Assembly (NCBI RefSeq): GCF_900101395.1
Contig: NZ_FMZO01000003.1
Span: 248,001-312,000 of the forward strand
Reading direction: 5' to 3'
Length of the DNA: 64,000 nt
From: Niabella drilacis
Lineage (GTDB): Bacteria > Bacteroidota > Bacteroidia > Chitinophagales > Chitinophagaceae
Below, one piece after another: positions 1-64,000 of this stretch. The notes beneath the pieces are model-generated. The model did no database searches. It saw only the letters and a program-made list of their open reading frames with translations, and was not told where the DNA came from. How positions within the stretch are numbered: the first letter of the stretch is position 1; each line of letters opens with the position of its first letter. The position numbers were made by a program, and so were the translations under genes.

Positions 1-2
1 TG

Positions 3-173
3 CCCCCAAATCAGCGGGTATACCTGCTGGGGAGCACCACCCATGTGCAGGCCTATGTACTGGCCTGCGAAGCCCTGGGGATCCGGGTATCCGTATTGCC
101 GGATGCAGACCAGGCGCTGGTAAGGGGGCAACAGCAGCTCCTGCAAAATTACCGGGCATCCGGGGCTGAATAA
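3..173 (+). CDS. Partial C-terminus, possible 2-dehydro-3-deoxygalactonokinase
   Basis: An open frame runs in from the left edge and stops at 171-173, leaving 56 residues. The visible part has a pattern VYLLGS...Y..A...LGI, then a strand, then AL.RGQQQLL. This resembles the very C-terminus of 2-keto-3-deoxygalactonate kinases (DgoK) of Bacteroidota, where a VYL(C/G) strand precedes a helix and a final RGQ helix. No catalytic residue lies in the fragment, so the assignment is by resemblance only; another actin-fold sugar kinase is possible. The next gene starts 125 bases downstream on the same strand. Confidence 0.45.
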   Translation, partial: PPNQRVYLLGSTTHVQAYVLACEALGIRVSVLPDADQALVRGQQQLLQNYRASGAE

Positions 174-298
174 CAATTCCTGTTTTGATATGCTTTGGTT
201 GGGCAGGTGCCGGGGAAGACCCGTTCCCCGTATTTATAAAACCGGTTGCGGCACTTATTTCCCGTTGCTATTACCGGATTTCTTATTTTTAAATTAAA

Positions 299-997
299 AT
301 GAAAACAGCCTGGAAGCTTATTTTTATTGGCGTGCTGCTCCTGTATTTTGCCGGAATGGCCCTCCATAATGATGCCCTGCAGTTTTTCTTAAAACCCCTG
401 CTGGTAAGCACGCTGCTGGGGATTTTTATTTCAGAAACCGCCGGTATCGCTTCACCGTTTAAAAAGTGGATCATTGGGGCATTGGTATTCTCAGTTGGCG
501 GAGATACACTGTTGCTGTTTGCCAATAACAATGAACTATACTTTATCCTGGGATTGGTTTCCTTTCTGATGGCTCATGTTTGTTATATCCTGTGTTTTCA
601 TTTTATAAAAGTGAAGGAATCCGTTTCCGGCAAATGGCATACGGCCATTATTGTGGGGGTATATTATTTTTTTATTATGAGCTTTTTAATTCCTCACCTG
701 GGAGCATTGAAAATACCGGTGCTGATCTATGGGATGGTTATCAGCTTCATGCTATTACTTGCAATGCATTTATACGATCTTACAGATCATACCACTGCCC
801 GTACTATTTTGACCGGCGCCATTCTTTTTGTGGTTTCAGATTCAGTACTGGCCGTAAATAAATTTTACCGTCCTGCGCCCTGGGGCGGCTGGGCCATTAT
901 GGTTACGTATATGGGAGCGCAATGGCTGCTTGTAAAGGGCCTGATCCGTTATATCAAGCATCGCCGGTCTTCAGACAGTACTGCGGTGGTTCCTTAA
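299..997 (+). CDS. Lysoplasmalogenase family (YhhN) membrane protein
   Basis: A 232-residue, almost wholly hydrophobic protein with about eight predicted membrane segments. The family signature is visible: an early KPLL motif (about residue 33), then a segment with FSxxGDTLLL (about 65-72) followed by FxLGLxSFLxAHxxYIxxF (about 82-100). The YhhN/TMEM86 family contains lysoplasmalogenases that hydrolyse the vinyl-ether bond of lysoplasmalogen; bacterial members often have unknown substrates, so the activity is inferred from the family. The start ATG at 299 is followed directly by a membrane segment, and the length is normal for the family. No obvious terminator follows; the next gene is convergent, 40 bases away. 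Confidence 0.8.
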   Translation: MKTAWKLIFIGVLLLYFAGMALHNDALQFFLKPLLVSTLLGIFISETAGIASPFKKWIIGALVFSVGGDTLLLFANNNELYFILGLVSFLMAHVCYILCFHFIKVKESVSGKWHTAIIVGVYYFFIMSFLIPHLGALKIPVLIYGMVISFMLLLAMHLYDLTDHTTARTILTGAILFVVSDSVLAVNKFYRPAPWGGWAIMVTYMGAQWLLVKGLIRYIKHRRSSDSTAVVP

Positions 998-1037
998 CTT
1001 TAAGGGATCGGGGAACGGGGTGTTGCATAAACCTGCC

Positions 1038-1727
1038 TTATACACCCGTAAGGGCTGCCCGGAGCGTATTTTGCATTTTCCTGAGGCCATTGTCGAGCCA
1101 CAATTCGTACCAGTCCAGGAAAGATATTTTTCCCGTGTTGCCCAGTTCTACAGAGGGATAGATACCTCCGTCATTGATCCGGTCATCCGTCCACATATTT
1201 CCTTTTTCTTTGCCGTTCACGATCAGGCTTACCTGTACTCCACAGCCATAGTCGGCCAGGTAAAGCCGTCCCTGGTCATGTTCCGTTCCACTGATCAGGT
1301 CCCATTTCTTTTCAAAAAGCTGTTCTTCCAGCTGCTCGTTTCCAGCCTCACAGGCAGCATCCAATTGTGCATCCACGGCTTCCAGCTCTGCCTCCATATT
1401 CCATTTTTCCGTATGTGGAAACGGATGGGCCAGGTCAAAATACTGGTGATCTTCCAGGCCGGTATGATCAAAAAAACAGATGCGGGTCATTTCCAGCTGA
1501 CGTAAACCGTAAAAGGGACCCGCTCCGCCATCACCGATGGAGGTAAGGAATGCTGCATATCCTTCCGGCAATTGCACCTGGTGTGCTTTTTCAAATTCCC
1601 GGACCTGTGCCGGCCGTAGCACGGGGTTAAGCCGGTATTGATGGGTACCGGCCCCGAATAGTTCCCGTTTGATATCGGTATTACTGAGTTGCTCGAGTTT
1701 TACCCGAATTCTTTTTAATTGTTGCAT
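1038..1727 (-). CDS. SMI1/KNR4 (SUKH) family protein
   Basis: A soluble protein of 229 residues from ATG 1727; a TTG five codons upstream (1742) is the alternative start. The central part has the SUKH hallmark: a helix ending in LPEGYAAFL, then IGDGGAGPFYGL, the conserved glycine-rich turn of SMI1/KNR4 domains. After it come acidic, aromatic-rich strands (FDLAHPFPHTEKW). SUKH proteins in bacteria are often immunity proteins for polymorphic toxins but also occur alone; no toxin gene is adjacent, so an immunity role is not supported here. It converges on the lysoplasmalogenase-like gene. Confidence 0.75.
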   Translation of the reverse strand: MQQLKRIRVKLEQLSNTDIKRELFGAGTHQYRLNPVLRPAQVREFEKAHQVQLPEGYAAFLTSIGDGGAGPFYGLRQLEMTRICFFDHTGLEDHQYFDLAHPFPHTEKWNMEAELEAVDAQLDAACEAGNEQLEEQLFEKKWDLISGTEHDQGRLYLADYGCGVQVSLIVNGKEKGNMWTDDRINDGGIYPSVELGNTGKISFLDWYELWLDNGLRKMQNTLRAALTGV

Positions 1728-1987
1728 GTGTTTATTCACCAAATATTTAGGGTGAGGGCTATGATAATACCAACAATAACCAAGCCATTATTCTGCAATT
1801 AAGAGCGGCTTTGTGATACTGCAACGGCATAGGGAATGCCGGGAAGGGCCTCCTGCTTCAACACAAGATATTGCCTTTTATGTCAAAAAAAAGAGCGGGA
1901 CCTTTACAACAGGCCCCATCCCGGAGGATTATTTTGGCAAATTTTTAAGAAACGGTGGGGGATGGTTTTTTTAAACGATCTTTTTCG

Positions 1988-2054
1988 TACCTTTACGGTA
2001 GGTGTTTTTCATAGGTTAGCAACGGCTGATTGTTTTTACAATCGGCCTTTTTTT
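1988..2054 (+). ncRNA. Possible short RNA with orphan terminator
   Basis: In the 368-base gap between the SUKH gene and recQ, a terminator-like hairpin lies on the plus strand at 2024-2054: ten paired bases (one G-T wobble), a TTTT loop and seven Ts. No plus-strand gene ends here. About 30 bases upstream is TACCTTTA (1988-1995), seven of eight matches to the Bacteroidota -7 box, so an RNA of about 55 bases could be made. It could equally be a chance hairpin. The rest of the gap shows nothing recognisable. Confidence 0.25.
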
Positions 2055-2095
2055 ATATATGCCATACCCGCCGGCCGGCTGTAAGTTCCCTGTAT

Positions 2096-4012
2096 TTATT
2101 GCTTCCACCGGATTGTTCCGTCTTCCAGCATCTGGATCTTTTCCTCCCGCGTCAGAAAGTTGATCACCGTCCAGATATGCTCTTTTTCCGCACCCTGCAG
2201 CCGTGTCATCAGCTGGGGGATGGTACTGGGTTCCGTAAGTGTTTCCCGGATCCGGGATTGAATGGTTTCAAAGGCCTCGCGGGTAAGCTGGTTATTTCTT
2301 CTTTTTAAACAGTTGTCGCAAACACCGCAATCCTTTATCTGGTGATCGCCAAAATAGTTCCCGATCATTTTGCTGCGGCACCCTGTTTCATCGGTTACAT
2401 AGCGCTTCATTTGTGCTATCCGCTCTGTAAACAGCCGTTTCCGGGCCGTATAATTCTTCATATTGATCTGGAGTTCTGCAATCCGGACCCGGGTCCGGGT
2501 CAGCATCAGCTGCGGGTCTTCCTTGCGGGGCTGGTAGTCGATAATACCGTCTGCATCCAGCCGGAGCAATTGTTCCCTGATGAGTGAAGCGTCTGTTTTC
2601 ATCAGGTAGGCAATATAGCTTTCCGAAATACCGATGGGGTAATCATAAATGCCCTCATACGTTCTCAGGAGGGTTTTGACGAGGGGCTCTGAATCGGCAT
2701 GTGTGCCTTCGTATTCATACAATGTTTCTTTATATACTGTGAAGCGGACAGTGGCCGGTATAAATACCTGTTCATTAAACGTAAGCCAACCATCCTGCTC
2801 CAGGGCTTTAAGGCTGTAAACGGCTGTGGTTACATCCAGCCCGAATTTTTTAATGAAGTCTTTCAGGTCAAAATCATAGAATTCGCCGGGAGGTTCGTTT
2901 TCCGGCAATTGCAGGTAGTGCACCACGCTGCCATATACCCTGCGAATGGTTTCCATGTCGGGAAACCGCTGTTCCGGCATTTTTTCAAGTGCTTCCAGCT
3001 CTGCATCGCTGTACAGTAAAACGGCATAGGATTTTGTTCCATCCCTTCCCGCACGACCGGCTTCCTGGTAATAATTTTCCAGGCAATCCGGTACATCTGC
3101 GTGGATCACAACCCGTACATCGGGCTTGTCGATCCCCATGCCAAAGGCATTCGTGCATACGATCACCCGGGTCTTGTTCCGGATCCAGTCCTGTTGCTTA
3201 CGGGTGCGTTCTTCTGCGGGCAAACCGGCATTGTAATAGTCTGCCGCAATACCTTCCATCAGCAACAGGTCCCTGAGCTCTTTGGTATGCTTGCGTGTTT
3301 TACAGTAAATGATAGCCGTGCCCGGTACGTTCCCAAGCACCTCGGTGATCTTCCGGATCCGGCTGGCCACTTTAAAAACACTGTAAGACAGGTTGGGCCG
3401 TTCAAAAGACTGGCGAAAGACGGTGAAGGTATTCTGGCCTTCCGGTGATAACTTTTCGCAGATATCTTCCTGTACTTTGGGGGTGGCCGAGGCGGTAAGT
3501 GCTATTACCGGGATACCGGGCAGCTCTTCCCGCAGGCGGGCAATCCGGAGATAGGGTGGCCGGAAATCATAACCCCATTGGGAGATGCAATGGGCCTCGT
3601 CCACTGCAATAAGGTTAACGCCCAATGCGGGCAGGTATTCTTTAAATAAATTCGTTTCCAGCCGCTCGGGAGAAACGTACAGGAATTTGCAGTTGCTGTG
3701 TGCCGCGGTTTTGAGTACATGGATCACTTCTTTGCGCGACATGCCGGTATGGATGGCAAAGGCGGTGATGTTTTTTTTACGCAGGTTCTGCACCTGGTCA
3801 TTCATCAGGGCGATTAACGGAGAGATCACCAGGCAGAGCCCTTCTTTGTAGAGGCCGGGCACCTGGTAACAGAGCGATTTTCCGCCGCCGGTAGGCATCA
3901 GCGCCAGGACATCCTTTCCTTTAACGGCTGCCTGAACGATCTCTGACTGCAAAGGGCGAAAATGATCATAACCAAAATACTCCTTTAAAATTTCCCGCAA
4001 CGCCTGTTCCAT
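2096..4012 (-). CDS. recQ: ATP-dependent DNA helicase RecQ
   Basis: A 638-residue superfamily 2 helicase, close to the usual RecQ length (about 610). Walker A (MPTGGGKSLCYQ, about 39-50), the DEAH box (D138-E-A-H141, inside the RecQ pattern VDEAHCISQWGYDFRP) and motif VI (QEAGRAGRDG) are all present. The zinc-binding segment is visible as CRSKMIGNYFG followed by CGVCDNC, then a winged-helix-like RQC region. The protein unwinds DNA 3'-5' in recombinational repair. It appears monocistronic: a perfect TAACTTTG box lies 54 bases upstream of the ATG. Its last helix ends at the stop without an HRDC domain of normal length. Confidence 0.96.
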   Translation of the reverse strand: MEQALREILKEYFGYDHFRPLQSEIVQAAVKGKDVLALMPTGGGKSLCYQVPGLYKEGLCLVISPLIALMNDQVQNLRKKNITAFAIHTGMSRKEVIHVLKTAAHSNCKFLYVSPERLETNLFKEYLPALGVNLIAVDEAHCISQWGYDFRPPYLRIARLREELPGIPVIALTASATPKVQEDICEKLSPEGQNTFTVFRQSFERPNLSYSVFKVASRIRKITEVLGNVPGTAIIYCKTRKHTKELRDLLLMEGIAADYYNAGLPAEERTRKQQDWIRNKTRVIVCTNAFGMGIDKPDVRVVIHADVPDCLENYYQEAGRAGRDGTKSYAVLLYSDAELEALEKMPEQRFPDMETIRRVYGSVVHYLQLPENEPPGEFYDFDLKDFIKKFGLDVTTAVYSLKALEQDGWLTFNEQVFIPATVRFTVYKETLYEYEGTHADSEPLVKTLLRTYEGIYDYPIGISESYIAYLMKTDASLIREQLLRLDADGIIDYQPRKEDPQLMLTRTRVRIAELQINMKNYTARKRLFTERIAQMKRYVTDETGCRSKMIGNYFGDHQIKDCGVCDNCLKRRNNQLTREAFETIQSRIRETLTEPSTIPQLMTRLQGAEKEHIWTVINFLTREEKIQMLEDGTIRWKQ

Positions 4013-4065
4013 AGATTTTGATCTTCTTATAACCTTTATTGCTGATCCCCCGTTCGTTCACTATT

Positions 4066-4073
4066 CAAAGTTA
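4066..4073 (-). promoter_or_regulatory. -7 box for recQ
   Basis: Read on the minus strand this is TAACTTTG, a perfect TAnnTTTG. It would give a leader of about 50 bases before the recQ ATG at 4012. No clear TTTG (-33) element was found at the expected distance, so the call rests on the -7 box and its position. Confidence 0.45.
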
Positions 4074-4238
4074 CACGGATTTTTTAAATGGCGGAGGCGG
4101 GTATTTTACGGAAACGGTAATGTTTTTATAAAAACAGATCGTTCTCTTTCCCGCAAACCCCGGTTTTCCGGGCGGGGGCTTCCGGTCTTTTAGCTGGATG
4201 GTTGTCCGTCGTGATTTTTAAGCGGATTAAAGAAGGGA

Positions 4239-4316
4239 GCCCCTTCCCGGGGCAAATGAACCCGGCCGCAGCAGGTAGGGTGGCGGTCCCTGTCATTTGT
4301 TTCAACAGCCGGGTTC
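4239..4316. repeat. Interleaved inverted repeats between copper ATPase gene and recQ
   Basis: Three complementary pairs occur within 78 bases: GCCCC/GGGGC (4239-4243 with 4249-4253), CAAATGA/TCATTTG (4253-4259 with 4293-4299) and GAACCCGGC/GCCGGGTTC (4258-4266 with 4308-4316). The last two are interleaved in the order A-B-A'-B', sharing two bases, so they form either two alternative stems or a pseudoknot-like fold. No T-tract adjoins, so this is not a standard terminator. It lies 3' of the P-type ATPase gene and 5' of recQ, both minus strand. The rest of 4013-4388 shows no gene. Confidence 0.5.
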
Positions 4317-4388
4317 AACGTTGGTACGATCGCTGATGGCTAAAGATGGCGCTCAATCCTCAAAGTTTCGGCGCTCAAATTTCAATTC

Positions 4389-6542
4389 TTATACCACTTT
4401 CTTTACCATTAGCCTGCCGCTGTTGAGCGCCAGCACTACATCGCTGAAGGCCATGATCAGTGCGCCGAACATGGGCGTGAGCAGCCCGATGGCCGCTACC
4501 GGGATGGCCACAATATTATAGGAGAAGGCCCAGAAAAGATTTTCCTTTATTGTTTTGTACGTGTGCCGGCCCAGGCCCATAGCCAGGGGCAGGTTCTTTA
4601 GACCGTGATTGGTGAGCACTACCTGCGCGGTTTGCAGGGCAATCTGCGAGGCATCGCTCATGCTGATGCCGATGGTAGCCTTTGCCAGCGCCGGGGCGTC
4701 ATTGATGCCGTCGCCGACCATGGCAGTGGGCACTTCCGCATTTTTTTCACCGATGATCTGTAACTTTTCCCCGGGGGTCTTTTCGGCGATCACCTCATCG
4801 ATCCCCAGTTCATCCGCGATCTGTCTGGCCTTTGAGAGACGGTCGCCGCTCAGCAGAATGGTTTTAATATTTTTGCTATGAAAATAGTTGATGACCGTTT
4901 TTGCTTCCTGCCGCAATTCATCCTTCAGATCGATCGTGCCGATCAGTTGCCGGTTGCGGGTGATGTAAATATTGTGATGGTCGGTGCCTGTTTGCCCGCC
5001 GCTGATCTCAAAGGAGCCCGCTCCATATTCGATTCCTTCCTTATCGGTGGCAAACATGCCTTTGCCTTTTTCTTCTTTTATTTGTTTCCAGCGGATCTCA
5101 TTCCTGGTTTTCCAGGTGCGGGTGATGCTTTTGGCAATAGGGTGATTGGAATATTTTTCCAGTGAATACACAATGTTCTTAAATGCGTCTTCGGAGATAT
5201 TGTTATCCAGTATCTGAAAACCGGCAATGGTAAAATTTCCGGTGGTAAGGGTACCGGTTTTGTCAAACACCACCTGGCGGATATCCTTAAAGTTTTCAAG
5301 GCTGGTAGCATTGCGGAACAGTACCCCGTTGCGTGCGCCACGCCCCAGCCCAACGGCAATGGCGGCCGGTGTGGCCAGTCCCATTGCACAGGGGCAGGCG
5401 ATCACCAGTACGGCAATGGCCCGCATCAATGCAGGGGTAAAATCCTGGAGGACGAACCAGTTGATGATAAACGTAAGGAAGGCAATGCCAATGACCAGGG
5501 GCACAAAAACAGCGCTGATCTTATCGGCCATTTGCTGTACGGGCGGTTTTTCTCCCTGGGCTTCGCTCACCAGGTTGATGATGCCGGCCATAACCGTATC
5601 TTTTCCAACCGCTGTTACCTGGGCCTTTACGGTGCCGTCTGCCATGATACTGCCGCCGATCAGCTGATCTTTTGATTGCTTTTTTACAGGAACACTTTCC
5701 CCGGTAATGATCGCTTCGTTTACATGGGCATCGCCCCACAGGATCTTACAGTCTGCCGGTACCTGCTCGCCGCTTTTGATGAGGATCAGGTCACCGGTAC
5801 GCAGGGCGCTGCTTTCTATGGGAAAGATGTTTTCATTGTGCTCCTGGTCATAGGCGATCATATTGGCCATGATCACCTGTGTTTGCGCCAGTTTTTTTAA
5901 TTGTGCCTGGGTGGAGGAAACCGTATGTTCTTCCATATAATTACCCAGGAATACCAGGGTGATCACTGTGGCCGCCGTTTCGTAAAAGATATAGTCATGC
6001 TGTCCGGTCAGTGTTCCGTATAAGCTATAGATGAATGCCGCGAGGGCGCCAATGGTTACCAGCACGTTCATATTGGGCATCCGGTTGCGGATGCTTTTAA
6101 TGGCACTGACGCCGAAGTATGACATTCCTGTGGCAAGCACGGGCAGGGTAAGGGCAAACTGGATCCAGGGCTGCATCAGCCAGGAATGCTGAAGTGCCGG
6201 TATCATATGCAGCATCAACACCAGGGTAAAAGGCAAACAAAACCAGAAACGCTGCATATGGGTCTTTAACCAGCCGCCCCGTTTCCCATGGTCGTGATCC
6301 TGTGCATGCTGATGGGCCTGCGCTTCATTGTGATCAAGTACGGTGTAGCCCAGGCCGGTGAGCCCCTTCGATAATACTGACTGGCTCTTTTGCCCTTTGA
6401 GCTCAAAACTAACATCCCCGGTGGCAAAGTTCACCTTTACGTTTTCCATGCCTTCCCTTTCCAGGTACTTGTTAATGGTGAGCGCACAGGTAGGACAGTC
6501 CATGCCTGTTACTTTCCATTGGATCTTTTCTGCAGTTTCCAT
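4389..6542 (-). CDS. copA: Copper-type P1B ATPase
   Basis: A 717-residue heavy-metal P-type ATPase. It has one N-terminal HMA domain with GMDCPTCA (C16, C19), a His-rich linker (71-85), paired N-terminal membrane helices, the A-domain TGES motif, the metal-binding CPC (C383, C385), DKTGTLT with phospho-acceptor D427, and GDGINDAPALA. TM7 carries the YN pair typical of Cu(I) pumps, while TM8 has MAFSD where classical CopA has MxxxSS; this variant is probably still copper-selective but that is inference. It would export Cu(I) across the inner membrane. A perfect -7 box lies four bases upstream of the ATG, with palindromes behind it. Divergent from the next small membrane gene. Confidence 0.92.
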   Translation of the reverse strand: METAEKIQWKVTGMDCPTCALTINKYLEREGMENVKVNFATGDVSFELKGQKSQSVLSKGLTGLGYTVLDHNEAQAHQHAQDHDHGKRGGWLKTHMQRFWFCLPFTLVLMLHMIPALQHSWLMQPWIQFALTLPVLATGMSYFGVSAIKSIRNRMPNMNVLVTIGALAAFIYSLYGTLTGQHDYIFYETAATVITLVFLGNYMEEHTVSSTQAQLKKLAQTQVIMANMIAYDQEHNENIFPIESSALRTGDLILIKSGEQVPADCKILWGDAHVNEAIITGESVPVKKQSKDQLIGGSIMADGTVKAQVTAVGKDTVMAGIINLVSEAQGEKPPVQQMADKISAVFVPLVIGIAFLTFIINWFVLQDFTPALMRAIAVLVIACPCAMGLATPAAIAVGLGRGARNGVLFRNATSLENFKDIRQVVFDKTGTLTTGNFTIAGFQILDNNISEDAFKNIVYSLEKYSNHPIAKSITRTWKTRNEIRWKQIKEEKGKGMFATDKEGIEYGAGSFEISGGQTGTDHHNIYITRNRQLIGTIDLKDELRQEAKTVINYFHSKNIKTILLSGDRLSKARQIADELGIDEVIAEKTPGEKLQIIGEKNAEVPTAMVGDGINDAPALAKATIGISMSDASQIALQTAQVVLTNHGLKNLPLAMGLGRHTYKTIKENLFWAFSYNIVAIPVAAIGLLTPMFGALIMAFSDVVLALNSGRLMVKKVV

Positions 6543-6546
6543 GGTA

Positions 6547-6620
6547 CAAAATTACTGCAACAGGAAAAGGGAACAGGTCCGGATCCGGACTTTTATTAAA
6601 ACCTTGTTGCAGAATGCAAC
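6547..6620 (-). promoter_or_regulatory. Promoter and palindromes of the copper ATPase gene
   Basis: On the minus strand TAATTTTG (6554-6547) is a perfect -7 box only four bases before the ATG, so the message may be leaderless. Further upstream are two palindromes: GTCCGGATCCGGAC (6577-6590, perfect, 14 bp) and GTTGCA-gaa-TGCAAC (6606-6620). A third TGCAAC half-site lies at 6556-6561, directly beside the box. This is the arrangement expected for a metal-responsive operator, but no metalloregulator gene is in the window. Confidence 0.5.
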
Positions 6621-6627
6621 TCTTTTA

Positions 6628-6658
6628 TTGTAACGCGGTTTCAAAAAGCCTAATTTTA
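6628..6658 (+). promoter_or_regulatory. Promoter for the CBU_0592-like gene
   Basis: TTG at 6628-6630, a 20-base spacer and TAATTTTA at 6651-6658 (seven of eight -7 matches) fit a Bacteroidota promoter pointing at the gene starting at 6702 or 6738. It shares the intergenic region with the divergent copper ATPase promoter. Confidence 0.4.
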
Positions 6659-6701
6659 TGACCGGAATACCAAATTGTGAAACCAGCTCCAATAAAGGAT
6701 C

Positions 6702-6977
6702 ATGTTGTATGACTTTCTTTTTTTGTCGGGGGATAAAATGTCCTCGACGGTAGGCTGGGTGGGCAGCATTGCTTACCTGCTGGCCTACCTGTTTTTAAGT
6801 CTGAACAAATTAAAAGTAGAAAGACCAACATATCATTTACTGAACCTGGTAGGGGCACTGGGGCTGATCCTGCATGCGCTGGATCTGCATGACTATCCCA
6901 ACCTGGTGGTAAATATGGCATGGGGGATCATTGCCGTTACCGCGGTGGTGTTTATCATCAGGAGGCGGCTGAAGTAG
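6702..6977 (+). CDS. Small CBU_0592-like membrane protein
   Basis: A 91-residue protein with three hydrophobic segments. The sequence after residue 20 (Y LLAYLFLSLNKL, then YHLLNLVGALGLI, then NMAWGIIA) matches the general pattern of the CBU_0592 domain: a conserved YHLLNxxGA turn and a late NxxW. Function is unknown. The start may be the second ATG at 6738, which would give 79 residues and place the first membrane segment nearer the N-terminus. The 3' end overlaps the convergent TetR gene by 20 bases. Confidence 0.7.
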   Translation: MLYDFLFLSGDKMSSTVGWVGSIAYLLAYLFLSLNKLKVERPTYHLLNLVGALGLILHALDLHDYPNLVVNMAWGIIAVTAVVFIIRRRLK

Positions 6978-7569
6978 CGAAGTTCAGCAATCCAAGGGCC
7001 CGCTTTTTATACGTACTTAATTTTTTTTCATACTCGGCCTTGTCGCTTACAAGGCTCAGGTAATAATATGCCCCGTCCACCAGGATGAATACCAGGTCGG
7101 CAACCGCTGCTGTATTTTTGACCTGCAGGTACCCGTTTTCATTGCAGTCGATGATCAGGGTCTCCAGGTTTTTGCGAAGGCTGTCCAGCAACAGCTTGTA
7201 TTTTTTCTTAATGGTCTTATCCCTGAAGGTAAGCGAATAGCAGCTGTAGGAAACGCTGTCATCAAAAAGGGTATTCCATTTATGGGAGAATATATTATCA
7301 ATAACGGCCAGCAGTTTCCGTTTCGGATGGTGCTGGCAGGCCTCCGGCACATCGAAGATCAGCAGGTAGCGGTCCAGGATGTATTCTACAAGTCCATATA
7401 CCAGGTGCTCCTTGGTCTTAAAATAGTGGATCACCAGGCTGGGATTGATCTTTAACAGGTCGGCCGTTTTTGCAATGGAGGCGTTTTCCAATCCTTCCTT
7501 TTTGGCCAGTTTATAAAAGGCCTTGATGATCTGTTTCTGACGGGTTTCTTTAAGACTTTTGCGCCCCAT
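6958..7569 (-). CDS. TetR/AcrR family transcriptional regulator
   Basis: A 203-residue one-component repressor-type protein. The N-terminal 55 residues form the TetR helix-turn-helix: the basic start GRKSLKETRQ, the ALYK-like helix AFYKLAKKEG, then ASIAKTADLLKINPSLVIHYF with the typical HYFKTKEHL recognition end. The remaining all-helical domain binds an unknown ligand. A perfect TATATTTG box (7580-7587, minus strand) lies ten bases before the ATG. An inverted repeat at 7789-7809, between this gene and the divergent SusC gene, is a candidate operator, so it might control itself and the SusCD locus; that is inference. Confidence 0.88.
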   Translation of the reverse strand: MGRKSLKETRQKQIIKAFYKLAKKEGLENASIAKTADLLKINPSLVIHYFKTKEHLVYGLVEYILDRYLLIFDVPEACQHHPKRKLLAVIDNIFSHKWNTLFDDSVSYSCYSLTFRDKTIKKKYKLLLDSLRKNLETLIIDCNENGYLQVKNTAAVADLVFILVDGAYYYLSLVSDKAEYEKKLSTYKKRALGLLNFATSAAS

Positions 7570-7579
7570 GCTTTTTAGT

Positions 7580-7587
7580 CAAATATA
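7580..7587 (-). promoter_or_regulatory. -7 box for the TetR gene
   Basis: Minus-strand TATATTTG, a perfect TAnnTTTG, ends ten bases before the ATG at 7569. It implies a very short leader of about six bases. No convincing -33 element was seen. Confidence 0.45.
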
Positions 7588-7739
7588 AGTGAAATATATG
7601 CTTGTTTGCTTCCGGGGGGAGGCGGTTATAAAAAAGAAGATCATAGCGCGTCATCGGTTTTTACCTTTTTTCATACCCGCCATATTGCGGAAGCTGTTGC
7701 AACAAATTTAAAGATACCGTTGTAAAAAGAGACGTTGGT

Positions 7740-7809
7740 GCAACCGGTTGCGCAGATTTTCAAAAAAAATAAATTAATTAAACATTCATTCAATAAATTG
7801 CATATTGAA
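7740..7809. repeat. Palindromes in the tetR-susC intergenic region
   Basis: Two symmetric elements lie between the divergent TetR and SusC genes: GCAACCGGTTGC (7740-7751, perfect 12 bp) and TTCAAT-n9-ATTGAA (7789-7794 with 7804-7809). The second has the size and symmetry of a TetR-family operator. The rest of 7570-7962 is AT-rich with no gene. Confidence 0.4.
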
Positions 7810-7933
7810 AGAAATGCCATCCGCTGTAATGCTTGCCAGTACTACATATGATGCTATTTTGATGATTTCCTGTGCTTTTTTGATCCATGTAAAAGGTAAC
7901 ATTAACATAATAGTAATACGTCTCAATTCTAAA

Positions 7934-7941
7934 TAGTTTTG
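7934..7941 (+). promoter_or_regulatory. -7 box for susC
   Basis: TAGTTTTG is a perfect TAnnTTTG, 21 bases upstream of the ATG at 7963. This supports the ATG rather than the upstream in-frame TTG at 7939, which lies inside the box. A -33 TTTG is not evident. Confidence 0.45.
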
Positions 7942-7962
7942 ACAACTCAAAAACAAATCGCT

Positions 7963-10900
7963 ATGATCAGATCCACGCTTTTCTTACTGCTGCTTTTTTC
8001 CATTTCTGTTTTCCCGGCATTGGCCCAGGCTCAAAAAATAACCGGTACCGTGCAGGACGAAGCCGGTGCGCCGGTTGTTAATGCTACCCTTTCTGTAAAG
8101 GGAACAACCACTACCGTACTGGCGGATACCGCCGGAAGATTTGCTGTTCCGGCCCGGGAAAATGATGTCCTGAACGTGTCTTCTGTCGGGTACCAGACCA
8201 GAGAAGTGACCGTAGGCGTTTCCCCCGAACTGAATATTATTCTTAAGAAAACAGATCAGGGGATGGATGAGGTCGTAGTGGTCGGCTACGGTGTACAGAA
8301 ACGGGCACATGTTGCCGGTGCGGTCGATCAGATCAAGGGCGACCAGATTGCGAAAAGGCCGGTATCCAACCTGGTGCAGGGGTTGCAGGGGCTGAGCCCC
8401 AACCTGAATATCGGGTTTACCAACGGAGCCCCCGGCACCCAGGCCAGCCTGAATATACGGGGGTTAACTTCCATCAACGGGGGAGAACCGCTGATTGTTA
8501 TCGATGGCTCCGTGGCAAACAGCGGAGATCTGTACTCTTTGAATCAAAACGATGTGGAAACGATCACCGTTTTAAGAGATGCCGCTTCCGCAGCTATCTA
8601 TGGAGGGCGTGCTTCTTTTGGTGTAATACTCGTTACCACCAAGAGCGGTAAAATGGGAAAGACGCAGGTAAGCTATTCCAATTTTTTTACAAAGAGCCGG
8701 CAATCGGTTACTCCTACACCCATTACGGATCCCTATGTGTACTCCCGTCTTTTGCAGATATCAACGGAGAACACTCCCTGGAAATATGTGAAGTTTGATG
8801 ATGAATATTATAAATGGGCAAAGGACCGGTCGGAGAACCCTTCATTGCCCGCGGTACGTGTTAACCCTAAGGATGCTACCCAGTGGCAATATATGGGGAA
8901 TACGAATTGGGCCGATTATTTCTTTAATAAGTCTTCTTTTTCCCAGCAGCATACCGTCACTTTTTCCGGGGGAACCGGCAGGGATGCGGAAAAACCGATT
9001 CATTATTATGTTTCGGCAGGTTTCACCAAGGAGAACGGGCTGTTAAAGCTGGCCCGCGATGACTGGCGGCGGTTTAACACCCGGGCCAAAGTAGATTTTA
9101 AGCCATTTTCATGGCTGAAGATCGAGAACAATATGCAGGTATATCAAACGGATCGCGTAGCTCCGAATGTATTAAGTAATCCCAATAATTTTGGAGGACT
9201 CTTTAACCTGGTGCCCACCGATGTGGCCCAAAACCCGGATGGTACCTGGGCCAATACGGCCGGTGGCCGCCTGGCCGCAGCCATACAGGACGGCGGCAGG
9301 AACGGCTCAAGGTTAACGGGTTTCCAGGATATTCCCAGCTTTACAGCAACTTTTTTGAAGGGGGACCTCGTGGTTAAAGGGCAGGCCAGCATCCGCCGGG
9401 AAATGAACCGTCTTGGACTTTTCTCCAAGAGCTACCAGATCGGCTTTGGCCCCGATGATGTCCGCGAACAGGGAGATCTGACAGGATCTGTTTATGAATC
9501 AACCGGCATCCTGTCACAGGATATCTATGACCTGAATGCGACCTACAACAAAAAACTGGGAGATCATGCGTTTACCGTTCTGGCGGGGTATAACCAGGAA
9601 AGCTGGGACAGCCGGACGACCAATGTAAACGCCTCGGGACTGATCTCTCCTTCTGCGCCGTTCCTGGAGCTTACAACAGGACCGGTAACCAAGGGGGCCG
9701 GCTACAGCGCCTATGCAATACAGGGTGTTTTTGGACGGATCAACTATAATTATAAAGAAAAATACGGTATCGAGGGAAATGCCCGTTATGATGGATCTTC
9801 CCGCTTTTTGCCGGGTGATAAATGGGGGTTCTTTCCATCTGTTGCGGGGTACTGGAATGTGCATAAGGAAAGCTTTTTTGAAGGTCCCTCCAAAGTACTC
9901 ACCAACTTCAAGCTGCGCAGCTCCTACGGGTGGCTGGGCAACCAGAATTTAAGAGATTATTTCCGCATCTATGATCGGCTGGATACCCGTTTATCCAACT
10001 ACCTGATCGATGGCAACATTACTACGGTGGCGGGCTCGGCCCCCCAGTTGAGCATCAATCCCAATACTTTTACCTGGGAAAAAGTGGGGCAGCTGAACCT
10101 GGGTACCGATATCACGGTCTTAAATCGTGTGAGTGCCTCTTTTGATTACTACTTCCGGAATACCACAGGTATGATCTACACTCCCCGCGTGGTGCCTGCT
10201 GTACTGGGTACTACGGCTCCGCCTGAGAACAATGCGGATCTGCAGACAAAGGGATGGGAGCTGACCTTAACGTATAATAATAATTTCGATGTGGCCGGGA
10301 AACCGCTGTCCGTAAATGCAAAGGTGATCCTGAGCGACAACCAGTCACGCATTACAAAGGTAGATAACGAACAACAGGACCTGTCGCGCTGGAGGGTGGG
10401 ACAGGATCCCAATGCCATCTACGGTCTTGTAAGTGATGGCTTCTTTAAAAGCCAGGAGGAAATTGAAAAGCTGGATGAATCCGGCATTGTGCCCTGGGGC
10501 TCTCTGGATATTATTCCGGGGTGGATGAAATTTGTTGACCAGGATAAGAACGGGAAAATTGAAAAGCCGCTTACGGGTAAGGATATGAAAGACTATGTGG
10601 TGATTGGCAATTCCAATTCCCGGTACCGCTATGGCGTTAACCTGGACTTTAGCTGGAACAATATTGATCTTAGTGTATTCCTTCAGGGGGTTGGCAAAAA
10701 GGATTACTACCCCGCTGATTACCTGTTCTGGGGGGCTTACCAGCAACCTTATGCCAATTACTACCCATGGCTGCTTGATTTTTACAGGGGTACATCAGAC
10801 GACGAGGCAACGCGGGCGAAACATTCGGCAGAATACATCCGCCTGGGCCTGGCAGACCAGAACCTGAACTCGCGGTACCCGGTGCTGCAATCCTGGCTGG

Positions 10901-11178
10901 CAGACAACCGGGAAAACAAGGGGCTTGATATACCACAGACCAAATATCTGTTGAACGCTGCCTACCTGAGGGTGAAGAACCTTACCCTGGGCTATACCTT
11001 GCCGCAACGGCTTACCGGTAAGATCGGCATGAGCAGCCTGAGGCTGTTTGTAACAGGCGAAAACCTGTTCGAATTTACCAAAATGGATAAATTCTTTGAT
11101 CCGGAAGCTATTGATACAGATGGCTATTCTTACCCCTTTATGCGGAAATATTCCTGTGGTTTACAGGTCAACTTTTAA
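7963..11178 (+). CDS. SusC/RagA-type TonB-dependent outer membrane transporter
   Basis: About 1071 residues from ATG 7963. Order: signal peptide ending near ALAQA, a carboxypeptidase-regulatory-like beta domain (ITGTVQDEAGAPVVNATLSV to about residue 100), the TonB box region DEVVVVGYG, a plug domain with the SusC pattern IDG...DVETITVLRDAASAAIYGGRASFGVILVTTK, and a 22-strand barrel ending in a C-terminal Phe (QVNF). It imports a substrate captured by the SusD partner encoded 27 bases downstream. There is no N-terminal STN domain and no FecR or ECF sigma gene beside it, so anti-sigma signalling is not indicated; the divergent TetR gene is a possible regulator. Confidence 0.95.
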   Translation: MIRSTLFLLLLFSISVFPALAQAQKITGTVQDEAGAPVVNATLSVKGTTTTVLADTAGRFAVPARENDVLNVSSVGYQTREVTVGVSPELNIILKKTDQGMDEVVVVGYGVQKRAHVAGAVDQIKGDQIAKRPVSNLVQGLQGLSPNLNIGFTNGAPGTQASLNIRGLTSINGGEPLIVIDGSVANSGDLYSLNQNDVETITVLRDAASAAIYGGRASFGVILVTTKSGKMGKTQVSYSNFFTKSRQSVTPTPITDPYVYSRLLQISTENTPWKYVKFDDEYYKWAKDRSENPSLPAVRVNPKDATQWQYMGNTNWADYFFNKSSFSQQHTVTFSGGTGRDAEKPIHYYVSAGFTKENGLLKLARDDWRRFNTRAKVDFKPFSWLKIENNMQVYQTDRVAPNVLSNPNNFGGLFNLVPTDVAQNPDGTWANTAGGRLAAAIQDGGRNGSRLTGFQDIPSFTATFLKGDLVVKGQASIRREMNRLGLFSKSYQIGFGPDDVREQGDLTGSVYESTGILSQDIYDLNATYNKKLGDHAFTVLAGYNQESWDSRTTNVNASGLISPSAPFLELTTGPVTKGAGYSAYAIQGVFGRINYNYKEKYGIEGNARYDGSSRFLPGDKWGFFPSVAGYWNVHKESFFEGPSKVLTNFKLRSSYGWLGNQNLRDYFRIYDRLDTRLSNYLIDGNITTVAGSAPQLSINPNTFTWEKVGQLNLGTDITVLNRVSASFDYYFRNTTGMIYTPRVVPAVLGTTAPPENNADLQTKGWELTLTYNNNFDVAGKPLSVNAKVILSDNQSRITKVDNEQQDLSRWRVGQDPNAIYGLVSDGFFKSQEEIEKLDESGIVPWGSLDIIPGWMKFVDQDKNGKIEKPLTGKDMKDYVVIGNSNSRYRYGVNLDFSWNNIDLSVFLQGVGKKDYYPADYLFWGAYQQPYANYYPWLLDFYRGTSDDEATRAKHSAEYIRLGLADQNLNSRYPVLQSWLADNRENKGLDIPQTKYLLNAAYLRVKNLTLGYTLPQRLTGKIGMSSLRLFVTGENLFEFTKMDKFFDPEAIDTDGYSYPFMRKYSCGLQVNF

Positions 11179-11205
11179 TCTCCCTGTTTAAATTAATATA
11201 AAGCA

Positions 11206-13011
11206 ATGAAGCAGTTTCAATTAAAAACAGTTATCGGCCTCCTGGTTGCCATCGTTGCCGGAAGTGCCTGTACAAAAGATTATCTTATTAAAAACCCGGA
11301 GACCTTTATCTCTCCCGAAGTGTTTTTCAGATCAGAGCAGGATCTGTCCATGTATATCAATGGGCTGCTGGATAACCCCGGCGGCGACTATTTTGGGGAC
11401 GAGGTTTCGGATAATGCCACCACAACCGGCCAGCGCAGCGGGTTTGATATTATGCTCGGGAATTTTACGCCCGAAAACTTTAGCGGCCCCTGGACCTGGA
11501 CACGGTTAAGAGACATTAACTATTTTTTGGTGAACTACCAGAAAGCGAAGATCGATGACAACCTTAAAAATCACTATGCCGGCCTGGCGCGGTATTACCG
11601 GGCCCGCTTTTACTATGATAAAATACTGGCCTTTTCCGATGCTCCCTGGTATTCCGGTATTATGACGCCGAGCGACCAGGAGTTGTTAAACAAACCCTCC
11701 GACCCCCGGAAACTGGTAATGGACAGCGTGATGGCGGATCTTGAGTTTGCATCCAATAATGTAAAGGAATCGGTACCCAAAGGTACGCCCGGTAAATGGG
11801 CTGTTAAAGCCGTTTATGCAAGAATAGCACTGTTTGAAGGCTCCTGGAGGAAATATCATCCCGAGCTGAACCTGCAGTCCACCGCGAACGTGTATTTTGA
11901 AAAAGCAAAGTCCCTGGCCAATGAGATCATGACCGGTACCGGGGGATTTGCCATTCCGCAGGATTCGGCTTCTTACGGAAGACTGTTTAGCAGCGCCAGC
12001 CTTTCTGATAATAAAGAAGTGATCCAGTACATCGACTATGACGTGGCGAAACAGCGGTCAGCGCCTGATTGGGACTATGCATTCCTGAACTATGAAATGT
12101 CTGCTTCAAAGGCCTTTATCCAGAGCTTTTTAATGAAGGATGGTACCCGGTATACAGATCAGCCGGGCTACCAGAGCTTCCAGTTTGTAAAAGAGTTTGC
12201 GAACAGGGATCCCCGCTTGTATACCACTATCAATTATCCGGGCTGGCTGCGCAGAAACTCCAACCCGCCTAAAGCGTATGTGCCTGCATTTGCAAAATAC
12301 TTTACCGGCTATTACCTGATAAAGGGATATGGTAATTCCTCAAGCAATGACAAGTTCAATATCGATTTTCCGGCGCTCCGCTATGCAGAAGTATTGCTGA
12401 CCTATGCGGAGGCCGCAGCCGAACTGGGCACGGCAACCCCGGAAGATATTAACCGCTCCATTAATCCATTGCGGAAAAGAGCCGGCCTGCCGGATCTTAA
12501 TATAGCGGCCGCCAACGGGAATATTGACCCCGTACTGGCAGCGCAGTACCCCAATGTGAATGGTGCCAACAAGGGGCTGATCCTGGAGATACGCCGGGAA
12601 CGCCGGTCTGAGCTGGCTTTCGAAGGATACCGGATCCGCGATATTTTTCGCTGGAGTGTTGGAAAATTAATGGAAGTTTACCCGGAGGGAATGTATTTTC
12701 CCGGTGCCGGAAAATATGATATGACGGGCGATGGTGTGGAAGACATCAAGCTGATCGGTTCGGGAGAAGCCATCCCGGATGACGCCCATAAAGAAAAGAA
12801 CGCATTGGGGCAGTTGTTGGTATACTATAAAGTAGGCTCGATTTCCGAGGACGTGCCGGTGCAGCTGAAGAATGGTGCCGCCGGTGGAAATATTATTATA
12901 ACCGCAACGCCGGACAAGCGTAAATTTATAGAACCCAAATATTATTACCGGCCCATCCCGGCCAAAGAGATCATCGTTAATCCTAACCTCAAACAGCCGT
13001 TTGGATGGTAA
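11206..13011 (+). CDS. SusD/RagB-type surface lipoprotein
   Basis: A 601-residue lipoprotein with signal peptide and lipobox Cys22 (GSAC). The N-terminal region starts YLIKNPETFISPEVFFRSEQDL, the usual SusD opening that sets up TPR-like helices, and the late segment IRRERRSELAFEGYRIRDIFRW is the strongly conserved SusD C-terminal motif. It binds substrate at the cell surface and forms the lid on the SusC channel encoded directly upstream. A strong hairpin terminator follows at 13049-13083, so the SusC-SusD pair is probably its own transcription unit. Confidence 0.95.
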   Translation: MKQFQLKTVIGLLVAIVAGSACTKDYLIKNPETFISPEVFFRSEQDLSMYINGLLDNPGGDYFGDEVSDNATTTGQRSGFDIMLGNFTPENFSGPWTWTRLRDINYFLVNYQKAKIDDNLKNHYAGLARYYRARFYYDKILAFSDAPWYSGIMTPSDQELLNKPSDPRKLVMDSVMADLEFASNNVKESVPKGTPGKWAVKAVYARIALFEGSWRKYHPELNLQSTANVYFEKAKSLANEIMTGTGGFAIPQDSASYGRLFSSASLSDNKEVIQYIDYDVAKQRSAPDWDYAFLNYEMSASKAFIQSFLMKDGTRYTDQPGYQSFQFVKEFANRDPRLYTTINYPGWLRRNSNPPKAYVPAFAKYFTGYYLIKGYGNSSSNDKFNIDFPALRYAEVLLTYAEAAAELGTATPEDINRSINPLRKRAGLPDLNIAAANGNIDPVLAAQYPNVNGANKGLILEIRRERRSELAFEGYRIRDIFRWSVGKLMEVYPEGMYFPGAGKYDMTGDGVEDIKLIGSGEAIPDDAHKEKNALGQLLVYYKVGSISEDVPVQLKNGAAGGNIIITATPDKRKFIEPKYYYRPIPAKEIIVNPNLKQPFGW

Positions 13012-13048
13012 TGGATAACCTGCAGGACTCTAAATATTAAGATTAAAA

Positions 13049-13083
13049 GGCTGCCCGGGAACACCGGGCGGCCCCGTTTTTTA
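13049..13083 (+). terminator. Terminator after susD
   Basis: A GC-rich hairpin (GGC-t-GCCCGG, five-base loop, CCGGGC-g-GCC) is followed by CCG and seven Ts. It sits 37 bases after the SusD stop and ends five bases before the metallophosphoesterase ATG, so expression of the two phosphoesterases would depend on readthrough or a further start. Confidence 0.8.
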
Positions 13084-13087
13084 AACT

Positions 13088-13969
13088 ATGAACAGAAAAA
13101 AATTCCTGGGCAGCCTGCCCGCCCTGGCCGCTGCGCCGCTCGCCGTTAATGCCGGCCCCCGTAAGGAGAAGCCCGTGCTCACTTTAGCGCATATCACTGA
13201 TGTGCACATCCGCCCGGGTGATAACGCACCGCAACGGTTTAAGGATTGTCTGAAAAAGATCAAAAGAACAGGGATCGATTTTGTCCTGAATACCGGAGAT
13301 TCGATTCATGACGCTTCTTACGACAATGTAAAACGGGAAAGCGTAACCGAGCAATGGCAGATATGGGATGATTGTATGACTGAACTAAAGGGATATGATG
13401 TTTATGGCTGCCTGGGCAATCATGATATGTGGTGGGCCGCACCGGACAAGAGCGACCCTATGTATGGGAAAGATTATGTGGTAAAACGCTTAAAGATACC
13501 GAACCGGTTTTATAGCTTTACCCGTGGGGGCTGGCACTTTATTATTTTGGATGGCAATAACAGTAAGATATCCCTGGATGAGGAACAGTTTCAATGGCTG
13601 GAAAGCGATCTTGCCCAAACGCCTGCCAATACGCCCACACTGATCATGTCTCATTATCCTACTTTTGGTGCCACGCCGATACTGGTAGGGGGCAATCACA
13701 GCGATAACAAAAAGCTTAAAGATCTTTTTTATAAGCACAAGGACAAGGTAAGGGCTTCCCTCAGCGGGCATAACCACCTTTATGATAAAACCTTTTACAA
13801 CGGTGTATGGTATTGCTGCAATGGTGCCATGAGCGGTTTTTGGTGGGGGCAGGGCGATAAGGAATCAGCCGGGCCCGGTTACTACCTGGAAACACCGCCG
13901 GGTTATGCTATTTTGAAATTGTATAAGGATGGAGGCTTTGAAAGTGAATATTATGCGCATGGTTTTTAA
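13088..13969 (+). CDS. Secreted calcineurin-like metallophosphoesterase
   Basis: A 293-residue protein with an N-terminal signal (NRKKFLGSLPALAAAPLAVNA; an RK-type Tat-like start is possible). The metallophosphoesterase motifs appear in order: ITDVHI (DxH, about residue 37), NTGDSIHD (GD), GNHD (about 110), SHYP (H), and SGHNH near residue 224. It would hydrolyse phosphomono- or diesters in the periplasm with two metal ions; substrate unknown. It is followed 42 bases later by an alkaline-phosphatase-fold gene and preceded by SusC/SusD, which suggests a phospho-ester scavenging role (inference). Confidence 0.88.
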   Translation: MNRKKFLGSLPALAAAPLAVNAGPRKEKPVLTLAHITDVHIRPGDNAPQRFKDCLKKIKRTGIDFVLNTGDSIHDASYDNVKRESVTEQWQIWDDCMTELKGYDVYGCLGNHDMWWAAPDKSDPMYGKDYVVKRLKIPNRFYSFTRGGWHFIILDGNNSKISLDEEQFQWLESDLAQTPANTPTLIMSHYPTFGATPILVGGNHSDNKKLKDLFYKHKDKVRASLSGHNHLYDKTFYNGVWYCCNGAMSGFWWGQGDKESAGPGYYLETPPGYAILKLYKDGGFESEYYAHGF

Positions 13970-14011
13970 GAGTGAACCTGTTTGTATTTTTAACAACGAA
14001 AAGATTGTTTT

Positions 14012-15259
14012 ATGAAAAAGAAAGTGCTTGTTTTGGCGGGTTTGCTGGTTTGTTCGGCCACATTGTTTGCCCAGCGAACAAAAAAAGTGGTGTTCGTGAT
14101 CGCGGACGGGATCCCCGCGGATGTAATTGAATCGGTGGCTACACCGCATATGGACGCTATTGCAAGGGCCGGGCGGTATACGCGGGCTTATGTGGGTGGC
14201 GGCAAAGGTACTTATTCGGAAACACCTACTATTTCTGCTGTTGGCTATAATAGTCTGCTTACGGGTACCTGGGCTAATAAACATAACGTTTGGGATAACG
14301 ATATTGCAGCGCCCAATTATCATTATCCCACCATCTTCCGGTTGTTTAAAGATCAGTACCCGCAAAAGAAGATCGCTGTTTTTTCGAGCTGGCTCGATAA
14401 CCGCACAAAATTGGTGGGCGATGGTTTGCCGGAAACCAACGGGATTCATGTAGATATTGCTGCAGATGGTTTTGAGCATGATACACTGAAGTTTCCAAAG
14501 AGCGGGCCGGTACACCGGATGCACCGGATCGATGAGCACGTGGTAGATGAGGCCACACAAAGCATCCGGCAACAGGCTCCGGATCTTTCCTGGATCTACC
14601 TTGAGTATACCGACGATATGGGGCATGGCTATGGTGATTCACCAAAGTTTTATGAAGCGGTGAAAATGCTGGATCTGCAGATGGGACGCGTTTGGGATGC
14701 GATCCGCTACCGGCAGGAAAAATTTAAAGAAGACTGGATGATCGTTATTACCACCGATCACGGCCGGTCAGAAGCCAATGGCATGGGCCATGGCGGCCAG
14801 TCGCCCCGGCAGCGCAGCACCTGGATCATCACCAACAATCCGGGGCTGAATACCTACCCGGATCATTACATCCCGGGCGTGGTGGATATTTTTCCAACCA
14901 TTGCACGTTTTATGAATATTACTGTTCCGCCGGCGGTGGCGCGTGAGCAGGATGGGGTTCCCATGATCGGAAAGGTGTCCCTGGCAGATATGCGGGTCAA
15001 TTATTTCCAGCAAAAACTCGATATTGACTGGACTCCGCTGGATCCCAAAGAACAGGGCAAGGTAAAAGTGTGGATCACCACTACCAACAAGGTAAAAACC
15101 GGTGGAACGGACTCTTATAAGCTGGTGGGCGAGGTGCCGCTCCGGCAAAGGCATCTGACCGTTGATGTAAAGGATCAGCCCTCCGGCTTTTATAAAGTGG
15201 TGCTGGAATCGGCCGCCAATACACTGAACCGCTGGGTGGTATTGGATCAAAAAAAGTAA
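14012..15259 (+). CDS. Secreted alkaline phosphatase / nucleotide pyrophosphatase-fold protein
   Basis: A 415-residue protein with a cleavable signal (ends LFAQ). The alkaline-phosphatase superfamily core is visible: VVFVIADGIPADV (first metal Asp), TPTISAVGYNSLLTG with the Thr/Ser nucleophile region, YTDDMGHGYG (Asp/His metal ligands), and ITTDHGR...GHGG near residue 250. This layout matches type I phosphodiesterase/nucleotide pyrophosphatases. A short beta domain follows at the C-terminus (about 330-415). It is probably periplasmic and co-transcribed with the metallophosphoesterase gene upstream; a strong terminator follows. Confidence 0.88.
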   Translation: MKKKVLVLAGLLVCSATLFAQRTKKVVFVIADGIPADVIESVATPHMDAIARAGRYTRAYVGGGKGTYSETPTISAVGYNSLLTGTWANKHNVWDNDIAAPNYHYPTIFRLFKDQYPQKKIAVFSSWLDNRTKLVGDGLPETNGIHVDIAADGFEHDTLKFPKSGPVHRMHRIDEHVVDEATQSIRQQAPDLSWIYLEYTDDMGHGYGDSPKFYEAVKMLDLQMGRVWDAIRYRQEKFKEDWMIVITTDHGRSEANGMGHGGQSPRQRSTWIITNNPGLNTYPDHYIPGVVDIFPTIARFMNITVPPAVAREQDGVPMIGKVSLADMRVNYFQQKLDIDWTPLDPKEQGKVKVWITTTNKVKTGGTDSYKLVGEVPLRQRHLTVDVKDQPSGFYKVVLESAANTLNRWVVLDQKK

Positions 15260-15293
15260 GCGGCCCTGCCTGCCGGTACAATAAATACTATTT

Positions 15294-15341
15294 TCAGGGA
15301 ACCGGGTATTATAAAATACATCCCGGTTCCCTGATCTTTTG
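15294..15341 (+). terminator. Terminator after the phosphatase gene
   Basis: A 13-bp perfect stem (TCAGGGAACCGGG with its complement at 15322-15334) flanks a 15-base AT-rich loop and is followed by TCTTTTGTTATTTTG. It lies 35 bases after the stop codon at 15259. Confidence 0.75.
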
Positions 15342-15374
15342 TTATTTTGTTGCTATTTAACCCTTGTTTTACGA

Positions 15375-16928
15375 ATGACACACCTGAAATCGCTGGTCCT
15401 TTCTTTAACCCTGCTGTTTTTTATAAACGGGCCTGTTCAGGCACAACGGAAGTGGACTGTTAAAGAGGTCCCCGACCCGAAGGCACAACCTGGTTTTAAC
15501 TATGTAAGCAACCCCGATGGCGTTTTAAGCAGTGGTACCATAGCGGAGGTCAATGCAGCGCTAAAGGAACTGGAAGATGCTACCACCGACCAGGTGGCCG
15601 TGGTGATACTGAATTCTATCGGTAAAAAAGCGCCCAGGGGTTTTGCTATTGAGTTGCTCCGGTATTGGGGCGTAGGACAAAAGGAAAAGAATAACGGGGT
15701 GCTGGTCCTGCTGGTAATAGATCAGCGGCGGATGGAGTTTGAAGTGGGATACGGACTGGAGGGGAAGCTGACCGACCTGGTTTCCAAACAGATCCAGGAA
15801 GATTATATGGTGCCGTATGCCAAACAGGGCAATTATGATGCAGCGGTGCTGAACGGGGTGAGACAGGTGGCGCAGCTGCTTTCCGGGAACGTGGGCTCAG
15901 CAGGGGGAGGCGATGAGGCACCGGGCACGCTTTCATTTCCCCCGGATGCCCCGGCTCCCGGGCCTTCCTACGGCAACACGATAACAACCCCGGCGGGCCG
16001 GTCTTTTCCTGATAATGTTTTTGATCTTTATAAGCGGCATGTGGGCTGGGGCGGTTTTTGGGTCCTGTTGTTCTATGTGATCTATTGGGTGGTGTGGTTT
16101 ACGCGCCTGTTTAAACCAAGGGACAGGCAAAACTTCTTTTATTCGGCACGGCCCGGATGGCTTTCCGTTACCCAGTTCCTGTGCTGTTATGCAGGGCTGG
16201 CATTCCTGCTCTTCTTTGTTCTCCCCGTACCGGTCAATATCTTTACAGGGCTGGCCTTTTTCTATTTATTCGGGGTCAGCTACCTGGGACTCACTATTTT
16301 GGGACTTCTGCGCAGTTTAAGAATGGCGGAGGAAAAGCGTACGGAGGACGACCTTTTGTATCATTATGCCCGGCAGTTGGATCAGCGCTGGAAAGGAACC
16401 ATTACAGATAAATTATTCCCCTTTCCGCTCCTTTATTTCCGGGCAAGGATCGGGCAATACCTGGCCCGGCTGCGGAGCGGAATGGTGATCAGTAATACCG
16501 GGAATGAAATGCGCCTGCTGGATGAAAAACGGGATGATGCCTACCTGACCGAAGCGCAGAAAATGGAAGAAGGGCTGCAATCCGTAGATTATGATGTATG
16601 GGCGGAGCAGGGAGGAAAAGCATTTAAGCTGCATGGGGTACTGCTCAGCAGCAAATATAGCCATTGCCCTAAATGCAATACTATGGCCTATTATCTCGAA
16701 TCAGACAGGATTATTGAACCGGCTACTTACTCCAGCAGCGGGGTGGGTTTAAAAGCATATGCCTGTAAGTTTTGTCATCACCGGGAGCAAAAAGAGTATA
16801 CGATCCCGCAAAAGAGCCGGTCCTCCGATTCAAGTAGTTCGGGCAGTTCCGGAAGCAGCTCTTCCAGCTCCGGCAGCAGCTGGGGTGGTGGCAGTTCGGG
16901 TGGTGGCGGGGCCGGCAGTAGCTGGTAA
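15375..16928 (+). CDS. TPM-domain (YgcG-like) membrane protein with zinc ribbon
   Basis: About 517 residues from ATG 15375; a TTG 12 codons upstream is less likely because the ATG is followed by a normal signal peptide ending VQAQ. The TPM domain (about 35-165) shows NPDGVLS...INAALKELE and NGVLVLLVIDQRRMEFEVGYGLEG. Membrane helices follow (about 215-235 and 255-310), then a soluble region with CPKCNTM and, 40 residues later, CKFCHH, a probable zinc ribbon. The tail is Ser/Gly-rich ending GGGGAGSSW, as in many YgcG proteins. In plants TPM proteins help photosystem II repair; the bacterial role is unknown. Confidence 0.85.
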   Translation: MTHLKSLVLSLTLLFFINGPVQAQRKWTVKEVPDPKAQPGFNYVSNPDGVLSSGTIAEVNAALKELEDATTDQVAVVILNSIGKKAPRGFAIELLRYWGVGQKEKNNGVLVLLVIDQRRMEFEVGYGLEGKLTDLVSKQIQEDYMVPYAKQGNYDAAVLNGVRQVAQLLSGNVGSAGGGDEAPGTLSFPPDAPAPGPSYGNTITTPAGRSFPDNVFDLYKRHVGWGGFWVLLFYVIYWVVWFTRLFKPRDRQNFFYSARPGWLSVTQFLCCYAGLAFLLFFVLPVPVNIFTGLAFFYLFGVSYLGLTILGLLRSLRMAEEKRTEDDLLYHYARQLDQRWKGTITDKLFPFPLLYFRARIGQYLARLRSGMVISNTGNEMRLLDEKRDDAYLTEAQKMEEGLQSVDYDVWAEQGGKAFKLHGVLLSSKYSHCPKCNTMAYYLESDRIIEPATYSSSGVGLKAYACKFCHHREQKEYTIPQKSRSSDSSSSGSSGSSSSSSGSSWGGGSSGGGGAGSSW

Positions 16929-16952
16929 TGCCCGTTTTAAGGGGTGCTGACC

Positions 16953-17252
16953 GCTGAAGATTCCTATGTTTGGTTAAAGTTTCAGGTTTCAAGTTTCACG
17001 TCACATTCGTGTGGGTCCCCCTCAAAGATCATGCGTAGGTTCCTGGTTGAACATTGTTGAATATTATTTAAAATGACATTGATAGCTGAAGACTCCTATG
17101 TTTGTTTCAGGTTTAAAGTTTCAGTTCGATCCATGTGCGTGCCTCAATGTTCTATTGATGATTGTTATGTTCTTGCCGATGATCAAAACTGAAGACTGAT
17201 AGCTGATAACTGCCCCGAAGTTTCGGGAGCTGACTACTGACAGCTGTTCAAC
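16953..17252. repeat. Intergenic degenerate repeats
   Basis: A 19-base word, GCTGAAGA(T/C)TCCTATGTTT, occurs at 16953-16971 and 17085-17103 with one mismatch. Each copy is followed by a run of GTTTCAGGTTTCAAGTTTCA-like words. Related CTGAAGACTGATAGCTGATAACTG words lie at 17188-17212. Similar GTTTCAGGTTT words recur outside genes at 17890 and 30630. The 324-base gap 16929-17252 shows no gene. Confidence 0.5.
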
Positions 17253-17732
17253 TCAGGAGCCCTGCTCCCGCTCATCAACCACCATGGTCTTTGTCCACCG
17301 GTCCTGCCAGGGATCGCAGGGGGCACCCAGGGCACTGAAAGCACAAAAAGGCACTGCCCTGGCAAGCCCGCGCAGGAAGGCCGTTTGGGAGGAAATGGGT
17401 GTGCCGTCAATATTTACAGCACGGGTCCTGGTAATATATTTCCCCGGGGATTTTCCTTTTAATAAGGATTCCATCGCACCCATATAGAGTGCATATAATA
17501 AAGTATAACATAGCTTGCTTATTAAGGAAAGGCCCGGCTCATCCGACGCCAGGTAGGGAGCCATTTCCGGTGAAACGGATACCATAAAAAAAGCAAGAAG
17601 AAAAATAAGTATATAAAAAATGATGATGTCCACTATTAGGTTTAGCAAGCGCTTGCCAGAGGAGGCACGTGTATAGAGCAGCTCATTTTCAAACAATGAA
17701 AACTCTTTGGGGGCGTTGGGGTCCTGAAGCAT
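17253..17732 (-). CDS. RDD family membrane protein
   Basis: A 159-residue protein with three membrane segments. The RDD hallmark is present: the first helix is preceded by a basic RASSGKRLLNLIVD (Arg and Asp of the family name), and the later loop carries KGKSPGKYITRTRAVNIDGT, the conserved G-K-S/T-x-G-K-x-x-x-x-x-x-V turn, followed by LRGLAR. Some RDD proteins act in Na+/H+ exchange but most have no known role. It stands alone, with repeat-rich gaps on both sides. Confidence 0.88.
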   Translation of the reverse strand: MLQDPNAPKEFSLFENELLYTRASSGKRLLNLIVDIIIFYILIFLLAFFMVSVSPEMAPYLASDEPGLSLISKLCYTLLYALYMGAMESLLKGKSPGKYITRTRAVNIDGTPISSQTAFLRGLARAVPFCAFSALGAPCDPWQDRWTKTMVVDEREQGS

Positions 17733-17930
17733 TGGGTTGTTTTTGGTAATGAATAGCGGAACTAAGTTAGTGTTTTATTTTGAAGTCTTAAAGAAGGGGT
17801 TTAGTCAGGTCTGTTTTTATACTTCATGGACCTGCTTCCCGGTTTAGGACAATGCATTTCACTTCTCACTAACCACCGGCGGATATAAGAGTTTCAGGTT
17901 TGAGGTTTCAAGTCTCGGCTCAGATCCGTA

Positions 17931-18659
17931 TCAGGTATACAACCCCCCGTTAATGGAAAGCACCTGGCCGGTGATATAGGCTGCCTCCTTTGTGGCAAAA
18001 AATCCCACCGCATGCGCCACTTCTTCCGGCGTGCCAAAACGGTTGGCCGGGATGATCTGTTTCATTTGTCCTTCATCAATGTCTTCGGTCATATCGGTTT
18101 TGATAAATCCCGGGGCTACCGCATTAACAGTGATGTTCCGTTTTCCTGCTTCCTGGGCCAGGGCCTTGGTGGCAGCAATGACGCCACCTTTGGCGGCGGA
18201 GTAATTGGTTTGTCCTGCCAGACCTTTTAATCCCGATAAGGAAACCACGCTGATAATGCGGCCATAACGCTGGCGCAGCATACTGTTTACTACCAGCCGG
18301 GTAACATTAAAAAAACCTCCGAGACTGGTATTGAGTACACCGTCCCATTGCTCGTCCTTCATCCACATCAACAGCACGTCATCTTTGATGCCGGCATTAT
18401 TTACCAATACCTCGATTGTTTTATCCGGGTTGGCTTCCATCCAGCCTCCCAGGGTTTGCTGCACGGCTTCGCGGTCTGCCACATCAAAGGCGAGTAGTGC
18501 CCCGTTAACGCCGGCTTTTTCCACTTCGGCAAGGGTTTCTCCGGCCTTTTCTTTATTGCCTTTATAATTGATCAGTATGTTAAAGCCCTGTTTGGCCAGC
18601 TGTACGCAAATTGCTCTTCCAATGCCACGGGATCCCCCGGTTACTAATGCCCAGTTCAT
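17931..18659 (-). CDS. fabG: 3-oxoacyl-[ACP] reductase FabG-like SDR
   Basis: A 242-residue short-chain dehydrogenase of normal FabG length. It has the cofactor motif TGGSRGIG (7-14), NNAG (87-90), and the catalytic Ser-Tyr-Lys with Y153 and K157 in YSAAK. NYKGN after the second strand suggests NADPH use. The C-terminus ends ITGQVLSINGGLYT, typical of FabG. It could serve housekeeping fatty-acid synthesis or a dedicated polyketide/aryl-polyene route, given the tyrosine ammonia-lyase gene 76 bases upstream on the same strand. A ten-bp inverted repeat separates the two. Confidence 0.88.
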   Translation of the reverse strand: MNWALVTGGSRGIGRAICVQLAKQGFNILINYKGNKEKAGETLAEVEKAGVNGALLAFDVADREAVQQTLGGWMEANPDKTIEVLVNNAGIKDDVLLMWMKDEQWDGVLNTSLGGFFNVTRLVVNSMLRQRYGRIISVVSLSGLKGLAGQTNYSAAKGGVIAATKALAQEAGKRNITVNAVAPGFIKTDMTEDIDEGQMKQIIPANRFGTPEEVAHAVGFFATKEAAYITGQVLSINGGLYT

Positions 18660-18687
18660 AATTTTTAGTTTCTTGTTTGTTGTTTAT

Positions 18688-18722
18688 AGTTTATGGTTTG
18701 AACAAACGATAGACCATAAACT
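18688..18722. repeat. Inverted repeat between ammonia-lyase and fabG
   Basis: AGTTTATGGT (18688-18697) is repeated inverted as ACCATAAACT (18713-18722), with further AT-rich complementarity outside. It fills most of the 76-base gap. There is no clean T-tract, so it may be a weak terminator, an mRNA processing stem or an intergenic repeat. Confidence 0.4.
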
Positions 18723-18735
18723 CAAAACTATAAAT

Positions 18736-20271
18736 TTAAAATGGCTGATGCGCTTTCATAAAGTCGCGCACTTTTGCCAGGTCTTTATAAAGCGGGTAGT
18801 CCTTACTGAACTGCGGGAAAGTTTCGCGTAACCAGGTATAGATGGCCATTGTTTTGGCTGCCATCTGAGCATGCCGGTCCAGGTAGTCGATCGCCTGCAG
18901 CAGTGTCATGGCCTGGATAGCCAGTACTTCGTAGGCATTTTCGATCACTTTCTTTGCGATCTGTGCGGCATTAAAGCCCATGCTCACAATATCCTGGTTG
19001 TCATTATTGTTGGGAATGCTGTGCACGTACATGGGGAAGGAGAGCGTCTGGTTCTCTGCCGTGGTAGACGTAGCCGTAAACTGGATCCCCTGCATGCCAA
19101 AGTTGAGCCCCAGTACCCCGTGATTGACAAAGGGTGGAAACTTCTGATTTAACCGCGCGTTCAGCAGGTAATTCAGCTGCCGCTCACTCAGCATGGTCAG
19201 CTTGGTAATGGCGATCTTCATTTTATCCATTTCAAAGGATACATAGTCGCCATGGAAATTACCTCCGTGAAAAATATTATGACTGGCTACATCCACAACC
19301 GGGTTGTCGTTAACGGAATTGAGCTCGTTGACCACCGTTTCCTCGGTGTGAGCCAGTGTATCATACACCGGACCCAGCACCTGCGTAATGCAGCGGAGTG
19401 AATAGTACTCCTGTACTTTATCTTCGAAAACGTCGTGCTGGATATTATCGGGGTTGTATAAATGTTCGGACCGGCTGCGGATGAGCTTACTGTCTGCAAG
19501 GATGGCGCGCATCTGGCGGGCAATATGCTGCTGGCCGGTATGGTGTTTTACAATATTCAGTTCGTGGGAGTAATGATCGTCGTATACTTCCATGATCTCG
19601 TTCGTGATAGCGGAAAGCATGATCGACCAGTTCAGAAGCTGCTGTGCCTGCAACAGGTTCAGCAGGCCCACACCCGTCATTGCTGAAGTGCCGTTGATCA
19701 GCGCCAGGCCCTCGCGTACCCGAACCTTCAGCGGCTCTAACCCGGCTTTTGCAAAGGCTTCGGATGCCGGTTGTATGGTTTCTTCATACCATACTTCACC
19801 TTCACCAATGATGCCCAGGGCCAGGTGTGCCAGCTGTACCAGGTCGCCGCTGGCACCTACGCCGCCGTGTTCGTAGATACAGGGAATGATGCCATGGTTG
19901 ATCATGGCAGCAAGCAGCCGGGGCAGTTTGGGATCCACTCCGGAATATCCCTGCATTAAATTGTTGAGCCGCGCCAGCATTACTGCCTTACCCTGCGACG
20001 GGGGCAATACGTTACCGCCGCCGCTGCTGTGGCTGCGGATCAGGTTGTATTGCAGTTCCAGGATATTTTCGTCGCTGATCTTGTATTGCGCCATGGGGCC
20101 AAAACCCGTATTGATGCCATAGATCAGTTTATGACTGGAGAATTGTTTCAGGAACTCAAAGCTGGTGTTTACTTGCTGTAAGGCCGCTTCATCAAGTGTA
20201 ATAGGTTGGCTATCAGTTATAACAGCATTAAAATCCTGCAATGAAAGCCGTTTTCCCCCTACTGTGATCAT
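18736..20271 (-). CDS. Aromatic amino acid ammonia-lyase (probably tyrosine)
   Basis: A 511-residue HAL/TAL/PAL family enzyme. The MIO prosthetic group would form from A140-S141-G142 in GGVGASGDLVQL; the catalytic Tyr51 lies in YGINTGFGP. QEYYSLRC and the late NNNDNQDIVSMG segment match the Flavobacterium johnsoniae tyrosine ammonia-lyase as I recall it, so deamination of tyrosine to p-coumarate is favoured over histidine to urocanate. The selectivity pair is S80-H81, which is HAL-like but is also what FjTAL carries. No other hut genes are present. Neighbours are a FabG-like reductase and, further upstream, an adenylating ligase. Confidence 0.85.
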   Translation of the reverse strand: MITVGGKRLSLQDFNAVITDSQPITLDEAALQQVNTSFEFLKQFSSHKLIYGINTGFGPMAQYKISDENILELQYNLIRSHSSGGGNVLPPSQGKAVMLARLNNLMQGYSGVDPKLPRLLAAMINHGIIPCIYEHGGVGASGDLVQLAHLALGIIGEGEVWYEETIQPASEAFAKAGLEPLKVRVREGLALINGTSAMTGVGLLNLLQAQQLLNWSIMLSAITNEIMEVYDDHYSHELNIVKHHTGQQHIARQMRAILADSKLIRSRSEHLYNPDNIQHDVFEDKVQEYYSLRCITQVLGPVYDTLAHTEETVVNELNSVNDNPVVDVASHNIFHGGNFHGDYVSFEMDKMKIAITKLTMLSERQLNYLLNARLNQKFPPFVNHGVLGLNFGMQGIQFTATSTTAENQTLSFPMYVHSIPNNNDNQDIVSMGFNAAQIAKKVIENAYEVLAIQAMTLLQAIDYLDRHAQMAAKTMAIYTWLRETFPQFSKDYPLYKDLAKVRDFMKAHQPF

Positions 20272-20340
20272 TTTTGTATTAAAAATTTATTAAACAAGGC
20301 GCAAAAAAACGAAAAAGATCACTGGTATCAAAATAAAATG

Positions 20341-21462
20341 TTATAGCTGATTTATGGTATCAAAAAGCCGGGTAAAACATTCCCGCTGGGTTTTGCTGTT
20401 TTCCACCGTACCGGGGGAGGGCTTTTTACCGGCATAAAATTCCTTCAGGAAGGCTCCGTTGGGCGACCAGATGGTTTGCAGGATCCCTCCGAACAGGGGT
20501 TTCAGCTGTGGGGTAGCCGTGGCCCGGAAGTTGATCATATCCTGCATCTGCTGAACGGCAATACCGGGGTTGCGCCAGGGGCAGGTAACAACCTTTAATC
20601 CTTTCATGGCAAAATAGACGGCTGATTTATCGGCCCGCTCATAGTGCCAGTCGCAAATGACAATATCTTTAGGTACCTGGTCAACGGAGGGGTGTGTGCC
20701 GTTCTGGCTGGCCTCCCACATTCCCATTCCGGTTGCGTGGCCATCCAGCATACGGTCGCCCCAGATCCAGAGCGTACGATTGGTGACGGCAAGGTGATTA
20801 CGGATGCGCCATACTTCATCTGCAAACAACCGGGCTTTGTCTTTTTTACGGCACCGGCGGCATTGTGCATCGCCTATATAGAATACTTCGTCCATGCCGG
20901 CATGAAAGGCAGTTGCCTCAAAAGCCTGGCAGACCTCATCTACCAGCGCAAAAACTATTTTATGTACACGGGGATGCCTGGAGCAGTAGCTTTTGCAATA
21001 AAGGCTATCTTTATTGGGCCAGGCATATTTCCCGGGCATTTTGACCCAGGGGGTTTCATCAAATTCAGGGTATTTTTTAAGCAGGTTATGCGTTTTATTT
21101 GCCCATGACTGGTGTCCGAGGAGGTTTACCTGCGGTATCAGCTGAATGCCGTGCATTTTACAGGCAGCCACCATTTTTTTTACATCGGCTTCAGACAGGG
21201 CAATGCTGTCCCTCAGTTCCGGATGGCTTTTAAACTGAAAATTAAAGTCTACCCGGAGGATCAGTGTATTCACCTTCCTGGCCGCCAGTTCGTTATTAAT
21301 GAAGGTGACAAAGGAATCCACACCGGAAGGCCGCGGAGCCTCAATGCAAAACCCGCGGATGGGCAGAAGGCTGTCGGGGTGACCGGCTGCCTTTATTTTA
21401 TTAGCCGGTAAAATGGATATGCAGCATACAAGCAAAAGGAGGAGCGACGCTTTTATTCTCAT
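20341..21462 (-). CDS. GH20-like secreted hexosaminidase family protein
   Basis: A 373-residue protein with a signal peptide. The TIM-barrel pattern shows IRGFCIEAPR at the start, an AACKMHGIQLIPQVNLLGHQSWAN strand-loop, and FHAGMDEVFYIGD at about 185, matching the Asp-Glu catalytic pair of family 20 beta-N-acetylhexosaminidases (H-x-G-x-D-E). There is no N-terminal GH20b domain, so it is shorter than classical enzymes. A Cys-rich CRRCRKK follows the active site. It probably cleaves a glycan in the periplasm; substrate unknown. Confidence 0.65.
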   Translation of the reverse strand: MRIKASLLLLLVCCISILPANKIKAAGHPDSLLPIRGFCIEAPRPSGVDSFVTFINNELAARKVNTLILRVDFNFQFKSHPELRDSIALSEADVKKMVAACKMHGIQLIPQVNLLGHQSWANKTHNLLKKYPEFDETPWVKMPGKYAWPNKDSLYCKSYCSRHPRVHKIVFALVDEVCQAFEATAFHAGMDEVFYIGDAQCRRCRKKDKARLFADEVWRIRNHLAVTNRTLWIWGDRMLDGHATGMGMWEASQNGTHPSVDQVPKDIVICDWHYERADKSAVYFAMKGLKVVTCPWRNPGIAVQQMQDMINFRATATPQLKPLFGGILQTIWSPNGAFLKEFYAGKKPSPGTVENSKTQRECFTRLFDTINQL

Positions 21463-21626
21463 AACTACTAATATAAGATTTTTTTGCCGGCGCTTTTTGG
21501 GGTGCCTTTTTCTGTTCCGGTCTGCCGGAACGTAAGGGTTGGAATGAGGGCAGGCGGCCAGGAGGTCTGAAATTGGCTGCTATGGTGTTTGCACGTACCT
21601 GTGCGCGAATAAAATGTTGTATCTCT

Positions 21627-22940
21627 TTAGCCTCCGCCGTTGGCCGCTCCGCGTTTATCAATAAACTTCACCGGCTTGCGGGCTCCTTCAGGAAATTGCA
21701 GCTGCTGCATTTCCTGCCGGGTAAGGTATCTGATATGCGGCATCACCCGTAGCCGGGCCTGCAGGTAGGTTTTTATTTTGCCGTCGGTTTCTTCGGAAGT
21801 GTTGGACGGCAAAATATAGAGCAGCACTTCATCGGTCCCGATCTCGTTGCTGTATACCTCTGCCACATACTCTTTAATGGCATCCATTTTATGAATGATC
21901 TCAAAAAGTGCGGGTGCAAACAGGGTGGTACCTTTAAATTTGATCATTTGTTTTTTGCGGCCGATGACTGGTGAAAGGCGCGTGGTATGCCGGCCGCAGG
22001 AGCAGGGCTCATGAAAGGCGCGGCAAAGGTCGCCGGTCTTGTACCGCAGCAGGGGCATGCCTTCCACCCCCAGCGTGGTAATGGCCACCTCACCGATTTC
22101 GCCGGCAGCAACCGGCCTGCCGTTATCATCAATGAGTTCCAGGATCACCAGCTCCGGGTTCTGGTGGCCCCCTTTGCCGGCGCTGCATTCTGTAAAAGCG
22201 GTCTGCATCTCGGTGGATGCGTAAGTAGAGTAGAGCTGTATGTTCCAGTCTTCGGTGATCCGGCTGCCCAGTACGTTCAGGCTGAGGTCCTCTTTCCGCA
22301 GGTTTTCGCCAATGCAAATGGCCTTTTTTACTGATGACCGGCTCAGATCAATACCGTTCTCTTTTGCATACTGGATGAGCTTTACGATGAAGGAGGGCAC
22401 TGCTACAATGGCGTTGGGCTTCAGCCGCTCGATCACTTCCCATTGGAGCGATGGTACCCCGGGCCCCACCCGTACCTGCCCTGCCCCCAGCTTGCGGATG
22501 CCCAGGTAATAGGCAATGCCGGCCATGAACTGCCGGTCCAGCGTGAGCATTAACTGGTAGATATCGGAAGCGCTGCCATCGGCACAGGCAAAAGAGCTGT
22601 ACTCGTTATAAGCCAGCCGCTGCAAATCGTTTTCCGTAAGTGCAATGGTTACCGGGCTGCCCACAGTGCCGGATGTGGCCATATATTCCACGATCTGGTG
22701 CTGGGGTACGCAAACAAAATCTTTATTGTACAATTGCAAATGCTCCTTTTCCGTTGGCGGAATACGGGCCAGGTCTTCAATACCCCGGATTGCGTCGGGG
22801 TCTATATTGTTTTCATGGAACAGCCTGCGGTAAAAAGGGGAATTGACCTTAAGATACTGCACCAGGTTGACCAGTTTTTTTTCCTGGTAGGCTTTGATCT
22901 GCTGTGCCGGCTGAAAAGACAGGGATGGTAACTCGTTCAT
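21627..22940 (-). CDS. PaaK-like adenylate-forming (acyl-CoA) ligase
   Basis: A 437-residue enzyme of the phenylacetate-CoA ligase type. The ATP loop is visible as MATSGTVGSPVTIA (about 89-102), then YASTEMQ (A5-like motif), LRYKTGDLCR and IGRKKQMIKFKGTTL (A8 hinge). A CSCGRH segment near residue 325 resembles the structural Cys cluster of PaaK enzymes. It would activate an aromatic or fatty acid as AMP ester, then load CoA or a carrier. Near the ammonia-lyase, p-coumarate is a plausible but unproven substrate. A perfect -7 box five bases before the ATG hints at a leaderless mRNA. Confidence 0.8.
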   Translation of the reverse strand: MNELPSLSFQPAQQIKAYQEKKLVNLVQYLKVNSPFYRRLFHENNIDPDAIRGIEDLARIPPTEKEHLQLYNKDFVCVPQHQIVEYMATSGTVGSPVTIALTENDLQRLAYNEYSSFACADGSASDIYQLMLTLDRQFMAGIAYYLGIRKLGAGQVRVGPGVPSLQWEVIERLKPNAIVAVPSFIVKLIQYAKENGIDLSRSSVKKAICIGENLRKEDLSLNVLGSRITEDWNIQLYSTYASTEMQTAFTECSAGKGGHQNPELVILELIDDNGRPVAAGEIGEVAITTLGVEGMPLLRYKTGDLCRAFHEPCSCGRHTTRLSPVIGRKKQMIKFKGTTLFAPALFEIIHKMDAIKEYVAEVYSNEIGTDEVLLYILPSNTSEETDGKIKTYLQARLRVMPHIRYLTRQEMQQLQFPEGARKPVKFIDKRGAANGGG

Positions 22941-22945
22941 TGGAT

Positions 22946-22953
22946 CAAAAGTA
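22946..22953 (-). promoter_or_regulatory. -7 box for the PaaK-like ligase gene
   Basis: Minus-strand TACTTTTG, a perfect TAnnTTTG, ends five bases before the ATG at 22940. With the usual start about four bases after the box, transcription would begin at or next to the start codon. Confidence 0.45.
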
Positions 22954-23099
22954 GGATTATTTCAGCGGTCAGCGGCCGGATATCAGTCATCAGCTTTCAG
23001 TGTCGGCGATCATTGGAGCGGGTCTTCTGCCTGGTATCAGGCGGTACTACCAACCTTTACCGGAACAAACACAGGCATGCCCGGGAATTGGTGCTGGTT

Positions 23100-25157
23100 T
23101 TATTCCCTGACCACCTGTATCGCTTTGCTGTACTCCTTTTTTCCATCTTTATCCACCTGTGCGATGCGTAAATATATTCTGGTATGATTTGCATCCTGCA
23201 GTGGTTCATTTTTGGAACAACTGTAAGTCAGCACCGCCACCGCTATGAATAGCCCCGGAACGCCCTTTGTTCTTCTTTTGTGCCCTTCAAATCCCAGGCA
23301 TAGCAGGAAAACCCCGGCTATGCCGCCGAACAGCACCGTGGTCATAGCATCATGAATGCTAAAGCTGTATTCCAGCGCTATGCTGCTGTTGCCGTTGGGG
23401 GTTTTGGACAGCACCGTTGCCAGTTTTTTAAACCGGGCTCCATCGGTGGACGCTTCTATGTCAAAATGATCGTTGTTGGTTTCTGTTTGGGTGGTCCAGT
23501 TTACGGTTAGCTGGTCTTTTTGCATGACTGCGCTCAGCGCCCCGAAGTGTACCGGCATTGCTGCATCAACCTGTTCATAGGTGCCCATATCAATGGCTGT
23601 ACCCATAAAGCGCGGGTTGCCGGCCAGGTCGTTGTTGCCAAAGGTTGCCGCATCATATAAGCCATTAGCTCCCCGGTCGATTACCGGGCTGTTGATGGCT
23701 AACGAATAGTCATCGGCAGCTATGTTGCCAAAGATAGTGCTGCCATCATCGGGTATGCCTGCAGGGCTCAGGTTCCCGTTGCCGGTATTGCTTTGCCCCT
23801 GGACCAGGGAATAGCTATAAGGCATTCCGGCAGCGGGTTCTGCAACAATACCGGTATTGTTGTTCCATACTATTGAATTGTGGATGCGCAAAAATGAGCC
23901 CGAACCGAACATCGACAATACCCCTCCTGCGGCCCCGGGCGAATAGTTGCCATACACGGTGCTATTGGTTATAACAATGCCTGCGCCGCTATTGGCTTCC
24001 ATGTTAACGGCACTTCCGTGAGCGGCGGTATCCTTTAAGAATAAACAATTGCTGGCAGTTGCATTTGAAAACAGGTTATACATAGCGCCCCCATCTCCTG
24101 CGGCTTTATTACGGATGAATTTTGTATGGATAATGGTGTTTTGCGATGGATAAGGGCCATATTGGCTTGCATCATAATCTGCATCAAAAATAGCGCCGCC
24201 ATCCCCGTTGCTTCTGCTGCCTTCCAGGGCTCTGTTATTTTCAAAAAGACAGCCGGAGATCCTTACTTTGGAGTGGCGGGTATAGAGGCCGCCCCCATTG
24301 CCGTCGCTGGCTGTATTGTTCATGATGATACAGTTGATATAGCTTGGCGTGCAGTTGCGGTTTTCAATAGCGCCGCCCCCTGCTGCACCAATGGTGTTTG
24401 CAAGGGTTTGGTTATTGTTAAAGGTGCAGGCTACGAATGAGGGAGCGCAGTTACGCGAGCTGGCGCCGCCTCCATATATATAAGCCGTGTTATTTTGAAA
24501 AAGACAGTTGCTTACCAGGGAGGCATTGCTGGTGGGCATATCTGCGCCTGCGGCGCCTTCCATATATATACCCCCTCCCAGGCCGGCAAAGTTGCTGGTA
24601 AGGATACAATTGTTTATGGTAACGGTATGGCTTTCGTTCTGCGAAAGATATATGCCACCGCCCCGCCCGGTAGCGCCGGTATAGCTGTCGCTTGCGTTCC
24701 CGTTTTGAATAGTAAATCCGTCAACCAGCACGGTTGAAACGCCGCCGGTAATGTTTGTAACCAGTACCACATGATAGCTGTTGTCACTGTTATTACCGGC
24801 AGTTCCGATATCCCCGTTTAAGGTTGTTATATTGGTTAATGCATTGCGCACCCCGCCGCCGGAAGGGTACCCGCCCAGTAATTGCAGGTTATTCCGGGTG
24901 ATCCTGAAAGCGGCGTTACGGCCGGTGCCGGCATTGTCGCCTGTAGGATAATAGTTGCCCTGTGCTACCTGCACCTGTGTAATGGCCGGGTTGGCATTAG
25001 CTGCATTTAATGCGCTGGCAAGGCTTTTGTAAGCATTTGTCCAGGAGCTGCCGTCATTGGCGCCTGTTGCCGTTGCATCCACATACAATGCCTGGGCATT
25101 CAGGAGGGATGCGGGCAGGACCAGGAGCAGGAGGAAAAGCAGGTATTGTTTTTTCAT
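23100..25157 (-). CDS. Right-handed beta-helix surface protein with split C-terminal module
   Basis: A 685-residue protein: signal peptide (ends LLNAQA), then YVDATATGANDGSSWTNAY, the usual opening of polymorphic-outer-membrane/pectate-lyase-like helices. Ca. 100-530 are beta-helix rungs with repeated N-x-A...GGGIY and CLFxNN patterns. From residue 534 a T9SS-style beta-sandwich begins (PVHFGALSA, LTVNWTTQTETNNDHFDIE), but after EYSF it is broken by a membrane segment (604-623), a basic stretch (HKRR), a second hydrophobic segment and Cys647, then resumes as LRIAQVDKDGKKEYSKAI. The same layout ends the LRR protein at 36800-38647. Function of the passenger unknown; probably surface adhesion or glycan binding. 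Confidence 0.8.
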   Translation of the reverse strand: MKKQYLLFLLLLVLPASLLNAQALYVDATATGANDGSSWTNAYKSLASALNAANANPAITQVQVAQGNYYPTGDNAGTGRNAAFRITRNNLQLLGGYPSGGGVRNALTNITTLNGDIGTAGNNSDNSYHVVLVTNITGGVSTVLVDGFTIQNGNASDSYTGATGRGGGIYLSQNESHTVTINNCILTSNFAGLGGGIYMEGAAGADMPTSNASLVSNCLFQNNTAYIYGGGASSRNCAPSFVACTFNNNQTLANTIGAAGGGAIENRNCTPSYINCIIMNNTASDGNGGGLYTRHSKVRISGCLFENNRALEGSRSNGDGGAIFDADYDASQYGPYPSQNTIIHTKFIRNKAAGDGGAMYNLFSNATASNCLFLKDTAAHGSAVNMEANSGAGIVITNSTVYGNYSPGAAGGVLSMFGSGSFLRIHNSIVWNNNTGIVAEPAAGMPYSYSLVQGQSNTGNGNLSPAGIPDDGSTIFGNIAADDYSLAINSPVIDRGANGLYDAATFGNNDLAGNPRFMGTAIDMGTYEQVDAAMPVHFGALSAVMQKDQLTVNWTTQTETNNDHFDIEASTDGARFKKLATVLSKTPNGNSSIALEYSFSIHDAMTTVLFGGIAGVFLLCLGFEGHKRRTKGVPGLFIAVAVLTYSCSKNEPLQDANHTRIYLRIAQVDKDGKKEYSKAIQVVRE

Positions 25158-25372
25158 TTATTGGAGGTTTTGGACGGGTGAATAACTATTGTTTGTTTGT
25201 GGTTTGGATGATTAGGGTTTAAAATGGCCGGGTTGTCTATATGGCAGTAGTAAAGGTGCGTTGCGGAAAACGTTCACCCAAAATCCGGGAAGGACAAAAC
25301 CCGGACACCGGGCGGACAAAGCACGGACGCTGATTGCGGGGAATTTGAAGAATGTAGGCTCCTGGAAGTCAT

Positions 25373-25406
25373 AAAAAAGCCGGAAGCTTGCGCTGCCGGC
25401 TTTTTT
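25373..25406. terminator. Bidirectional terminator
   Basis: AAAAAAGCCGG (25373-25383) pairs perfectly with CCGGCTTTTTT (25396-25406) around a 12-base loop. It would terminate the minus-strand unit containing the TPR-LuxR gene and the 35-residue peptide, separating it from the beta-helix gene. Confidence 0.8.
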
Positions 25407-25442
25407 CAAAGCATTGGTTGTTGATTGCGACCCCCATGTTGT

Positions 25443-25550
25443 TTAAAGTGGGTGGATCCTGCGCTCAAAGTAAATCCATACTGCCAGTATCAGCAGGAGC
25501 GCTACCAGAAGAATAAGCAGGGTAACATATACATGTTTTCCGCGTTTCAT
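25443..25550 (-). CDS. 35-residue single-pass membrane peptide
   Basis: A short frame, MKRGKHVYV... to ...ERRIHPL, with basic residues at both ends and one 18-20 residue hydrophobic helix in between. It starts at ATG 25550 and is followed 36 bases later by a clean terminator, as a real last gene would be. It begins 88 bases after the stop of the TPR-LuxR regulator on the same strand, so it may be co-transcribed. No family recognised; small size leaves some doubt that it is translated. Confidence 0.5.
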   Translation of the reverse strand: MKRGKHVYVTLLILLVALLLILAVWIYFERRIHPL

Positions 25551-25638
25551 ATAAAAATAAAAGTGCAATTAAATGTAGGATAATTCTGTTAATCCGGAGA
25601 TGATTGGCCGCGGACAAAATGCGGACAAGTTCTTTTGA

Positions 25639-27384
25639 TCAGGCATAGGTATCAAGTACGGCGATCTCTTCTTCCATTTGCTGGTCCGTAGCCAGGTTTA
25701 AAGCGGTGCGCAGGCGGCGTTTGCTGCGGGCTACGCTGTCCTTACTGATGCCCAGGGTATTGGCGATCTGGTAATTGGTCAGTTGCAGGAACATCAGCGC
25801 GGCAAGCCGCTCCATGGCAGGGGTAAGATTTTCCATGCGCCGCCGCAGGTTACTGAAGAATGCCGGGTAGGCTTTCGAGAACTGATCCCGGAATTTTTCC
25901 CAATCTTCTTCTGTTAGCAGGGAATAGGAGCGCAATTGCTCGGGGTTGGCGGTTTCAGGGGATTTGTTGCTCAATTGCTCCTGTAATGATCTGATAAGAT
26001 CATTTTTCTCAATAATATTGCGGGTAAAGGCTGCTATTTTTTCCCGGGCTTCCTTTACATCGCGCCGGGCATTGGCATGCCTTAGCTCCATCTCCCGCAG
26101 ACGATACTGTTCCTTTACCCTTTTTTTGTTATACAACAGGAGCGCGATGATGGTCAGCAGCACGATGCCTGCCAGGATAGCATTGCGGATACTTTTTTCC
26201 CTGTTGGCAACCGACTGGGCCAGTATCAGCGAATGCTGCAGGTTATCGAAGGCGATCTGGGCCTTTATTACGGAAAAAGCGCTGTTCTTATTCGCCTCGC
26301 GCTGTATCTCACGATACCGGTTCCACATGTCATAGTAATAAAAGGCGCTGTCGGTAGGTCCGGTTTGCCGGTATATGGTGCTCATCCGGTCGGCAGCTTC
26401 TATGAGTTCCGGGTATATATTTTTGGGCAGGGCAATCTTCCATGCTTCCTGCGCCGCTGCCAGCGCAGATGCATATTGCTTTTGCCGGAAGTAAAACCGT
26501 GCAAAGGCATTATGGGCCATGGCAATGTTAAGGGGATCCTGTTCTTTCCTGCTGTTTTGCAGGTATGCTGTCAGTAAGGGCAGTGCCTCGGCATAACGCC
26601 CTTCTGCAGTATAGGTTTGCCCGATGTTCCCATCGGCGATGCCCCGCCAGAGTGTTTGCATGTAGGCCGAGCTTTCGGATCTTAATGCCTGCAGGATCTG
26701 TTGATAATACCAGCGGGCGCTATCGTAGCGGTTCAGTTGTTTATAGGCGGCCCCAAGGAGGTCGCACTGGAAAATATATACCCGGGGGTCCCGGTGAACG
26801 GTATCGATATCCCATAATCTCAGGCATTCCCTGCCATAGGTGATGGCTCTTACATATTCACCCTGGCTGTACAGGGATGCACAAACACCATAAAAGCGGT
26901 TCTGTGTATAAGGAAAATACCGGAAGCCGATCCTGCGTTGAATCTCCAGTGCTTTTAAGTTATAAAGCAGATGGGTTTCTGAGGAAGGAGGTATATCGGC
27001 CCGGATGCTGTATAACTCGGCATTGAGCTGGTCATCCCGCAGCGGGTAAGCCATTTTGATAGCTTCGCCGATGGCGGGGTAGTATTTTTGGGCATATCCG
27101 TATTCTCTTGCTGCCATGATCTCGAACATGAGCAGGCGTACCTGCAGCCTTCTGTCCGGGTGTTTCTTTATATAGCTCCGCAGCAGATCGATATGACCAA
27201 GGTATTTCTTCCGGTACAGCGGGTCATCTTTGTGGATCAGCAGGGAATCGAAAAATACCTGCGAGCGATAGCTCTGTGTTTTATCAGAAATGTTCCATGC
27301 TGCGATATAAGGCGCTATTCCCGTGTCCTGGGATAAAGAGGCTGTACTGAATAGAAGGCACCAAAAGAAAAGTATCAATTTCAC
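25639..27384 (-). CDS. Membrane-anchored TPR / LuxR-type HTH regulator (copy 1)
   Basis: A 581-residue protein. Order: signal peptide (ends SLSQ), an all-helical region with TPR-like repeats (about 150-350: ARWYYQQIL, GNIGQTYTAEGRYAEALPLL, ARFYFRQKQYASALAAAQ), a membrane helix (about 395-412), a coiled coil rich in Arg/Glu, and a C-terminal HTH with NYQIANTLGISKDSVARSK (about 535-555). This is the architecture of Bacteroidota one-component sensors in which periplasmic TPRs signal to a cytoplasmic DNA-binding domain. It is clearly paralogous to the gene at 28284-30014. Target unknown. Confidence 0.8.
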   Translation of the reverse strand: MKLILFFWCLLFSTASLSQDTGIAPYIAAWNISDKTQSYRSQVFFDSLLIHKDDPLYRKKYLGHIDLLRSYIKKHPDRRLQVRLLMFEIMAAREYGYAQKYYPAIGEAIKMAYPLRDDQLNAELYSIRADIPPSSETHLLYNLKALEIQRRIGFRYFPYTQNRFYGVCASLYSQGEYVRAITYGRECLRLWDIDTVHRDPRVYIFQCDLLGAAYKQLNRYDSARWYYQQILQALRSESSAYMQTLWRGIADGNIGQTYTAEGRYAEALPLLTAYLQNSRKEQDPLNIAMAHNAFARFYFRQKQYASALAAAQEAWKIALPKNIYPELIEAADRMSTIYRQTGPTDSAFYYYDMWNRYREIQREANKNSAFSVIKAQIAFDNLQHSLILAQSVANREKSIRNAILAGIVLLTIIALLLYNKKRVKEQYRLREMELRHANARRDVKEAREKIAAFTRNIIEKNDLIRSLQEQLSNKSPETANPEQLRSYSLLTEEDWEKFRDQFSKAYPAFFSNLRRRMENLTPAMERLAALMFLQLTNYQIANTLGISKDSVARSKRRLRTALNLATDQQMEEEIAVLDTYA

Positions 27385-27606
27385 CGCAAAAAAATTGGTG
27401 CTGTAAATATAAAGGATTTGAAAGAGCTTCGGGAGGGTGCGTTTGGGGAGGATTTTCCGGAAGGGTATATTAAGCCCTTTCCGGGTAATGGAATGTCTGA
27501 TATTGAACCGGCAGAAGTAAAAACAACACCGGGACTATTCCATGAGAAAAAGTTACAGCGACATCCGGCCAGGTAATATGGAGCGGTGGTGAAGCCATCC
27601 TGCTGA

Positions 27607-27635
27607 CCGGCGATCATGGCTGTTCAGATCGCCGG
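27607..27635. repeat. GC-rich stem-loop
   Basis: CCGGCGATC (27607-27615) and GATCGCCGG (27627-27635) form a nine-bp perfect stem, 20 bases after the stop of the small secreted protein gene (minus strand). It lacks a T-tract, so it may protect the 3' end rather than terminate. Confidence 0.4.
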
Positions 27636-27654
27636 CAGGATACCTGTTGCAGCC

Positions 27655-28101
27655 CTATATGTCGCCTCGTTTGAATTTATTTAAGAAGGTAATGTTACCA
27701 TTGGCATCAACGTTTACTTTATACGTGTTTTTTGCATCATTTACCACGATGATGTAATTGGTCGTCTGGGAGGTCATTACTTCTGTTACGCCAAAGATTT
27801 CTTTTTTCCCAAGCTTCTTTTTTATACCAAATAACAAATTAGGGGGCAGGTTGGCCTCTCCGTAATAACGGATGGTTTGTAAAAGGCTGCCGTTTGTTTT
27901 GTCTAACATCGCCCGGTACAGGATATGATCCTTTTTGAAGACGGCCGTAATATAATCGGGCGATTCTATCCAGGAAACCGGTCCCGTATCTTTAAAGATG
28001 ACGCTGAAGGTGCTCAGCACTTTTTCACTGACAGGGGCAGGTTTGTTGGCAAAAACATGAATGCTGAATGCCGTTGCCACAATGATGATAAGGAGTTTCA
28101 T
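27655..28101 (-). CDS. Small secreted protein, PepSY-like
   Basis: A 148-residue protein with a signal peptide (ends VFANKP). The mature part alternates strands and helices: FSVIFKDTGPVSWIESPDYITAVFKKDHILYRAMLDK followed by a late YKVNVDANGNI. This resembles the PepSY-like/DUF2874 small periplasmic proteins common in Chitinophagaceae, but the match is by eye only. It lies between two paralogous TPR-LuxR regulators on the same strand and might be a ligand or target of one of them (inference). Confidence 0.6.
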   Translation of the reverse strand: MKLLIIIVATAFSIHVFANKPAPVSEKVLSTFSVIFKDTGPVSWIESPDYITAVFKKDHILYRAMLDKTNGSLLQTIRYYGEANLPPNLLFGIKKKLGKKEIFGVTEVMTSQTTNYIIVVNDAKNTYKVNVDANGNITFLNKFKRGDI

Positions 28102-28283
28102 TTTATTTTTTTTTAAGCGTATAGAGAATCAGTTAATTTCTTTACAGAAACAGGCAGACGGGGAATATCTGAAGCAGCGCAATGGTAATAGCAGCTTATT
28201 TGTTCTGTTCCCTAAAGGTGCTTTGAAAAGAGAGGGATTTACAAAAAAACAGCCAGACAAAAACCGGACAATAGTATAACTGG

Positions 28284-30014
28284 TTATAAATCAAATAAAT
28301 ATTCTTCCAGTGTTGTTTCATGTGCCAGGCAAAGAAGGCTGCGCAGGCGGTGTTTGCCACGGGTTACGCTGTCTTTGCTGATACCCAGGGTATTGGCGAT
28401 CTGATAATTATTGAGCCCTAAAAAGATAAGGGCGGCCAGCCGTTCCATAGCCGGGGTGATATTGGGCGCATTCTGGTGCATCCGTAAGAAAAAGTACGGA
28501 AAGGCTTTGGTGAATTCTTCCCGGAATTTTTCCCATTCGGTTTCGGTGATGATGGCGTTGCTGAGCAGTTGATTTTGTAATTCGGCCGGTGGTATTTGCC
28601 ATTTATTTTGGGTTTCCAGGCTTTGGATGAGGTTGTTTTTTTCAACAATAAGCCGGGTAAAAAACCGGATGCGCTCCCTTGCCTGGTCTATTTCTGCCTG
28701 GGCATTCTGGTAGTCGGCTGCTATTTTTTCCAGTTTGGCCCGGTCTTTTATTCTTTTGCGGTTGTACAGCAGTCCCATAATAACGAGGAGCAGGCTGATG
28801 CTTGTTAAAATAAGCTGCTGCTTTTGCCGCTGTTGAAGAGCTACCGATTGTGAAATGGCCAGCGAGTGCTGCAGTTTGTCAAATGCCAGCTGTGCCTGTA
28901 TTACGGAAAATGCGCCCTTTTTATTCTGCTCCCGGAGCGCATCTTTATACGAGTGGTAAAGATCATTATAATAAAAGGCTTCACTGATATTATTGCGACG
29001 GCGATGAATAAGGCTGATGTATTGCGCCGCATCCATTAATTGCGGGAGCAGGGTATATCTGGAAGCCGTATCATAGGCCTGACTGGCTGCCGACAATGCC
29101 CTGCCGTACTGGCCTTGCCGCAGGTAATAGTCTGCAAAAGCGTTCTGGGCCATAACGATGTTCAAACGATCGTTCAGTTGAGAAGCCGCCTGCAGGTGAT
29201 TCGTCAGCAGTGGCAGCGCCAGGGTATATTTCCCCTCCCGTGTATAGGTCTGCCCGATGTTCCCTTTGGCAATGCCACTCCATAAGGTACTGTCCAGGTT
29301 GGTCATTTTAGGACGGGGCATCTGGAGGATCCTCTTATAATAGGCCCTTGCACTGTCGAACCGGTTCAGGTTCTTAAACGAGGCTCCAAGGATATCACAT
29401 TGAAAAACATAGTGGTCCGGAAGCAGCAGGCTTCCCGCAGCATGATAAATGGCCATGAATTGCCTGCCATAGTCAATGGCTTTCCTGTAGTCGCCCAGGT
29501 CGTAAAGGCAACGGCTTACTTCATAATAAGGAACATACCCATAGGGAAAATACCGGATACCAATTTTTTTCTGCATTTCGATACCCTTAAGGTTATAGAA
29601 CAGCCGGGTATCCGGGGAAAGGGGATGACTTCCCCGCAGCAGATAGAGCTCTGCGTTTAGCTGGTCGTCTTTTAACGGGTAAGCCAGGTTAATGGCTTCA
29701 TCAAAAAAATCACGCCTGAAACTGGAATCGAGCCTTATATGAAATTCATAGATCATTAAGCGTACTTTTAGCCGTGGGTCAGGATGATTTTGAACATACT
29801 GCTTTAACAGGATTATTTCCCTGTAATAGGACTGTTTTTGCCCGGGCGTGATCGCATGTTCAAAAAAATCATCAACAAGCTCCCTGCATTTCCTGGTTTG
29901 GCTGTGATCCGTGGTTTCCCAGGCCTCCAGAATGAACTTGATCCTCCTGGTTTGGGCCTCCGCTGTAAAAACTAACGGAATCAGGAACAGGACAAAAAGG
30001 AGCAGCTTCTTCAA
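28284..30014 (-). CDS. Membrane-anchored TPR / LuxR-type HTH regulator (copy 2)
   Basis: A 576-residue paralogue of the gene at 25639-27384, with the same layout: signal peptide (ends AEAQT), TPR-like repeats (ARAYYKRIL, GNIGQTYTREGKYTLALPLL, ADYYLRQGQYGRALSAASQ), a membrane helix (about 390-410), a coiled coil, and a C-terminal HTH (NYQIANTLGISKDSVTRGK). The start is a TTG at 30014: the signal peptide begins immediately there and no suitable in-frame ATG was found. Conservation is highest in the TPR linker GNIGQTYT and the HTH, suggesting similar DNA sites but different ligands. Confidence 0.8.
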   Translation of the reverse strand: MKKLLLFVLFLIPLVFTAEAQTRRIKFILEAWETTDHSQTRKCRELVDDFFEHAITPGQKQSYYREIILLKQYVQNHPDPRLKVRLMIYEFHIRLDSSFRRDFFDEAINLAYPLKDDQLNAELYLLRGSHPLSPDTRLFYNLKGIEMQKKIGIRYFPYGYVPYYEVSRCLYDLGDYRKAIDYGRQFMAIYHAAGSLLLPDHYVFQCDILGASFKNLNRFDSARAYYKRILQMPRPKMTNLDSTLWSGIAKGNIGQTYTREGKYTLALPLLTNHLQAASQLNDRLNIVMAQNAFADYYLRQGQYGRALSAASQAYDTASRYTLLPQLMDAAQYISLIHRRRNNISEAFYYNDLYHSYKDALREQNKKGAFSVIQAQLAFDKLQHSLAISQSVALQQRQKQQLILTSISLLLVIMGLLYNRKRIKDRAKLEKIAADYQNAQAEIDQARERIRFFTRLIVEKNNLIQSLETQNKWQIPPAELQNQLLSNAIITETEWEKFREEFTKAFPYFFLRMHQNAPNITPAMERLAALIFLGLNNYQIANTLGISKDSVTRGKHRLRSLLCLAHETTLEEYLFDL

Positions 30015-30253
30015 GACACAGTTGATTTGGTTATTCTTTCTTAAAAGTAAAAAAAATAATTATATGTATGTGGTTCCGGTTATACGAACCTTGCCGGGGG
30101 CCGGCATTATAATGTTTGGGAAGCAATCGGCTTATACCGCAGGAGAACCTTCCGGCTGGTTTGTTGCAGTTCCGCAACCCCCGTTGTAAAGCGTGTTTTA
30201 CCCGGTGCTGCGTTTCTGGTGCGGCGGAATAAAGGGGAAGCTGTATTGAGTGG

Positions 30254-30628
30254 CTATTGTTCAATGATCACCACGGCTGCGGCAATGGTCTTTAAGTGGC
30301 TGAGGGAAAGCTGTACTTTTTTCAGATCCAGGTGCTTCAGGGTTTCGGCAGTTTGTCCTTTCAGGGAGAGTACCGGTTTTCCCTGTTCGTCTCCCAGGAC
30401 CTGGATCTCGTTAAATGCAGTACCATCTGCCCACCCGGTACCCAGCGCTTTCAAGAACGCTTCTTTAGCAGCAAAACGGGCGGCGTAATGTTCGTATTTA
30501 TGTGCTTTGGGTTCACAGTAGCCGATCTCTTCCTGCGAAAACACCAGCTCACGGAATCCCTGCTCCTTTTGGATCTTCTCTGCTACACGTTCGGTTTCTA
30601 TTACATCAAGGCCAAGTCCGGTGATCAT
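30254..30628 (-). CDS. acpS: Holo-[acyl-carrier-protein] synthase
   Basis: A 124-residue AcpS of normal length. The Mg-binding N-terminal motif IGLDVIE appears here as GLGLDVIETERV (D8), and the CoA/metal helix as ARFAAKEAFLKALGTG (about 70-85). It transfers 4'-phosphopantetheine to ACP. Downstream on the same strand are yidD and rnpA's neighbours, but a 110-base gap separates it from yidD. Confidence 0.95.
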   Translation of the reverse strand: MITGLGLDVIETERVAEKIQKEQGFRELVFSQEEIGYCEPKAHKYEHYAARFAAKEAFLKALGTGWADGTAFNEIQVLGDEQGKPVLSLKGQTAETLKHLDLKKVQLSLSHLKTIAAAVVIIEQ

Positions 30629-30737
30629 TGTTTCAGGTTTGAAGTGAACTGTTTTAAGTGAGCATTTTCAGGGGGAGGCGTGAGTAGTTTCAGGTGTTAC
30701 AACTTTAAATATGAAGTCCTGAAGGGGGCCTGCGGTC

Positions 30738-30968
30738 CTATGGCACCGGGTCGTATCCGCTTCCTCCCCAGGGATGGCAGCGGGAAATACGTTTTAGCGA
30801 AAGCCAGAACCCTTTAAAAGGTCCGTATTTTTTAAAAGCTTCCAGGGCATAATGACTGCAGGTAGGAGTATACCGGCATTTGGGGCCCATCCAGGGTGAA
30901 ATGACCAGCTGGTAAAACCGTATCAGCAGGATAAACGGCAGACTTAATAGCTTAAGGATCCATCGCAT
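30738..30968 (-). CDS. yidD: Membrane protein insertion efficiency factor YidD
   Basis: A 76-residue protein with the YidD signature: an amphipathic N-terminal hydrophobic helix, then [31 protein letters not shown] and [15 protein letters not shown]. The three conserved Cys are present. It assists YidC-dependent membrane protein insertion. Its start overlaps the end of rnpA by 17 bases, the usual translational coupling. Confidence 0.96.
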
Positions 30969-31353
30969 GCAATTTATTTTCCAGTTTTTGTAAGGCCTTG
31001 CCTACCTGTTTGTAGATATCGTTATACAAAGGAAGCGCTTTGCCCGTGAATAATAAGAACAAAGAAAGGTGTGTTTGGGTTTGACCGGCGCTCATTTTTA
31101 CGGGTTGCTGCTGCAGCCGGTAGGCCTCCCGCAGCAGGCGTTTGATGCGGTTCCGGTCCGCGGCCTTCTTAAAATACCGGCTGCTTGTGCCCACGCCGCA
31201 TTGGATATCCGGTTTGTCTGCCGCTTCTGCCAGGTAGAGCAGCTTTATGGTACCCGAATGGATGCGGCTTCCGGAACTGAAAACCTCCTGTAGCTTCTTA
31301 CGGCTTTTCAGCCGCTGCTGCCGGGGAAAAGTATTTGTTTTTGCCTGTTGCAC
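30952..31353 (-). CDS. rnpA: Ribonuclease P protein component
   Basis: A 133-residue RnpA. The RNR motif is present as [16 protein letters not shown] (about 70-85), preceded by the strand [12 protein letters not shown]. It binds the RNA subunit and matures tRNA 5' ends. The start is GTG at 31353. A perfect TATTTTTG box lies 13 bases upstream, giving rnpA its own promoter; this fits the fact that rpmH, its usual upstream partner, is here separated by a glycosidase gene. Confidence 0.95.
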
Positions 31354-31366
31354 GTTGAATAAAATG

Positions 31367-31374
31367 CAAAAATA
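31367..31374 (-). promoter_or_regulatory. -7 box for rnpA-yidD
   Basis: Minus-strand TATTTTTG, a perfect TAnnTTTG, lies 13 bases before the rnpA GTG and 43 bases after the stop of the upstream GH95 gene. No clear -33 element. Confidence 0.4.
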
Positions 31375-31416
31375 CAGGGATCGGGCGCTTTATGGCAAAC
31401 CTGTTATCAAACGGGG

Positions 31417-33681
31417 CTATTCCCCGCTTTTTATAACGATACGGCCACCTGGCCCGGCGTTTAATAAAACCTGTCCATTCTCAAGGCGGGTTAACCGGGC
31501 ATTTTGTGCAGAGAGGACCACGCTTTTTTTGAAAGGGAGTTTAAATGGCGCCTGTCCGCCTTTTTCTGCAACAATGCGGATCTCTTTTACGGCGCCGTTT
31601 TCGATGCTGCCGCTTACAAGGAAAGCACCAGCCGCCCGGAGGTTGGCAAAGCGTACTTTCTTCCAGCCGGAGGGAACGGATGGGAATACCGCTATGTATC
31701 CCTGCCGGCTTTGCAGCAACAGCTCCTGCACTCCCTGCGCAAAGGCAAAGTTTCCTTCCAGTGTGAAAGGGCGGTAAGTAAACCCGGAATACTGACCGCC
31801 TTTCTGATCGCCGTTCAGATGAAAGCTGTTGGGGGAGCAGAAATTGGAGGCAAAGATTTGTAACTGCTGCAGGGCGCTGTCTGCTTTTTCCGCTCTTGCA
31901 TATAAAGAAGCCATCCAGCTGAATGAGTAACCGCACCAGGCCCGGGTACCGTTTGCTTCGATGTTCTTCAGCGATTTTTCAATAATGATCCTGTCAGCCG
32001 CACGATCCGCATCCAGCAATGCCAGGGGATAGATGGCCATATAAGGAGAATGATGCCGGTGCGAGGATCCCATATTTTCCCCGGGAGCCACTGTAAGGCC
32101 GGTTTCGTTCACATCATATCCGGGGAGTTCGGAAAGCCTTTTTTGCCAGCGTCCGGCTTCTGCCGGCTGGTTCATTGCGGTTGCAGCTTCAGCGGCAGCC
32201 GCAAACAGGAATTTGGCCAGCGACAGGTCGTAGTTGGTCCAGTTAAGAAACCATGCATTGATGGCATTATCATGGTATTCGGGGCTGGAGCTCAGGGGTA
32301 ATTTCCGGATGCCATTTTGCAGCCGGGTTATTTGCTCAAGGTAAACAGCCGCATCATGTATATAGGGATAGGCCCGGGTTTTTAAAAACAGGCTATCCAT
32401 GGAATATTTCCATTGCCAGTAAAAGTGCTGGGCGCACCAGGCGCCTACGGTTGGGGAAAGGGAATACTGGATCCAGCCACCCATCGGATCCCCGTTGAGG
32501 GTTACAACCCCGGGAACATTTAAGCCGCTTACACCAAAATACTGACGGGTGTAATGCAGGCTCTTTGCCCGGATCTTCCAGAGCCAGTCGGTAAAGGTGG
32601 CGGCTTCTGTAAGGTGGTTTCCCGTGTAGGCCGGCCAGTAGCTGAGCTGTGTGTTAAGGTCGTTGTGAAAATCTCCTTTCCAGGGGGGCAGGCTGCCATT
32701 ATCGGCGGTCCAAATAGCCTGCAAAGTGATGGCGGGAGCGCCCTTGCGGCTGGTAGCCCCCAATTTATAGAGTTCGAGATAATATTGCTTTTCAACAGCG
32801 GCATCCGGGAGCTGTACCATAGACTGGTTCCAGAAACGGGCCCACCACAGGATATGGCTATCCCGGTTTGCTTTTGCTGTACCTGGCTCGGGCAGCACGG
32901 CCGGCTGATCGTTGGTAATGGTCCATGTTCCGCTCATACGGCTCCTGCCATTGTATTTCCAGCGGACCAATACTTCAAAATAATGATCCTGGTAAGTGGG
33001 CTGATGATAGTGGATGCTATTGCGCTGGGTGCTTACAGTACCCCGGGCATAACCAAGCTTTTCCAGCCCTTCACCGGCATGGCTGTTATCATTTTCTACG
33101 GCAGATCTGCCGGAATTGTAATTGTGAATTTCAAGATCGGGGATCAGCGGGTGGGTAATAGAAGCCGGCAGGTTCTCAAATTCAAAATACCCGGTTGGAC
33201 TGGTTGCATGAATATATGACCGGAATATAACACCGGAACGGAAGGTTACCGTATTTATTGCAGTAGTAATATCCAGTTTGTTCGATACGACCGGCCCCAG
33301 CTCGTCCAGGTTAAACTGCAGCGCCGCAGCAGGTAATTTTGTAGGATAGGGCAGGTTGTCGTAGGGGTGGTCGCCCAGTTGCTGCACGGGTTTATAGTCT
33401 TTTTTCAGTACCTGCTGCTCTACCCACTTAAAGTTGAATTTTGAGAGGTCGAGCGCCTTTCTCTCATCCCACAGATCCGCCCTGTCCAATGATAGCCGGA
33501 GTTGGTTGTTTTTTTGCCATACCAGGGCACCCAGCATCCCGTTGCCCAGGGGTATCGCTTCATCCCAGCGGGAAGCCAGTTGTGTAAAGAGGAGATTATG
33601 TTTTCCGGCTGGCTGTGCGCATGCAAATGAAACCAGCAGGGCGCAAAAGAGGCATGTGAACAATCGTTTAATAACTACCAT
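31417..33681 (-). CDS. Glycoside hydrolase family 95-like protein
   Basis: A 754-residue secreted enzyme: signal peptide (ends FACAQP), then the GH95 opening ASRWDEAIPLGNGMLGALVW, an (alpha/alpha)6 barrel with KGDFHNDLNTQLSYWPAY (about 330-347, where family members have W...NLNLQMNYWP), and a C-terminal beta-domain. GH95 contains alpha-L-fucosidases and alpha-L-galactosidases; which linkage is cut cannot be told here. It sits between rpmH and rnpA on their strand. A terminator after rpmH and a separate box before rnpA imply an independent unit. TAAGTTCG (seven of eight) three bases before the ATG is a possible promoter. Confidence 0.8.
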   Translation of the reverse strand: MVVIKRLFTCLFCALLVSFACAQPAGKHNLLFTQLASRWDEAIPLGNGMLGALVWQKNNQLRLSLDRADLWDERKALDLSKFNFKWVEQQVLKKDYKPVQQLGDHPYDNLPYPTKLPAAALQFNLDELGPVVSNKLDITTAINTVTFRSGVIFRSYIHATSPTGYFEFENLPASITHPLIPDLEIHNYNSGRSAVENDNSHAGEGLEKLGYARGTVSTQRNSIHYHQPTYQDHYFEVLVRWKYNGRSRMSGTWTITNDQPAVLPEPGTAKANRDSHILWWARFWNQSMVQLPDAAVEKQYYLELYKLGATSRKGAPAITLQAIWTADNGSLPPWKGDFHNDLNTQLSYWPAYTGNHLTEAATFTDWLWKIRAKSLHYTRQYFGVSGLNVPGVVTLNGDPMGGWIQYSLSPTVGAWCAQHFYWQWKYSMDSLFLKTRAYPYIHDAAVYLEQITRLQNGIRKLPLSSSPEYHDNAINAWFLNWTNYDLSLAKFLFAAAAEAATAMNQPAEAGRWQKRLSELPGYDVNETGLTVAPGENMGSSHRHHSPYMAIYPLALLDADRAADRIIIEKSLKNIEANGTRAWCGYSFSWMASLYARAEKADSALQQLQIFASNFCSPNSFHLNGDQKGGQYSGFTYRPFTLEGNFAFAQGVQELLLQSRQGYIAVFPSVPSGWKKVRFANLRAAGAFLVSGSIENGAVKEIRIVAEKGGQAPFKLPFKKSVVLSAQNARLTRLENGQVLLNAGPGGRIVIKSGE

Positions 33682-33756
33682 ACCCGAACTTACACTTTTT
33701 TTTCAGACCGGTATGGGCAAACAACCGGGCAAACGATTGCATCGGATAATTTGTCC

Positions 33757-33783
33757 AAAAAAATAGCCCCGTTACCGGGGCTA
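33757..33783 (-). terminator. Terminator after rpmH
   Basis: Read on the minus strand, TAGCCCCG - GTAA - CGGGGCTA is an eight-bp perfect stem followed by seven Ts. It lies 31 bases after the rpmH stop and separates rpmH from the glycosidase gene downstream. Confidence 0.9.
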
Positions 33784-33814
33784 CCAAATCTTTTGAAAAA
33801 ATAAACAGGATTGT

Positions 33815-33970
33815 TTACTTCAATTTCCTTTCATCGGAAACCGTTAATTTTTTACGTCCTTTTGCACGGCGGCTTGCCAGTACTTTACGGCCGTTAGCGG
33901 TTTGCATACGTTTGCGAAAACCATGTACGGTTTTACGACGACGACGATGGGGTTGAAATGTCCGTTTCAT
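33815..33970 (-). CDS. rpmH: 50S ribosomal protein L34
   Basis: A 51-residue very basic protein, [20 protein letters not shown] followed by [20 protein letters not shown], the near-universal L34 sequence. Start ATG at 33968-33970, stop at 33815-33817. It has a canonical promoter about 100 bases upstream and its own terminator. In most bacteria rpmH is directly followed by rnpA; here a GH95 gene intervenes. Confidence 0.98.
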
Positions 33971-34073
33971 AATATCTTAATTTTTCACTATTTTTTGAAT
34001 GCGCATGGGAGAACATGCTGGTTTTCAAGTTTCAACCACAGGACACCACTCCCGTTGGTTTGTGAAAGGACGG

Positions 34074-34106
34074 CAAAGGTAGGGAAAAACCCGGAAAATG
34101 GCACAA
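34074..34106 (-). promoter_or_regulatory. rpmH promoter
   Basis: On the minus strand TTG (34106-34104), a 22-base spacer and TACCTTTG (34081-34074, perfect) form a Bacteroidota-type promoter. The predicted start near 34070 gives a leader of about 100 bases before the rpmH ATG. Confidence 0.65.
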
Positions 34107-34112
34107 CCGGTT

Positions 34113-34976
34113 TTAAATGTATTTTTTGCCTGACAGGTAGTCGTGACTGAATTTCAGACTTTCGAACATATTGCCCTTACTGGTGTCCTGTTCTACAAAC
34201 CATTTCTTCAGACCTGCCGTTTTTCTTGCCGCAAAGATCCTTTCAAAATCGATTGTGCCGTGCCCTACCTCAGTAATGTCCCCGGTTCCGGCTTCCATAT
34301 CTTTTACGTGCCAAAGCGGGAAGCGGCCGGGATATTTCTTAAAATATGCCACGGGGTCGTGCCCCGCCTTGCTGATCCAGTAAAGATCCAGCTCCATATT
34401 GACCAGTTTGGGATTCGTATTGGTAATTAAGTGGTCGTATACCAATGTATTGTTATACTTCTCAAATTCAAAATCGTGGTTATGGTAGGCAAACCCGATT
34501 TCCGCCGCCGCGGTTTTTTCGCCGGATTTATTAAGCAGGTCCGGAAGCGCTGCATACACCTCGCTGGTCCTTTCATTGGGAAATAAAAAGGCGCAGGCCA
34601 TATATCGTGCTCCGATGAAATGCAGGTCCTCGACGGCCTTTTCCCATCCTTCTTTTAATGTGCCTTTTGATTTTGCCTGGAACCCGGTAAGGTGATGCGA
34701 ACTCACCACTTTTACTCCGGTATTTTTTAAAATAGATCTGAATTCCGCCGGGGTTTTACCAAAGAAGCTTCCATCGTAGCCGTAAATCTCCAGTTCATTA
34801 TAGCCGATACCGACCAGCTTTTCCAATGTGCCTTCCAGATCCTTTGCCACGGCATCTCTTACCGAGAAGAGCTGCATGGCCAGGTATTTTTTCTTTGTGC
34901 CGGCGGCAAACAGGTTGGGGGTGTATAATCCCGCGGCACCTGCCGCAATTGTTTTCAGGAACAGGCTTCTTTTCAT
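34113..34976 (-). CDS. Secreted sugar phosphate isomerase/epimerase-like protein
   Basis: A TIM-barrel protein of 287 residues from ATG 34976; a longer frame exists upstream (to 35039) but only the ATG gives an immediate export signal, MKRSLFLKTIAAGAAGLYTP, resembling a Tat signal. The xylose-isomerase-like barrel shows QLFSVRDAV, YNELEIYGYDG, VVSSHHL, FAYHNHDFEF, MELDLYWISKAGHDP and LWHVKDM, the usual His/Glu/Asp metal ligands. Such exported members in Bacteroidota act on sugars of unknown identity. It is expressed on the strand of rpmH and lies just upstream of its promoter. Confidence 0.85.
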   Translation of the reverse strand: MKRSLFLKTIAAGAAGLYTPNLFAAGTKKKYLAMQLFSVRDAVAKDLEGTLEKLVGIGYNELEIYGYDGSFFGKTPAEFRSILKNTGVKVVSSHHLTGFQAKSKGTLKEGWEKAVEDLHFIGARYMACAFLFPNERTSEVYAALPDLLNKSGEKTAAAEIGFAYHNHDFEFEKYNNTLVYDHLITNTNPKLVNMELDLYWISKAGHDPVAYFKKYPGRFPLWHVKDMEAGTGDITEVGHGTIDFERIFAARKTAGLKKWFVEQDTSKGNMFESLKFSHDYLSGKKYI

Positions 34977-35200
34977 TGTATAACCGGTTTTAATATCAAT
35001 AATTGATCCTGAAGGTAGCTGATATTGGGCAAATTTCAATCATCCTGTAACCTGGCTCCGTTTGATAAAAAAGAACGGCGACATACCTGCTGCGGAAAAA
35101 TACAGGTATGGCCTGTGGGATGCTTCATCCGGATATTTATTTCACGCATTTATGAAAAACCAATAATTTTACGGGTGTGGATTTTACCCAAAACTAATCA

Positions 35201-36331
35201 ATGTTCGCATTAAATATTTGTCTTGCCCTTAATCTGATTATTTTATTTGTTGCTTTCTTTTTCAGGAAAAACAACGCCCTTCCTAATAAAATACTGGCAC
35301 TTATTCTATTAGACACCGCCATTTCGTTTTTGGGCAACGCCAGCATTACGGGTGGAATATTTGAACAATTCCCGTACTTCTTTTTTCTTTCGTGGTGTAC
35401 CAATGCTTATTTTGGTCCGCTCGTTTTTGCTTATACCTGTTTGTTTACGGGTGCGGCCATCAATTTGAAACACCCGATATGGCTTGTTGCTTTTCTGCTT
35501 TGTATATTCGGGTGGTCGTTTCCCGTCACCTACCTGATGCTGCCGGTACCGGCGCGACCCGGGTTTGCAGCCTCCCTGCTGCAGGAGCCGTTGCCGTGGC
35601 AAATGACGGTCATTAATATCGTTGGCATGTTGCTGATCCTTGCAAGTGTGGCCGCTTCAGCTATAAAAATAGCCCGGTACAAAAGGCGGCTGTTTACAAC
35701 CATATCTAACCTCGAAAAGACCAAATTGTCTTTTATTACGAAATTTGTTGCCCTTGGGGGCATCCTTACGCTGATTACATCTGTTTTGTACCTGGTTCTG
35801 CCGCAATACCTGGTAGAATACCTGTACCTGCCCTGTTTGATTACGCTCATTTATTTTTTTATTCTGTATTACAGTTTCCGGCATCACGCCATTTTTACCA
35901 CGGAAACCTATGAGCAGTTCCTGGAAGAAACCCGCCCGGTTGTGGAAGAGTACGCCGGACCTGCTGCCAAACAGGCGGCTGTCCCTCAAAATGAACTGGA
36001 GATCTTAGCAGCGCGTATTGAAGACTTTCTGATGCAGTCCGGTACCTATACCGATCCGGATTTTACCATCAACATGCTTGCAGACAACATGCGTGTGCCG
36101 GTGGAAAAAATTTCGGCGGCGATCAATAAAGTAATGAACAAAAACTTTTTTGAGCTGGTTAATGAAAAACGGGTTGATAAGGCAAAGCTGCTTTTGGATA
36201 ATAAAATAAACCAGATCACCATCGAGGCTATTGCCTATGAATCCGGCTTTAACAGCCGGGCCTCGTTTTACCGGGCATTTAAAAAATATACGGCGCTAAC
36301 ACCTTCCGAATATTTGAGCCAACTATCCTGA
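35201..36331 (+). CDS. Membrane-bound AraC family regulator
   Basis: A 376-residue protein. The first 230 residues hold about seven hydrophobic helices; the C-terminal 100 residues are an AraC-type double HTH, with FTINMLADNMRVPVEKISAAINKV (first HTH) and ITIEAIAYESGFNSRASFYRAFKKYTALTPSEY (second HTH, the conserved family signature). This 7TM-AraC architecture is typical of Bacteroidota sensors. Tandem 21-bp direct repeats 270 bases downstream, before the LRR gene, have the spacing AraC proteins favour and are candidate targets. Confidence 0.9.
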   Translation: MFALNICLALNLIILFVAFFFRKNNALPNKILALILLDTAISFLGNASITGGIFEQFPYFFFLSWCTNAYFGPLVFAYTCLFTGAAINLKHPIWLVAFLLCIFGWSFPVTYLMLPVPARPGFAASLLQEPLPWQMTVINIVGMLLILASVAASAIKIARYKRRLFTTISNLEKTKLSFITKFVALGGILTLITSVLYLVLPQYLVEYLYLPCLITLIYFFILYYSFRHHAIFTTETYEQFLEETRPVVEEYAGPAAKQAAVPQNELEILAARIEDFLMQSGTYTDPDFTINMLADNMRVPVEKISAAINKVMNKNFFELVNEKRVDKAKLLLDNKINQITIEAIAYESGFNSRASFYRAFKKYTALTPSEYLSQLS

Positions 36332-36601
36332 GCCGCTGTCTGAAAATAGATTTTTCCTCATACAGCCTGCTGACCCGCCGGCTGGCAGATTTGCGGGAGT
36401 TTTTTCCGCATCCGCCTGTTTTGACCCGGCGGGCAGGGGCGTTGCTTATCAGTTCTTTTCTGTGTTTGATCTGCATCGTTCCCTGCTGAACAGTCATTCG
36501 GACAAGCCGAGGGAATTAGCATCAGTACTATTTTATGTGAACACAAATGTATACAGCGCCCGGGACCGGCCGTTTTAAGGGAGGTTTATTGCCGGAAACG
36601 G

Positions 36602-36638
36602 CTTGTTGCGACAAATTTTCGCCTTGTTGCGACAAATT
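36602..36638. promoter_or_regulatory. Tandem 21-bp-spaced direct repeats (candidate AraC-type operator)
   Basis: CTTGTTGCGACAAATT occurs exactly at 36602-36617 and again at 36623-36638, a period of 21 bp or two helix turns. Each copy contains the small palindrome TTGT-TGCG-ACAA. They lie in the 468-base gap between the AraC regulator and the LRR surface-protein gene; the rest of that gap shows no gene or terminator. Confidence 0.55.
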
Positions 36639-36799
36639 CCGGGGTGGGCGGACATCGTACCAGGCTCAATCCGGATAGTTTTGCCGGCGCCGGGTTTTCG
36701 GTAAAACCAGGCAAAATTTCAGCCTGAATGATCATTCATTGATATACCACTCTTGTATAACTGTGCACATTTTTAAATACGGTACTAAATAAAAAAAAC

Positions 36800-38647
36800 G
36801 TGAATCACAAACGCATTGCTTTTATCGTTTATTTTTTTACGGCCTGCCATTTTGCCAATGCAGCAAACGAGCCTTTTATTACGATATGGCAAACCCCCAA
36901 TATGGGAATACGGATAGACGCCATCGGTGAATTTACCTATACCTGGAAAGACCTCAACAATTTATCACATACCGGAAATGGAAGCGGTGGTTCCACTTCC
37001 GCAAGCGTATCTGCTACAAATATATCATTTGGAGCAGCCGGAAAATACCAGCTTGAAATTACCCCCGTGGCAGGCGCGCACCCGTTTTCCCATATAGAAA
37101 TGAATACGGGCTACCCCGATGCGCACTATCTTACACAAATTACCCAATGGGGCGACATAGCCTGGAGCAGTATGGCCTATGCGTTTATGGATGCACAAAA
37201 CCTCACCATTACCGCTGCCAATGACGTGCCCCGGCTGGGCGCAGTAACCAATATGGCTTATATGTTCAACGCTTGCGAGAGCCTTACCACCATTCCAAAT
37301 ATTGGAAATTGGGACGTAAGTCACGTAACAGATATGAGTTATATGTTTGGCGGTTGCAGTGTACTCACCAATATCCCCGGTATTGGAAACTGGAATGTGG
37401 GAAGTGTAAAAGACCTGGGCGGAATGTTTGCCGTTGCTTACCTGTTCAATGAAGACATTAGCGGTTGGGATGTAGGCCTGGTGGAAAACATGAGCCATAT
37501 GTTCGAGTTTGCATCGGGTTTTAACCAGCCCATCGGCAAATGGAAAGGTAAAACCGGTAAGGTACAAAATACCTGGGCTATGTTTTCAGGTGCCGCAGCT
37601 TTTAACCAGGACCTCAACGAATGGGATATGAGCAGGGTAACGGATATGCAGCAAATGTTTTTAGAGGCAACGGCTTTTAACGGAACTATTAGCAACTGGA
37701 ATGTCAGCAAGGTAGAATATATGTCGCTCATGTTTGCGGGTGCTGCATCTTTTAACGGGGATATAAGCGGTTGGGGTGTGGGCAGTGTGGTGGATATGTC
37801 AGAAATGTTTAGCGGGGCTATAGCTTTTAATGCCAACATTGGCGGCTGGGATGTAAGTAAGGTAGCCAACACCAGCTATATGTTTTATAAGGCCGCGGCT
37901 TTTAATCAAAACCTCGGGGAATGGAAGCTGAACGCATTAAAGGTATCCATATTCAGCTCTTCTGCTGAAGGAATGTTATCATATAGCGGCCTGGATTGTA
38001 GCAACTATAGTAAAGCCCTGATCGGATGGGCAAAAAACTCCGCTGATTTGCTCCGGAATATAAAACTGGGTGCAGACGGTCTATCTTATGGTACGGAGGG
38101 GAAGGCTGCCAGGATTGTGCTCACTGCAACGAATAAATGGACCATAACGGGCGATAATTATGATGAGCAATGCAGCATTACTGTACTACCGGTAAACTTT
38201 GGAGCGGTTTCGGCTATTTTTAAAAATAACAGGTTATACATTCATTGGGTCACCCTATCCGAAACCAATAGCAGCTACTTTGATATAGAAGTTTCCCGGG
38301 ATGGCAAAACGTTTACGAAGCTGGAAACGGTAAGCAGCAAGGCGGTGAACGGCATGTCGCAAAACCACCTTAATTATGAATATACTGCAATGATGCCGCA
38401 GGCTGCAACTGTAATAGGGTTGATGGCTTTTGGCTTGTTATTATCTGTTTCCGGAAGAAAAAGAAAAAGGGTATATGTAGCAATACTGGTGCTCGTTTCA
38501 GGATTTACAGCGCTGAGCTCCTGCCAAAAAAACGGGGATGAGCTTGATGCGGCCGGGCAAGGGGGCCAACTGTTTATCCGGATCAAACAGGTAGATAAAG
38601 ACGGGGATTTTCAGTACAGCAAAGTGATAAAGACGATAGTGGAATAA
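36800..38647 (+). CDS. BspA-like LRR (DUF285) surface protein with split C-terminal module
   Basis: A 615-residue protein from GTG 36800, where the signal peptide starts at once (ends NAAN). Residues 120-390 are BspA-type repeats: FN..IG.WDVS.V..M..MF..A.AFN, about nine copies. After about 460 a T9SS-style beta-sandwich begins (LPVNFGAVSA, LYIHWVTLSETNSSYFDIE) and is interrupted by a membrane segment (534-552), RKRKR, a second hydrophobic segment and lipobox-like LSSC (C575), then QKNGDEL, and resumes as IRIKQVDKDGDFQYSKVI. BspA repeats mediate binding in other bacteria; the ligand here is unknown. The C-terminal module matches that of the gene at 23100-25157. Confidence 0.85.
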   Translation: MNHKRIAFIVYFFTACHFANAANEPFITIWQTPNMGIRIDAIGEFTYTWKDLNNLSHTGNGSGGSTSASVSATNISFGAAGKYQLEITPVAGAHPFSHIEMNTGYPDAHYLTQITQWGDIAWSSMAYAFMDAQNLTITAANDVPRLGAVTNMAYMFNACESLTTIPNIGNWDVSHVTDMSYMFGGCSVLTNIPGIGNWNVGSVKDLGGMFAVAYLFNEDISGWDVGLVENMSHMFEFASGFNQPIGKWKGKTGKVQNTWAMFSGAAAFNQDLNEWDMSRVTDMQQMFLEATAFNGTISNWNVSKVEYMSLMFAGAASFNGDISGWGVGSVVDMSEMFSGAIAFNANIGGWDVSKVANTSYMFYKAAAFNQNLGEWKLNALKVSIFSSSAEGMLSYSGLDCSNYSKALIGWAKNSADLLRNIKLGADGLSYGTEGKAARIVLTATNKWTITGDNYDEQCSITVLPVNFGAVSAIFKNNRLYIHWVTLSETNSSYFDIEVSRDGKTFTKLETVSSKAVNGMSQNHLNYEYTAMMPQAATVIGLMAFGLLLSVSGRKRKRVYVAILVLVSGFTALSSCQKNGDELDAAGQGGQLFIRIKQVDKDGDFQYSKVIKTIVE

Positions 38648-38713
38648 GAGAAAGAGAACTACATTTTTTATCAAAAACAAGTAATTTCGGTACATAATTT
38701 TAAAACCAAACTA

Positions 38714-40297
38714 ATGCAAAAATTCCTGTACACTAGGGTATTGACATTGTTGTGTTTCTGTATTTCTTTTTCCGGTGTGTTTGCTCAGTCAACCAGGAGC
38801 ATGGGCGCCACGTTTAATGCGGCAACTATTGCCCTCACCCCGCAAAAGGTATTATTATCTACCCGCAGTTTAAGAGGGCTTACCCCTGCCTACTCCCTGG
38901 AGCAATTCTGTCCTACTCCCGCGGACCAGGGCAGCCACGGCACCTGTGTGGCTTTTGCCAACGCGTATGGAGTGGCCACCATTTTATATGCTAAAACACA
39001 TAATATTACCAACAAGACCATTATTGACAAATACGCTTTTTCGGCGAGTTACCTGTATGAGCAGATCAAATCCGAAGGGGATAACGACTGCCAGGAAGGA
39101 AGCGACCCCACCCTGGCGCTGGAAAAAATGAAAGACGGCGGGGATGCGTTTAGTACCACCGTTCCTTATCAATGTAATACGAAGCTGACTGATGCAGCAA
39201 AACGGGAAGCCATTAATTATAAGATCAGGGATGCCGCTATTCTTTTTGCCGGAAAAGGAATGATGGAAGGAGATAAATATGTATTAGCTGAGGAAGACAT
39301 GATCGCTGTTACTAAAAAAGCATTGCTGGAGGGAACCCCGGTATCCACCGGATGGCATCTGCCTCAAAGCTTTTGTTATGTAAAATCGGATGTTTGGAAT
39401 ACCACCAGCGATGACCAGCTAAGCGACTGGAAACATAACGGGCACGCTATGGCGATCGTAGGCTATGACGATAATAAATACGGTGGCGCGTTCCGGGTAC
39501 TGAATAGCTGGGGTACCGGCTGGGCTGATAAAGGGTTTGTATGGGTAAAATATGCCGACTTTGCCAAATGGTGCGTGCTGGCCATGCAGGTGTTTGCCGA
39601 CCCGCTTACCCCTGCTCCACCGGAGGTAAAGCCCGCCCCCACTCCAACGCCACAGCCAAAGCCGGTTGAAAAAAAGTTCTCACTAAGCGGGAACATCGCT
39701 TTTAAATTAAACACCGGTGAAGATATGCCTGTAAAACAAACCACTACCCGCAACCTGCAGGTAGATGATGATAAGCCGGCTGTTAAAGAAGACCTGGTGG
39801 CCTATACCATGGCCGGCAGCTATGCCAGCGGTACCGCGTTCCGGTTTTATATAGATGTAGACCAGGAAGCCTATGTTTATGCATTTGCCACAGACCTCAG
39901 CGGAAAGGTGAATTTAATATTGCCCTTTGACGAAATGAGCTCAACCCATTTAGGGGCCAATAGTGTGATCGCCTTTCCTTCAGACAAAAAAGTGGTACGG
40001 CTGGATGAAAATAAAGGGACCGACTATCTGCTGATCCTTTACGCGGCCGAAAAACTGGAGGCAAAAAAAATAGCGGCCGATATGAATGGCATGAGCGGTG
40101 CATTAAGTTCCAAAATAAAAGCCGTGCTGGGCAGTAAGCTGATGAATAAGTCCGTTATTAAATATGCCGCGGATAAAGTGGGCTTCAGCGCCAATGGCAC
40201 GGCCACGCGGAATCTTAGTGTAACAGACGATGATGCAAAAACCGTTTATAGCGGCGGCACGGTTGTTCCGCTGATGGTGGAGATCAGGCATAATTGA
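38714..40297 (+). CDS. Papain-like (C1) protease with DUF4384-like C-terminus
   Basis: A 527-residue secreted protein (signal ends VFAQS). The C1 protease core has Q72 and C78 in DQGSHGTCVAFA, H244 in NGHAMAIVGYDD and N264 in LNSWGTGW, so the catalytic set is complete. A Pro-rich linker (299-330) leads to a beta-rich domain of DUF4384 type (about 365-470: FRFYIDVDQEAYVYAFATD, NLILPFD). Two copies of T-R-N-L-x-V-x-D-D occur at 345-352 and 498-506; the next gene, a caspase, has two more. There is no obvious propeptide. It may process surface proteins or be processed by the caspase. Confidence 0.88.
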   Translation: MQKFLYTRVLTLLCFCISFSGVFAQSTRSMGATFNAATIALTPQKVLLSTRSLRGLTPAYSLEQFCPTPADQGSHGTCVAFANAYGVATILYAKTHNITNKTIIDKYAFSASYLYEQIKSEGDNDCQEGSDPTLALEKMKDGGDAFSTTVPYQCNTKLTDAAKREAINYKIRDAAILFAGKGMMEGDKYVLAEEDMIAVTKKALLEGTPVSTGWHLPQSFCYVKSDVWNTTSDDQLSDWKHNGHAMAIVGYDDNKYGGAFRVLNSWGTGWADKGFVWVKYADFAKWCVLAMQVFADPLTPAPPEVKPAPTPTPQPKPVEKKFSLSGNIAFKLNTGEDMPVKQTTTRNLQVDDDKPAVKEDLVAYTMAGSYASGTAFRFYIDVDQEAYVYAFATDLSGKVNLILPFDEMSSTHLGANSVIAFPSDKKVVRLDENKGTDYLLILYAAEKLEAKKIAADMNGMSGALSSKIKAVLGSKLMNKSVIKYAADKVGFSANGTATRNLSVTDDDAKTVYSGGTVVPLMVEIRHN

Positions 40298-40349
40298 TCG
40301 TCGCCAGTGAGATAGGGCATACCGTATCCTGATGTAGATCGTAAAATAA

Positions 40350-40403
40350 ACGTCCGCCAGCTACGGGTTGGGAAATGATTTTCCGGTGGAGCTTTTAAAA
40401 TAA
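40350..40403 (+). pseudogene. Remnant of a caspase gene C-terminus
   Basis: In the gap before the WD40-caspase gene, the plus-strand codons ending at TAA 40401-40403 read TSASYGLGNDFPVELLK-stop. The intact caspase downstream ends TPASYGFGNDFPVELLK-stop. Fifteen of seventeen residues agree, with mostly synonymous base differences. A stop codon lies directly upstream where the intact gene has a Gln. It is thus the last 17 codons of a divergent second caspase gene left after a deletion or rearrangement. Confidence 0.75.
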
Positions 40404-40414
40404 AAATCAAAAAC

Positions 40415-43400
40415 ATGAGAGCTGCTTTTTCATTGTTCCTGCTAATAATGGTTGGTGCCGTAGGGGCGCAGCCTGTATCACTGATCGTTCCTTCCGGACA
40501 TGCTAAATCTATTGAGCGGATAACGGCCTCTCCGGATGGCAAATATGTGGCATCGATATCATATAAAACGGTACTGGTGTGGGATGTGGCCAGCAATAAA
40601 AAGATACATGAAGTAAATCTTGATATAAGTCTCTTTGCCTCGGAAACCAACGCTCTTTCCATAACCGATAAGCTGGATAAAGTGCTGGCCTGTACCAACA
40701 GCGGTTTGTTTTGTTATAATATTCAAAGCGGGCAAAAGATTTTTAGCGAAGGGGGCATTACCTCCGGCGCGGCATTTGGCCAAAACGGAACGGTTGTATA
40801 TGCCGTGGATAACGGGAGCTTTAACGTGTTGGACGCAAACAGCGGTAAAAAAATACTGGCGGTATACAAAGCGGTAAACAGTTCTGCGAACAAGTGCCGC
40901 TTTTACGAGCTGGGCAACAACCGGCTGCTGGTGCTCTACTATTTTGGCTGGAGCATTATCAATACGGTTACCGGTGAAATAGTATTGAAGAAGGAGTTTA
41001 AGGATATTTATTCACTGAAGATGGACGCCTATGACTATAATCCCGGCAACAATACGGTTATTGGTTTGCGTAATGATTCGTTGATTGCATACGATATAAA
41101 TACAGCTCATGTAGAAAAGACCAAAAAGCCATTATACAATCCCCGTGGTTTTTGTATAAGCAGTGCAGATCAGTTGGTTCTGTTTAGCGCGGATTATAAA
41201 CGCCAGGATTATAAAATAGAAGTAATGCGGCTTCCTGCGTTTGATGTAATTAAAACCGCAACACTGTCGGCAGCCGAGGTGCCGGGAGCTATTTATTATG
41301 GCGATCGGGCGGCGGCAGTTGCAGGAAAGGTGTTTTTTAATAATGACCGGACCGTGTTCTTTTTCAACCCGGCTACCGCAACGTACGAGCGAAAGTTTAA
41401 TAACCGGATCGCCGATTTTCAGCCCTTTTTTGTTTACGGGAATCTCAGCCAGCGGCTCATGGCTGATCGCGAACTGCGCTTTGCTACCAACGATAACGGG
41501 ATACGGCAATTTAATGCAGCAAATTATAAGCCGGAAAGTTATGTGCAGGGACCGGACCGTGTTACCAATCGTGTAGTATTGAGCGGTGATGGAAAACTGG
41601 CGGTTACGGTAGATAAAAAAGCGGTGTTGCTGAACGCCGTTACCGGTAAGGCGATCAGGACCATCACCCTGCCCGCCACCATTGATCCGGAACGCTGCTT
41701 TTTCTTTTTTAACTACAACAATACAAAACTGGTCTGTTGTGAAGGTTTGAAGGGAAGCCTTACTGCGATAGATATAACCACCGGTGCAGCGGCTAAACTG
41801 GCAACGTTGGGCGAACTGATTATGGAAGCGTCCGCAAGCGTTGACGGGAAATATTTTGCGGGTATCACCAGTAAAAGCAACATGCGTTATTTAACCATAT
41901 ATGATCTTGAAAAAAGAGCAACGGTTATGAATAAACGGCTCTGTGATCCTTCCAAAGATGCCGGATGCCCGACCAGCATTCATTTTTTGAACGATAGCTA
42001 TTATATAATTACTACCAGCCAGCAGCAAAACGTAAACGTTTATAAGGCAGATGATGCAGCATATATATCCTCCTTTCAGTTACCGCATTATAACCCGTTT
42101 CTGATATTAGGCGGCGATCTGAAAAGCGACATGATCGCGATCGGGGAGGTAGGTCAGTTCCAGGTTGGCGCGCACAATTTAAAACTGGTAACCAGGGACG
42201 GCAAATTGTTGAAGGAGTTCAAAAGTGTGGATAACAGCTATTTCCTGAAAGCGACATTTTCTGCAGATGCCAAAGTAATGTTTACGCCCACCACCCAAAA
42301 GGGAGTGCAGGTTTGGGATGTGCGCACCGGTAAACTGCTGGGAACCTATTATCTGGTTGAAAAGTCGGGCGAATATGTTTTTGTTTCGCCTGAAGGCCTG
42401 TTCGATGGCAGCGTGGAGGGTATGAAAGAATTGTATTTTGTAAAGAATAATAAGCCGATCCCGCTTGAAAAGTTATATGAACGGTATTTTACGCCGGACC
42501 TTTTACGCAGGAAGATCAACGGGGAACAGTTTTCGCCCCCGGATGTGGCTGGCCTGCTGGATGCCCCCACTGTTTCTATAGCATATGCCGCAGCACAACG
42601 GAACCTGGAAGTGGCGGACGACAGGCCGGTTTTTCAGAATACAACCGGTGCGGCCGAAATAACCGTTACCGCCCGGGCGGCAGAGAGCACAATTGATGAA
42701 ATACGCCTGTTTCATAATGGAAAAATTGTGACACTCGTAACCCGGAACCTCATCGTGGCGGACGATCAATCCGGGACGGCGGTTAAAAAGTACACCATCC
42801 CTTTATTGCCCGGCTCCAATACGATACGGGCCGTGGCATTAAATGCGCAGCGTACAGAGAGTGATCCGGATGAGATTACGGTGCTCTACCAGTCGGGTAC
42901 GAACAACAGCAATGAGCCAAAACCGGTTAACAAGCGCAATGCTGCAGTTGCTATGATTGATAAAAATGCTACCATGTATCTGGTGGTGATCGGTATCAAT
43001 GCCTATAAGAATACCGGGATGAGTTTAAACTATGCCCTGGCCGATGCAACCGCTTTTAAGGAGGAAGTGGAACGGGATGCCAAAACTGTACTATCCAATA
43101 TCAAGACCTATTTTATTACGGATCATGCGGCGGATAAAGCAGGTATTACCAATGCCATTAATGAGGTACGGCAAAAGGCGAAACCGCAGGATGTATTTAT
43201 GTTTTATTATGCAGGTCACGGAGTTATTGCCAATGGAAATAAAGAGTTTTACCTGGTGCCAAATGATGTTGCGGATTTAAAGAACGTAGATGAAGTGTTG
43301 AAGACAAATGGTATTGCTGCAAAAGAGCTGCAAAAATTTGCTATTGACATCCAGGCGCAAAAGCAATTATTCATCCTGGATGCCTGTCAGAGTGCGGGCG

Positions 43401-43726
43401 CATTTGCAGAAATGTTAAGCGCCGACGGCAACCAGCAAAAAAATATTGCATTGGTGGCACGTAGTACCGGAACACATTGGATGGCGGCCAGCGGGGCTCA
43501 GCAATTTGCAAATGAGTTTTCGACGTTGGGGCACGGCGCCTTTACATATGTGCTGCTGCAGGCCTTAAAGGGTGCCGCCGCAAATGATAAAATGATAACG
43601 GTGGATGGCTTAAAAGATTATATGCAGACAGGAGTGCCCGAATTGATGAAGAAATATAATGGCAGCCAGCAAACACCGGCCAGTTATGGCTTTGGAAATG
43701 ATTTTCCGGTAGAGTTATTAAAATAA
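40415..43726 (+). CDS. Secreted WD40-repeat caspase-family protease
   Basis: A 1103-residue protein with a signal peptide (ends VGAQP). Residues 20-660 form WD40-like propeller blades (GHAKSIERITASPDGKYVASIS, VLVWDVAS, then VQVWDVRTGKLL and FVSPEGLFDGS). A linker beta-domain (about 715-835) precedes the caspase domain (about 854-1103): MYLVVIGINAYKN, the catalytic H935 in YYAGHGV, and C991 in LDACQSAG. Both catalytic residues are intact. RNLxVxDD occurs at 729-736 and 777-784. Whether it cleaves after Asp or Arg is unknown. The C1-protease gene lies upstream and a caspase remnant sits in the gap. Confidence 0.92.
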   Translation: MRAAFSLFLLIMVGAVGAQPVSLIVPSGHAKSIERITASPDGKYVASISYKTVLVWDVASNKKIHEVNLDISLFASETNALSITDKLDKVLACTNSGLFCYNIQSGQKIFSEGGITSGAAFGQNGTVVYAVDNGSFNVLDANSGKKILAVYKAVNSSANKCRFYELGNNRLLVLYYFGWSIINTVTGEIVLKKEFKDIYSLKMDAYDYNPGNNTVIGLRNDSLIAYDINTAHVEKTKKPLYNPRGFCISSADQLVLFSADYKRQDYKIEVMRLPAFDVIKTATLSAAEVPGAIYYGDRAAAVAGKVFFNNDRTVFFFNPATATYERKFNNRIADFQPFFVYGNLSQRLMADRELRFATNDNGIRQFNAANYKPESYVQGPDRVTNRVVLSGDGKLAVTVDKKAVLLNAVTGKAIRTITLPATIDPERCFFFFNYNNTKLVCCEGLKGSLTAIDITTGAAAKLATLGELIMEASASVDGKYFAGITSKSNMRYLTIYDLEKRATVMNKRLCDPSKDAGCPTSIHFLNDSYYIITTSQQQNVNVYKADDAAYISSFQLPHYNPFLILGGDLKSDMIAIGEVGQFQVGAHNLKLVTRDGKLLKEFKSVDNSYFLKATFSADAKVMFTPTTQKGVQVWDVRTGKLLGTYYLVEKSGEYVFVSPEGLFDGSVEGMKELYFVKNNKPIPLEKLYERYFTPDLLRRKINGEQFSPPDVAGLLDAPTVSIAYAAAQRNLEVADDRPVFQNTTGAAEITVTARAAESTIDEIRLFHNGKIVTLVTRNLIVADDQSGTAVKKYTIPLLPGSNTIRAVALNAQRTESDPDEITVLYQSGTNNSNEPKPVNKRNAAVAMIDKNATMYLVVIGINAYKNTGMSLNYALADATAFKEEVERDAKTVLSNIKTYFITDHAADKAGITNAINEVRQKAKPQDVFMFYYAGHGVIANGNKEFYLVPNDVADLKNVDEVLKTNGIAAKELQKFAIDIQAQKQLFILDACQSAGAFAEMLSADGNQQKNIALVARSTGTHWMAASGAQQFANEFSTLGHGAFTYVLLQALKGAAANDKMITVDGLKDYMQTGVPELMKKYNGSQQTPASYGFGNDFPVELLK

Positions 43727-43838
43727 CGGCATGCGGCAGATAAAAATGAAGGAGCACAGAACGCAAAGGAATGCCTGGTTAACCGTGCGCGGGCCTGCCG
43801 GCGGTAACAAACGAACTGAAAAATCAACTGTAGTTTCT

Positions 43839-44378
43839 ATGCATACGATACGAAGACCGGGGTACAGGAGGGGGGTGCTTACATGGCTGTTGGTATGTGG
43901 TCTTGTTTTTTTAGCAGGAGCCCAGGAAAGGGATCATAAAACCATGCTGGACACGATCTTTTTGCACGCCGAAGATAACTTTAGAGACATTATGGGAAGC
44001 GGGCAGGACTCAGGTATTTTCGTCCGGCCTAAACTGATTCCCGGCAGAGGTGAAATGAAGATCGGCAGGTTCCCCAATGCGGTTACATTGAACTGGGTGA
44101 TTCCTTTGGCGCAGTCAGCGCAGGTGCAGGCCGACGCCCGGGCGTTTATGCGGGTGAAATTTGCTGATCGCAAAAACTACACCATCGTGAGCGATGGCTC
44201 GGAAGAAGAAGGATACAGGATAACGAATGTATATGTCAATGCCACCGGGAAGCCTAAGCTCATCTTTCAGACAACCTATTACAGGAATAGGGATGAGCCG
44301 GCAAAAAGCAGTTTTGCGATTACGGTTTATGGAACAAAGCCGGTTAGTGGTTCTTCAGCTCCAGGTACCGGCTTTTAA
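43839..44378 (+). CDS. Hypothetical secreted protein
   Basis: About 179 residues from ATG 43839, chosen because a signal peptide follows (VLTWLLVCGLVFLAGAQ); the frame extends back to 43731 without such a signal. The mature part has DTIFLHAEDNFRDIMG, then alternating strands including RFPNAVTLNWVIPL and YRITNVYVNATG. No family recognised. It starts 112 bases after the caspase stop and may share its transcript, so a helper or substrate role is possible. The 3' end overlaps the convergent murI gene by 35 bases. Confidence 0.65.
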   Translation: MHTIRRPGYRRGVLTWLLVCGLVFLAGAQERDHKTMLDTIFLHAEDNFRDIMGSGQDSGIFVRPKLIPGRGEMKIGRFPNAVTLNWVIPLAQSAQVQADARAFMRVKFADRKNYTIVSDGSEEEGYRITNVYVNATGKPKLIFQTTYYRNRDEPAKSSFAITVYGTKPVSGSSAPGTGF

Positions 44379-45168
44379 CCGGGGCGCCAAAGAACAGGCT
44401 GCCATGGCTGTCGAAATCCTCCGTAGAGTCTGTAGTAAAAAACTGTTGCTGCCCGTTCTTACTGCAGCGCTGTTCTATTTCAGGATGCCGCAGCAGGTAA
44501 CCGGTCAGGCTGCTTGCAACCAGCTCGCCCTGTGATACTAATTTTACATCAATCGGCAAATGTTCCTGAATTTTGTCTTTCAGCAGCGGATAATGGGTGC
44601 AGGCGAGCAAAACCGTATCAATTCCGGGGCCTTTATGAAACAGGGAATGCAGGTTCTTTTTTATAAAGAAGTCGGCGCCGGGTGTGTCGATCTCGTTATT
44701 CTCCACAATGGGTACCCACATGGGGCAGGCTTCCTGGTATACCCTCATATCCGGGAAAAATTTGTGGATCTCTATCGGATAGGACTCAGAAAGGACCGTA
44801 CCCCGGGTTGCCAGGATGCCGATCTCGCCGTTTTCAGAACAGCTGCCAATGACTTCGGTGGTAGGGCGGATCACCCCCAGAACTCTTCTGTCCGGCGCAA
44901 TTTCAGGCAGGTCATTTTGCTGGATGGTACGCAGGGCCTTTGCCGAAGCTGTGTTGCAGGCCAGGATCACCAGGGCGCAATCCTGCTGAAAGAACCATTC
45001 CACGCATTGAAGCGTGTACTCGTATACTGTTTCAAAGGAACGGTTACCATAGGGAGCCCGGCCATTGTCGCCCAGGTATAAGTAGTCATATTGGGGCAGT
45101 AGTTTAACAAATTCTCTTAAAACTGTTAAACCTCCATAACCGGAATCAAAAACACCTATCGGGGCCAT
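44344..45168 (-). CDS. murI: Glutamate racemase
   Basis: A 274-residue MurI of normal length. Motifs: IGVFDSGYGGLTVL (first Asp/Ser), GDNGRAPYGNRS, the first catalytic Cys in LACNTASA (about 80), and the second in LLACTHYPLLKD (about 190). It makes D-glutamate for peptidoglycan. It lies 46 bases downstream of the LuxR-type gene's end on the same strand, probably not linked in function. murA lies nearby at 47366-48676, also minus strand. Confidence 0.97.
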   Translation of the reverse strand: MAPIGVFDSGYGGLTVLREFVKLLPQYDYLYLGDNGRAPYGNRSFETVYEYTLQCVEWFFQQDCALVILACNTASAKALRTIQQNDLPEIAPDRRVLGVIRPTTEVIGSCSENGEIGILATRGTVLSESYPIEIHKFFPDMRVYQEACPMWVPIVENNEIDTPGADFFIKKNLHSLFHKGPGIDTVLLACTHYPLLKDKIQEHLPIDVKLVSQGELVASSLTGYLLRHPEIEQRCSKNGQQQFFTTDSTEDFDSHGSLFFGAPVKSRYLELKNH

Positions 45169-45214
45169 AAAATGTAAAAGTAATGAGTTGGCAGCAACCC
45201 GGAAAATAGTCGGG

Positions 45215-45979
45215 TCAAATTATTTTATCACGGGAAGCGACAGAAACGGCCTGGGTGATATTGGTGACATTCAGCTTCCGGAAAATATTCTTTTTATGAA
45301 ATTTTACCGTCTCTTTTGAAATAAACAGGTTTTCAGCTATTTTATCGCTGGAGTATCCTTTGAATGAAAGCTGGATGATCTCTTTTTCCCGGTTGCTCAG
45401 CATCACTCCGGGCATTTTTTTCCATTTTTTTGAAACCCGGTTATAGGTAAGGGAATGGCCGTTATACCTGTTTTGCAACAGGATGTTGCCGGCAGTCCGG
45501 TTTGTGGAGTGGGATACCATGCACAATGCAAGCCATATTTCACCGTTTTGCCTGATCTCCAGGGGTGTTAGTTTGTGGTTAATGAGCGTTTGTGTATGAT
45601 CTGCCCTGTTTTTTAAATGAAAATCGTAGGAGACTATATACTGGGTTCGCTCGGGCAATGGCAGCTTTTCAAAAAACTGGAACCCGGCCGTATTAATTTC
45701 CAGCAGCAGTTGCAGATCCTGCTCCGGCACCTGGTTCAGGTAAAAAGTGTATCCCAGCTCTTTTACTTCCTCCGGGGTGTACCCGCAAAGAAATAACGGG
45801 TTGTCGGAAACGTATAAAAACCCCCGGGCATTGTAATCGACCAGGTAGAGGCTGGCGTTCGACAGCCGGGAAACGGCATTTAACAGGTCTATATACCGGG
45901 CAACAACGACATAATCACTATCCGACAGGGTATTGTCCGTTTTTACCGGTTTAAAAAAATCGTTCACAGAGATCTTCAT
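45215..45979 (-). CDS. LuxR-family regulator with PAS-like sensor domain
   Basis: About 254 residues from ATG 45979 (a TTG seven codons upstream is less likely). The N-terminal part resembles a PAS fold: SLYLVDYNARGFLYVSDNPLFLCGYTPEEVKELGYTFY. The C-terminal 65 residues are a LuxR HTH: LSNREKEIIQLSFKGYSSDKIAENLFISKETVKFHKKNIFRKLNV. Bacteroidota proteins of this type sense unknown signals. It is divergent from the cytolysin-like lipoprotein gene with 180 bases between start codons, and is a natural candidate to control it. Confidence 0.85.
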   Translation of the reverse strand: MKISVNDFFKPVKTDNTLSDSDYVVVARYIDLLNAVSRLSNASLYLVDYNARGFLYVSDNPLFLCGYTPEEVKELGYTFYLNQVPEQDLQLLLEINTAGFQFFEKLPLPERTQYIVSYDFHLKNRADHTQTLINHKLTPLEIRQNGEIWLALCMVSHSTNRTAGNILLQNRYNGHSLTYNRVSKKWKKMPGVMLSNREKEIIQLSFKGYSSDKIAENLFISKETVKFHKKNIFRKLNVTNITQAVSVASRDKII

Positions 45980-46041
45980 ACACGAATTATTAATAACCAA
46001 AAACTACCCATAGGAGTAGGTCTGCTCTGTAAAAGAAATGA

Positions 46042-46049
46042 TAGCTTTG
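46042..46049 (+). promoter_or_regulatory. -7 box for the cytolysin-like gene
   Basis: TAGCTTTG is a perfect TAnnTTTG. TCTG at 46021-46024, 17 bases upstream, is an imperfect -33. Transcription would start near 46054, upstream of both candidate ATGs (46109 and 46160). A loose palindrome CTACCCATAGGAGTAG lies just upstream, at 46006-46021, where a LuxR-type activator could bind. Confidence 0.45.
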
Positions 46050-46159
46050 CAAAACCTATTACAGGGTGTTTTTTAGATGAAAAACAAAACAGGCTGTTGC
46101 ATAAATTTATGAAAAATACGTTGGAAAACGCGTTAATGGTTTTAAAACCGGGGTCCTTT

Positions 46160-47296
46160 ATGGCACGGTATAAAATAGTGCCGGCAGTGCTGGCGCTTAT
46201 TTTTTTGATCGCCTCCTGCGGAAAAAAGGATATCCCTCTTAACCCTCCGGGACCGGAGCCGCCCAATTCTCCCGATCCTCCTGTTACAATAGTTCAAGGA
46301 AAAAAAGCACAAATAGACTCCATCCGTGCAGCGCTAAAGGCCAATTCGTTTAACAAAGAGGTCCTCCGCGACAGTGTTTGGGAGGATAGTTCGGGTGTGA
46401 GTTTCTTTATCCGATATAGTGCTGACTATTACAGGGTGAATGACGGCAATGAGGCTGAAATTTATCCCGGTGCATTTTTGAATAAAAAGGATTTCCAGGA
46501 AGCCGTATTGACCCCCTTTAACGGATATCCGGATCATCCGGTAGCATTGTCTTCTACTGCCGGCGGAATAGCCGGTGATACGCTTATTGCTCCCAATAGA
46601 ACAGCATTTACCGGGTTGATGGATCATTGGTTTAAGGGGCTGCAAAACGGTGATGTAAGCCTGTCCTCAGGCAGGGTGCCCTTTAAAAGATATTCCACCG
46701 CCCTGTTTAATTTTCCCGGATGGATAATAGGAGAAAATTCGGCTTTTGAACAAATAGATCCGGCATACCTGGTACCCCGGTTGCCCGACGGTACGGATGC
46801 GATCGCAAAAAGATCGGGTTATGTTGTGTATAGTATGGGCGTTTACCATCATGTACTGTTTAATGATGCCAGGGACTATAATGAACACAAAGCCAGTTAC
46901 GCAGGCCTGTTAAAAAATGATGCCTGTTTTATATCAGATCTTGTTTACGGATATGCCGCCTATGTTTTTTTAGAGTCTGATGCTACCGAAGAACGGCTGA
47001 AATCGGCTGTTAACAGTTATTTTAATAATTGGGCAACGGCCGATGATATTGCTGTTTTGAAAAGCGCTGATGCAAGGGTCTATTATCAGCATGTGAATAG
47101 GAACTCAATCGCTGCCCGGGATCTGAATGGGTATGAGCGGCTGATTGAGTTTAAGAAATTGTTTGAGCAACCCTTTAACTATAAAGGGGTGCCGCTGGTA
47201 TACCGGGTGAAGGGGATCAGGACGGAGGGCAGCTCCGTTAGCCTTTACCCCGTTCAATCGGATCGTGTTTATAAAACTGCATTCAGACTGAAGTAG
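46160..47296 (+). CDS. Cytolysin-like (CDC/thiol-activated cytolysin family) lipoprotein lacking domain 4
   Basis: From ATG 46160 a normal lipoprotein signal follows (MARYKIVPAVLALIFLIASC); ATG 46109 is the alternative. Numbering from TTG 46097, the lipobox Cys is 41. Three stretches match cholesterol-dependent cytolysins by eye: EIYPGAFL (121-128; CDCs have YPGAL), then a VVYSMGVYHHVLFND...LLKNDACFISDLVYGYAAYVFLES stretch (about 243-294; CDCs have NFKQIYYTV...VSSVAYGR.xYVKLET), and GVPLVYRV (364-371; CDCs have GVPISYTT). The protein ends just after, so the cholesterol-binding domain 4 and undecapeptide are absent. It may form pores with a partner. No membrane-inserting hairpins were verified. 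Confidence 0.65.
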   Translation: MARYKIVPAVLALIFLIASCGKKDIPLNPPGPEPPNSPDPPVTIVQGKKAQIDSIRAALKANSFNKEVLRDSVWEDSSGVSFFIRYSADYYRVNDGNEAEIYPGAFLNKKDFQEAVLTPFNGYPDHPVALSSTAGGIAGDTLIAPNRTAFTGLMDHWFKGLQNGDVSLSSGRVPFKRYSTALFNFPGWIIGENSAFEQIDPAYLVPRLPDGTDAIAKRSGYVVYSMGVYHHVLFNDARDYNEHKASYAGLLKNDACFISDLVYGYAAYVFLESDATEERLKSAVNSYFNNWATADDIAVLKSADARVYYQHVNRNSIAARDLNGYERLIEFKKLFEQPFNYKGVPLVYRVKGIRTEGSSVSLYPVQSDRVYKTAFRLK

Positions 47297-47303
47297 CTGC
47301 ATG

Positions 47304-47365
47304 GTTGAAAGGCTGACCAGTTCATTGGCTGATAAATGACCTGGTTAACCTGTAACCTTTTCAAC
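47304..47365. terminator. Long inverted repeat between convergent genes
   Basis: GTTGAAAGG (47304-47312) pairs with CCTTTTCAAC (47356-47365, one bulge), and inside it ACCAGTTCATT pairs with AATGACCTGGT with one mismatch. The whole 62-base gap between the convergent cytolysin-like and murA genes is thus one long hairpin, probably a shared terminator, though T-tracts are weak. Confidence 0.55.
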
Positions 47366-48676
47366 TTATTTCTGCGCTCTGCGAATATCTGCTCCCAGGG
47401 CCTGTAACCGGGTGTCGATCTGCTGGTAGCCCCGGTCAATCTGCTCAATATTCTGGATCGTACTTTGTCCTTCTGCACTTAGGGCGGCGATCAGTAAAGC
47501 TACCCCCGCGCGTATATCCGGGCTGCTCATGGTAATGCCTCTTAACTTCCGTTCGCGGCCAAGGCCGATCACTACGGCGCGGTGCGGATCACAAAGAATG
47601 ATCTGTGCACCCATATCAATCAGTTTGTCTACAAAAAAGAGGCGGCTTTCGAACATTTTCTGATGAATGAGTACGCTGCCATGTGCCTGTATGGCTGTTA
47701 CCAGCACAATGCTCAGGAGGTCTGGTGTAAAGCCCGGCCAGGGATGGTCGTAAATGGTCAGTACACCACCGTCGAAATATTTTTGTATCGTATAACTTTC
47801 CTGTGTGGGAATATGAATGTCATCACCTTTTATTTCCAGGTTGATGCCCAGTTGCTCAAAGCGGTTGGGGATTACCCCCAGGTCCGGAACGCTTACATTT
47901 TTGATCAGGATATCGCTTTGGGTCATAGCGGCCAGGCCGATAAAAGAACCAACCTCGATCATATCCGGAAGAATGGTATGTGTGGTGCCGGAAAGATGGG
48001 CTACCCCTTCAATTGTAAGCAGGTTGCTGCCGATGCCGCTGATCTTCGCGCCCATACGATTGAGCATTTTACAAAGTTGCTGCAGGTAAGGTTCGCAGGC
48101 GGCATTATAAATGGTGGTAGTGCCGGTAGCCATAGTAGCGGCCATTACCACGTTGGCGGTACCCGTCACGGAGGGCTCATCCAGCAGCATATAAGTGCCT
48201 TTGAGCTCTTTGGCCGACAAATGGAAAAAACCATCGGCTTCATTATGATTGATATTGATACCAAATTTTTCAAAACCGATTACATGGGTGTCCAGCCTGC
48301 GGCGCCCGATCTGGTCGCCACCGGGCTTGGGAATAAAGGCTTTTTTATAACGCGCCAGCATGGCTCCGGCAAGCATTACGGAACCCCGGAGCTTACCGCT
48401 TTTTTTGCGGAAAGCCTCGCTGTGCAGGTAATCAATATTTACGTCTTTTGCCCGGAAGATACAGGTACTGCGGTCAACGCGGTTCACCTCCACATTCATT
48501 TCTGCCAGCAGCTCGATCAGCAGGTTCACATCCAGGATATCCGGAATGTTTTTGATCGTCACTTCTTCAGGGGTCAGCAGTACTGCACAAATGATCTGCA
48601 GCGCCTCATTTTTTGCACCCTGCGGATAAATTTCCCCTTTTAACCGGTTGCCCCCACGGACTTCAAATACGTTCAT
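47366..48676 (-). CDS. murA: UDP-N-acetylglucosamine 1-carboxyvinyltransferase
   Basis: A 436-residue MurA of normal length, first committed enzyme of peptidoglycan synthesis (enolpyruvyl transfer from PEP to UDP-GlcNAc). The N-terminal GGNRLKGEIYPQGAKNEAL has the catalytic Lys-Asn pair, and KLRGSVMLAGAMLAR the substrate Arg loop. The active-site loop reads KPGGDQIGRRRLDTH: position 121, Cys115 in E. coli, is Asp (codon 48314-48316). Cys-to-Asp at this site is known to give fosfomycin resistance in other bacteria, so intrinsic resistance is expected. It seems common in Bacteroidota. Confidence 0.96.
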   Translation of the reverse strand: MNVFEVRGGNRLKGEIYPQGAKNEALQIICAVLLTPEEVTIKNIPDILDVNLLIELLAEMNVEVNRVDRSTCIFRAKDVNIDYLHSEAFRKKSGKLRGSVMLAGAMLARYKKAFIPKPGGDQIGRRRLDTHVIGFEKFGININHNEADGFFHLSAKELKGTYMLLDEPSVTGTANVVMAATMATGTTTIYNAACEPYLQQLCKMLNRMGAKISGIGSNLLTIEGVAHLSGTTHTILPDMIEVGSFIGLAAMTQSDILIKNVSVPDLGVIPNRFEQLGINLEIKGDDIHIPTQESYTIQKYFDGGVLTIYDHPWPGFTPDLLSIVLVTAIQAHGSVLIHQKMFESRLFFVDKLIDMGAQIILCDPHRAVVIGLGRERKLRGITMSSPDIRAGVALLIAALSAEGQSTIQNIEQIDRGYQQIDTRLQALGADIRRAQK

Positions 48677-48728
48677 CAGAATATTAATTTGTGGGCGAAG
48701 ATAGTCGAATACCCTTGTTCTTTTTAAA

Positions 48729-49964
48729 CTACCCGGTTGCTTTTAATTGAAAATTCCGGATGAAGCCTGTACCAAAGAAATTTACCTGTACCCCCACGAT
48801 CTTACCAATGTCTTTTTCAAACCGGCCGGCATAGGCTTCTTTATTGTTTACTGTTATTTGAATATGCCGCTCCCGGACCTCACATTTCAGCTGCACGGGT
48901 TTTGAAAAATCGACGCCAAACGCAGAAAGATCATGGGTTCTTCCTTCAACAGGTAGTTCCCCCAGCATCATATTAAACTCGCCGGCGCAACCGGGCTTGC
49001 CAAGCGGAAGAAGCAGATAACCATCGGTGCCCAGTACAACAATATTGGTATGAAGACAGGGAGAGGGGGTGCCGTGGTAGGTATTTTGGAGATCCAGGCT
49101 CAGGAGAAAATTCCTGCTGCTGATATCCGGTTCCCGGCTCACATTGGCCAGCGTAACTATTGGGGCTGTTTTATCCTGTTCTATATGGAGGTCGTTCAAG
49201 TCCTGCTGACTGATGCCGGTTTGACCGGGAACCGTGTGCAGCCGGTCTGTTACATAAACGGGAACCGGTTCCCGGAGAATGGCTCCCATCCATCCGCCGG
49301 ACTCGATGATCAGCTCGTGCTCCCTTACTACAGAATCGTTCAAAATAAGTTTGGCTTTATAAAAACCCGGCATATAGTAGGTGCTGGTATACGTATGCAG
49401 GTTTTTGTCAACGCTGAATTTTCTTTTCGGATCCCAGCTTTGCTGTATGAAAACACTGTCGGCATTGGAATGGGTAGCATCGTATTCAAAAATGACGGTA
49501 TTGGGAACGCCGAGGGTAACCGGTTTACTGGAAAAACGGAGTTGATCAAATGTCAGCGGACTACGGGGTTGGCGAACAAAAATAGAACCGATAAGAAGCG
49601 CAGCCCCGGCAAGGGCCAGCATCAATAGAATAATCTTGAAAGACCTTCGTTTTTTGGAAGAAGGGGCAGGCGCTGCGGGCTCCGGCTGCGGGGATATTAC
49701 CGAAGCCGTAAAAGTCCGCCAGTTGGCAAAACCGGCAAAACGGGCCAAAGCGTCAAGCGTGCTTAGGTTGGGTTTGCTGTTATACTGCACCTTCCCCCAG
49801 ATGCGTTTGAGTGTGCTGGCGCTTAAAACTACCCCGGTTACTTCAAAGATCCGGTCACCCAGGTTTTCAAAATCCTGGTTCTGCCACTGATTGCTGCTAC
49901 CCCAGCCCAGTTTTTCTTCGATGAGCTTCCGGCATTTTTCTAAAAACTGCTGATTATCGGTCAT
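48729..49964 (-). CDS. Membrane-spanning regulator-like protein with extracytoplasmic beta domains
   Basis: A 411-residue protein. The N-terminal 85 residues are a helical domain common in Bacteroidota (VVLSASTLKRIWGKVQY, then LSTLDALARFAGFANWRTF), likely DNA-binding or signalling. KKRR precedes a single membrane helix (110-130), so the N-terminus is cytoplasmic. Outside are a PKD-like domain (about 140-225: FEYDATHSNADSVFIQQSWDP) and a concanavalin-like sandwich (about 270-411). The divergent genes at 50110 and 52374 encode secreted proteins with similar sandwiches. It may sense the same ligand they bind and control them; both points are inference. Confidence 0.65.
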   Translation of the reverse strand: MTDNQQFLEKCRKLIEEKLGWGSSNQWQNQDFENLGDRIFEVTGVVLSASTLKRIWGKVQYNSKPNLSTLDALARFAGFANWRTFTASVISPQPEPAAPAPSSKKRRSFKIILLMLALAGAALLIGSIFVRQPRSPLTFDQLRFSSKPVTLGVPNTVIFEYDATHSNADSVFIQQSWDPKRKFSVDKNLHTYTSTYYMPGFYKAKLILNDSVVREHELIIESGGWMGAILREPVPVYVTDRLHTVPGQTGISQQDLNDLHIEQDKTAPIVTLANVSREPDISSRNFLLSLDLQNTYHGTPSPCLHTNIVVLGTDGYLLLPLGKPGCAGEFNMMLGELPVEGRTHDLSAFGVDFSKPVQLKCEVRERHIQITVNNKEAYAGRFEKDIGKIVGVQVNFFGTGFIRNFQLKATG

Positions 49965-49979
49965 TTTTTAATTGTGATC

Positions 49980-50004
49980 GGCCTTGAACAAACTTGAACA
50001 GGCC
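49980..50004. promoter_or_regulatory. Operator-like repeat upstream of the secreted carbohydrate-binding genes
   Basis: TTGAACA occurs at 49984-49990 and 49994-50000, ten bp apart, flanked by GGCC on each side; a further TTGAAC lies at 50036-50041. The site is between the divergent regulator-like gene and the secreted-protein gene at 50110. Confidence 0.45.
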
Positions 50005-50109
50005 ATGAATTTACAATTTATTAAACGGGAAACAATTTTGAACCCGATCCCCGCCCGCAGGATCCTGTAAAATCAGCGTCCTCTTTTTTAATATAAAACA
50101 AGTAAAACA

Positions 50110-51237
50110 ATGAGAAAGGCATTATCAGTGTTCTGTTTCCTGGGTATTGTGATGGGCTTATATGGTCAGAGAACTGCGGCGCAGTCGTTGAACGATCTTT
50201 TGCAGCCTCAGCGTTGGGCTTTTGAACCGGGCTCCGCGGAGTTTTCCGGTACCGGTACGCAGCGGGTGATGAAAATTACGGAGAACGGGAAAGTTGTTCG
50301 GTTAAAAGATATTGCATTCTCCAGCGGGGTGATCGAGTATGACGTTCAACTGCAGGAGCGCGGCTTTGCCAGTATCTATTTCAGGATGCAGGACCTGCAG
50401 GAAACCGAATGCTTTTACCTGAGAGGCGGGCGGGCGGGTGACCCGGTTGCCATGGATGCCATCCAGTATGCTCCCTTTTTAAAAGGGGTAAACCTTTGGG
50501 ACCTGTTGCCACAATACCAGGCGGCGGCGGATCTGTATGCAAACCGGCCCAACCATATTAAACTGGTGGTATCCGGTAAAAAAATGCGGGTATATGTGAA
50601 TGATATGCAGCAACCGGCACTCCTGGTTCCGCAGCTGGAAGGGAACACCGGTACAGGAGCCCTCGCTTTTGACGGTAAAGTAACGATCAGTCATTTAAAA
50701 ATAAGGGAAAACGATACAGAGGGACTAACGCCTGATGCCGGGATGGATCTTACGTTGAATGATCCCCGCTACCTGCGGAAATGGATGGCCAGCACACCGA
50801 TTGATTTTGCCGCGGGCAGGGATCTTACTCTAAAGGGTTTACCGGATAGTACCATGCAGTGGCAGCCGGTAGCTGCAGAGCGGGGCGGGTTGGTGAACCT
50901 GACCCGGTTCTTTGGTGGCGGGCAGTTCCTGAACCGGCAATTGATCTGGCTGAAAACTGTTTTGAACGTACCTCACGAACAAAAACTAACAATGGATCTT
51001 GGGTTTAGTGATGAGGTTTGGGTATTCCTGAATGGGAAGATGGTGTATGTAGATAAGAATCTTTACCTGGAAGGGCCGCGCAAGAAGCCGGATGGGCGCC
51101 TTTCCATCGAGAATGCCGGTTTCCAGCTTCCCCTACAGGCCGGAACCAATGAACTGCTGATCGGTATTGCCAATAACTTTTACGGCTGGGGCATCATAGC
51201 CCGGCTGGGATCGATGGAGGGAATTACCGTTAAATGA
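50110..51237 (+). CDS. Secreted concanavalin-like/galactose-binding-like protein
   Basis: A 375-residue protein with a signal peptide (ends TAAQS). The N-terminal half (about 30-195) looks like a concanavalin-type sandwich as found in DUF1080 proteins: SGVIEYDVQLQERGFASIYFRMQD, HIKLVVSGKKMRVYVNDMQQ. The C-terminal half (about 240-375) resembles a galactose-binding jelly roll: LNVPHEQKLTMDLGFSDEVWVFLNGKMV and GTNELLIGIANNFYGWGIIARL. No catalytic residues could be named. First of three secreted-protein genes on this strand, divergent from a membrane regulator. Probably binds carbohydrate. Confidence 0.7.
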   Translation: MRKALSVFCFLGIVMGLYGQRTAAQSLNDLLQPQRWAFEPGSAEFSGTGTQRVMKITENGKVVRLKDIAFSSGVIEYDVQLQERGFASIYFRMQDLQETECFYLRGGRAGDPVAMDAIQYAPFLKGVNLWDLLPQYQAAADLYANRPNHIKLVVSGKKMRVYVNDMQQPALLVPQLEGNTGTGALAFDGKVTISHLKIRENDTEGLTPDAGMDLTLNDPRYLRKWMASTPIDFAAGRDLTLKGLPDSTMQWQPVAAERGGLVNLTRFFGGGQFLNRQLIWLKTVLNVPHEQKLTMDLGFSDEVWVFLNGKMVYVDKNLYLEGPRKKPDGRLSIENAGFQLPLQAGTNELLIGIANNFYGWGIIARLGSMEGITVK

Positions 51238-51275
51238 CCGGTTACTTTTTTACTATGCCATTTAAATAATTGATA

Positions 51276-52325
51276 ATGAAACGAATGATAGCGATCGGTG
51301 TTCTGTTTCTGCTGCACGCATATACCTCAGGTGCACAGGTTTTTGTTGTGGACCCGGTAAAGGGTAGCGACAAAGCCAGCGGAAATCCTGCAGAGCCTTT
51401 CAGAAGTTTGAAACGGGCAGCGGCTGCGGCAGCCGAATATGATGGCGGCGATACGGTTCGCATCCGGTTGCTGCCAGGCCTGTATCTGTTGGATGACAAA
51501 ATTGTAATCACCCGGAAACAGGGCATCCTTCATTCAGGGTCCGTATATATGATCGAGGCGGTTGTGCTGCCGGATGACCCGTTATGGACCCCCGCAAAAA
51601 TGCCGGTCATCCTATCGGTATCTACTAATAACTCAGCAGTACAGTTTCCACATGCATCCGGTTTTATTGCCGCAACGGATCATGTGGTTATTAGGGGGCT
51701 GAAGTTTCTGGGGAATACAAATCCCGAAACCAAATATTATTATCCCATAGCAAGGGAAGACACTATTTATCATGGACTGGATATTGCACAGTGTTACTTT
51801 ATTGGTGAACGGAATTCGACACCTATTCAGGGGGCTGTTTGGGCACATGGAGCGGGGGTTCATGTAGACCATTGTATTTTTTACGGCTGCAAAAATGCGT
51901 TGCTGTTGTTTAAGGCCATAAGAGATTTCTCGGTTATCCATTCCATTATTATAGGGGCTTATGAGGCGGCTGTTTGGTTTGGCCCTTTTACGTCAGCGTT
52001 TACCTTCCGGGATAATATTGTGTTTGATTGTAATTTTTTCTGGTTGCGGCCCGAAGGTACCAACCCGGGGTATGTTTTCAACAACTCCGTTATTGCGAAT
52101 AATAAACACTATGCCGGTATGTATATGAACAGCGGTGGACTGGCTGCTGTTGATAAAAATAATTTTAAAGAAAACAACATCCGTAAAAAGGCGAAAGTGG
52201 TATTAAATGAAGTGGGTTTGGACGGACAACAGAAGGGATACCTGCATCTTTCACCAACATCGGACGGATATGAGATCCCGGCGGGTATTTTTAGTGCCGG
52301 CGTAAGGGGTGAAGGTGAAGAATAG
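51276..52325 (+). CDS. Secreted right-handed beta-helix protein
   Basis: A 349-residue protein from ATG 51276 (a TTG two codons earlier is less likely), with a signal peptide (ends TSGAQ). It opens VDPVKGSDKASGNPAEPFRSLKRA, the usual start of pectate-lyase-like helices. Rungs follow: VVIRGLKFLGN, GLDIAQCYFIGE, GVHVDHCIFYGC, FSVIHSIIIGAYEAAVWF, FTFRDNIVFDC. It may bind or cleave a polysaccharide; no active-site Lys/Arg/Asp set could be assigned. Starts 38 bases after the previous gene, so probably the same operon. Confidence 0.75.
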   Translation: MKRMIAIGVLFLLHAYTSGAQVFVVDPVKGSDKASGNPAEPFRSLKRAAAAAAEYDGGDTVRIRLLPGLYLLDDKIVITRKQGILHSGSVYMIEAVVLPDDPLWTPAKMPVILSVSTNNSAVQFPHASGFIAATDHVVIRGLKFLGNTNPETKYYYPIAREDTIYHGLDIAQCYFIGERNSTPIQGAVWAHGAGVHVDHCIFYGCKNALLLFKAIRDFSVIHSIIIGAYEAAVWFGPFTSAFTFRDNIVFDCNFFWLRPEGTNPGYVFNNSVIANNKHYAGMYMNSGGLAAVDKNNFKENNIRKKAKVVLNEVGLDGQQKGYLHLSPTSDGYEIPAGIFSAGVRGEGEE

Positions 52326-52373
52326 GAAGCGGTGCCAGGTTTCTTTGATATCAGCTTAAACTTTAATCAACAA

Positions 52374-53045
52374 ATGGATATGATGCTAAAAACAATTGTA
52401 TGGATCCCTTTTGTATTGTTTACCGTATGCTCACCGGGGCAGTCTGCAAAGGAATTAAGACCTGATCTGGAAAAATTAGTTGTTGGTAAAAAACTGGAGG
52501 TATTTAACCGGAACATAACGCCTCTGAGGGATTCAAAAAACAGGAATGGTCTTTATATGGATGCGAGGGACAACCATGGTGTGGCCTGGTTACCCGGTTA
52601 TGAGCTGGTTAAAGGAGTTCTTGAATTTGATGTCAAGGGCAGGGACGTATTACAGCAAAGCTTTGTGGGCATTGCCTTTCATGGCTTAAATGACAGTACG
52701 ATGGAGGCGATCTATTTCAGGCCTTTTAATTTCCGGGCAACTGATAAGGGCCGGAGAAGCCATTCCGTTCAGTATATTTCGTTGCCTGACAAAGACTGGG
52801 AGAAACTCAGAACCGAACATCCCAACCAGTATGAACAGTCCCTCAAGCGCCCCCCAAGTCCCAACGACTGGTTTCACGTACGTGTAGTCATTGATCATTC
52901 TGAGGTAAGCGTTTTTGTAAATGAGCATCCGGAACCGGACCTGGTTGTAACCCGGTTGGGCAACAGGAGCAATGGCCGCATCGGTTTTTGGACCGGTCAC
53001 CGGTCGGATGGCGCTTTTGCAAACCTGAAAATGATCATAAAATAA
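52374..53045 (+). CDS. Secreted concanavalin-like (DUF1080-type) protein
   Basis: About 223 residues from ATG 52374; a GTG at 52332 gives an unlikely N-terminus, and ATG 52383 is also possible. A signal peptide precedes a sandwich with GVLEFDVKGRDVLQQSFVGIAFHG, FHVRVVIDHSEVSVFVNEH and GRIGFWTGHRSDGAFANLKM, the typical order of DUF1080/3-keto-disaccharide hydrolase-like folds, though shorter. Third gene of the operon-like row, 48 bases after the beta-helix gene. Related in fold to the first gene of the row and to the extracellular part of the divergent regulator. Confidence 0.75.
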   Translation: MDMMLKTIVWIPFVLFTVCSPGQSAKELRPDLEKLVVGKKLEVFNRNITPLRDSKNRNGLYMDARDNHGVAWLPGYELVKGVLEFDVKGRDVLQQSFVGIAFHGLNDSTMEAIYFRPFNFRATDKGRRSHSVQYISLPDKDWEKLRTEHPNQYEQSLKRPPSPNDWFHVRVVIDHSEVSVFVNEHPEPDLVVTRLGNRSNGRIGFWTGHRSDGAFANLKMIIK

Positions 53046-53066
53046 GCCCTGGGATCTAAACCGGTA

Positions 53067-54122
53067 TTATTCCAGCAGCCGGTTATTTTCAATGCGTTCG
53101 CGGGCTTTTATAAGGATATGATGTATCTTTTTCTCCAATTCTTTTTTAGGAGGCAGCTCGGTCCAATATTCTGCCACCATAATGCCATCCTTATGCATTT
53201 CCAGTAATTCGATCTGCTCACGACTACTTTCCGTGCAAAGGATCAGACCAACGGGAGGGAGTTCGCCCTCCTGCTTTTCGTGTTTACCCAGCCATCGAAG
53301 GTAAAGCTCCATCTGTCCTTTGTGTTTGGCTTCAAATTTCCCGAGCTTCAGTTCTATGGCAACCAACCGTTTTAAAACCCGGTGATAAAACAGGAGGTCC
53401 AGGTAAAAGTCTTCCCCGTCAATGATCATTCTTTTCCGGCGATCAACAAAGGCAAAGCCGTTTCCCAGCTCCAGGATGAAGGTTTCCAGCTCTTTTAAAA
53501 TAGCGGCTTCTAAATCTTTTTCCAGGTAGGTATTTCGAAGACCTAAAAAATCCAGGAAGTAAGGGTCCTTAAAATTGTTCTGAAGCGCTGGATGATTGCT
53601 GGTGTTCTGTAAATTGGCAATAGTCGTACGTTCATATTCCTTTGTGACTATCTGATGGCGCAACGCCCTTACACTCAATACATTATTAGCTGTTGTTCGG
53701 GCATAATACAGTTTTGCTTCCGGGTCCTTCAATGGTAATAATACCAGGATATGCGACCAGCTCAATTGTCGTGACAGCGTCACGACAATTTCCTTAACGG
53801 GGAATTGTTCTGCAAACTGAAGCATCCTGCGCAGGTTTTTTTCTTCAAAATTGCGGCCGTAGCGGGCTTTTAATTGGGCTGCTAATGCAGGTATGATCTG
53901 CCTGCCATAGTCTGCCCGCTTGTTTTGGAGGATGTCTTCATTGATACGCGTGCCAATATGCCAAAAAAGCATCGTAAGTGCACTGTTTGCCTGCTGTACA
54001 AATTGATGCTGGCTTTGCTCTATCAGTTGTGAGAGGTCAGTAAGTAAGGCTCCTTCCGGCGATAGCTGCTTATTTAACGACGTACTTTTCTCCTTGCTTT
54101 GGGTGAACGTTTTCTTATTCAT
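53067..54122 (-). CDS. PDDEXK nuclease-domain protein, YhcG family (DUF1016)
   Basis: A 351-residue protein of the YhcG/DUF1016 family. The N-terminal domain shows ALTMLFWHIGTRINEDILQNKRADYGRQII and YGRNFEEKNLRRMLQFAEQFP. The C-terminal half is the nuclease: DFYLDLLFYHRVLKRLVAIELKLGKF carries the Asp and E-x-K of the PDDEXK core, followed by KGQMELYLRWL and PVGLILCTE. Members often lie near restriction systems, but here it stands alone and convergent with the secreted-protein row. A role in DNA defence or repair is inferred from the fold only. Confidence 0.88.
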   Translation of the reverse strand: MNKKTFTQSKEKSTSLNKQLSPEGALLTDLSQLIEQSQHQFVQQANSALTMLFWHIGTRINEDILQNKRADYGRQIIPALAAQLKARYGRNFEEKNLRRMLQFAEQFPVKEIVVTLSRQLSWSHILVLLPLKDPEAKLYYARTTANNVLSVRALRHQIVTKEYERTTIANLQNTSNHPALQNNFKDPYFLDFLGLRNTYLEKDLEAAILKELETFILELGNGFAFVDRRKRMIIDGEDFYLDLLFYHRVLKRLVAIELKLGKFEAKHKGQMELYLRWLGKHEKQEGELPPVGLILCTESSREQIELLEMHKDGIMVAEYWTELPPKKELEKKIHHILIKARERIENNRLLE

Positions 54123-54358
54123 AGGTTATATACAAAGGGCCTTTTAGATAGCGCTTTTCTTTTATAAAAAGAATGGCCAGGCAGGGGCGCTTTGCTATAA
54201 AGGTACTATAAAATATGAAAACTATTTTTTATATAAAAGTAGTCAGTTACCGGCATCTTCAATGCCGCAGGCAGGCCGGGAAATAGGATTGCTGTTGAAT
54301 GGAAGGTATAAGAATTACCGGGAGCCAATCCGGATACCCTGTAAAGCTCAGGGGGGAT

Positions 54359-54898
54359 TTAATAATATGGACTGATCAATAGATAGATAATCGGTCCGGT
54401 TACCGCCACATAAAACCAGATGGGCCAGGTGATGCGGGCTATTTTCCGGTGCCGGGGATACTCGCCGATCAATCCCCTGTATGCTGTAAACAAAATAAAC
54501 GGCAGGATGATACCCGCGAGCGGAATATGTGTGCCAAGAATAAAATAGTAAATGAACCGAATGGCGCCGGTGCCGCCGAATTTGGTATCGCCCGCCAGCA
54601 GGTGATGGGCAATATAACTTACCAGGAACAGAATGGAAAGTACCATAGCCACCAGCATAAGCCGCTTATGAAGCAGGTGCCGGCCGCTTTTTGCGGCAAA
54701 GAGGGCAATGACCAGGAGCACAGCAACAACAGCGTTGATAAGGGCATTAACAAGAGCGAAGATATGTACGTCGAAGCCCAATTGTACCTTTAACTGAACC
54801 CGGCCCAGGGCTACAATGACAGCAAATACAATTACGGAAAAAGTATAAATAAGAAGCCGGGCTTTCTTATCATTTTTGGTCCACGATGGGGGTAACAT
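54359..54898 (-). CDS. DUF420 membrane protein (oxidase assembly-type)
   Basis: A 179-residue protein with five membrane helices. It has the DUF420 pattern: HIFALVNALINAVVAVLLV, HKRLMLVAMVLSILFLVSYIAHHL (conserved His pair) and YYFILGTHIPLAGIILPFILFTAYRG, KIARITWPIWFYVAVTG. DUF420/CtaM-like proteins assist cytochrome oxidase assembly. Its start overlaps the end of the SCO gene by 29 bases, so the two are translationally coupled and probably act in the same process. Oxidase structural genes are not in the window. Confidence 0.88.
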   Translation of the reverse strand: MLPPSWTKNDKKARLLIYTFSVIVFAVIVALGRVQLKVQLGFDVHIFALVNALINAVVAVLLVIALFAAKSGRHLLHKRLMLVAMVLSILFLVSYIAHHLLAGDTKFGGTGAIRFIYYFILGTHIPLAGIILPFILFTAYRGLIGEYPRHRKIARITWPIWFYVAVTGPIIYLLISPYY

Positions 54899-55694
54899 TT
54901 TTTTTCTTTTTAAACACGATCAGGAACAAGCCAACCAGCACGCCCGCAATCAAAAATACAATGGCGAGCAGGTTTAACTGCCCGGATAGTGCGCTTTTTT
55001 CGTTCGGGTTTTTTTCCAGTGTCAGCAGCACAAGATCCCGCGAAATTTTGGCCAGGGAAGCACTGTCTAGTCCATGATAAAATCCCCGGATCACCCGGCT
55101 GGTATCGATCAGTACAAAATGATCGGTATGAATAAAGCTGGTATCAATGCCCTTACCATCTACAAGCCCGATCCGCATATCTTTTAATGCCAGGTCGTAG
55201 ATCGTTTTTTTATCACCCGTCAGCAGGTCCCATTGCTGGGGGTTGATCTGGAAGCGGTCAGCCCAGGCTTTGAGCTGGTGGACCGAGTCGCGCTCCGGAT
55301 CAATGCTGAACGAAATGAACTGTACATCGCTGTTGGTGCGGTCTCCCACCCGTTCTGAGTTGGTAATGGAACCCTGCAGCCGCTTCATGTTCTGGGTCAG
55401 CGGCGGACAAATCGTAGGGCAATGTGTGAAGAAGAAATCAGCAATGATGATCTTGCCCCTGTATTTGTCCAGGGTTACCGTTTCGCCCAGCTGGTTGGTC
55501 AGCTTGAAGTTGCTGAGCCGGTGCCATACCGTATCGGAAACCTTTTTGCCGTCCTTTAATGTGGAGTTGATGGAATCCGGAAAAAAACGTTGTGGCAGAA
55601 CCACCGCCTGATCAGCGTAATGCCCGATGATAAAGTAGCAGGTGAGCGGTAAGATGATCGTAATGAGAAGACCGTATATTGCTTTTCTGTTCAA
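54870..55694 (-). CDS. SCO1/SenC-family copper chaperone
   Basis: A 274-residue protein with an N-terminal membrane anchor and a thioredoxin-like domain. The copper site is C92 and C96 in FTHCPTICPPL; the third ligand is the His in SFIHTDHFVLID. A second hydrophobic segment (about 242-262) near the C-terminus, LLAIVFLIAGVLVGLFLIVF, adds an unusual C-terminal anchor seen in Bacteroidota SCO proteins. It delivers copper to the CuA centre of cytochrome oxidase. Operon with DUF420. Confidence 0.93.
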   Translation of the reverse strand: MNRKAIYGLLITIILPLTCYFIIGHYADQAVVLPQRFFPDSINSTLKDGKKVSDTVWHRLSNFKLTNQLGETVTLDKYRGKIIIADFFFTHCPTICPPLTQNMKRLQGSITNSERVGDRTNSDVQFISFSIDPERDSVHQLKAWADRFQINPQQWDLLTGDKKTIYDLALKDMRIGLVDGKGIDTSFIHTDHFVLIDTSRVIRGFYHGLDSASLAKISRDLVLLTLEKNPNEKSALSGQLNLLAIVFLIAGVLVGLFLIVFKKKKNVTPIVDQK

Positions 55695-55879
55695 AAGAAA
55701 CCTGAATTAAGTTTTTGCAGCCGCAAAAGTCGTAAAAAGCTTTTAAACGGCTTCTGTTTTTATGAAAATATATTTTTAATAATGTAAAACACCAAAGTGC
55801 CCTCTTTTGTTAAAAAAGTTGCCTGTTTAACAGGAATGCAGCCGGCCCGGAGGATATAAGGCCTGCTGACTGCAGTGCC

Positions 55880-55910
55880 GCCCGCCCTTTGGCGGGCCCG
55901 TTTTGTTTTG
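55880..55910 (+). terminator. Orphan terminator-like hairpin
   Basis: GCCCGCC (55880-55886), CTTT loop, GGCGGGC (55891-55897), then CCGTTTTGTTTTG on the plus strand. No plus-strand gene ends here: SCO is transcribed away and the sugar dehydrogenase starts at 55969. It may end a short RNA or act as a leader hairpin. Confidence 0.45.
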
Positions 55911-55968
55911 AAACGACCGCTTTTAAGGGGAATTGTGCTACTTTTAAGTCGTCTAAAAAAATTACACA

Positions 55969-57219
55969 ATGAGTTTTCATGTTAAACCACTGATGACAGG
56001 GGTACTGGTAGCATCCCTGTTCATGGCCTGTAATGCTGACCAGTCGCATGGCGAAAAAGCGGCCAACGGAGTTGCAGACTCTTCCTCTAATCCTGTGGAA
56101 ACCAAAACCCCCAACAGTGATTATAAACCGGCGTTTGAAGGGCAAACCCGTATAAAAGGAGTAAAAACCCAAACACCGCTGGATGTAAAAATGCTCACAG
56201 ACGGTTTGGTGTATCCCTGGGGGATCACCGGTTTGCCGGATGGGCGTTTTCTGATCACCGAGCGGAAGGGCGACCTTCGTATTGCTACCGCCGCGGGACA
56301 GCTGAGTGCGCCTATCACCGGTTTGCCAAAGGTGAATAGCGAGGGACAGGGCGGGTTGCTGGATGTGGCTATAGATCCGGATTTTGCGGCAAACCGTACT
56401 ATTTATTTTACTTTTTCGCAGGATGTTCCTCCCGGAACGTTAACGGCAGTAGGTAAAGGAAAGTTAGCGGCGGATGAAAAAACGATCGAAGGAGCAACCG
56501 TTATTTACCAGGGCCTTCCGGCATTTCCCAGCAAGCTACATTATGGCGGCCGTTTGGTATGGGATAAAGATGGTAATCTTTTTGTAAGTACCGGGGAGCG
56601 TTCGGACACGGTATCCCGTCCCCAGGCACAGCATTTGAACTCTGCACTGGGTAAGGTATTAAGGATCACTAAGGATGGTAAGCCTGCCCCCGGTAATCCG
56701 AAATTTGATGCAGCAGATGCCCGCCCGGAAATTTACTCTTATGGCCACCGCAATGTGCAGGGGCTGGCCATACACCCGGTTACCGGCGATCTTTGGGAGG
56801 ATGAATTCGGCCCGAAAGGCGGTGACGAGGTTAACCGCATTGAACCGGGAAAGAACTATGGATGGCCGACGATCACTTATGGACTGGAATACAGTGGTAA
56901 GAAAGTTGGGGAAGGAATTACCCAAAAAGCAGGTCTGGAACAGCCGGTTTATTACTGGGACCCTGTGGTGTCACCCAGTGGCGCTACCTTTTACAGTGGT
57001 GACCTGATACCCGAATGGAAGAATAATTTGTTTATAGGGGCCCTCAGCGGTATGCATATTGTACGGCTGGTGATCGAAAACAATAAGGTAGTGGGAGAGG
57101 AACGGCTGCTGACCGATCAGCAACAGCGGTTCCGGGATGTGGTACAGGGCGCGGACGGCGCATTGTATGCGATCAGCGATGGCGAAAAAGGACGGCTGTT
57201 CCGGATCGGGAAGAAGTAG
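55969..57219 (+). CDS. PQQ-dependent aldose sugar dehydrogenase-like lipoprotein
   Basis: A 416-residue lipoprotein (lipobox FMAC, C21). The six-bladed glucose/sorbosone dehydrogenase propeller shows YPWGITGLPDGRFLITERKGDLR, GGLLDVAIDPDFAANRTIYFTFS, LHYGGRLVWDKDGNLFVSTGERSD, SYGHRNVQGLAIHPVTGDLWEDEFGPKGGDEVN (the PQQ/Ca site His and Asp-Glu). It oxidises aldoses in the periplasm if PQQ is available; no PQQ synthesis genes are here. TACTTTTA (55939-55946, seven of eight) is a possible promoter. Confidence 0.92.
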   Translation: MSFHVKPLMTGVLVASLFMACNADQSHGEKAANGVADSSSNPVETKTPNSDYKPAFEGQTRIKGVKTQTPLDVKMLTDGLVYPWGITGLPDGRFLITERKGDLRIATAAGQLSAPITGLPKVNSEGQGGLLDVAIDPDFAANRTIYFTFSQDVPPGTLTAVGKGKLAADEKTIEGATVIYQGLPAFPSKLHYGGRLVWDKDGNLFVSTGERSDTVSRPQAQHLNSALGKVLRITKDGKPAPGNPKFDAADARPEIYSYGHRNVQGLAIHPVTGDLWEDEFGPKGGDEVNRIEPGKNYGWPTITYGLEYSGKKVGEGITQKAGLEQPVYYWDPVVSPSGATFYSGDLIPEWKNNLFIGALSGMHIVRLVIENNKVVGEERLLTDQQQRFRDVVQGADGALYAISDGEKGRLFRIGKK

Positions 57220-57322
57220 TTTTCGGACCTGAGACCTGAAAATTCAGAGGTGAGACAGTACTTCGCCCGATGGGTTTTCAAATTTCAAATCACAGGAGCT
57301 CAATTCTCAAAATAAAGATTCA

Positions 57323-58978
57323 ATGAATAAACTGCTCATTGCTGTATTGGCAGCGCTCGCTTTTGTATCCTGTAATAACCCCGAAAAGACCGGCAATAAT
57401 GAAGAGGGCCTGTCGGTATTCAATGCAGACAGCCTTGTAAAGCATATTAAAGTATTGTCGTCGGATTCGTTCCAGGGACGGAAGCCATTTACAGAGGGCG
57501 AAACAAAAACGATCGCTTATTTGCAGGAGCAGTTTCAATCCATTGGAGTGCAGCCCGGCAATGGCGATAGTTACCTGCAGGATGTGCCGATGATCGATAT
57601 CCTGTCACAACCGGCCCCGCTGATGCAGGTAACTGCAGCAAAGGCAGATCTGCAGCTGCAGGGCTTTGATGAGTATGTGCTGTCTACACCCAAAACGGAT
57701 GCTTTGGTCAGTCTGCAGAATGTGCCGGTAGTATTTGCCGGTTATGGCGTGGTGGCCCCTGAATACAACTGGAACGATTATGCCGGGCTGGATGTAAAGG
57801 GAAAGATCGTAATGGTGCTGGTAAATGATCCGGGCTTTAATAATGGGGATACCACCTTGTTTAAGGGCAAAACGATGACCTATTACGGGCGGTGGACGTA
57901 CAAGTTTGAGGAGGCTGCCCGGCAGGGTGCCCGGGGCTGCCTGGTGATCCACAGCACCGCCGCGGCCAGCTATCCGTTCAGCGTGGTGCAGAACGGCTGG
58001 AATGAATCCGAGCTGCGGCTGGACAATAAGAACGAAAAGCTACTGGATGCCCAGGGCTGGATCTCTATGGAAGCGGCCAAAAAGCTGATCGTTGCCGGCG
58101 GGCAGGATACCGGCATTATCGCAAAAGCAGATATACCCGGGTTTAAGGCCGTTACCCTTAACGAAACCGTTTCTACCAGCATCAGGACAAAAGTAACGTA
58201 CAGTAAATCGCATAATGTGATCGCCAGGATCACCGGCAGTAAATACCCCGATGAATATATTCTTTATACGGCCCATTGGGATCATTTGGGTATTGGCAAA
58301 CCGGATGCAAAAGGCGATTCTGTTTATAATGGCGCGCTGGACAATGCCAGTGGCACTGCCGCGCTGCTGGAGTTCGCACGGGCCTGGAAAAGTCTCAAAA
58401 CACCTCCGGAACGCACCATTGTCTTTCTTGCGGTGACTGCGGAGGAGCAGGGCTTGCTGGGCTCTGCATACTATGCGCAGCATCCCGTTTATCCCGTTGC
58501 CAAAACGGTGGCGGTGTTGAATGTGGATGAGGTCAACAACTATGGCAAAACAAAAGATATTATGGTGGTGGGGCAGGGCCAGTCGGATATGGAAGACCTG
58601 CTGAAAGAAGAAGCCGAAAAGCAGGGACGCTATATTTCTTATGATGCCACACCGGAAGCCGGGCATTATTTCCGGTCGGATCATTTCAGCTTTGCAAAAG
58701 CGGGGATACCCGCGCTGGCCCAGGGTTTTGGGATTGATGTAGTGGGTAAGGGAAAAGAGTATGGTAAGAAAATGCAGGAAGAATTCAACGCGCAGCATTA
58801 TCACGGCCCATCCGATGAATACAACCCCTCCTGGGATCTGGGCGGCGCCACAGATGATCTGCAATTGCTTTTTATGGTAGGTAAACGGCTGGCTTACGGG
58901 CATGTATGGCCGGGGTGGAAAGCGGGCTCGGAGTTCAAGGCAGAAAGGGACAGGAGTGCCGCAGAGCGGAAGGAATAA
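57323..58978 (+). CDS. M28-family zinc aminopeptidase, lipoprotein
   Basis: A 551-residue lipoprotein (lipobox FVSC, about C17). A PA insert lies at about 115-230. The zinc ligands and catalytic residues of M28 are all present: H318 and D320 in YTAHWDHLG, D340 in GALDNASG, E374-E375 in TAEEQG, D402 in NVDEV and H454 in SDHFSF. It removes N-terminal amino acids from peptides. The S9 peptidase gene starts 143 bases downstream on the same strand, a likely functional partner in peptide degradation. Confidence 0.94.
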   Translation: MNKLLIAVLAALAFVSCNNPEKTGNNEEGLSVFNADSLVKHIKVLSSDSFQGRKPFTEGETKTIAYLQEQFQSIGVQPGNGDSYLQDVPMIDILSQPAPLMQVTAAKADLQLQGFDEYVLSTPKTDALVSLQNVPVVFAGYGVVAPEYNWNDYAGLDVKGKIVMVLVNDPGFNNGDTTLFKGKTMTYYGRWTYKFEEAARQGARGCLVIHSTAAASYPFSVVQNGWNESELRLDNKNEKLLDAQGWISMEAAKKLIVAGGQDTGIIAKADIPGFKAVTLNETVSTSIRTKVTYSKSHNVIARITGSKYPDEYILYTAHWDHLGIGKPDAKGDSVYNGALDNASGTAALLEFARAWKSLKTPPERTIVFLAVTAEEQGLLGSAYYAQHPVYPVAKTVAVLNVDEVNNYGKTKDIMVVGQGQSDMEDLLKEEAEKQGRYISYDATPEAGHYFRSDHFSFAKAGIPALAQGFGIDVVGKGKEYGKKMQEEFNAQHYHGPSDEYNPSWDLGGATDDLQLLFMVGKRLAYGHVWPGWKAGSEFKAERDRSAAERKE

Positions 58979-59037
58979 TGCAATTCCACCGGCCTGAATG
59001 TTTTTCGGAGACGGGCGCGAAGACCAGGTGCGCTCCC

Positions 59038-59045
59038 TAAATTTG
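59038..59045 (+). promoter_or_regulatory. -7 box for the S9 peptidase gene
   Basis: TAAATTTG, a perfect TAnnTTTG, lies 76 bases before the ATG at 59122. No good -33 at the expected distance. Confidence 0.4.
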
Positions 59046-59121
59046 TATCAAAGAAACAAGATCATTCCCGCTTTATGCCAATAGCAGACAAGCGGTATTA
59101 TAAATTTTTCTGCTTTACAGG

Positions 59122-61491
59122 ATGAAGAGATTATTGATAAAAGCCATTGCAGTTCCTGCATTAGTGGTTGCTTTTACAGCAACAGCACAAAACGTTCCCG
59201 GATCATTAACGGTGGAAAAGATCATGCGTGATCCTAAATGGATGGGCACTTCCCCCGGTGATATAGCCTGGGCGAATGATGGTTACACCCTGATCTTTAA
59301 CTGGAACCCGGACCGCAATCCTGCCGATTCGCTGTACCGGGTTACTATAGCAGATAAAACACCGCATAAGCTGGCGTTGGATGAGCAGCTCCAGGCGGTA
59401 TACGAATACCAACTGCGCTATAATAACAAGAGGACTGCTGCGGTTTGGGCAAAGGACGGGGATATTTACTACCGGGCACCCGGCGGCAGGGTCACGCGCG
59501 TTACCCAAACGATGGAGGGTGAATATAATCCCGTATTCAGTTTTAATGATACAAGGATTGTTTACAGCCGTGGCCAGAACCTGTACTCCTGGGAGATGGC
59601 TACCGGAGCGTCACAGCAGCTGACCAATTTTACCAACGATGCCCCTGCAGATAAAGGCAAAAAAGGCAATGCAGAAGAGGAGTGGCTAAAAAAAGAACAA
59701 CTGGCCACGATGGATATACTGCGGGAGCGCAATAACAAACGGACCGCCAGTGAGCACTACCGTAAGGATGCAGAGGTATCCGGCCTCAAACCCGTTTACC
59801 TGGGCGGAAACCAGCTGATGGGCGCGGCTATTAGTCCCGACGGCCGGTTTGTAACCTATCAGTTGTATACGGCAGGGAACGGGAAAAGGACCATTGTACC
59901 GGATTATGTAACGGAAAGCGGCTATACCACCGACATTCCCGGCCGCACAAAAGTGGGAAGCCCGCAGGGGTACTCCCGGTTCTTTGTTTACGACCGCATA
60001 AAAGATACCGCTTATCAGATCAATACGGAGCAGATCCCCGGTATACGGGATATACCGGCATACGTAAAGGAGTACCCGCAGCAATGGCAAAAAATGCAGA
60101 AGGATACCGCTCTTCGGAATGTAAATATATGGGGTGTTGAATGGTCGCAAAACAGCCGCTATGCCCTGCTGGATGTATATGCAGATGACAATAAGGACCG
60201 ATGGCTGCTGCTGATGGATACCGCAACAAGGAGCCTGAAACTGGTGGACCGGCAGCATGACGATGCCTGGATCGGCGGCCCCGGTATCAGCCCCCGCGCT
60301 ACCGGCTGGATCGATGATCAGACGGTCTGGTTCCAGAGTGAAGTCACCGGCTATTCGCATTTGTACACCTGCTCTGTTATGCAGGGCACTAAGAGGGCAC
60401 TGACAAAAGGCAATTACGAAGTGCAGGAGACAAAGCTTTCCAACGATAAGCGATCCTTTTATATTACAACCAACGAGGTACATCCGGGTGAAAAGCAATT
60501 TTATAAGCTGGTTATAAAAACAGGAACGGCTCAGAAGCTCACGACGCTTGAAGGAGCCAACGAGGTAACCATGGCTCCTGATGAAAAGTACCTGGCCATC
60601 AGGAATTCCTATGTGAACAGGCCCTGGGAGCTGTTTCTGCAGGAAAACAGGGCAGGGGCAAAGCCTGTTCAGATCACGCATCTGGCACAGTCAAAAGAAT
60701 ATATGCAATACCACTGGCGCATACCGGAGGTGACCTCCTTTACTGCCAGGGACGGGGCGCCTGTATACGCAAGAGTTTACAAACCCGAAAATCCCAAACC
60801 CGGTATGCCGGCGGTGCTTTTTGTGCATGGTGCAGGGTACCTGCAGAACGCACATAAATGGTGGAGCTCCTATTTCAGGGAATATATGTTCAACAACCTG
60901 CTGGCAGATAATGGCTATTATGTGATGGATATCGATTACCGCGGCAGTGCGGGTTATGGGCGCAACTGGCGTACAGGGATCTACCGCCATATGGGAGGAA
61001 AAGACCTGACTGATCATGTGGATGCAGTAAAATATCTGGCTGATACCTATAAGATCGACCCGTCAAAAGTGGGCATCTACGGAGGATCTTATGGAGGATT
61101 TATGACACTGATGGCCTTGTTTACAACACCGGATGTTTTTACCAGTGGTGCAGCACTGCGGCCGGTTACAGACTGGGCCAATTATAATCATGGTTATACT
61201 TCCAATATCCTGAACGAACCATTTACAGATAGTATAGCCTATCACAGGAGTTCTCCCCTTTATTTTGCCGGCGGATTAAAAGGCAACCTGCTGATCTGCC
61301 ACGGTATGGTGGATGTAAATGTACATTACCAGGATGCTGTGAAACTGGCACAGCGCCTGATGGAGCTGAAAAAGGAGCACTGGGAACTGGCTTCTTATCC
61401 CATGGAAGATCACGGATTTGTAGAACCGGCAAGCTGGACGGATGAATACAGGCGCATTTTCAAACTTTTTGAGCAAACGCTGAAAAAATAG
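59122..61491 (+). CDS. S9 family (dipeptidyl peptidase IV-like) peptidase
   Basis: A 789-residue protein with a signal peptide (ends ATAQN). The N-terminal two thirds form a beta-propeller (DPPIV_N), and the C-terminal alpha/beta hydrolase domain carries the triad S656 in GGSYGGFM, D731 in MVDVN and H764 in EDHGF; the spacing matches DPP4 enzymes. It would release dipeptides, possibly Xaa-Pro, in the periplasm. The EE motif that fixes the substrate N-terminus in DPP4 was not placed with certainty, so strict DPP activity is not proven. Confidence 0.93.
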   Translation: MKRLLIKAIAVPALVVAFTATAQNVPGSLTVEKIMRDPKWMGTSPGDIAWANDGYTLIFNWNPDRNPADSLYRVTIADKTPHKLALDEQLQAVYEYQLRYNNKRTAAVWAKDGDIYYRAPGGRVTRVTQTMEGEYNPVFSFNDTRIVYSRGQNLYSWEMATGASQQLTNFTNDAPADKGKKGNAEEEWLKKEQLATMDILRERNNKRTASEHYRKDAEVSGLKPVYLGGNQLMGAAISPDGRFVTYQLYTAGNGKRTIVPDYVTESGYTTDIPGRTKVGSPQGYSRFFVYDRIKDTAYQINTEQIPGIRDIPAYVKEYPQQWQKMQKDTALRNVNIWGVEWSQNSRYALLDVYADDNKDRWLLLMDTATRSLKLVDRQHDDAWIGGPGISPRATGWIDDQTVWFQSEVTGYSHLYTCSVMQGTKRALTKGNYEVQETKLSNDKRSFYITTNEVHPGEKQFYKLVIKTGTAQKLTTLEGANEVTMAPDEKYLAIRNSYVNRPWELFLQENRAGAKPVQITHLAQSKEYMQYHWRIPEVTSFTARDGAPVYARVYKPENPKPGMPAVLFVHGAGYLQNAHKWWSSYFREYMFNNLLADNGYYVMDIDYRGSAGYGRNWRTGIYRHMGGKDLTDHVDAVKYLADTYKIDPSKVGIYGGSYGGFMTLMALFTTPDVFTSGAALRPVTDWANYNHGYTSNILNEPFTDSIAYHRSSPLYFAGGLKGNLLICHGMVDVNVHYQDAVKLAQRLMELKKEHWELASYPMEDHGFVEPASWTDEYRRIFKLFEQTLKK

Positions 61492-61555
61492 CGTACTAAG
61501 ACTGGTAACATGCTTTATGGCTTTGGCAAATAAGCCAATAGGCGAAGCCGTTGAA

Positions 61556-61571
61556 CAGGACCCGGGTCCTG
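61556..61571. repeat. 16-bp perfect palindrome
   Basis: CAGGACCCGGGTCCTG in the 180-base gap between the S9 peptidase and comEC. It is GC-rich within an otherwise AT-rich gap and could be an operator or a chance stem; no T-tract follows. Confidence 0.35.
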
Positions 61572-61671
61572 TCGCTCACCTTATCCCGCCAATAGACCAA
61601 GGACAGTGCTACAGGTTGTGTAAAAAATATATATAATATTTTTGTAACTTTAGGTGGCTAACACAACACCT

Positions 61672-63756
61672 ATGGCACCTTCAACCACTCTCTTCCTGGC
61701 AAGAGTTCCGTTTATCAAATTGCTGCTCCCGTTTGCAGGGGGGATCCTCCTGTCCTGGCAGGCTTCTTTGTCCGTTATTGCTTGTATAACGGGATTGTTT
61801 TTATCAGGTGTGCTGGTCCTGCTGTTCCGGTGTGTCCGGGGATACCGGCGGCTAAGGCTCCAATGGCTTCAGGCAATACTGGTGACACTCCTGTTGCTTT
61901 GCCTGGGTATGTTTGTGGCTGCCACCAAAGATGTGCGGAGGCACCGGGACTGGTTTCCGCACCGGTATATGCCGGGATCTTATTTCCGGGCAACGCTTTT
62001 GGAACAGCCCGTTGAAAAAAGCCGTTCTTATAAGGCAGAAGCAGATATAACCTGCCTGGTCAGCAGCGACAGCCTGCTTCCGGTGCGCGGACGGGTCCTG
62101 ATCTATTTTCGAAAAGATACGGGTATCAGCAGGCTCCGGGCCGGGGACCCGTTGTTCTTTGCAAAAGAACCGCAGCAGATCCGGAACTCCGGCAACCCCG
62201 GAGCCTTCGATTACAGGCGGTATGCGTTGTTTAACGGGATCACGCACCAGTTATACCTGGCCCCCGGCGATTTTGTGCGGGGTCAGGCTGATCGGGACTT
62301 TAATATGGGCCGGTGGTTGTATGAAACAAGATCTTCCATTCTGGGCATTTTAAAAAAGTATATAAATGGACCCAGGGAGCTGGGTTTGGCTGAGGCGCTG
62401 CTGATCGGTTATCGGGATGATATGGATAAGGAGTTGCTGCAGTCATACAGCGATACAGGTGTGGTGCATGTAATTGCTGTTTCCGGTATGCACCTGGGCC
62501 TGGTTTACTGGTTGCTAAACCTTTTCCTGGAGCCGCTGCGGAAACGGAAGAAGACCCGCTGGCTGCATGGGCTGATCATTTTAAGTGTGCTATGGATGTT
62601 CAGTTTACTGGCAGGAGGAGCTGCATCCATTATCCGTGCCGCCGTGATGTTTACCTGTATCCAGCTGGGAAAAATGCTGAACCGCAACGCTTCCGTCTAC
62701 AACACGCTGGCAGCATCAGCCTTCTTATTGCTTTGCTACAACCCTTACTGGTTGTGGGATGCGGGGTTTCAGCTTTCCTATGCCGCAGTGCTGAGCATCG
62801 TTATTTTTTATAAACCCCTGTATCGGCTTATAACGGTAAACAATAAACTGCTGGATGGGGTATGGCAGCTCTGCGCAGTAAGTATGGCTGCCCAGGTATT
62901 GACCACTCCCATAGCCGTTTACCAGTTTCACCAGTTCCCGGTCTGTTTTTTGATCACCAACCTGTTGGTAGTGCCGGTGTCCAGCCTGGTGCTGATCGGC
63001 GAATTATTGCTGGTGCTGTTAGCGCCCTGCAGCCCGCTGGCTGCTTTGGCGGGACGCGCTTTAAGCAGTATGATCTGGTGGATGAATGGGATCGTTGAAA
63101 ACCTGGGCCGCTATCCGTTTGCATTATGGAAGGGTTTATTGCTAAACATACCGCAGGTGATCCTGCTTTACATTTTCATATCGGGTATGGCGGTGGTGTG
63201 GATGCAAAAAAGAAAGGCTGGTCTGTGGGCTGCTGCTATCTCCCTGAGTGGGATCCTTATTTTCAGAACGCTCTCGTTTTATGATGCAGGCCGGCAGGCG
63301 AAGATGATCGTATACAATATACCGGGGGCCGGCGCGGTCGATCTGATCAGGGGCCGGGACCATCTTCTTATTGCCGACCCCGTTGCAACAGCAGATCCGC
63401 TGGTCCGGAGAAATGTCTTTCTGCCATCGCTGACCCTGCACCGGCTGCAGGAATGCGGAAAAACAGGCAACCTGAGGGATTGCGACCGTTCGTTTGTTTT
63501 TTGCGGAAAGCAGATTATGCTGGTAGATCAACCTGTGGAGAGGATCAATCACGGCGGCACTGCAGCCATTATGATACTTTCCGGTAATCCCCGGCTGTAT
63601 ATTTCACAGCTCATCAACAGGGTACGGCCCCGGCAAATTGTTATTGACGGCTCGGTACCGGCATGGAAAGCCCGCTACTGGCAGCGGGATTGTGATTCGC
63701 TCAGGATCCCCTGTCATAATGTTGCAGAGAAAGGTGCTTTTGTAATGAACCTATGA
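61672..63756 (+). CDS. comEC: ComEC/Rec2 family competence channel protein
   Basis: About 694 residues from ATG 61672; a GTG six codons upstream is less likely. Two N-terminal membrane helices precede a DUF4131-like beta domain (about 95-215), then the competence domain with VIAVSGMHLGLVYWLL (about 265-280) and about seven more helices. The C-terminal region (about 545-694) has the strands of a metallo-beta-lactamase fold but no HxHxDH motif, as in many Bacteroidota ComEC proteins, so nuclease activity is unlikely. It imports single-stranded DNA through the inner membrane. The end of the gene contains the purH promoter. Confidence 0.92.
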   Translation: MAPSTTLFLARVPFIKLLLPFAGGILLSWQASLSVIACITGLFLSGVLVLLFRCVRGYRRLRLQWLQAILVTLLLLCLGMFVAATKDVRRHRDWFPHRYMPGSYFRATLLEQPVEKSRSYKAEADITCLVSSDSLLPVRGRVLIYFRKDTGISRLRAGDPLFFAKEPQQIRNSGNPGAFDYRRYALFNGITHQLYLAPGDFVRGQADRDFNMGRWLYETRSSILGILKKYINGPRELGLAEALLIGYRDDMDKELLQSYSDTGVVHVIAVSGMHLGLVYWLLNLFLEPLRKRKKTRWLHGLIILSVLWMFSLLAGGAASIIRAAVMFTCIQLGKMLNRNASVYNTLAASAFLLLCYNPYWLWDAGFQLSYAAVLSIVIFYKPLYRLITVNNKLLDGVWQLCAVSMAAQVLTTPIAVYQFHQFPVCFLITNLLVVPVSSLVLIGELLLVLLAPCSPLAALAGRALSSMIWWMNGIVENLGRYPFALWKGLLLNIPQVILLYIFISGMAVVWMQKRKAGLWAAAISLSGILIFRTLSFYDAGRQAKMIVYNIPGAGAVDLIRGRDHLLIADPVATADPLVRRNVFLPSLTLHRLQECGKTGNLRDCDRSFVFCGKQIMLVDQPVERINHGGTAAIMILSGNPRLYISQLINRVRPRQIVIDGSVPAWKARYWQRDCDSLRIPCHNVAEKGAFVMNL

Positions 63757-63769
63757 ACGCTTACCTTTG
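63739..63769 (+). promoter_or_regulatory. purH promoter
   Basis: TTTG (63739-63742), a 19-base spacer and TACCTTTG (63762-63769) match the full Bacteroidota TTTG-n19-TAnnTTTG consensus. The start near 63774 gives a leader of about 26 bases. It overlaps the last codons of comEC. Confidence 0.75.
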
Positions 63770-63799
63770 CGGCTCAATAAGCACTCCAATTCAGTTTTT

Positions 63800-64000
63800 A
63801 TGAACAAAAAGATACAATCTGCACTCATTTCCGTTTTTTATAAGGATGGCCTGGAACCCATTGTAAAAGAATTATCGCGGCTGGGCATTACCATTTATTC
63901 CACCGGGGGAACGCAAAAGTTCATTGAAGACCTGGGTATACAGGTAGTTCCTGTAGAGCAGCTGACCACCTACCCTTCTATCCTGGGCGGGCGCGTAAAA
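63800..64000 (+). CDS. purH: Bifunctional AICAR transformylase/IMP cyclohydrolase (partial)
   Basis: The first 67 residues of PurH before the window ends: KKIQSALISVFYKDGLEPIV, then LGITIYSTGGTQKFI, and YPSILGGRVK, the conserved MGS-like IMP cyclohydrolase start (S-T-G-G-T and GRVK). It performs the last two steps of purine synthesis. The gene runs off the right edge. A full-consensus promoter lies just upstream. Confidence 0.96.
   Translation, partial: MNKKIQSALISVFYKDGLEPIVKELSRLGITIYSTGGTQKFIEDLGIQVVPVEQLTTYPSILGGRVK

Follow-up and report, generated by a model that had tools for sequence, protein, structure and literature searches.

Two exported proteins of Niabella drilacis that have little else in common end in the same stretch of sequence, and the question raised by this locus is what such an ending does and how it might fasten its carriers to the cell. 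Both proteins are encoded in the window, the whole 64,000-nucleotide stretch of DNA that was analysed (contig NZ_FMZO01000003.1, positions 248,001 to 312,000). The common C-terminal module shows 42% identity over 153/154 residues, and the remainder of the two carriers is unrelated, matching different families. A sequence-only reading of this DNA had described the module, and the cysteines C647 and C575, the basic patches HKRR and RKRKR, the two hydrophobic segments and the RIxQVDKDG...YSK end all lie where it had placed them. It had called carrier 2 a leucine-rich-repeat (LRR) protein, a label that has to be replaced: the protein scores as DUF285 (PF03382, E 1.8e-120), and no leucine-rich-repeat family is listed for it. 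The unrelated exported Niabella proteins with this common domain, together with its two-gene relatives, point to a new kind of fastening by a tiny lipid-tailed peptide.

Features of the two carriers

23100..25157, minus strand: carrier 1, beta-helix / choice-of-anchor Q protein of 685 residues, C-terminus formed by the module (family matches)
25092..25157, minus strand: carrier 1 N-terminal signal peptide, SPI-like and lacking a lipobox (visual reading, simple script)
23355..23561, minus strand: carrier 1 first half of the sandwich, residues 533-601 (pairwise and hhalign alignment)
23289..23345, minus strand: carrier 1 TM1, residues 605-623 (hydropathy over 89 copies)
23265..23285, minus strand: carrier 1 basic loop GHKRRTK, residues 625-631 (hydropathy/charge analysis)
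23217..23264, minus strand: carrier 1 TM2 and lipobox-like end up to C647, residues 632-647 (copy alignment)
23103..23180, minus strand: carrier 1 last strands, residues 660-685 (alignment, profile comparison)
36800..38647, plus strand: carrier 2, DUF285 / PARCEL-repeat protein of 615 residues, C-terminus formed by the module (family matches)
36803..36868, plus strand: carrier 2 N-terminal signal-like segment, GTG start, SPI-like (by eye)
38183..38386, plus strand: carrier 2 first half of the sandwich, residues 462-529 (pairwise and hhalign alignment)
38402..38455, plus strand: carrier 2 TM1, residues 535-552 (hydropathy)
38456..38470, plus strand: carrier 2 basic loop RKRKR, residues 553-557 (hydropathy/charge analysis)
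38471..38524, plus strand: carrier 2 TM2 and lipobox-like end up to C575, residues 558-575 (copy alignment)
38567..38644, plus strand: carrier 2 last strands, residues 590-615 (alignment, profile comparison)

A sandwich interrupted at one turn

To judge from its sequence, the module corresponds to the sandwich found in relatives ahead of T9SS type A tails, with an interruption at a single turn. The hairpin is inserted at the D..P..G turn and appears as a single gap in the hhalign comparison (E 4e-32); apart from it, the module aligns end to end with its T9SS-tailed homologues. As a sequence search for relatives in the PDB gave nothing significant (best E 0.25), we infer the sandwich fold. The order inside the turn is TM1, basic loop, TM2 and Cys. 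The basic loop is net positive in 89/89 copies, and the stretch before TM1 is not.

The second half of the hairpin has the make-up of a type II signal peptide, with a basic region, a hydrophobic region and a small residue followed by Cys. The Cys is present in 90/90 copies and is preceded by S, G or A in 87 of them; at the second place after it, 83 copies have K and 5 have R, which gives 88/90 with a basic residue there. The last basic residue and the Cys are separated by a spacing of 13-21 in module copies, as against 12-18 in N-terminal lipoprotein candidates from the same loci. The distance from the Cys to the C-terminus is 38-44 residues in the 90 copies. The Capnocytophaga rule for the Bacteroidota lipoprotein export signal, as given in PMC5080379, is C-X-K-(D/E)2-X after the Cys; in the module, one of the two places following the K/R position is acidic in 47/90 copies and both are in 1/90. 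A search for LspA (PF01252) gives a single match in this genome, and thus no extra SPII was found there.

Spread of the module

The module is amplified in this genome. A two-row profile of the window C-termini finds 35 places at E<=1, of which 31 span the whole module of about 155 residues (E 2e-11 to 2e-87), two are significant C-terminal pieces, one with an internal stop, and two are not significant. The module is found in 15/17 Niabella genomes; it is neither a chance likeness nor confined to two recent paralogues. Its passengers are unrelated and include beta-helix, DUF285, RCC1, NHL and metallopeptidase proteins. The N-terminal signal, called by eye and with a simple script restricted to ATG starts, is SPI-like in 59/90 carriers, is flagged as having a lipobox in one and has no assignment in 30. 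The fused module is a common ending of exported Niabella proteins, and literature searches returned no account of it.

Profile A2 matched 186 of 244 family genomes; outside Niabella, the listed matches are mostly confined to the sandwich's first half. When the last strands alone serve as the profile, 188/395 class genomes match at E<=1e-4; among the matches listed outside this genome, nearly all cover the last strands only and belong to long frames, which is the pattern of ordinary sandwiches. G1086 and G004 were chosen among the listed matches because there the match extends back as far as the signal. G634 and G700, two hits in the family, were rejected as module carriers, both being ordinary sandwiches.

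Proposed path to a two-part lipid anchor

What is said here of lipidation, cleavage, strand pairing, location and what becomes of TM1 is deduced from sequence. We estimate a probability of about 0.6 that the module serves as a two-part lipid anchor, in which an internal type II signal would be processed by Lgt and LspA and the lipopeptide retained by completing the sandwich. Sec would export the passenger until TM1 stops the transfer and returns the chain to the cytoplasm. Together, the basic loop, TM2 and the [S/G/A]-Cys would then play the part of a type II (lipoprotein) signal peptide within the protein. Lgt would lipidate the Cys and LspA would cut before it, yielding a lipopeptide of about 40 residues (38-44) that bears the last two strands. 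These strands would remain in the sandwich of the passenger, so that the passenger would hang non-covalently on the lipid anchor, which the lipoprotein pathway may take to the outer membrane or the surface. As the LspA cut alone would leave TM1 and TM2 on the passenger, either a second cut or an inner-membrane product is needed; TM1 would have to be removed or tolerated, and a second cut is likely.

The anatomy would also work without any cut, cleavage being an inferred step of this path. The hairpin, lipidated or not, might stay whole; TM1 and TM2 would then hold the carrier in the inner membrane, on the periplasmic side and with its sandwich closed in cis. In favour of this reading, TM1 is kept as well as TM2 and has a conserved Gly with a small residue four places on. 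A plain anchor needs no lipobox-like end, however, and yet the Cys and the C-x-K/R are nearly invariant; moreover, in the two-gene versions described below there are two distinct chains, and the passenger's half of the sandwich is followed by no membrane segment. An uncut hairpin is therefore unlikely, although it deserves to be kept in mind.

If the two-part lipid anchor is real, a bipartite, strand-donating lipid anchor joins the known means of fixing proteins to the cell, and signal peptidase II acts deep within a protein. A parallel to the proposed strand donation is offered by the C-terminal domain of RgpB, an Ig-like T9SS domain that can exchange its last strand between chains; the authors of that work draw attention to strand complementation in pili (PMC4804311). 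The likeness may be one of arrangement. The RgpB system, as described there, includes neither a lipid anchor nor a dedicated strand-bearing lipoprotein.

Comparison with other sorting and anchoring signals

TM1 followed by the basic loop resembles tripartite tails, and the sequence-only reading had likened the first half of the hairpin to a PEP-CTERM-like signal. TM1 and the loop might then direct a sortase-like enzyme or an intramembrane protease to release or transfer the passenger, with TM2, the Cys and the strands as a by-product or in a separate role. There is a weak match to LPXTG_anchor (12.2 of 15.9 bits), and 'midcut-by-XrtH' gives weak matches in 3/60 copies (best E 0.047). No curated cut-off is reached, however, PEP_CTERM giving 7.7 of 16 bits and this with a shortened probe only. 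Just before TM1, the copy alignment shows no conserved motif besides the sandwich Tyr. The strongest conservation lies downstream of TM1, in the Cys, the K and the last strands, and it is these that the two-gene form retains without TM1. PEP-CTERM and LPXTG signals stand at the very C-terminus, whereas about 60 residues follow the basic loop of the module. Release by such an enzyme is thus improbable. What stands of the earlier interpretation is the sandwich with its hairpin, the lipoprotein-like second half, the separable last strands and the variety of passengers; membership in PEP-CTERM or LPXTG is not supported.

A catalogued look-alike is NCBIfam NF058595 (invert_tail, 'lipo-invert putative C-terminal anchoring domain'), which in many copies gives sub-threshold alignments that begin at TM1 and stop shortly after the Cys. 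It matches 28/60 module copies at E<=1 (best 2.3e-4), and its match to the tail of carrier 2 (16.9 bits) is lost when either the Cys or the basic patch is altered in the probe. NF058595 therefore appears to describe this arrangement of TM, basic patch, TM and Cys. Hydrophobicity as such contributes to the score, as a loose search matches 14/14 control genomes; at E<=1e-6 matches are found in 0/345 Bacteroidota genomes, but the controls are equally without a match, so that this zero does not establish absence. Another module copy has no match at all, and the cut-off of 37 bits is reached by no copy (best 21.4 in this genome), so that membership was rejected. The idea that the hairpin is a known domain of settled function consequently holds only as far as this look-alike, which is sub-threshold and whose own function is called putative.

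The N-terminal type II (Lgt/LspA) lipoproteins of Bacteroidota share with the module the basic region, the hydrophobic region, the [S/G/A]-Cys and the K second after the Cys. Their signal is N-terminal, as it is in the two-gene form, whereas in the fused module it lies inside the protein, behind TM1 and 38-44 residues from the end. The MYXO-CTERM/myxosortase system, as described in PMC11980579, likewise anchors proteins at the surface through a C-terminal signal, which combines a membrane segment and a basic cytoplasmic part with an invariant, presumably lipidated Cys. Its elements follow one another as Cys, TM, basic, and what lies beyond the Cys is removed. The module instead runs TM, basic, TM, Cys and continues after the Cys with a conserved pair of strands.

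The two halves as adjacent genes

In five species of two other genera, the two halves of the module are found as adjacent genes, five two-gene versions in all. The passenger ends just before the hairpin position, and the next gene encodes a small protein of 51-64 residues that resembles an ordinary N-terminal type II lipoprotein and carries only the last strands. In profile comparisons, the passenger end and the small protein each match their own side of the module (E 4e-13 and 2e-16). The last strands thus appear able to sit on a separate chain, and the two-gene versions seem to make the same complex from adjacent genes. Since such versions exist, strand donation is directly testable.

Damaged module copies do occur, truncated or with stops (C33:88487 and C40:238653 in this genome, frameshifted copies among L126-L131, and G189 C8 with one TAA), and the two-gene versions might likewise be broken fused genes that say nothing of function. 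This is highly improbable, as the ATG, the signal peptide and the break point are conserved across the five species of two genera behind mutually dissimilar passengers (BLASTP E 11), and no remnant of TM1 is seen between the two genes. The small gene is also under purifying selection in one species pair (dN 0.05, dS 1.40); in a second pair dN is 0.25 and dS is saturated.

In G004 the pair is cut at a different place, which suggests a variant with its break elsewhere in the sandwich. A search of 394 family genomes with its lipoprotein recovered the protein itself over its full length and, from 7 others, short pieces. In the tree, the split forms stand apart from the fused clade, leaving room for more than one origin.

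Relation to the probable loss of T9SS

The sandwich of the module is homologous to that of T9SS type A cargo (E 4e-32), where it is followed by a TIGR04183 tail; 6/8 scanned homologues without the hairpin carry this tail over the cut-off. The module, in contrast, lacks a tail and stops within a few residues of the last strand; it is found mostly in a genus without sprA. SprA is over the cut-off in 0/17 Niabella genomes and in 40/42 other relatives, the probable loss of T9SS in Niabella being read from this gene. That the carriers are T9SS cargo whose ending is a degenerate or unusual form of the T9SS one can practically be discounted and was rejected, for despite the homologous sandwich the tail model gives no match at E<=1 for either carrier of the window, sprA is missing from the genus, and the genome holds a single marginal tail (23.9 bits against a cut-off of 23).

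It is an even bet that a new anchoring principle is at work: a surface protein would be held by a separate lipopeptide of about 40 residues donating the missing strands of its C-terminal sandwich, whether from a mini-lipoprotein gene or from an LspA cut of a fused precursor, and the fused form would have become a main display tail of Niabella after the loss of T9SS. The module may have taken over from T9SS in this genus, which suggests a possible response of Bacteroidota to such a loss, with the cargo sandwich kept and the fastening changed. The two events are not strictly tied, as two Niabella genomes have neither the module nor sprA, and sprA is present in all 11 module carriers outside Niabella.

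A module shared by unrelated exported proteins

Two proteins in the window end in the same module of about 155 residues, a putative sandwich split by a hairpin (first hydrophobic segment TM1, basic loop, second segment TM2, Cys) and closed by the last strands:

23100-25157, minus strand: beta-helix protein
36800-38647, plus strand: DUF285/PARCEL protein

As an observation, the sequence-only reading, which proposed this module, is confirmed: the two ends are 42% identical across 153/154 residues. The boundaries, basic patches, hydrophobic segments and Cys residues that it gave for both carriers are correct, and the remainders are indeed unrelated, a beta-helix with choice-of-anchor Q in one and DUF285/PARCEL repeats in the other. 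No Pfam or NCBIfam model matched the module at its cut-off when both window proteins were scanned. The G+C content of the window is 48.5%; PMC6767994 gives 6.09 Mbp and 47.8% for Niabella drilacis.

The module is not confined to these two proteins. A profile of the two C-termini, run on the N. drilacis genome (6,099,002 bases), finds 35 places at E≤1, 31 of them full-span, two significant C-terminal pieces and two not significant; read as open frames, 31 copies are complete and one is partial. The passengers, the protein parts ahead of the module, are diverse: the scanned carriers of this genome (30 of 31) match 24 Pfam families, none of them in more than five of the 30, and choice_anch_Q is in 11. 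A search of the 17 genomes of the genus with the hairpin half, at E≤1e-5, gives between 2 and 51 matches apiece in 15 and no match in G237 and G254. Full modules in the named loci are nearly all from Niabella, in the Chitinophagaceae; outside the genus, modules fused in a single gene include one in G1086, of another family, and another in L120, a Chitinophagaceae assembly.

Some carriers stand in tandem, five with differing passengers in L058 (positions 1-20000 of N. drilacis contig C39) and seven full-length copies in L102. The tandem neighbors L057:11864-14839 and L057:14952-17771 (N. drilacis contig C25) are nearly identical in the hairpin and last strands and differ in the first half and the passenger, which looks like a swap of the anchor part through gene conversion. 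Several copies in L126-L131 (N. defluvii, N. hibiscisoli) are split over two frames, perhaps by assembly errors.

Anatomy of the hairpin

The comparison covers 90 copies, 32 from N. drilacis and 58 from the named loci, and leaves out rows that were frameshifted, truncated or without a hairpin. The Cys lies 38-44 residues from the C-terminal end in all 90, and is invariant across 60 aligned copies. It is preceded by S, G or A in 87/90; two places past it, 83 copies have K and five have R. For comparison, the same loci also encode 49 N-terminal lipoprotein candidates, at 43 distinct sites, and K is second after the Cys at 21 of the 43; in this set the residue before the Cys is fixed by the search rule and thus is not a test. 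The last basic residue is 13-21 residues from the Cys in the module versus 12-18 in these candidates.

Between TM1 and TM2, the net charge of the loop is +1 to +6 in 89/89 copies (the partial copy left out); over the 12 residues ahead of TM1 it is -4 to +1. Positively charged loops tend to lie on the cytoplasmic side of a membrane. By this positive-inside rule the basic loop would be cytoplasmic and the Cys would face outward, which is also how a lipoprotein signal is oriented. Within TM1, a Gly is conserved (48/59) and is followed four residues later by a small one (positions 84 and 88 of the window copy); the pair is possibly a packing or protease site. The N-termini of the carriers look SPI-like in 59/90; one was flagged with a lipobox, yet reads as SPI, and 30 were left unassigned, many of which are truncated frames or have no ATG.

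With C-x-K, the stretch from the Cys onward begins like the lipoprotein export signal that PMC5080379 gives for Capnocytophaga, but the acidic pair of that signal is present in only 1/90 copies. Among catalogued families, NF058595 'lipo-invert', labeled a putative anchoring domain, comes closest, and its order of parts is apparently alike; module matches to it are weak and under the cut-off, and a loose search with it also matches in 14/14 control genomes. An NCBIfam scan gave weak matches to NF033207 'midcut-by-XrtH' in 3/60 copies (best E 0.047); the name of that model hints at another cut in the middle of a protein. The literature search found no account of the module, nor of T9SS absence in Niabella.

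Origin of the sandwich

An alignment of the module with hairpin-less homologues spans 103 columns (probability 99.9, E 4e-32), and in it the hairpin is one insertion at the D..P..G turn, bearing out the suspicion of an interrupted T9SS-associated sandwich. Among eight of these homologues scanned for the T9SS type A tail, six score above its cut-off, one scores below it (20.1 of 23 bits) and the last has no tail.

The translocon protein SprA is over cut-off in 0/17 genomes of the genus and in 40/42 other relatives, the remaining two being assemblies 57% and 83% complete. A short match below 20 bits occurs in 7/17, as it does in many sprA-bearing genomes beside the real gene. In the N. drilacis genome a single T9SS tail is found, and it is marginal (23.9 bits, cut-off 23). 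From SprA, and from tails in this one genome, we infer that T9SS was probably lost in the genus. The searches found no module and no sprA in G237 and G254. Outside the genus, SprA is present in 11/11 module carriers tested. The assemblies of L121 and L146 have carriers and lack SprA; L146 resembles G189, a genome of the genus, and both L121 and L146 are probably Niabella too.

Split genes and a possible mechanism

A search of 394 family genomes with the hairpin half, with up to 13 candidates scored per genome, matched at least 19, nine of them in the genus. G242, G650 and G742 are fused singletons outside it. Matches in G634 and G700 proved to be ordinary sandwiches. Five genomes have the C-terminal half only: G008, G108 and G231 of one genus, and G076 and G152 of another. 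In all five, the passenger gene ends just past the strand preceding the hairpin and is followed, after 26, 3, 27, 100 and 64 nt, respectively, by a small gene of 51-64 residues that starts with ATG and encodes a signal peptide, the Cys, a linker and, of the sandwich, just the last strands. Profile comparison pairs each half with its side of the module (E 4e-13 and 2e-16). The small genes give dN 0.05 and dS 1.40 for G008 versus G231, and dN 0.25 with saturated dS for G152 versus G076. The two genera have dissimilar passengers (BLASTP E 11); among four scanned, only that of G108 has a Pfam match, to G8.

As the split genes show, a passenger can be encoded without the last strands, and these can be made next to it in a lipoprotein-like chain of their own. 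The simplest function would be that the small chain completes the sandwich of the passenger and gives it a lipid. Such strand donation is plausible because the Ig-like sandwich of the RgpB T9SS domain has its last strand swapped in crystals, according to the structural account in PMC4804311. In the fused gene, TM1 would be needed solely to return the chain so that the internal SPII signal can act, and a cut by LspA, the SPII enzyme, would yield a two-chain product again. We infer that module carriers may undergo lipidation, cleavage, pairing, sorting and removal of TM1.

In a tree of 51 rows and 110 columns, one clade (99/96) unites the fused modules of Niabella with three from outside the genus, and the five split rows are apart from it (97/97). 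The fourth outside module, in G242 (L178:5884-6354), is placed among T9SS-tailed rows and possibly had a separate origin; a single clade for all fused modules is not rejected (p-AU 0.248). Given the long branches and 110 columns, the tree suggests separate origins at most.

G004 has another layout, with no second case among the 394 genomes. A SASA/Laminin_G_3 protein ends after the apparent first strand and is overlapped by a lipoprotein-like protein of 106 residues, which reads as the last strands followed by the middle strands; the profile supports the middle part only.

Neighboring genes

The window carriers adjoin the following genes:

25639-27384, minus strand: TPR protein, next to the beta-helix carrier
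28284-30014, minus strand: similar TPR protein; the C-terminal part of the two is regulator-like
38714-40297, plus strand: papain-family (C1) peptidase with DUF4384, directly after the DUF285/PARCEL carrier
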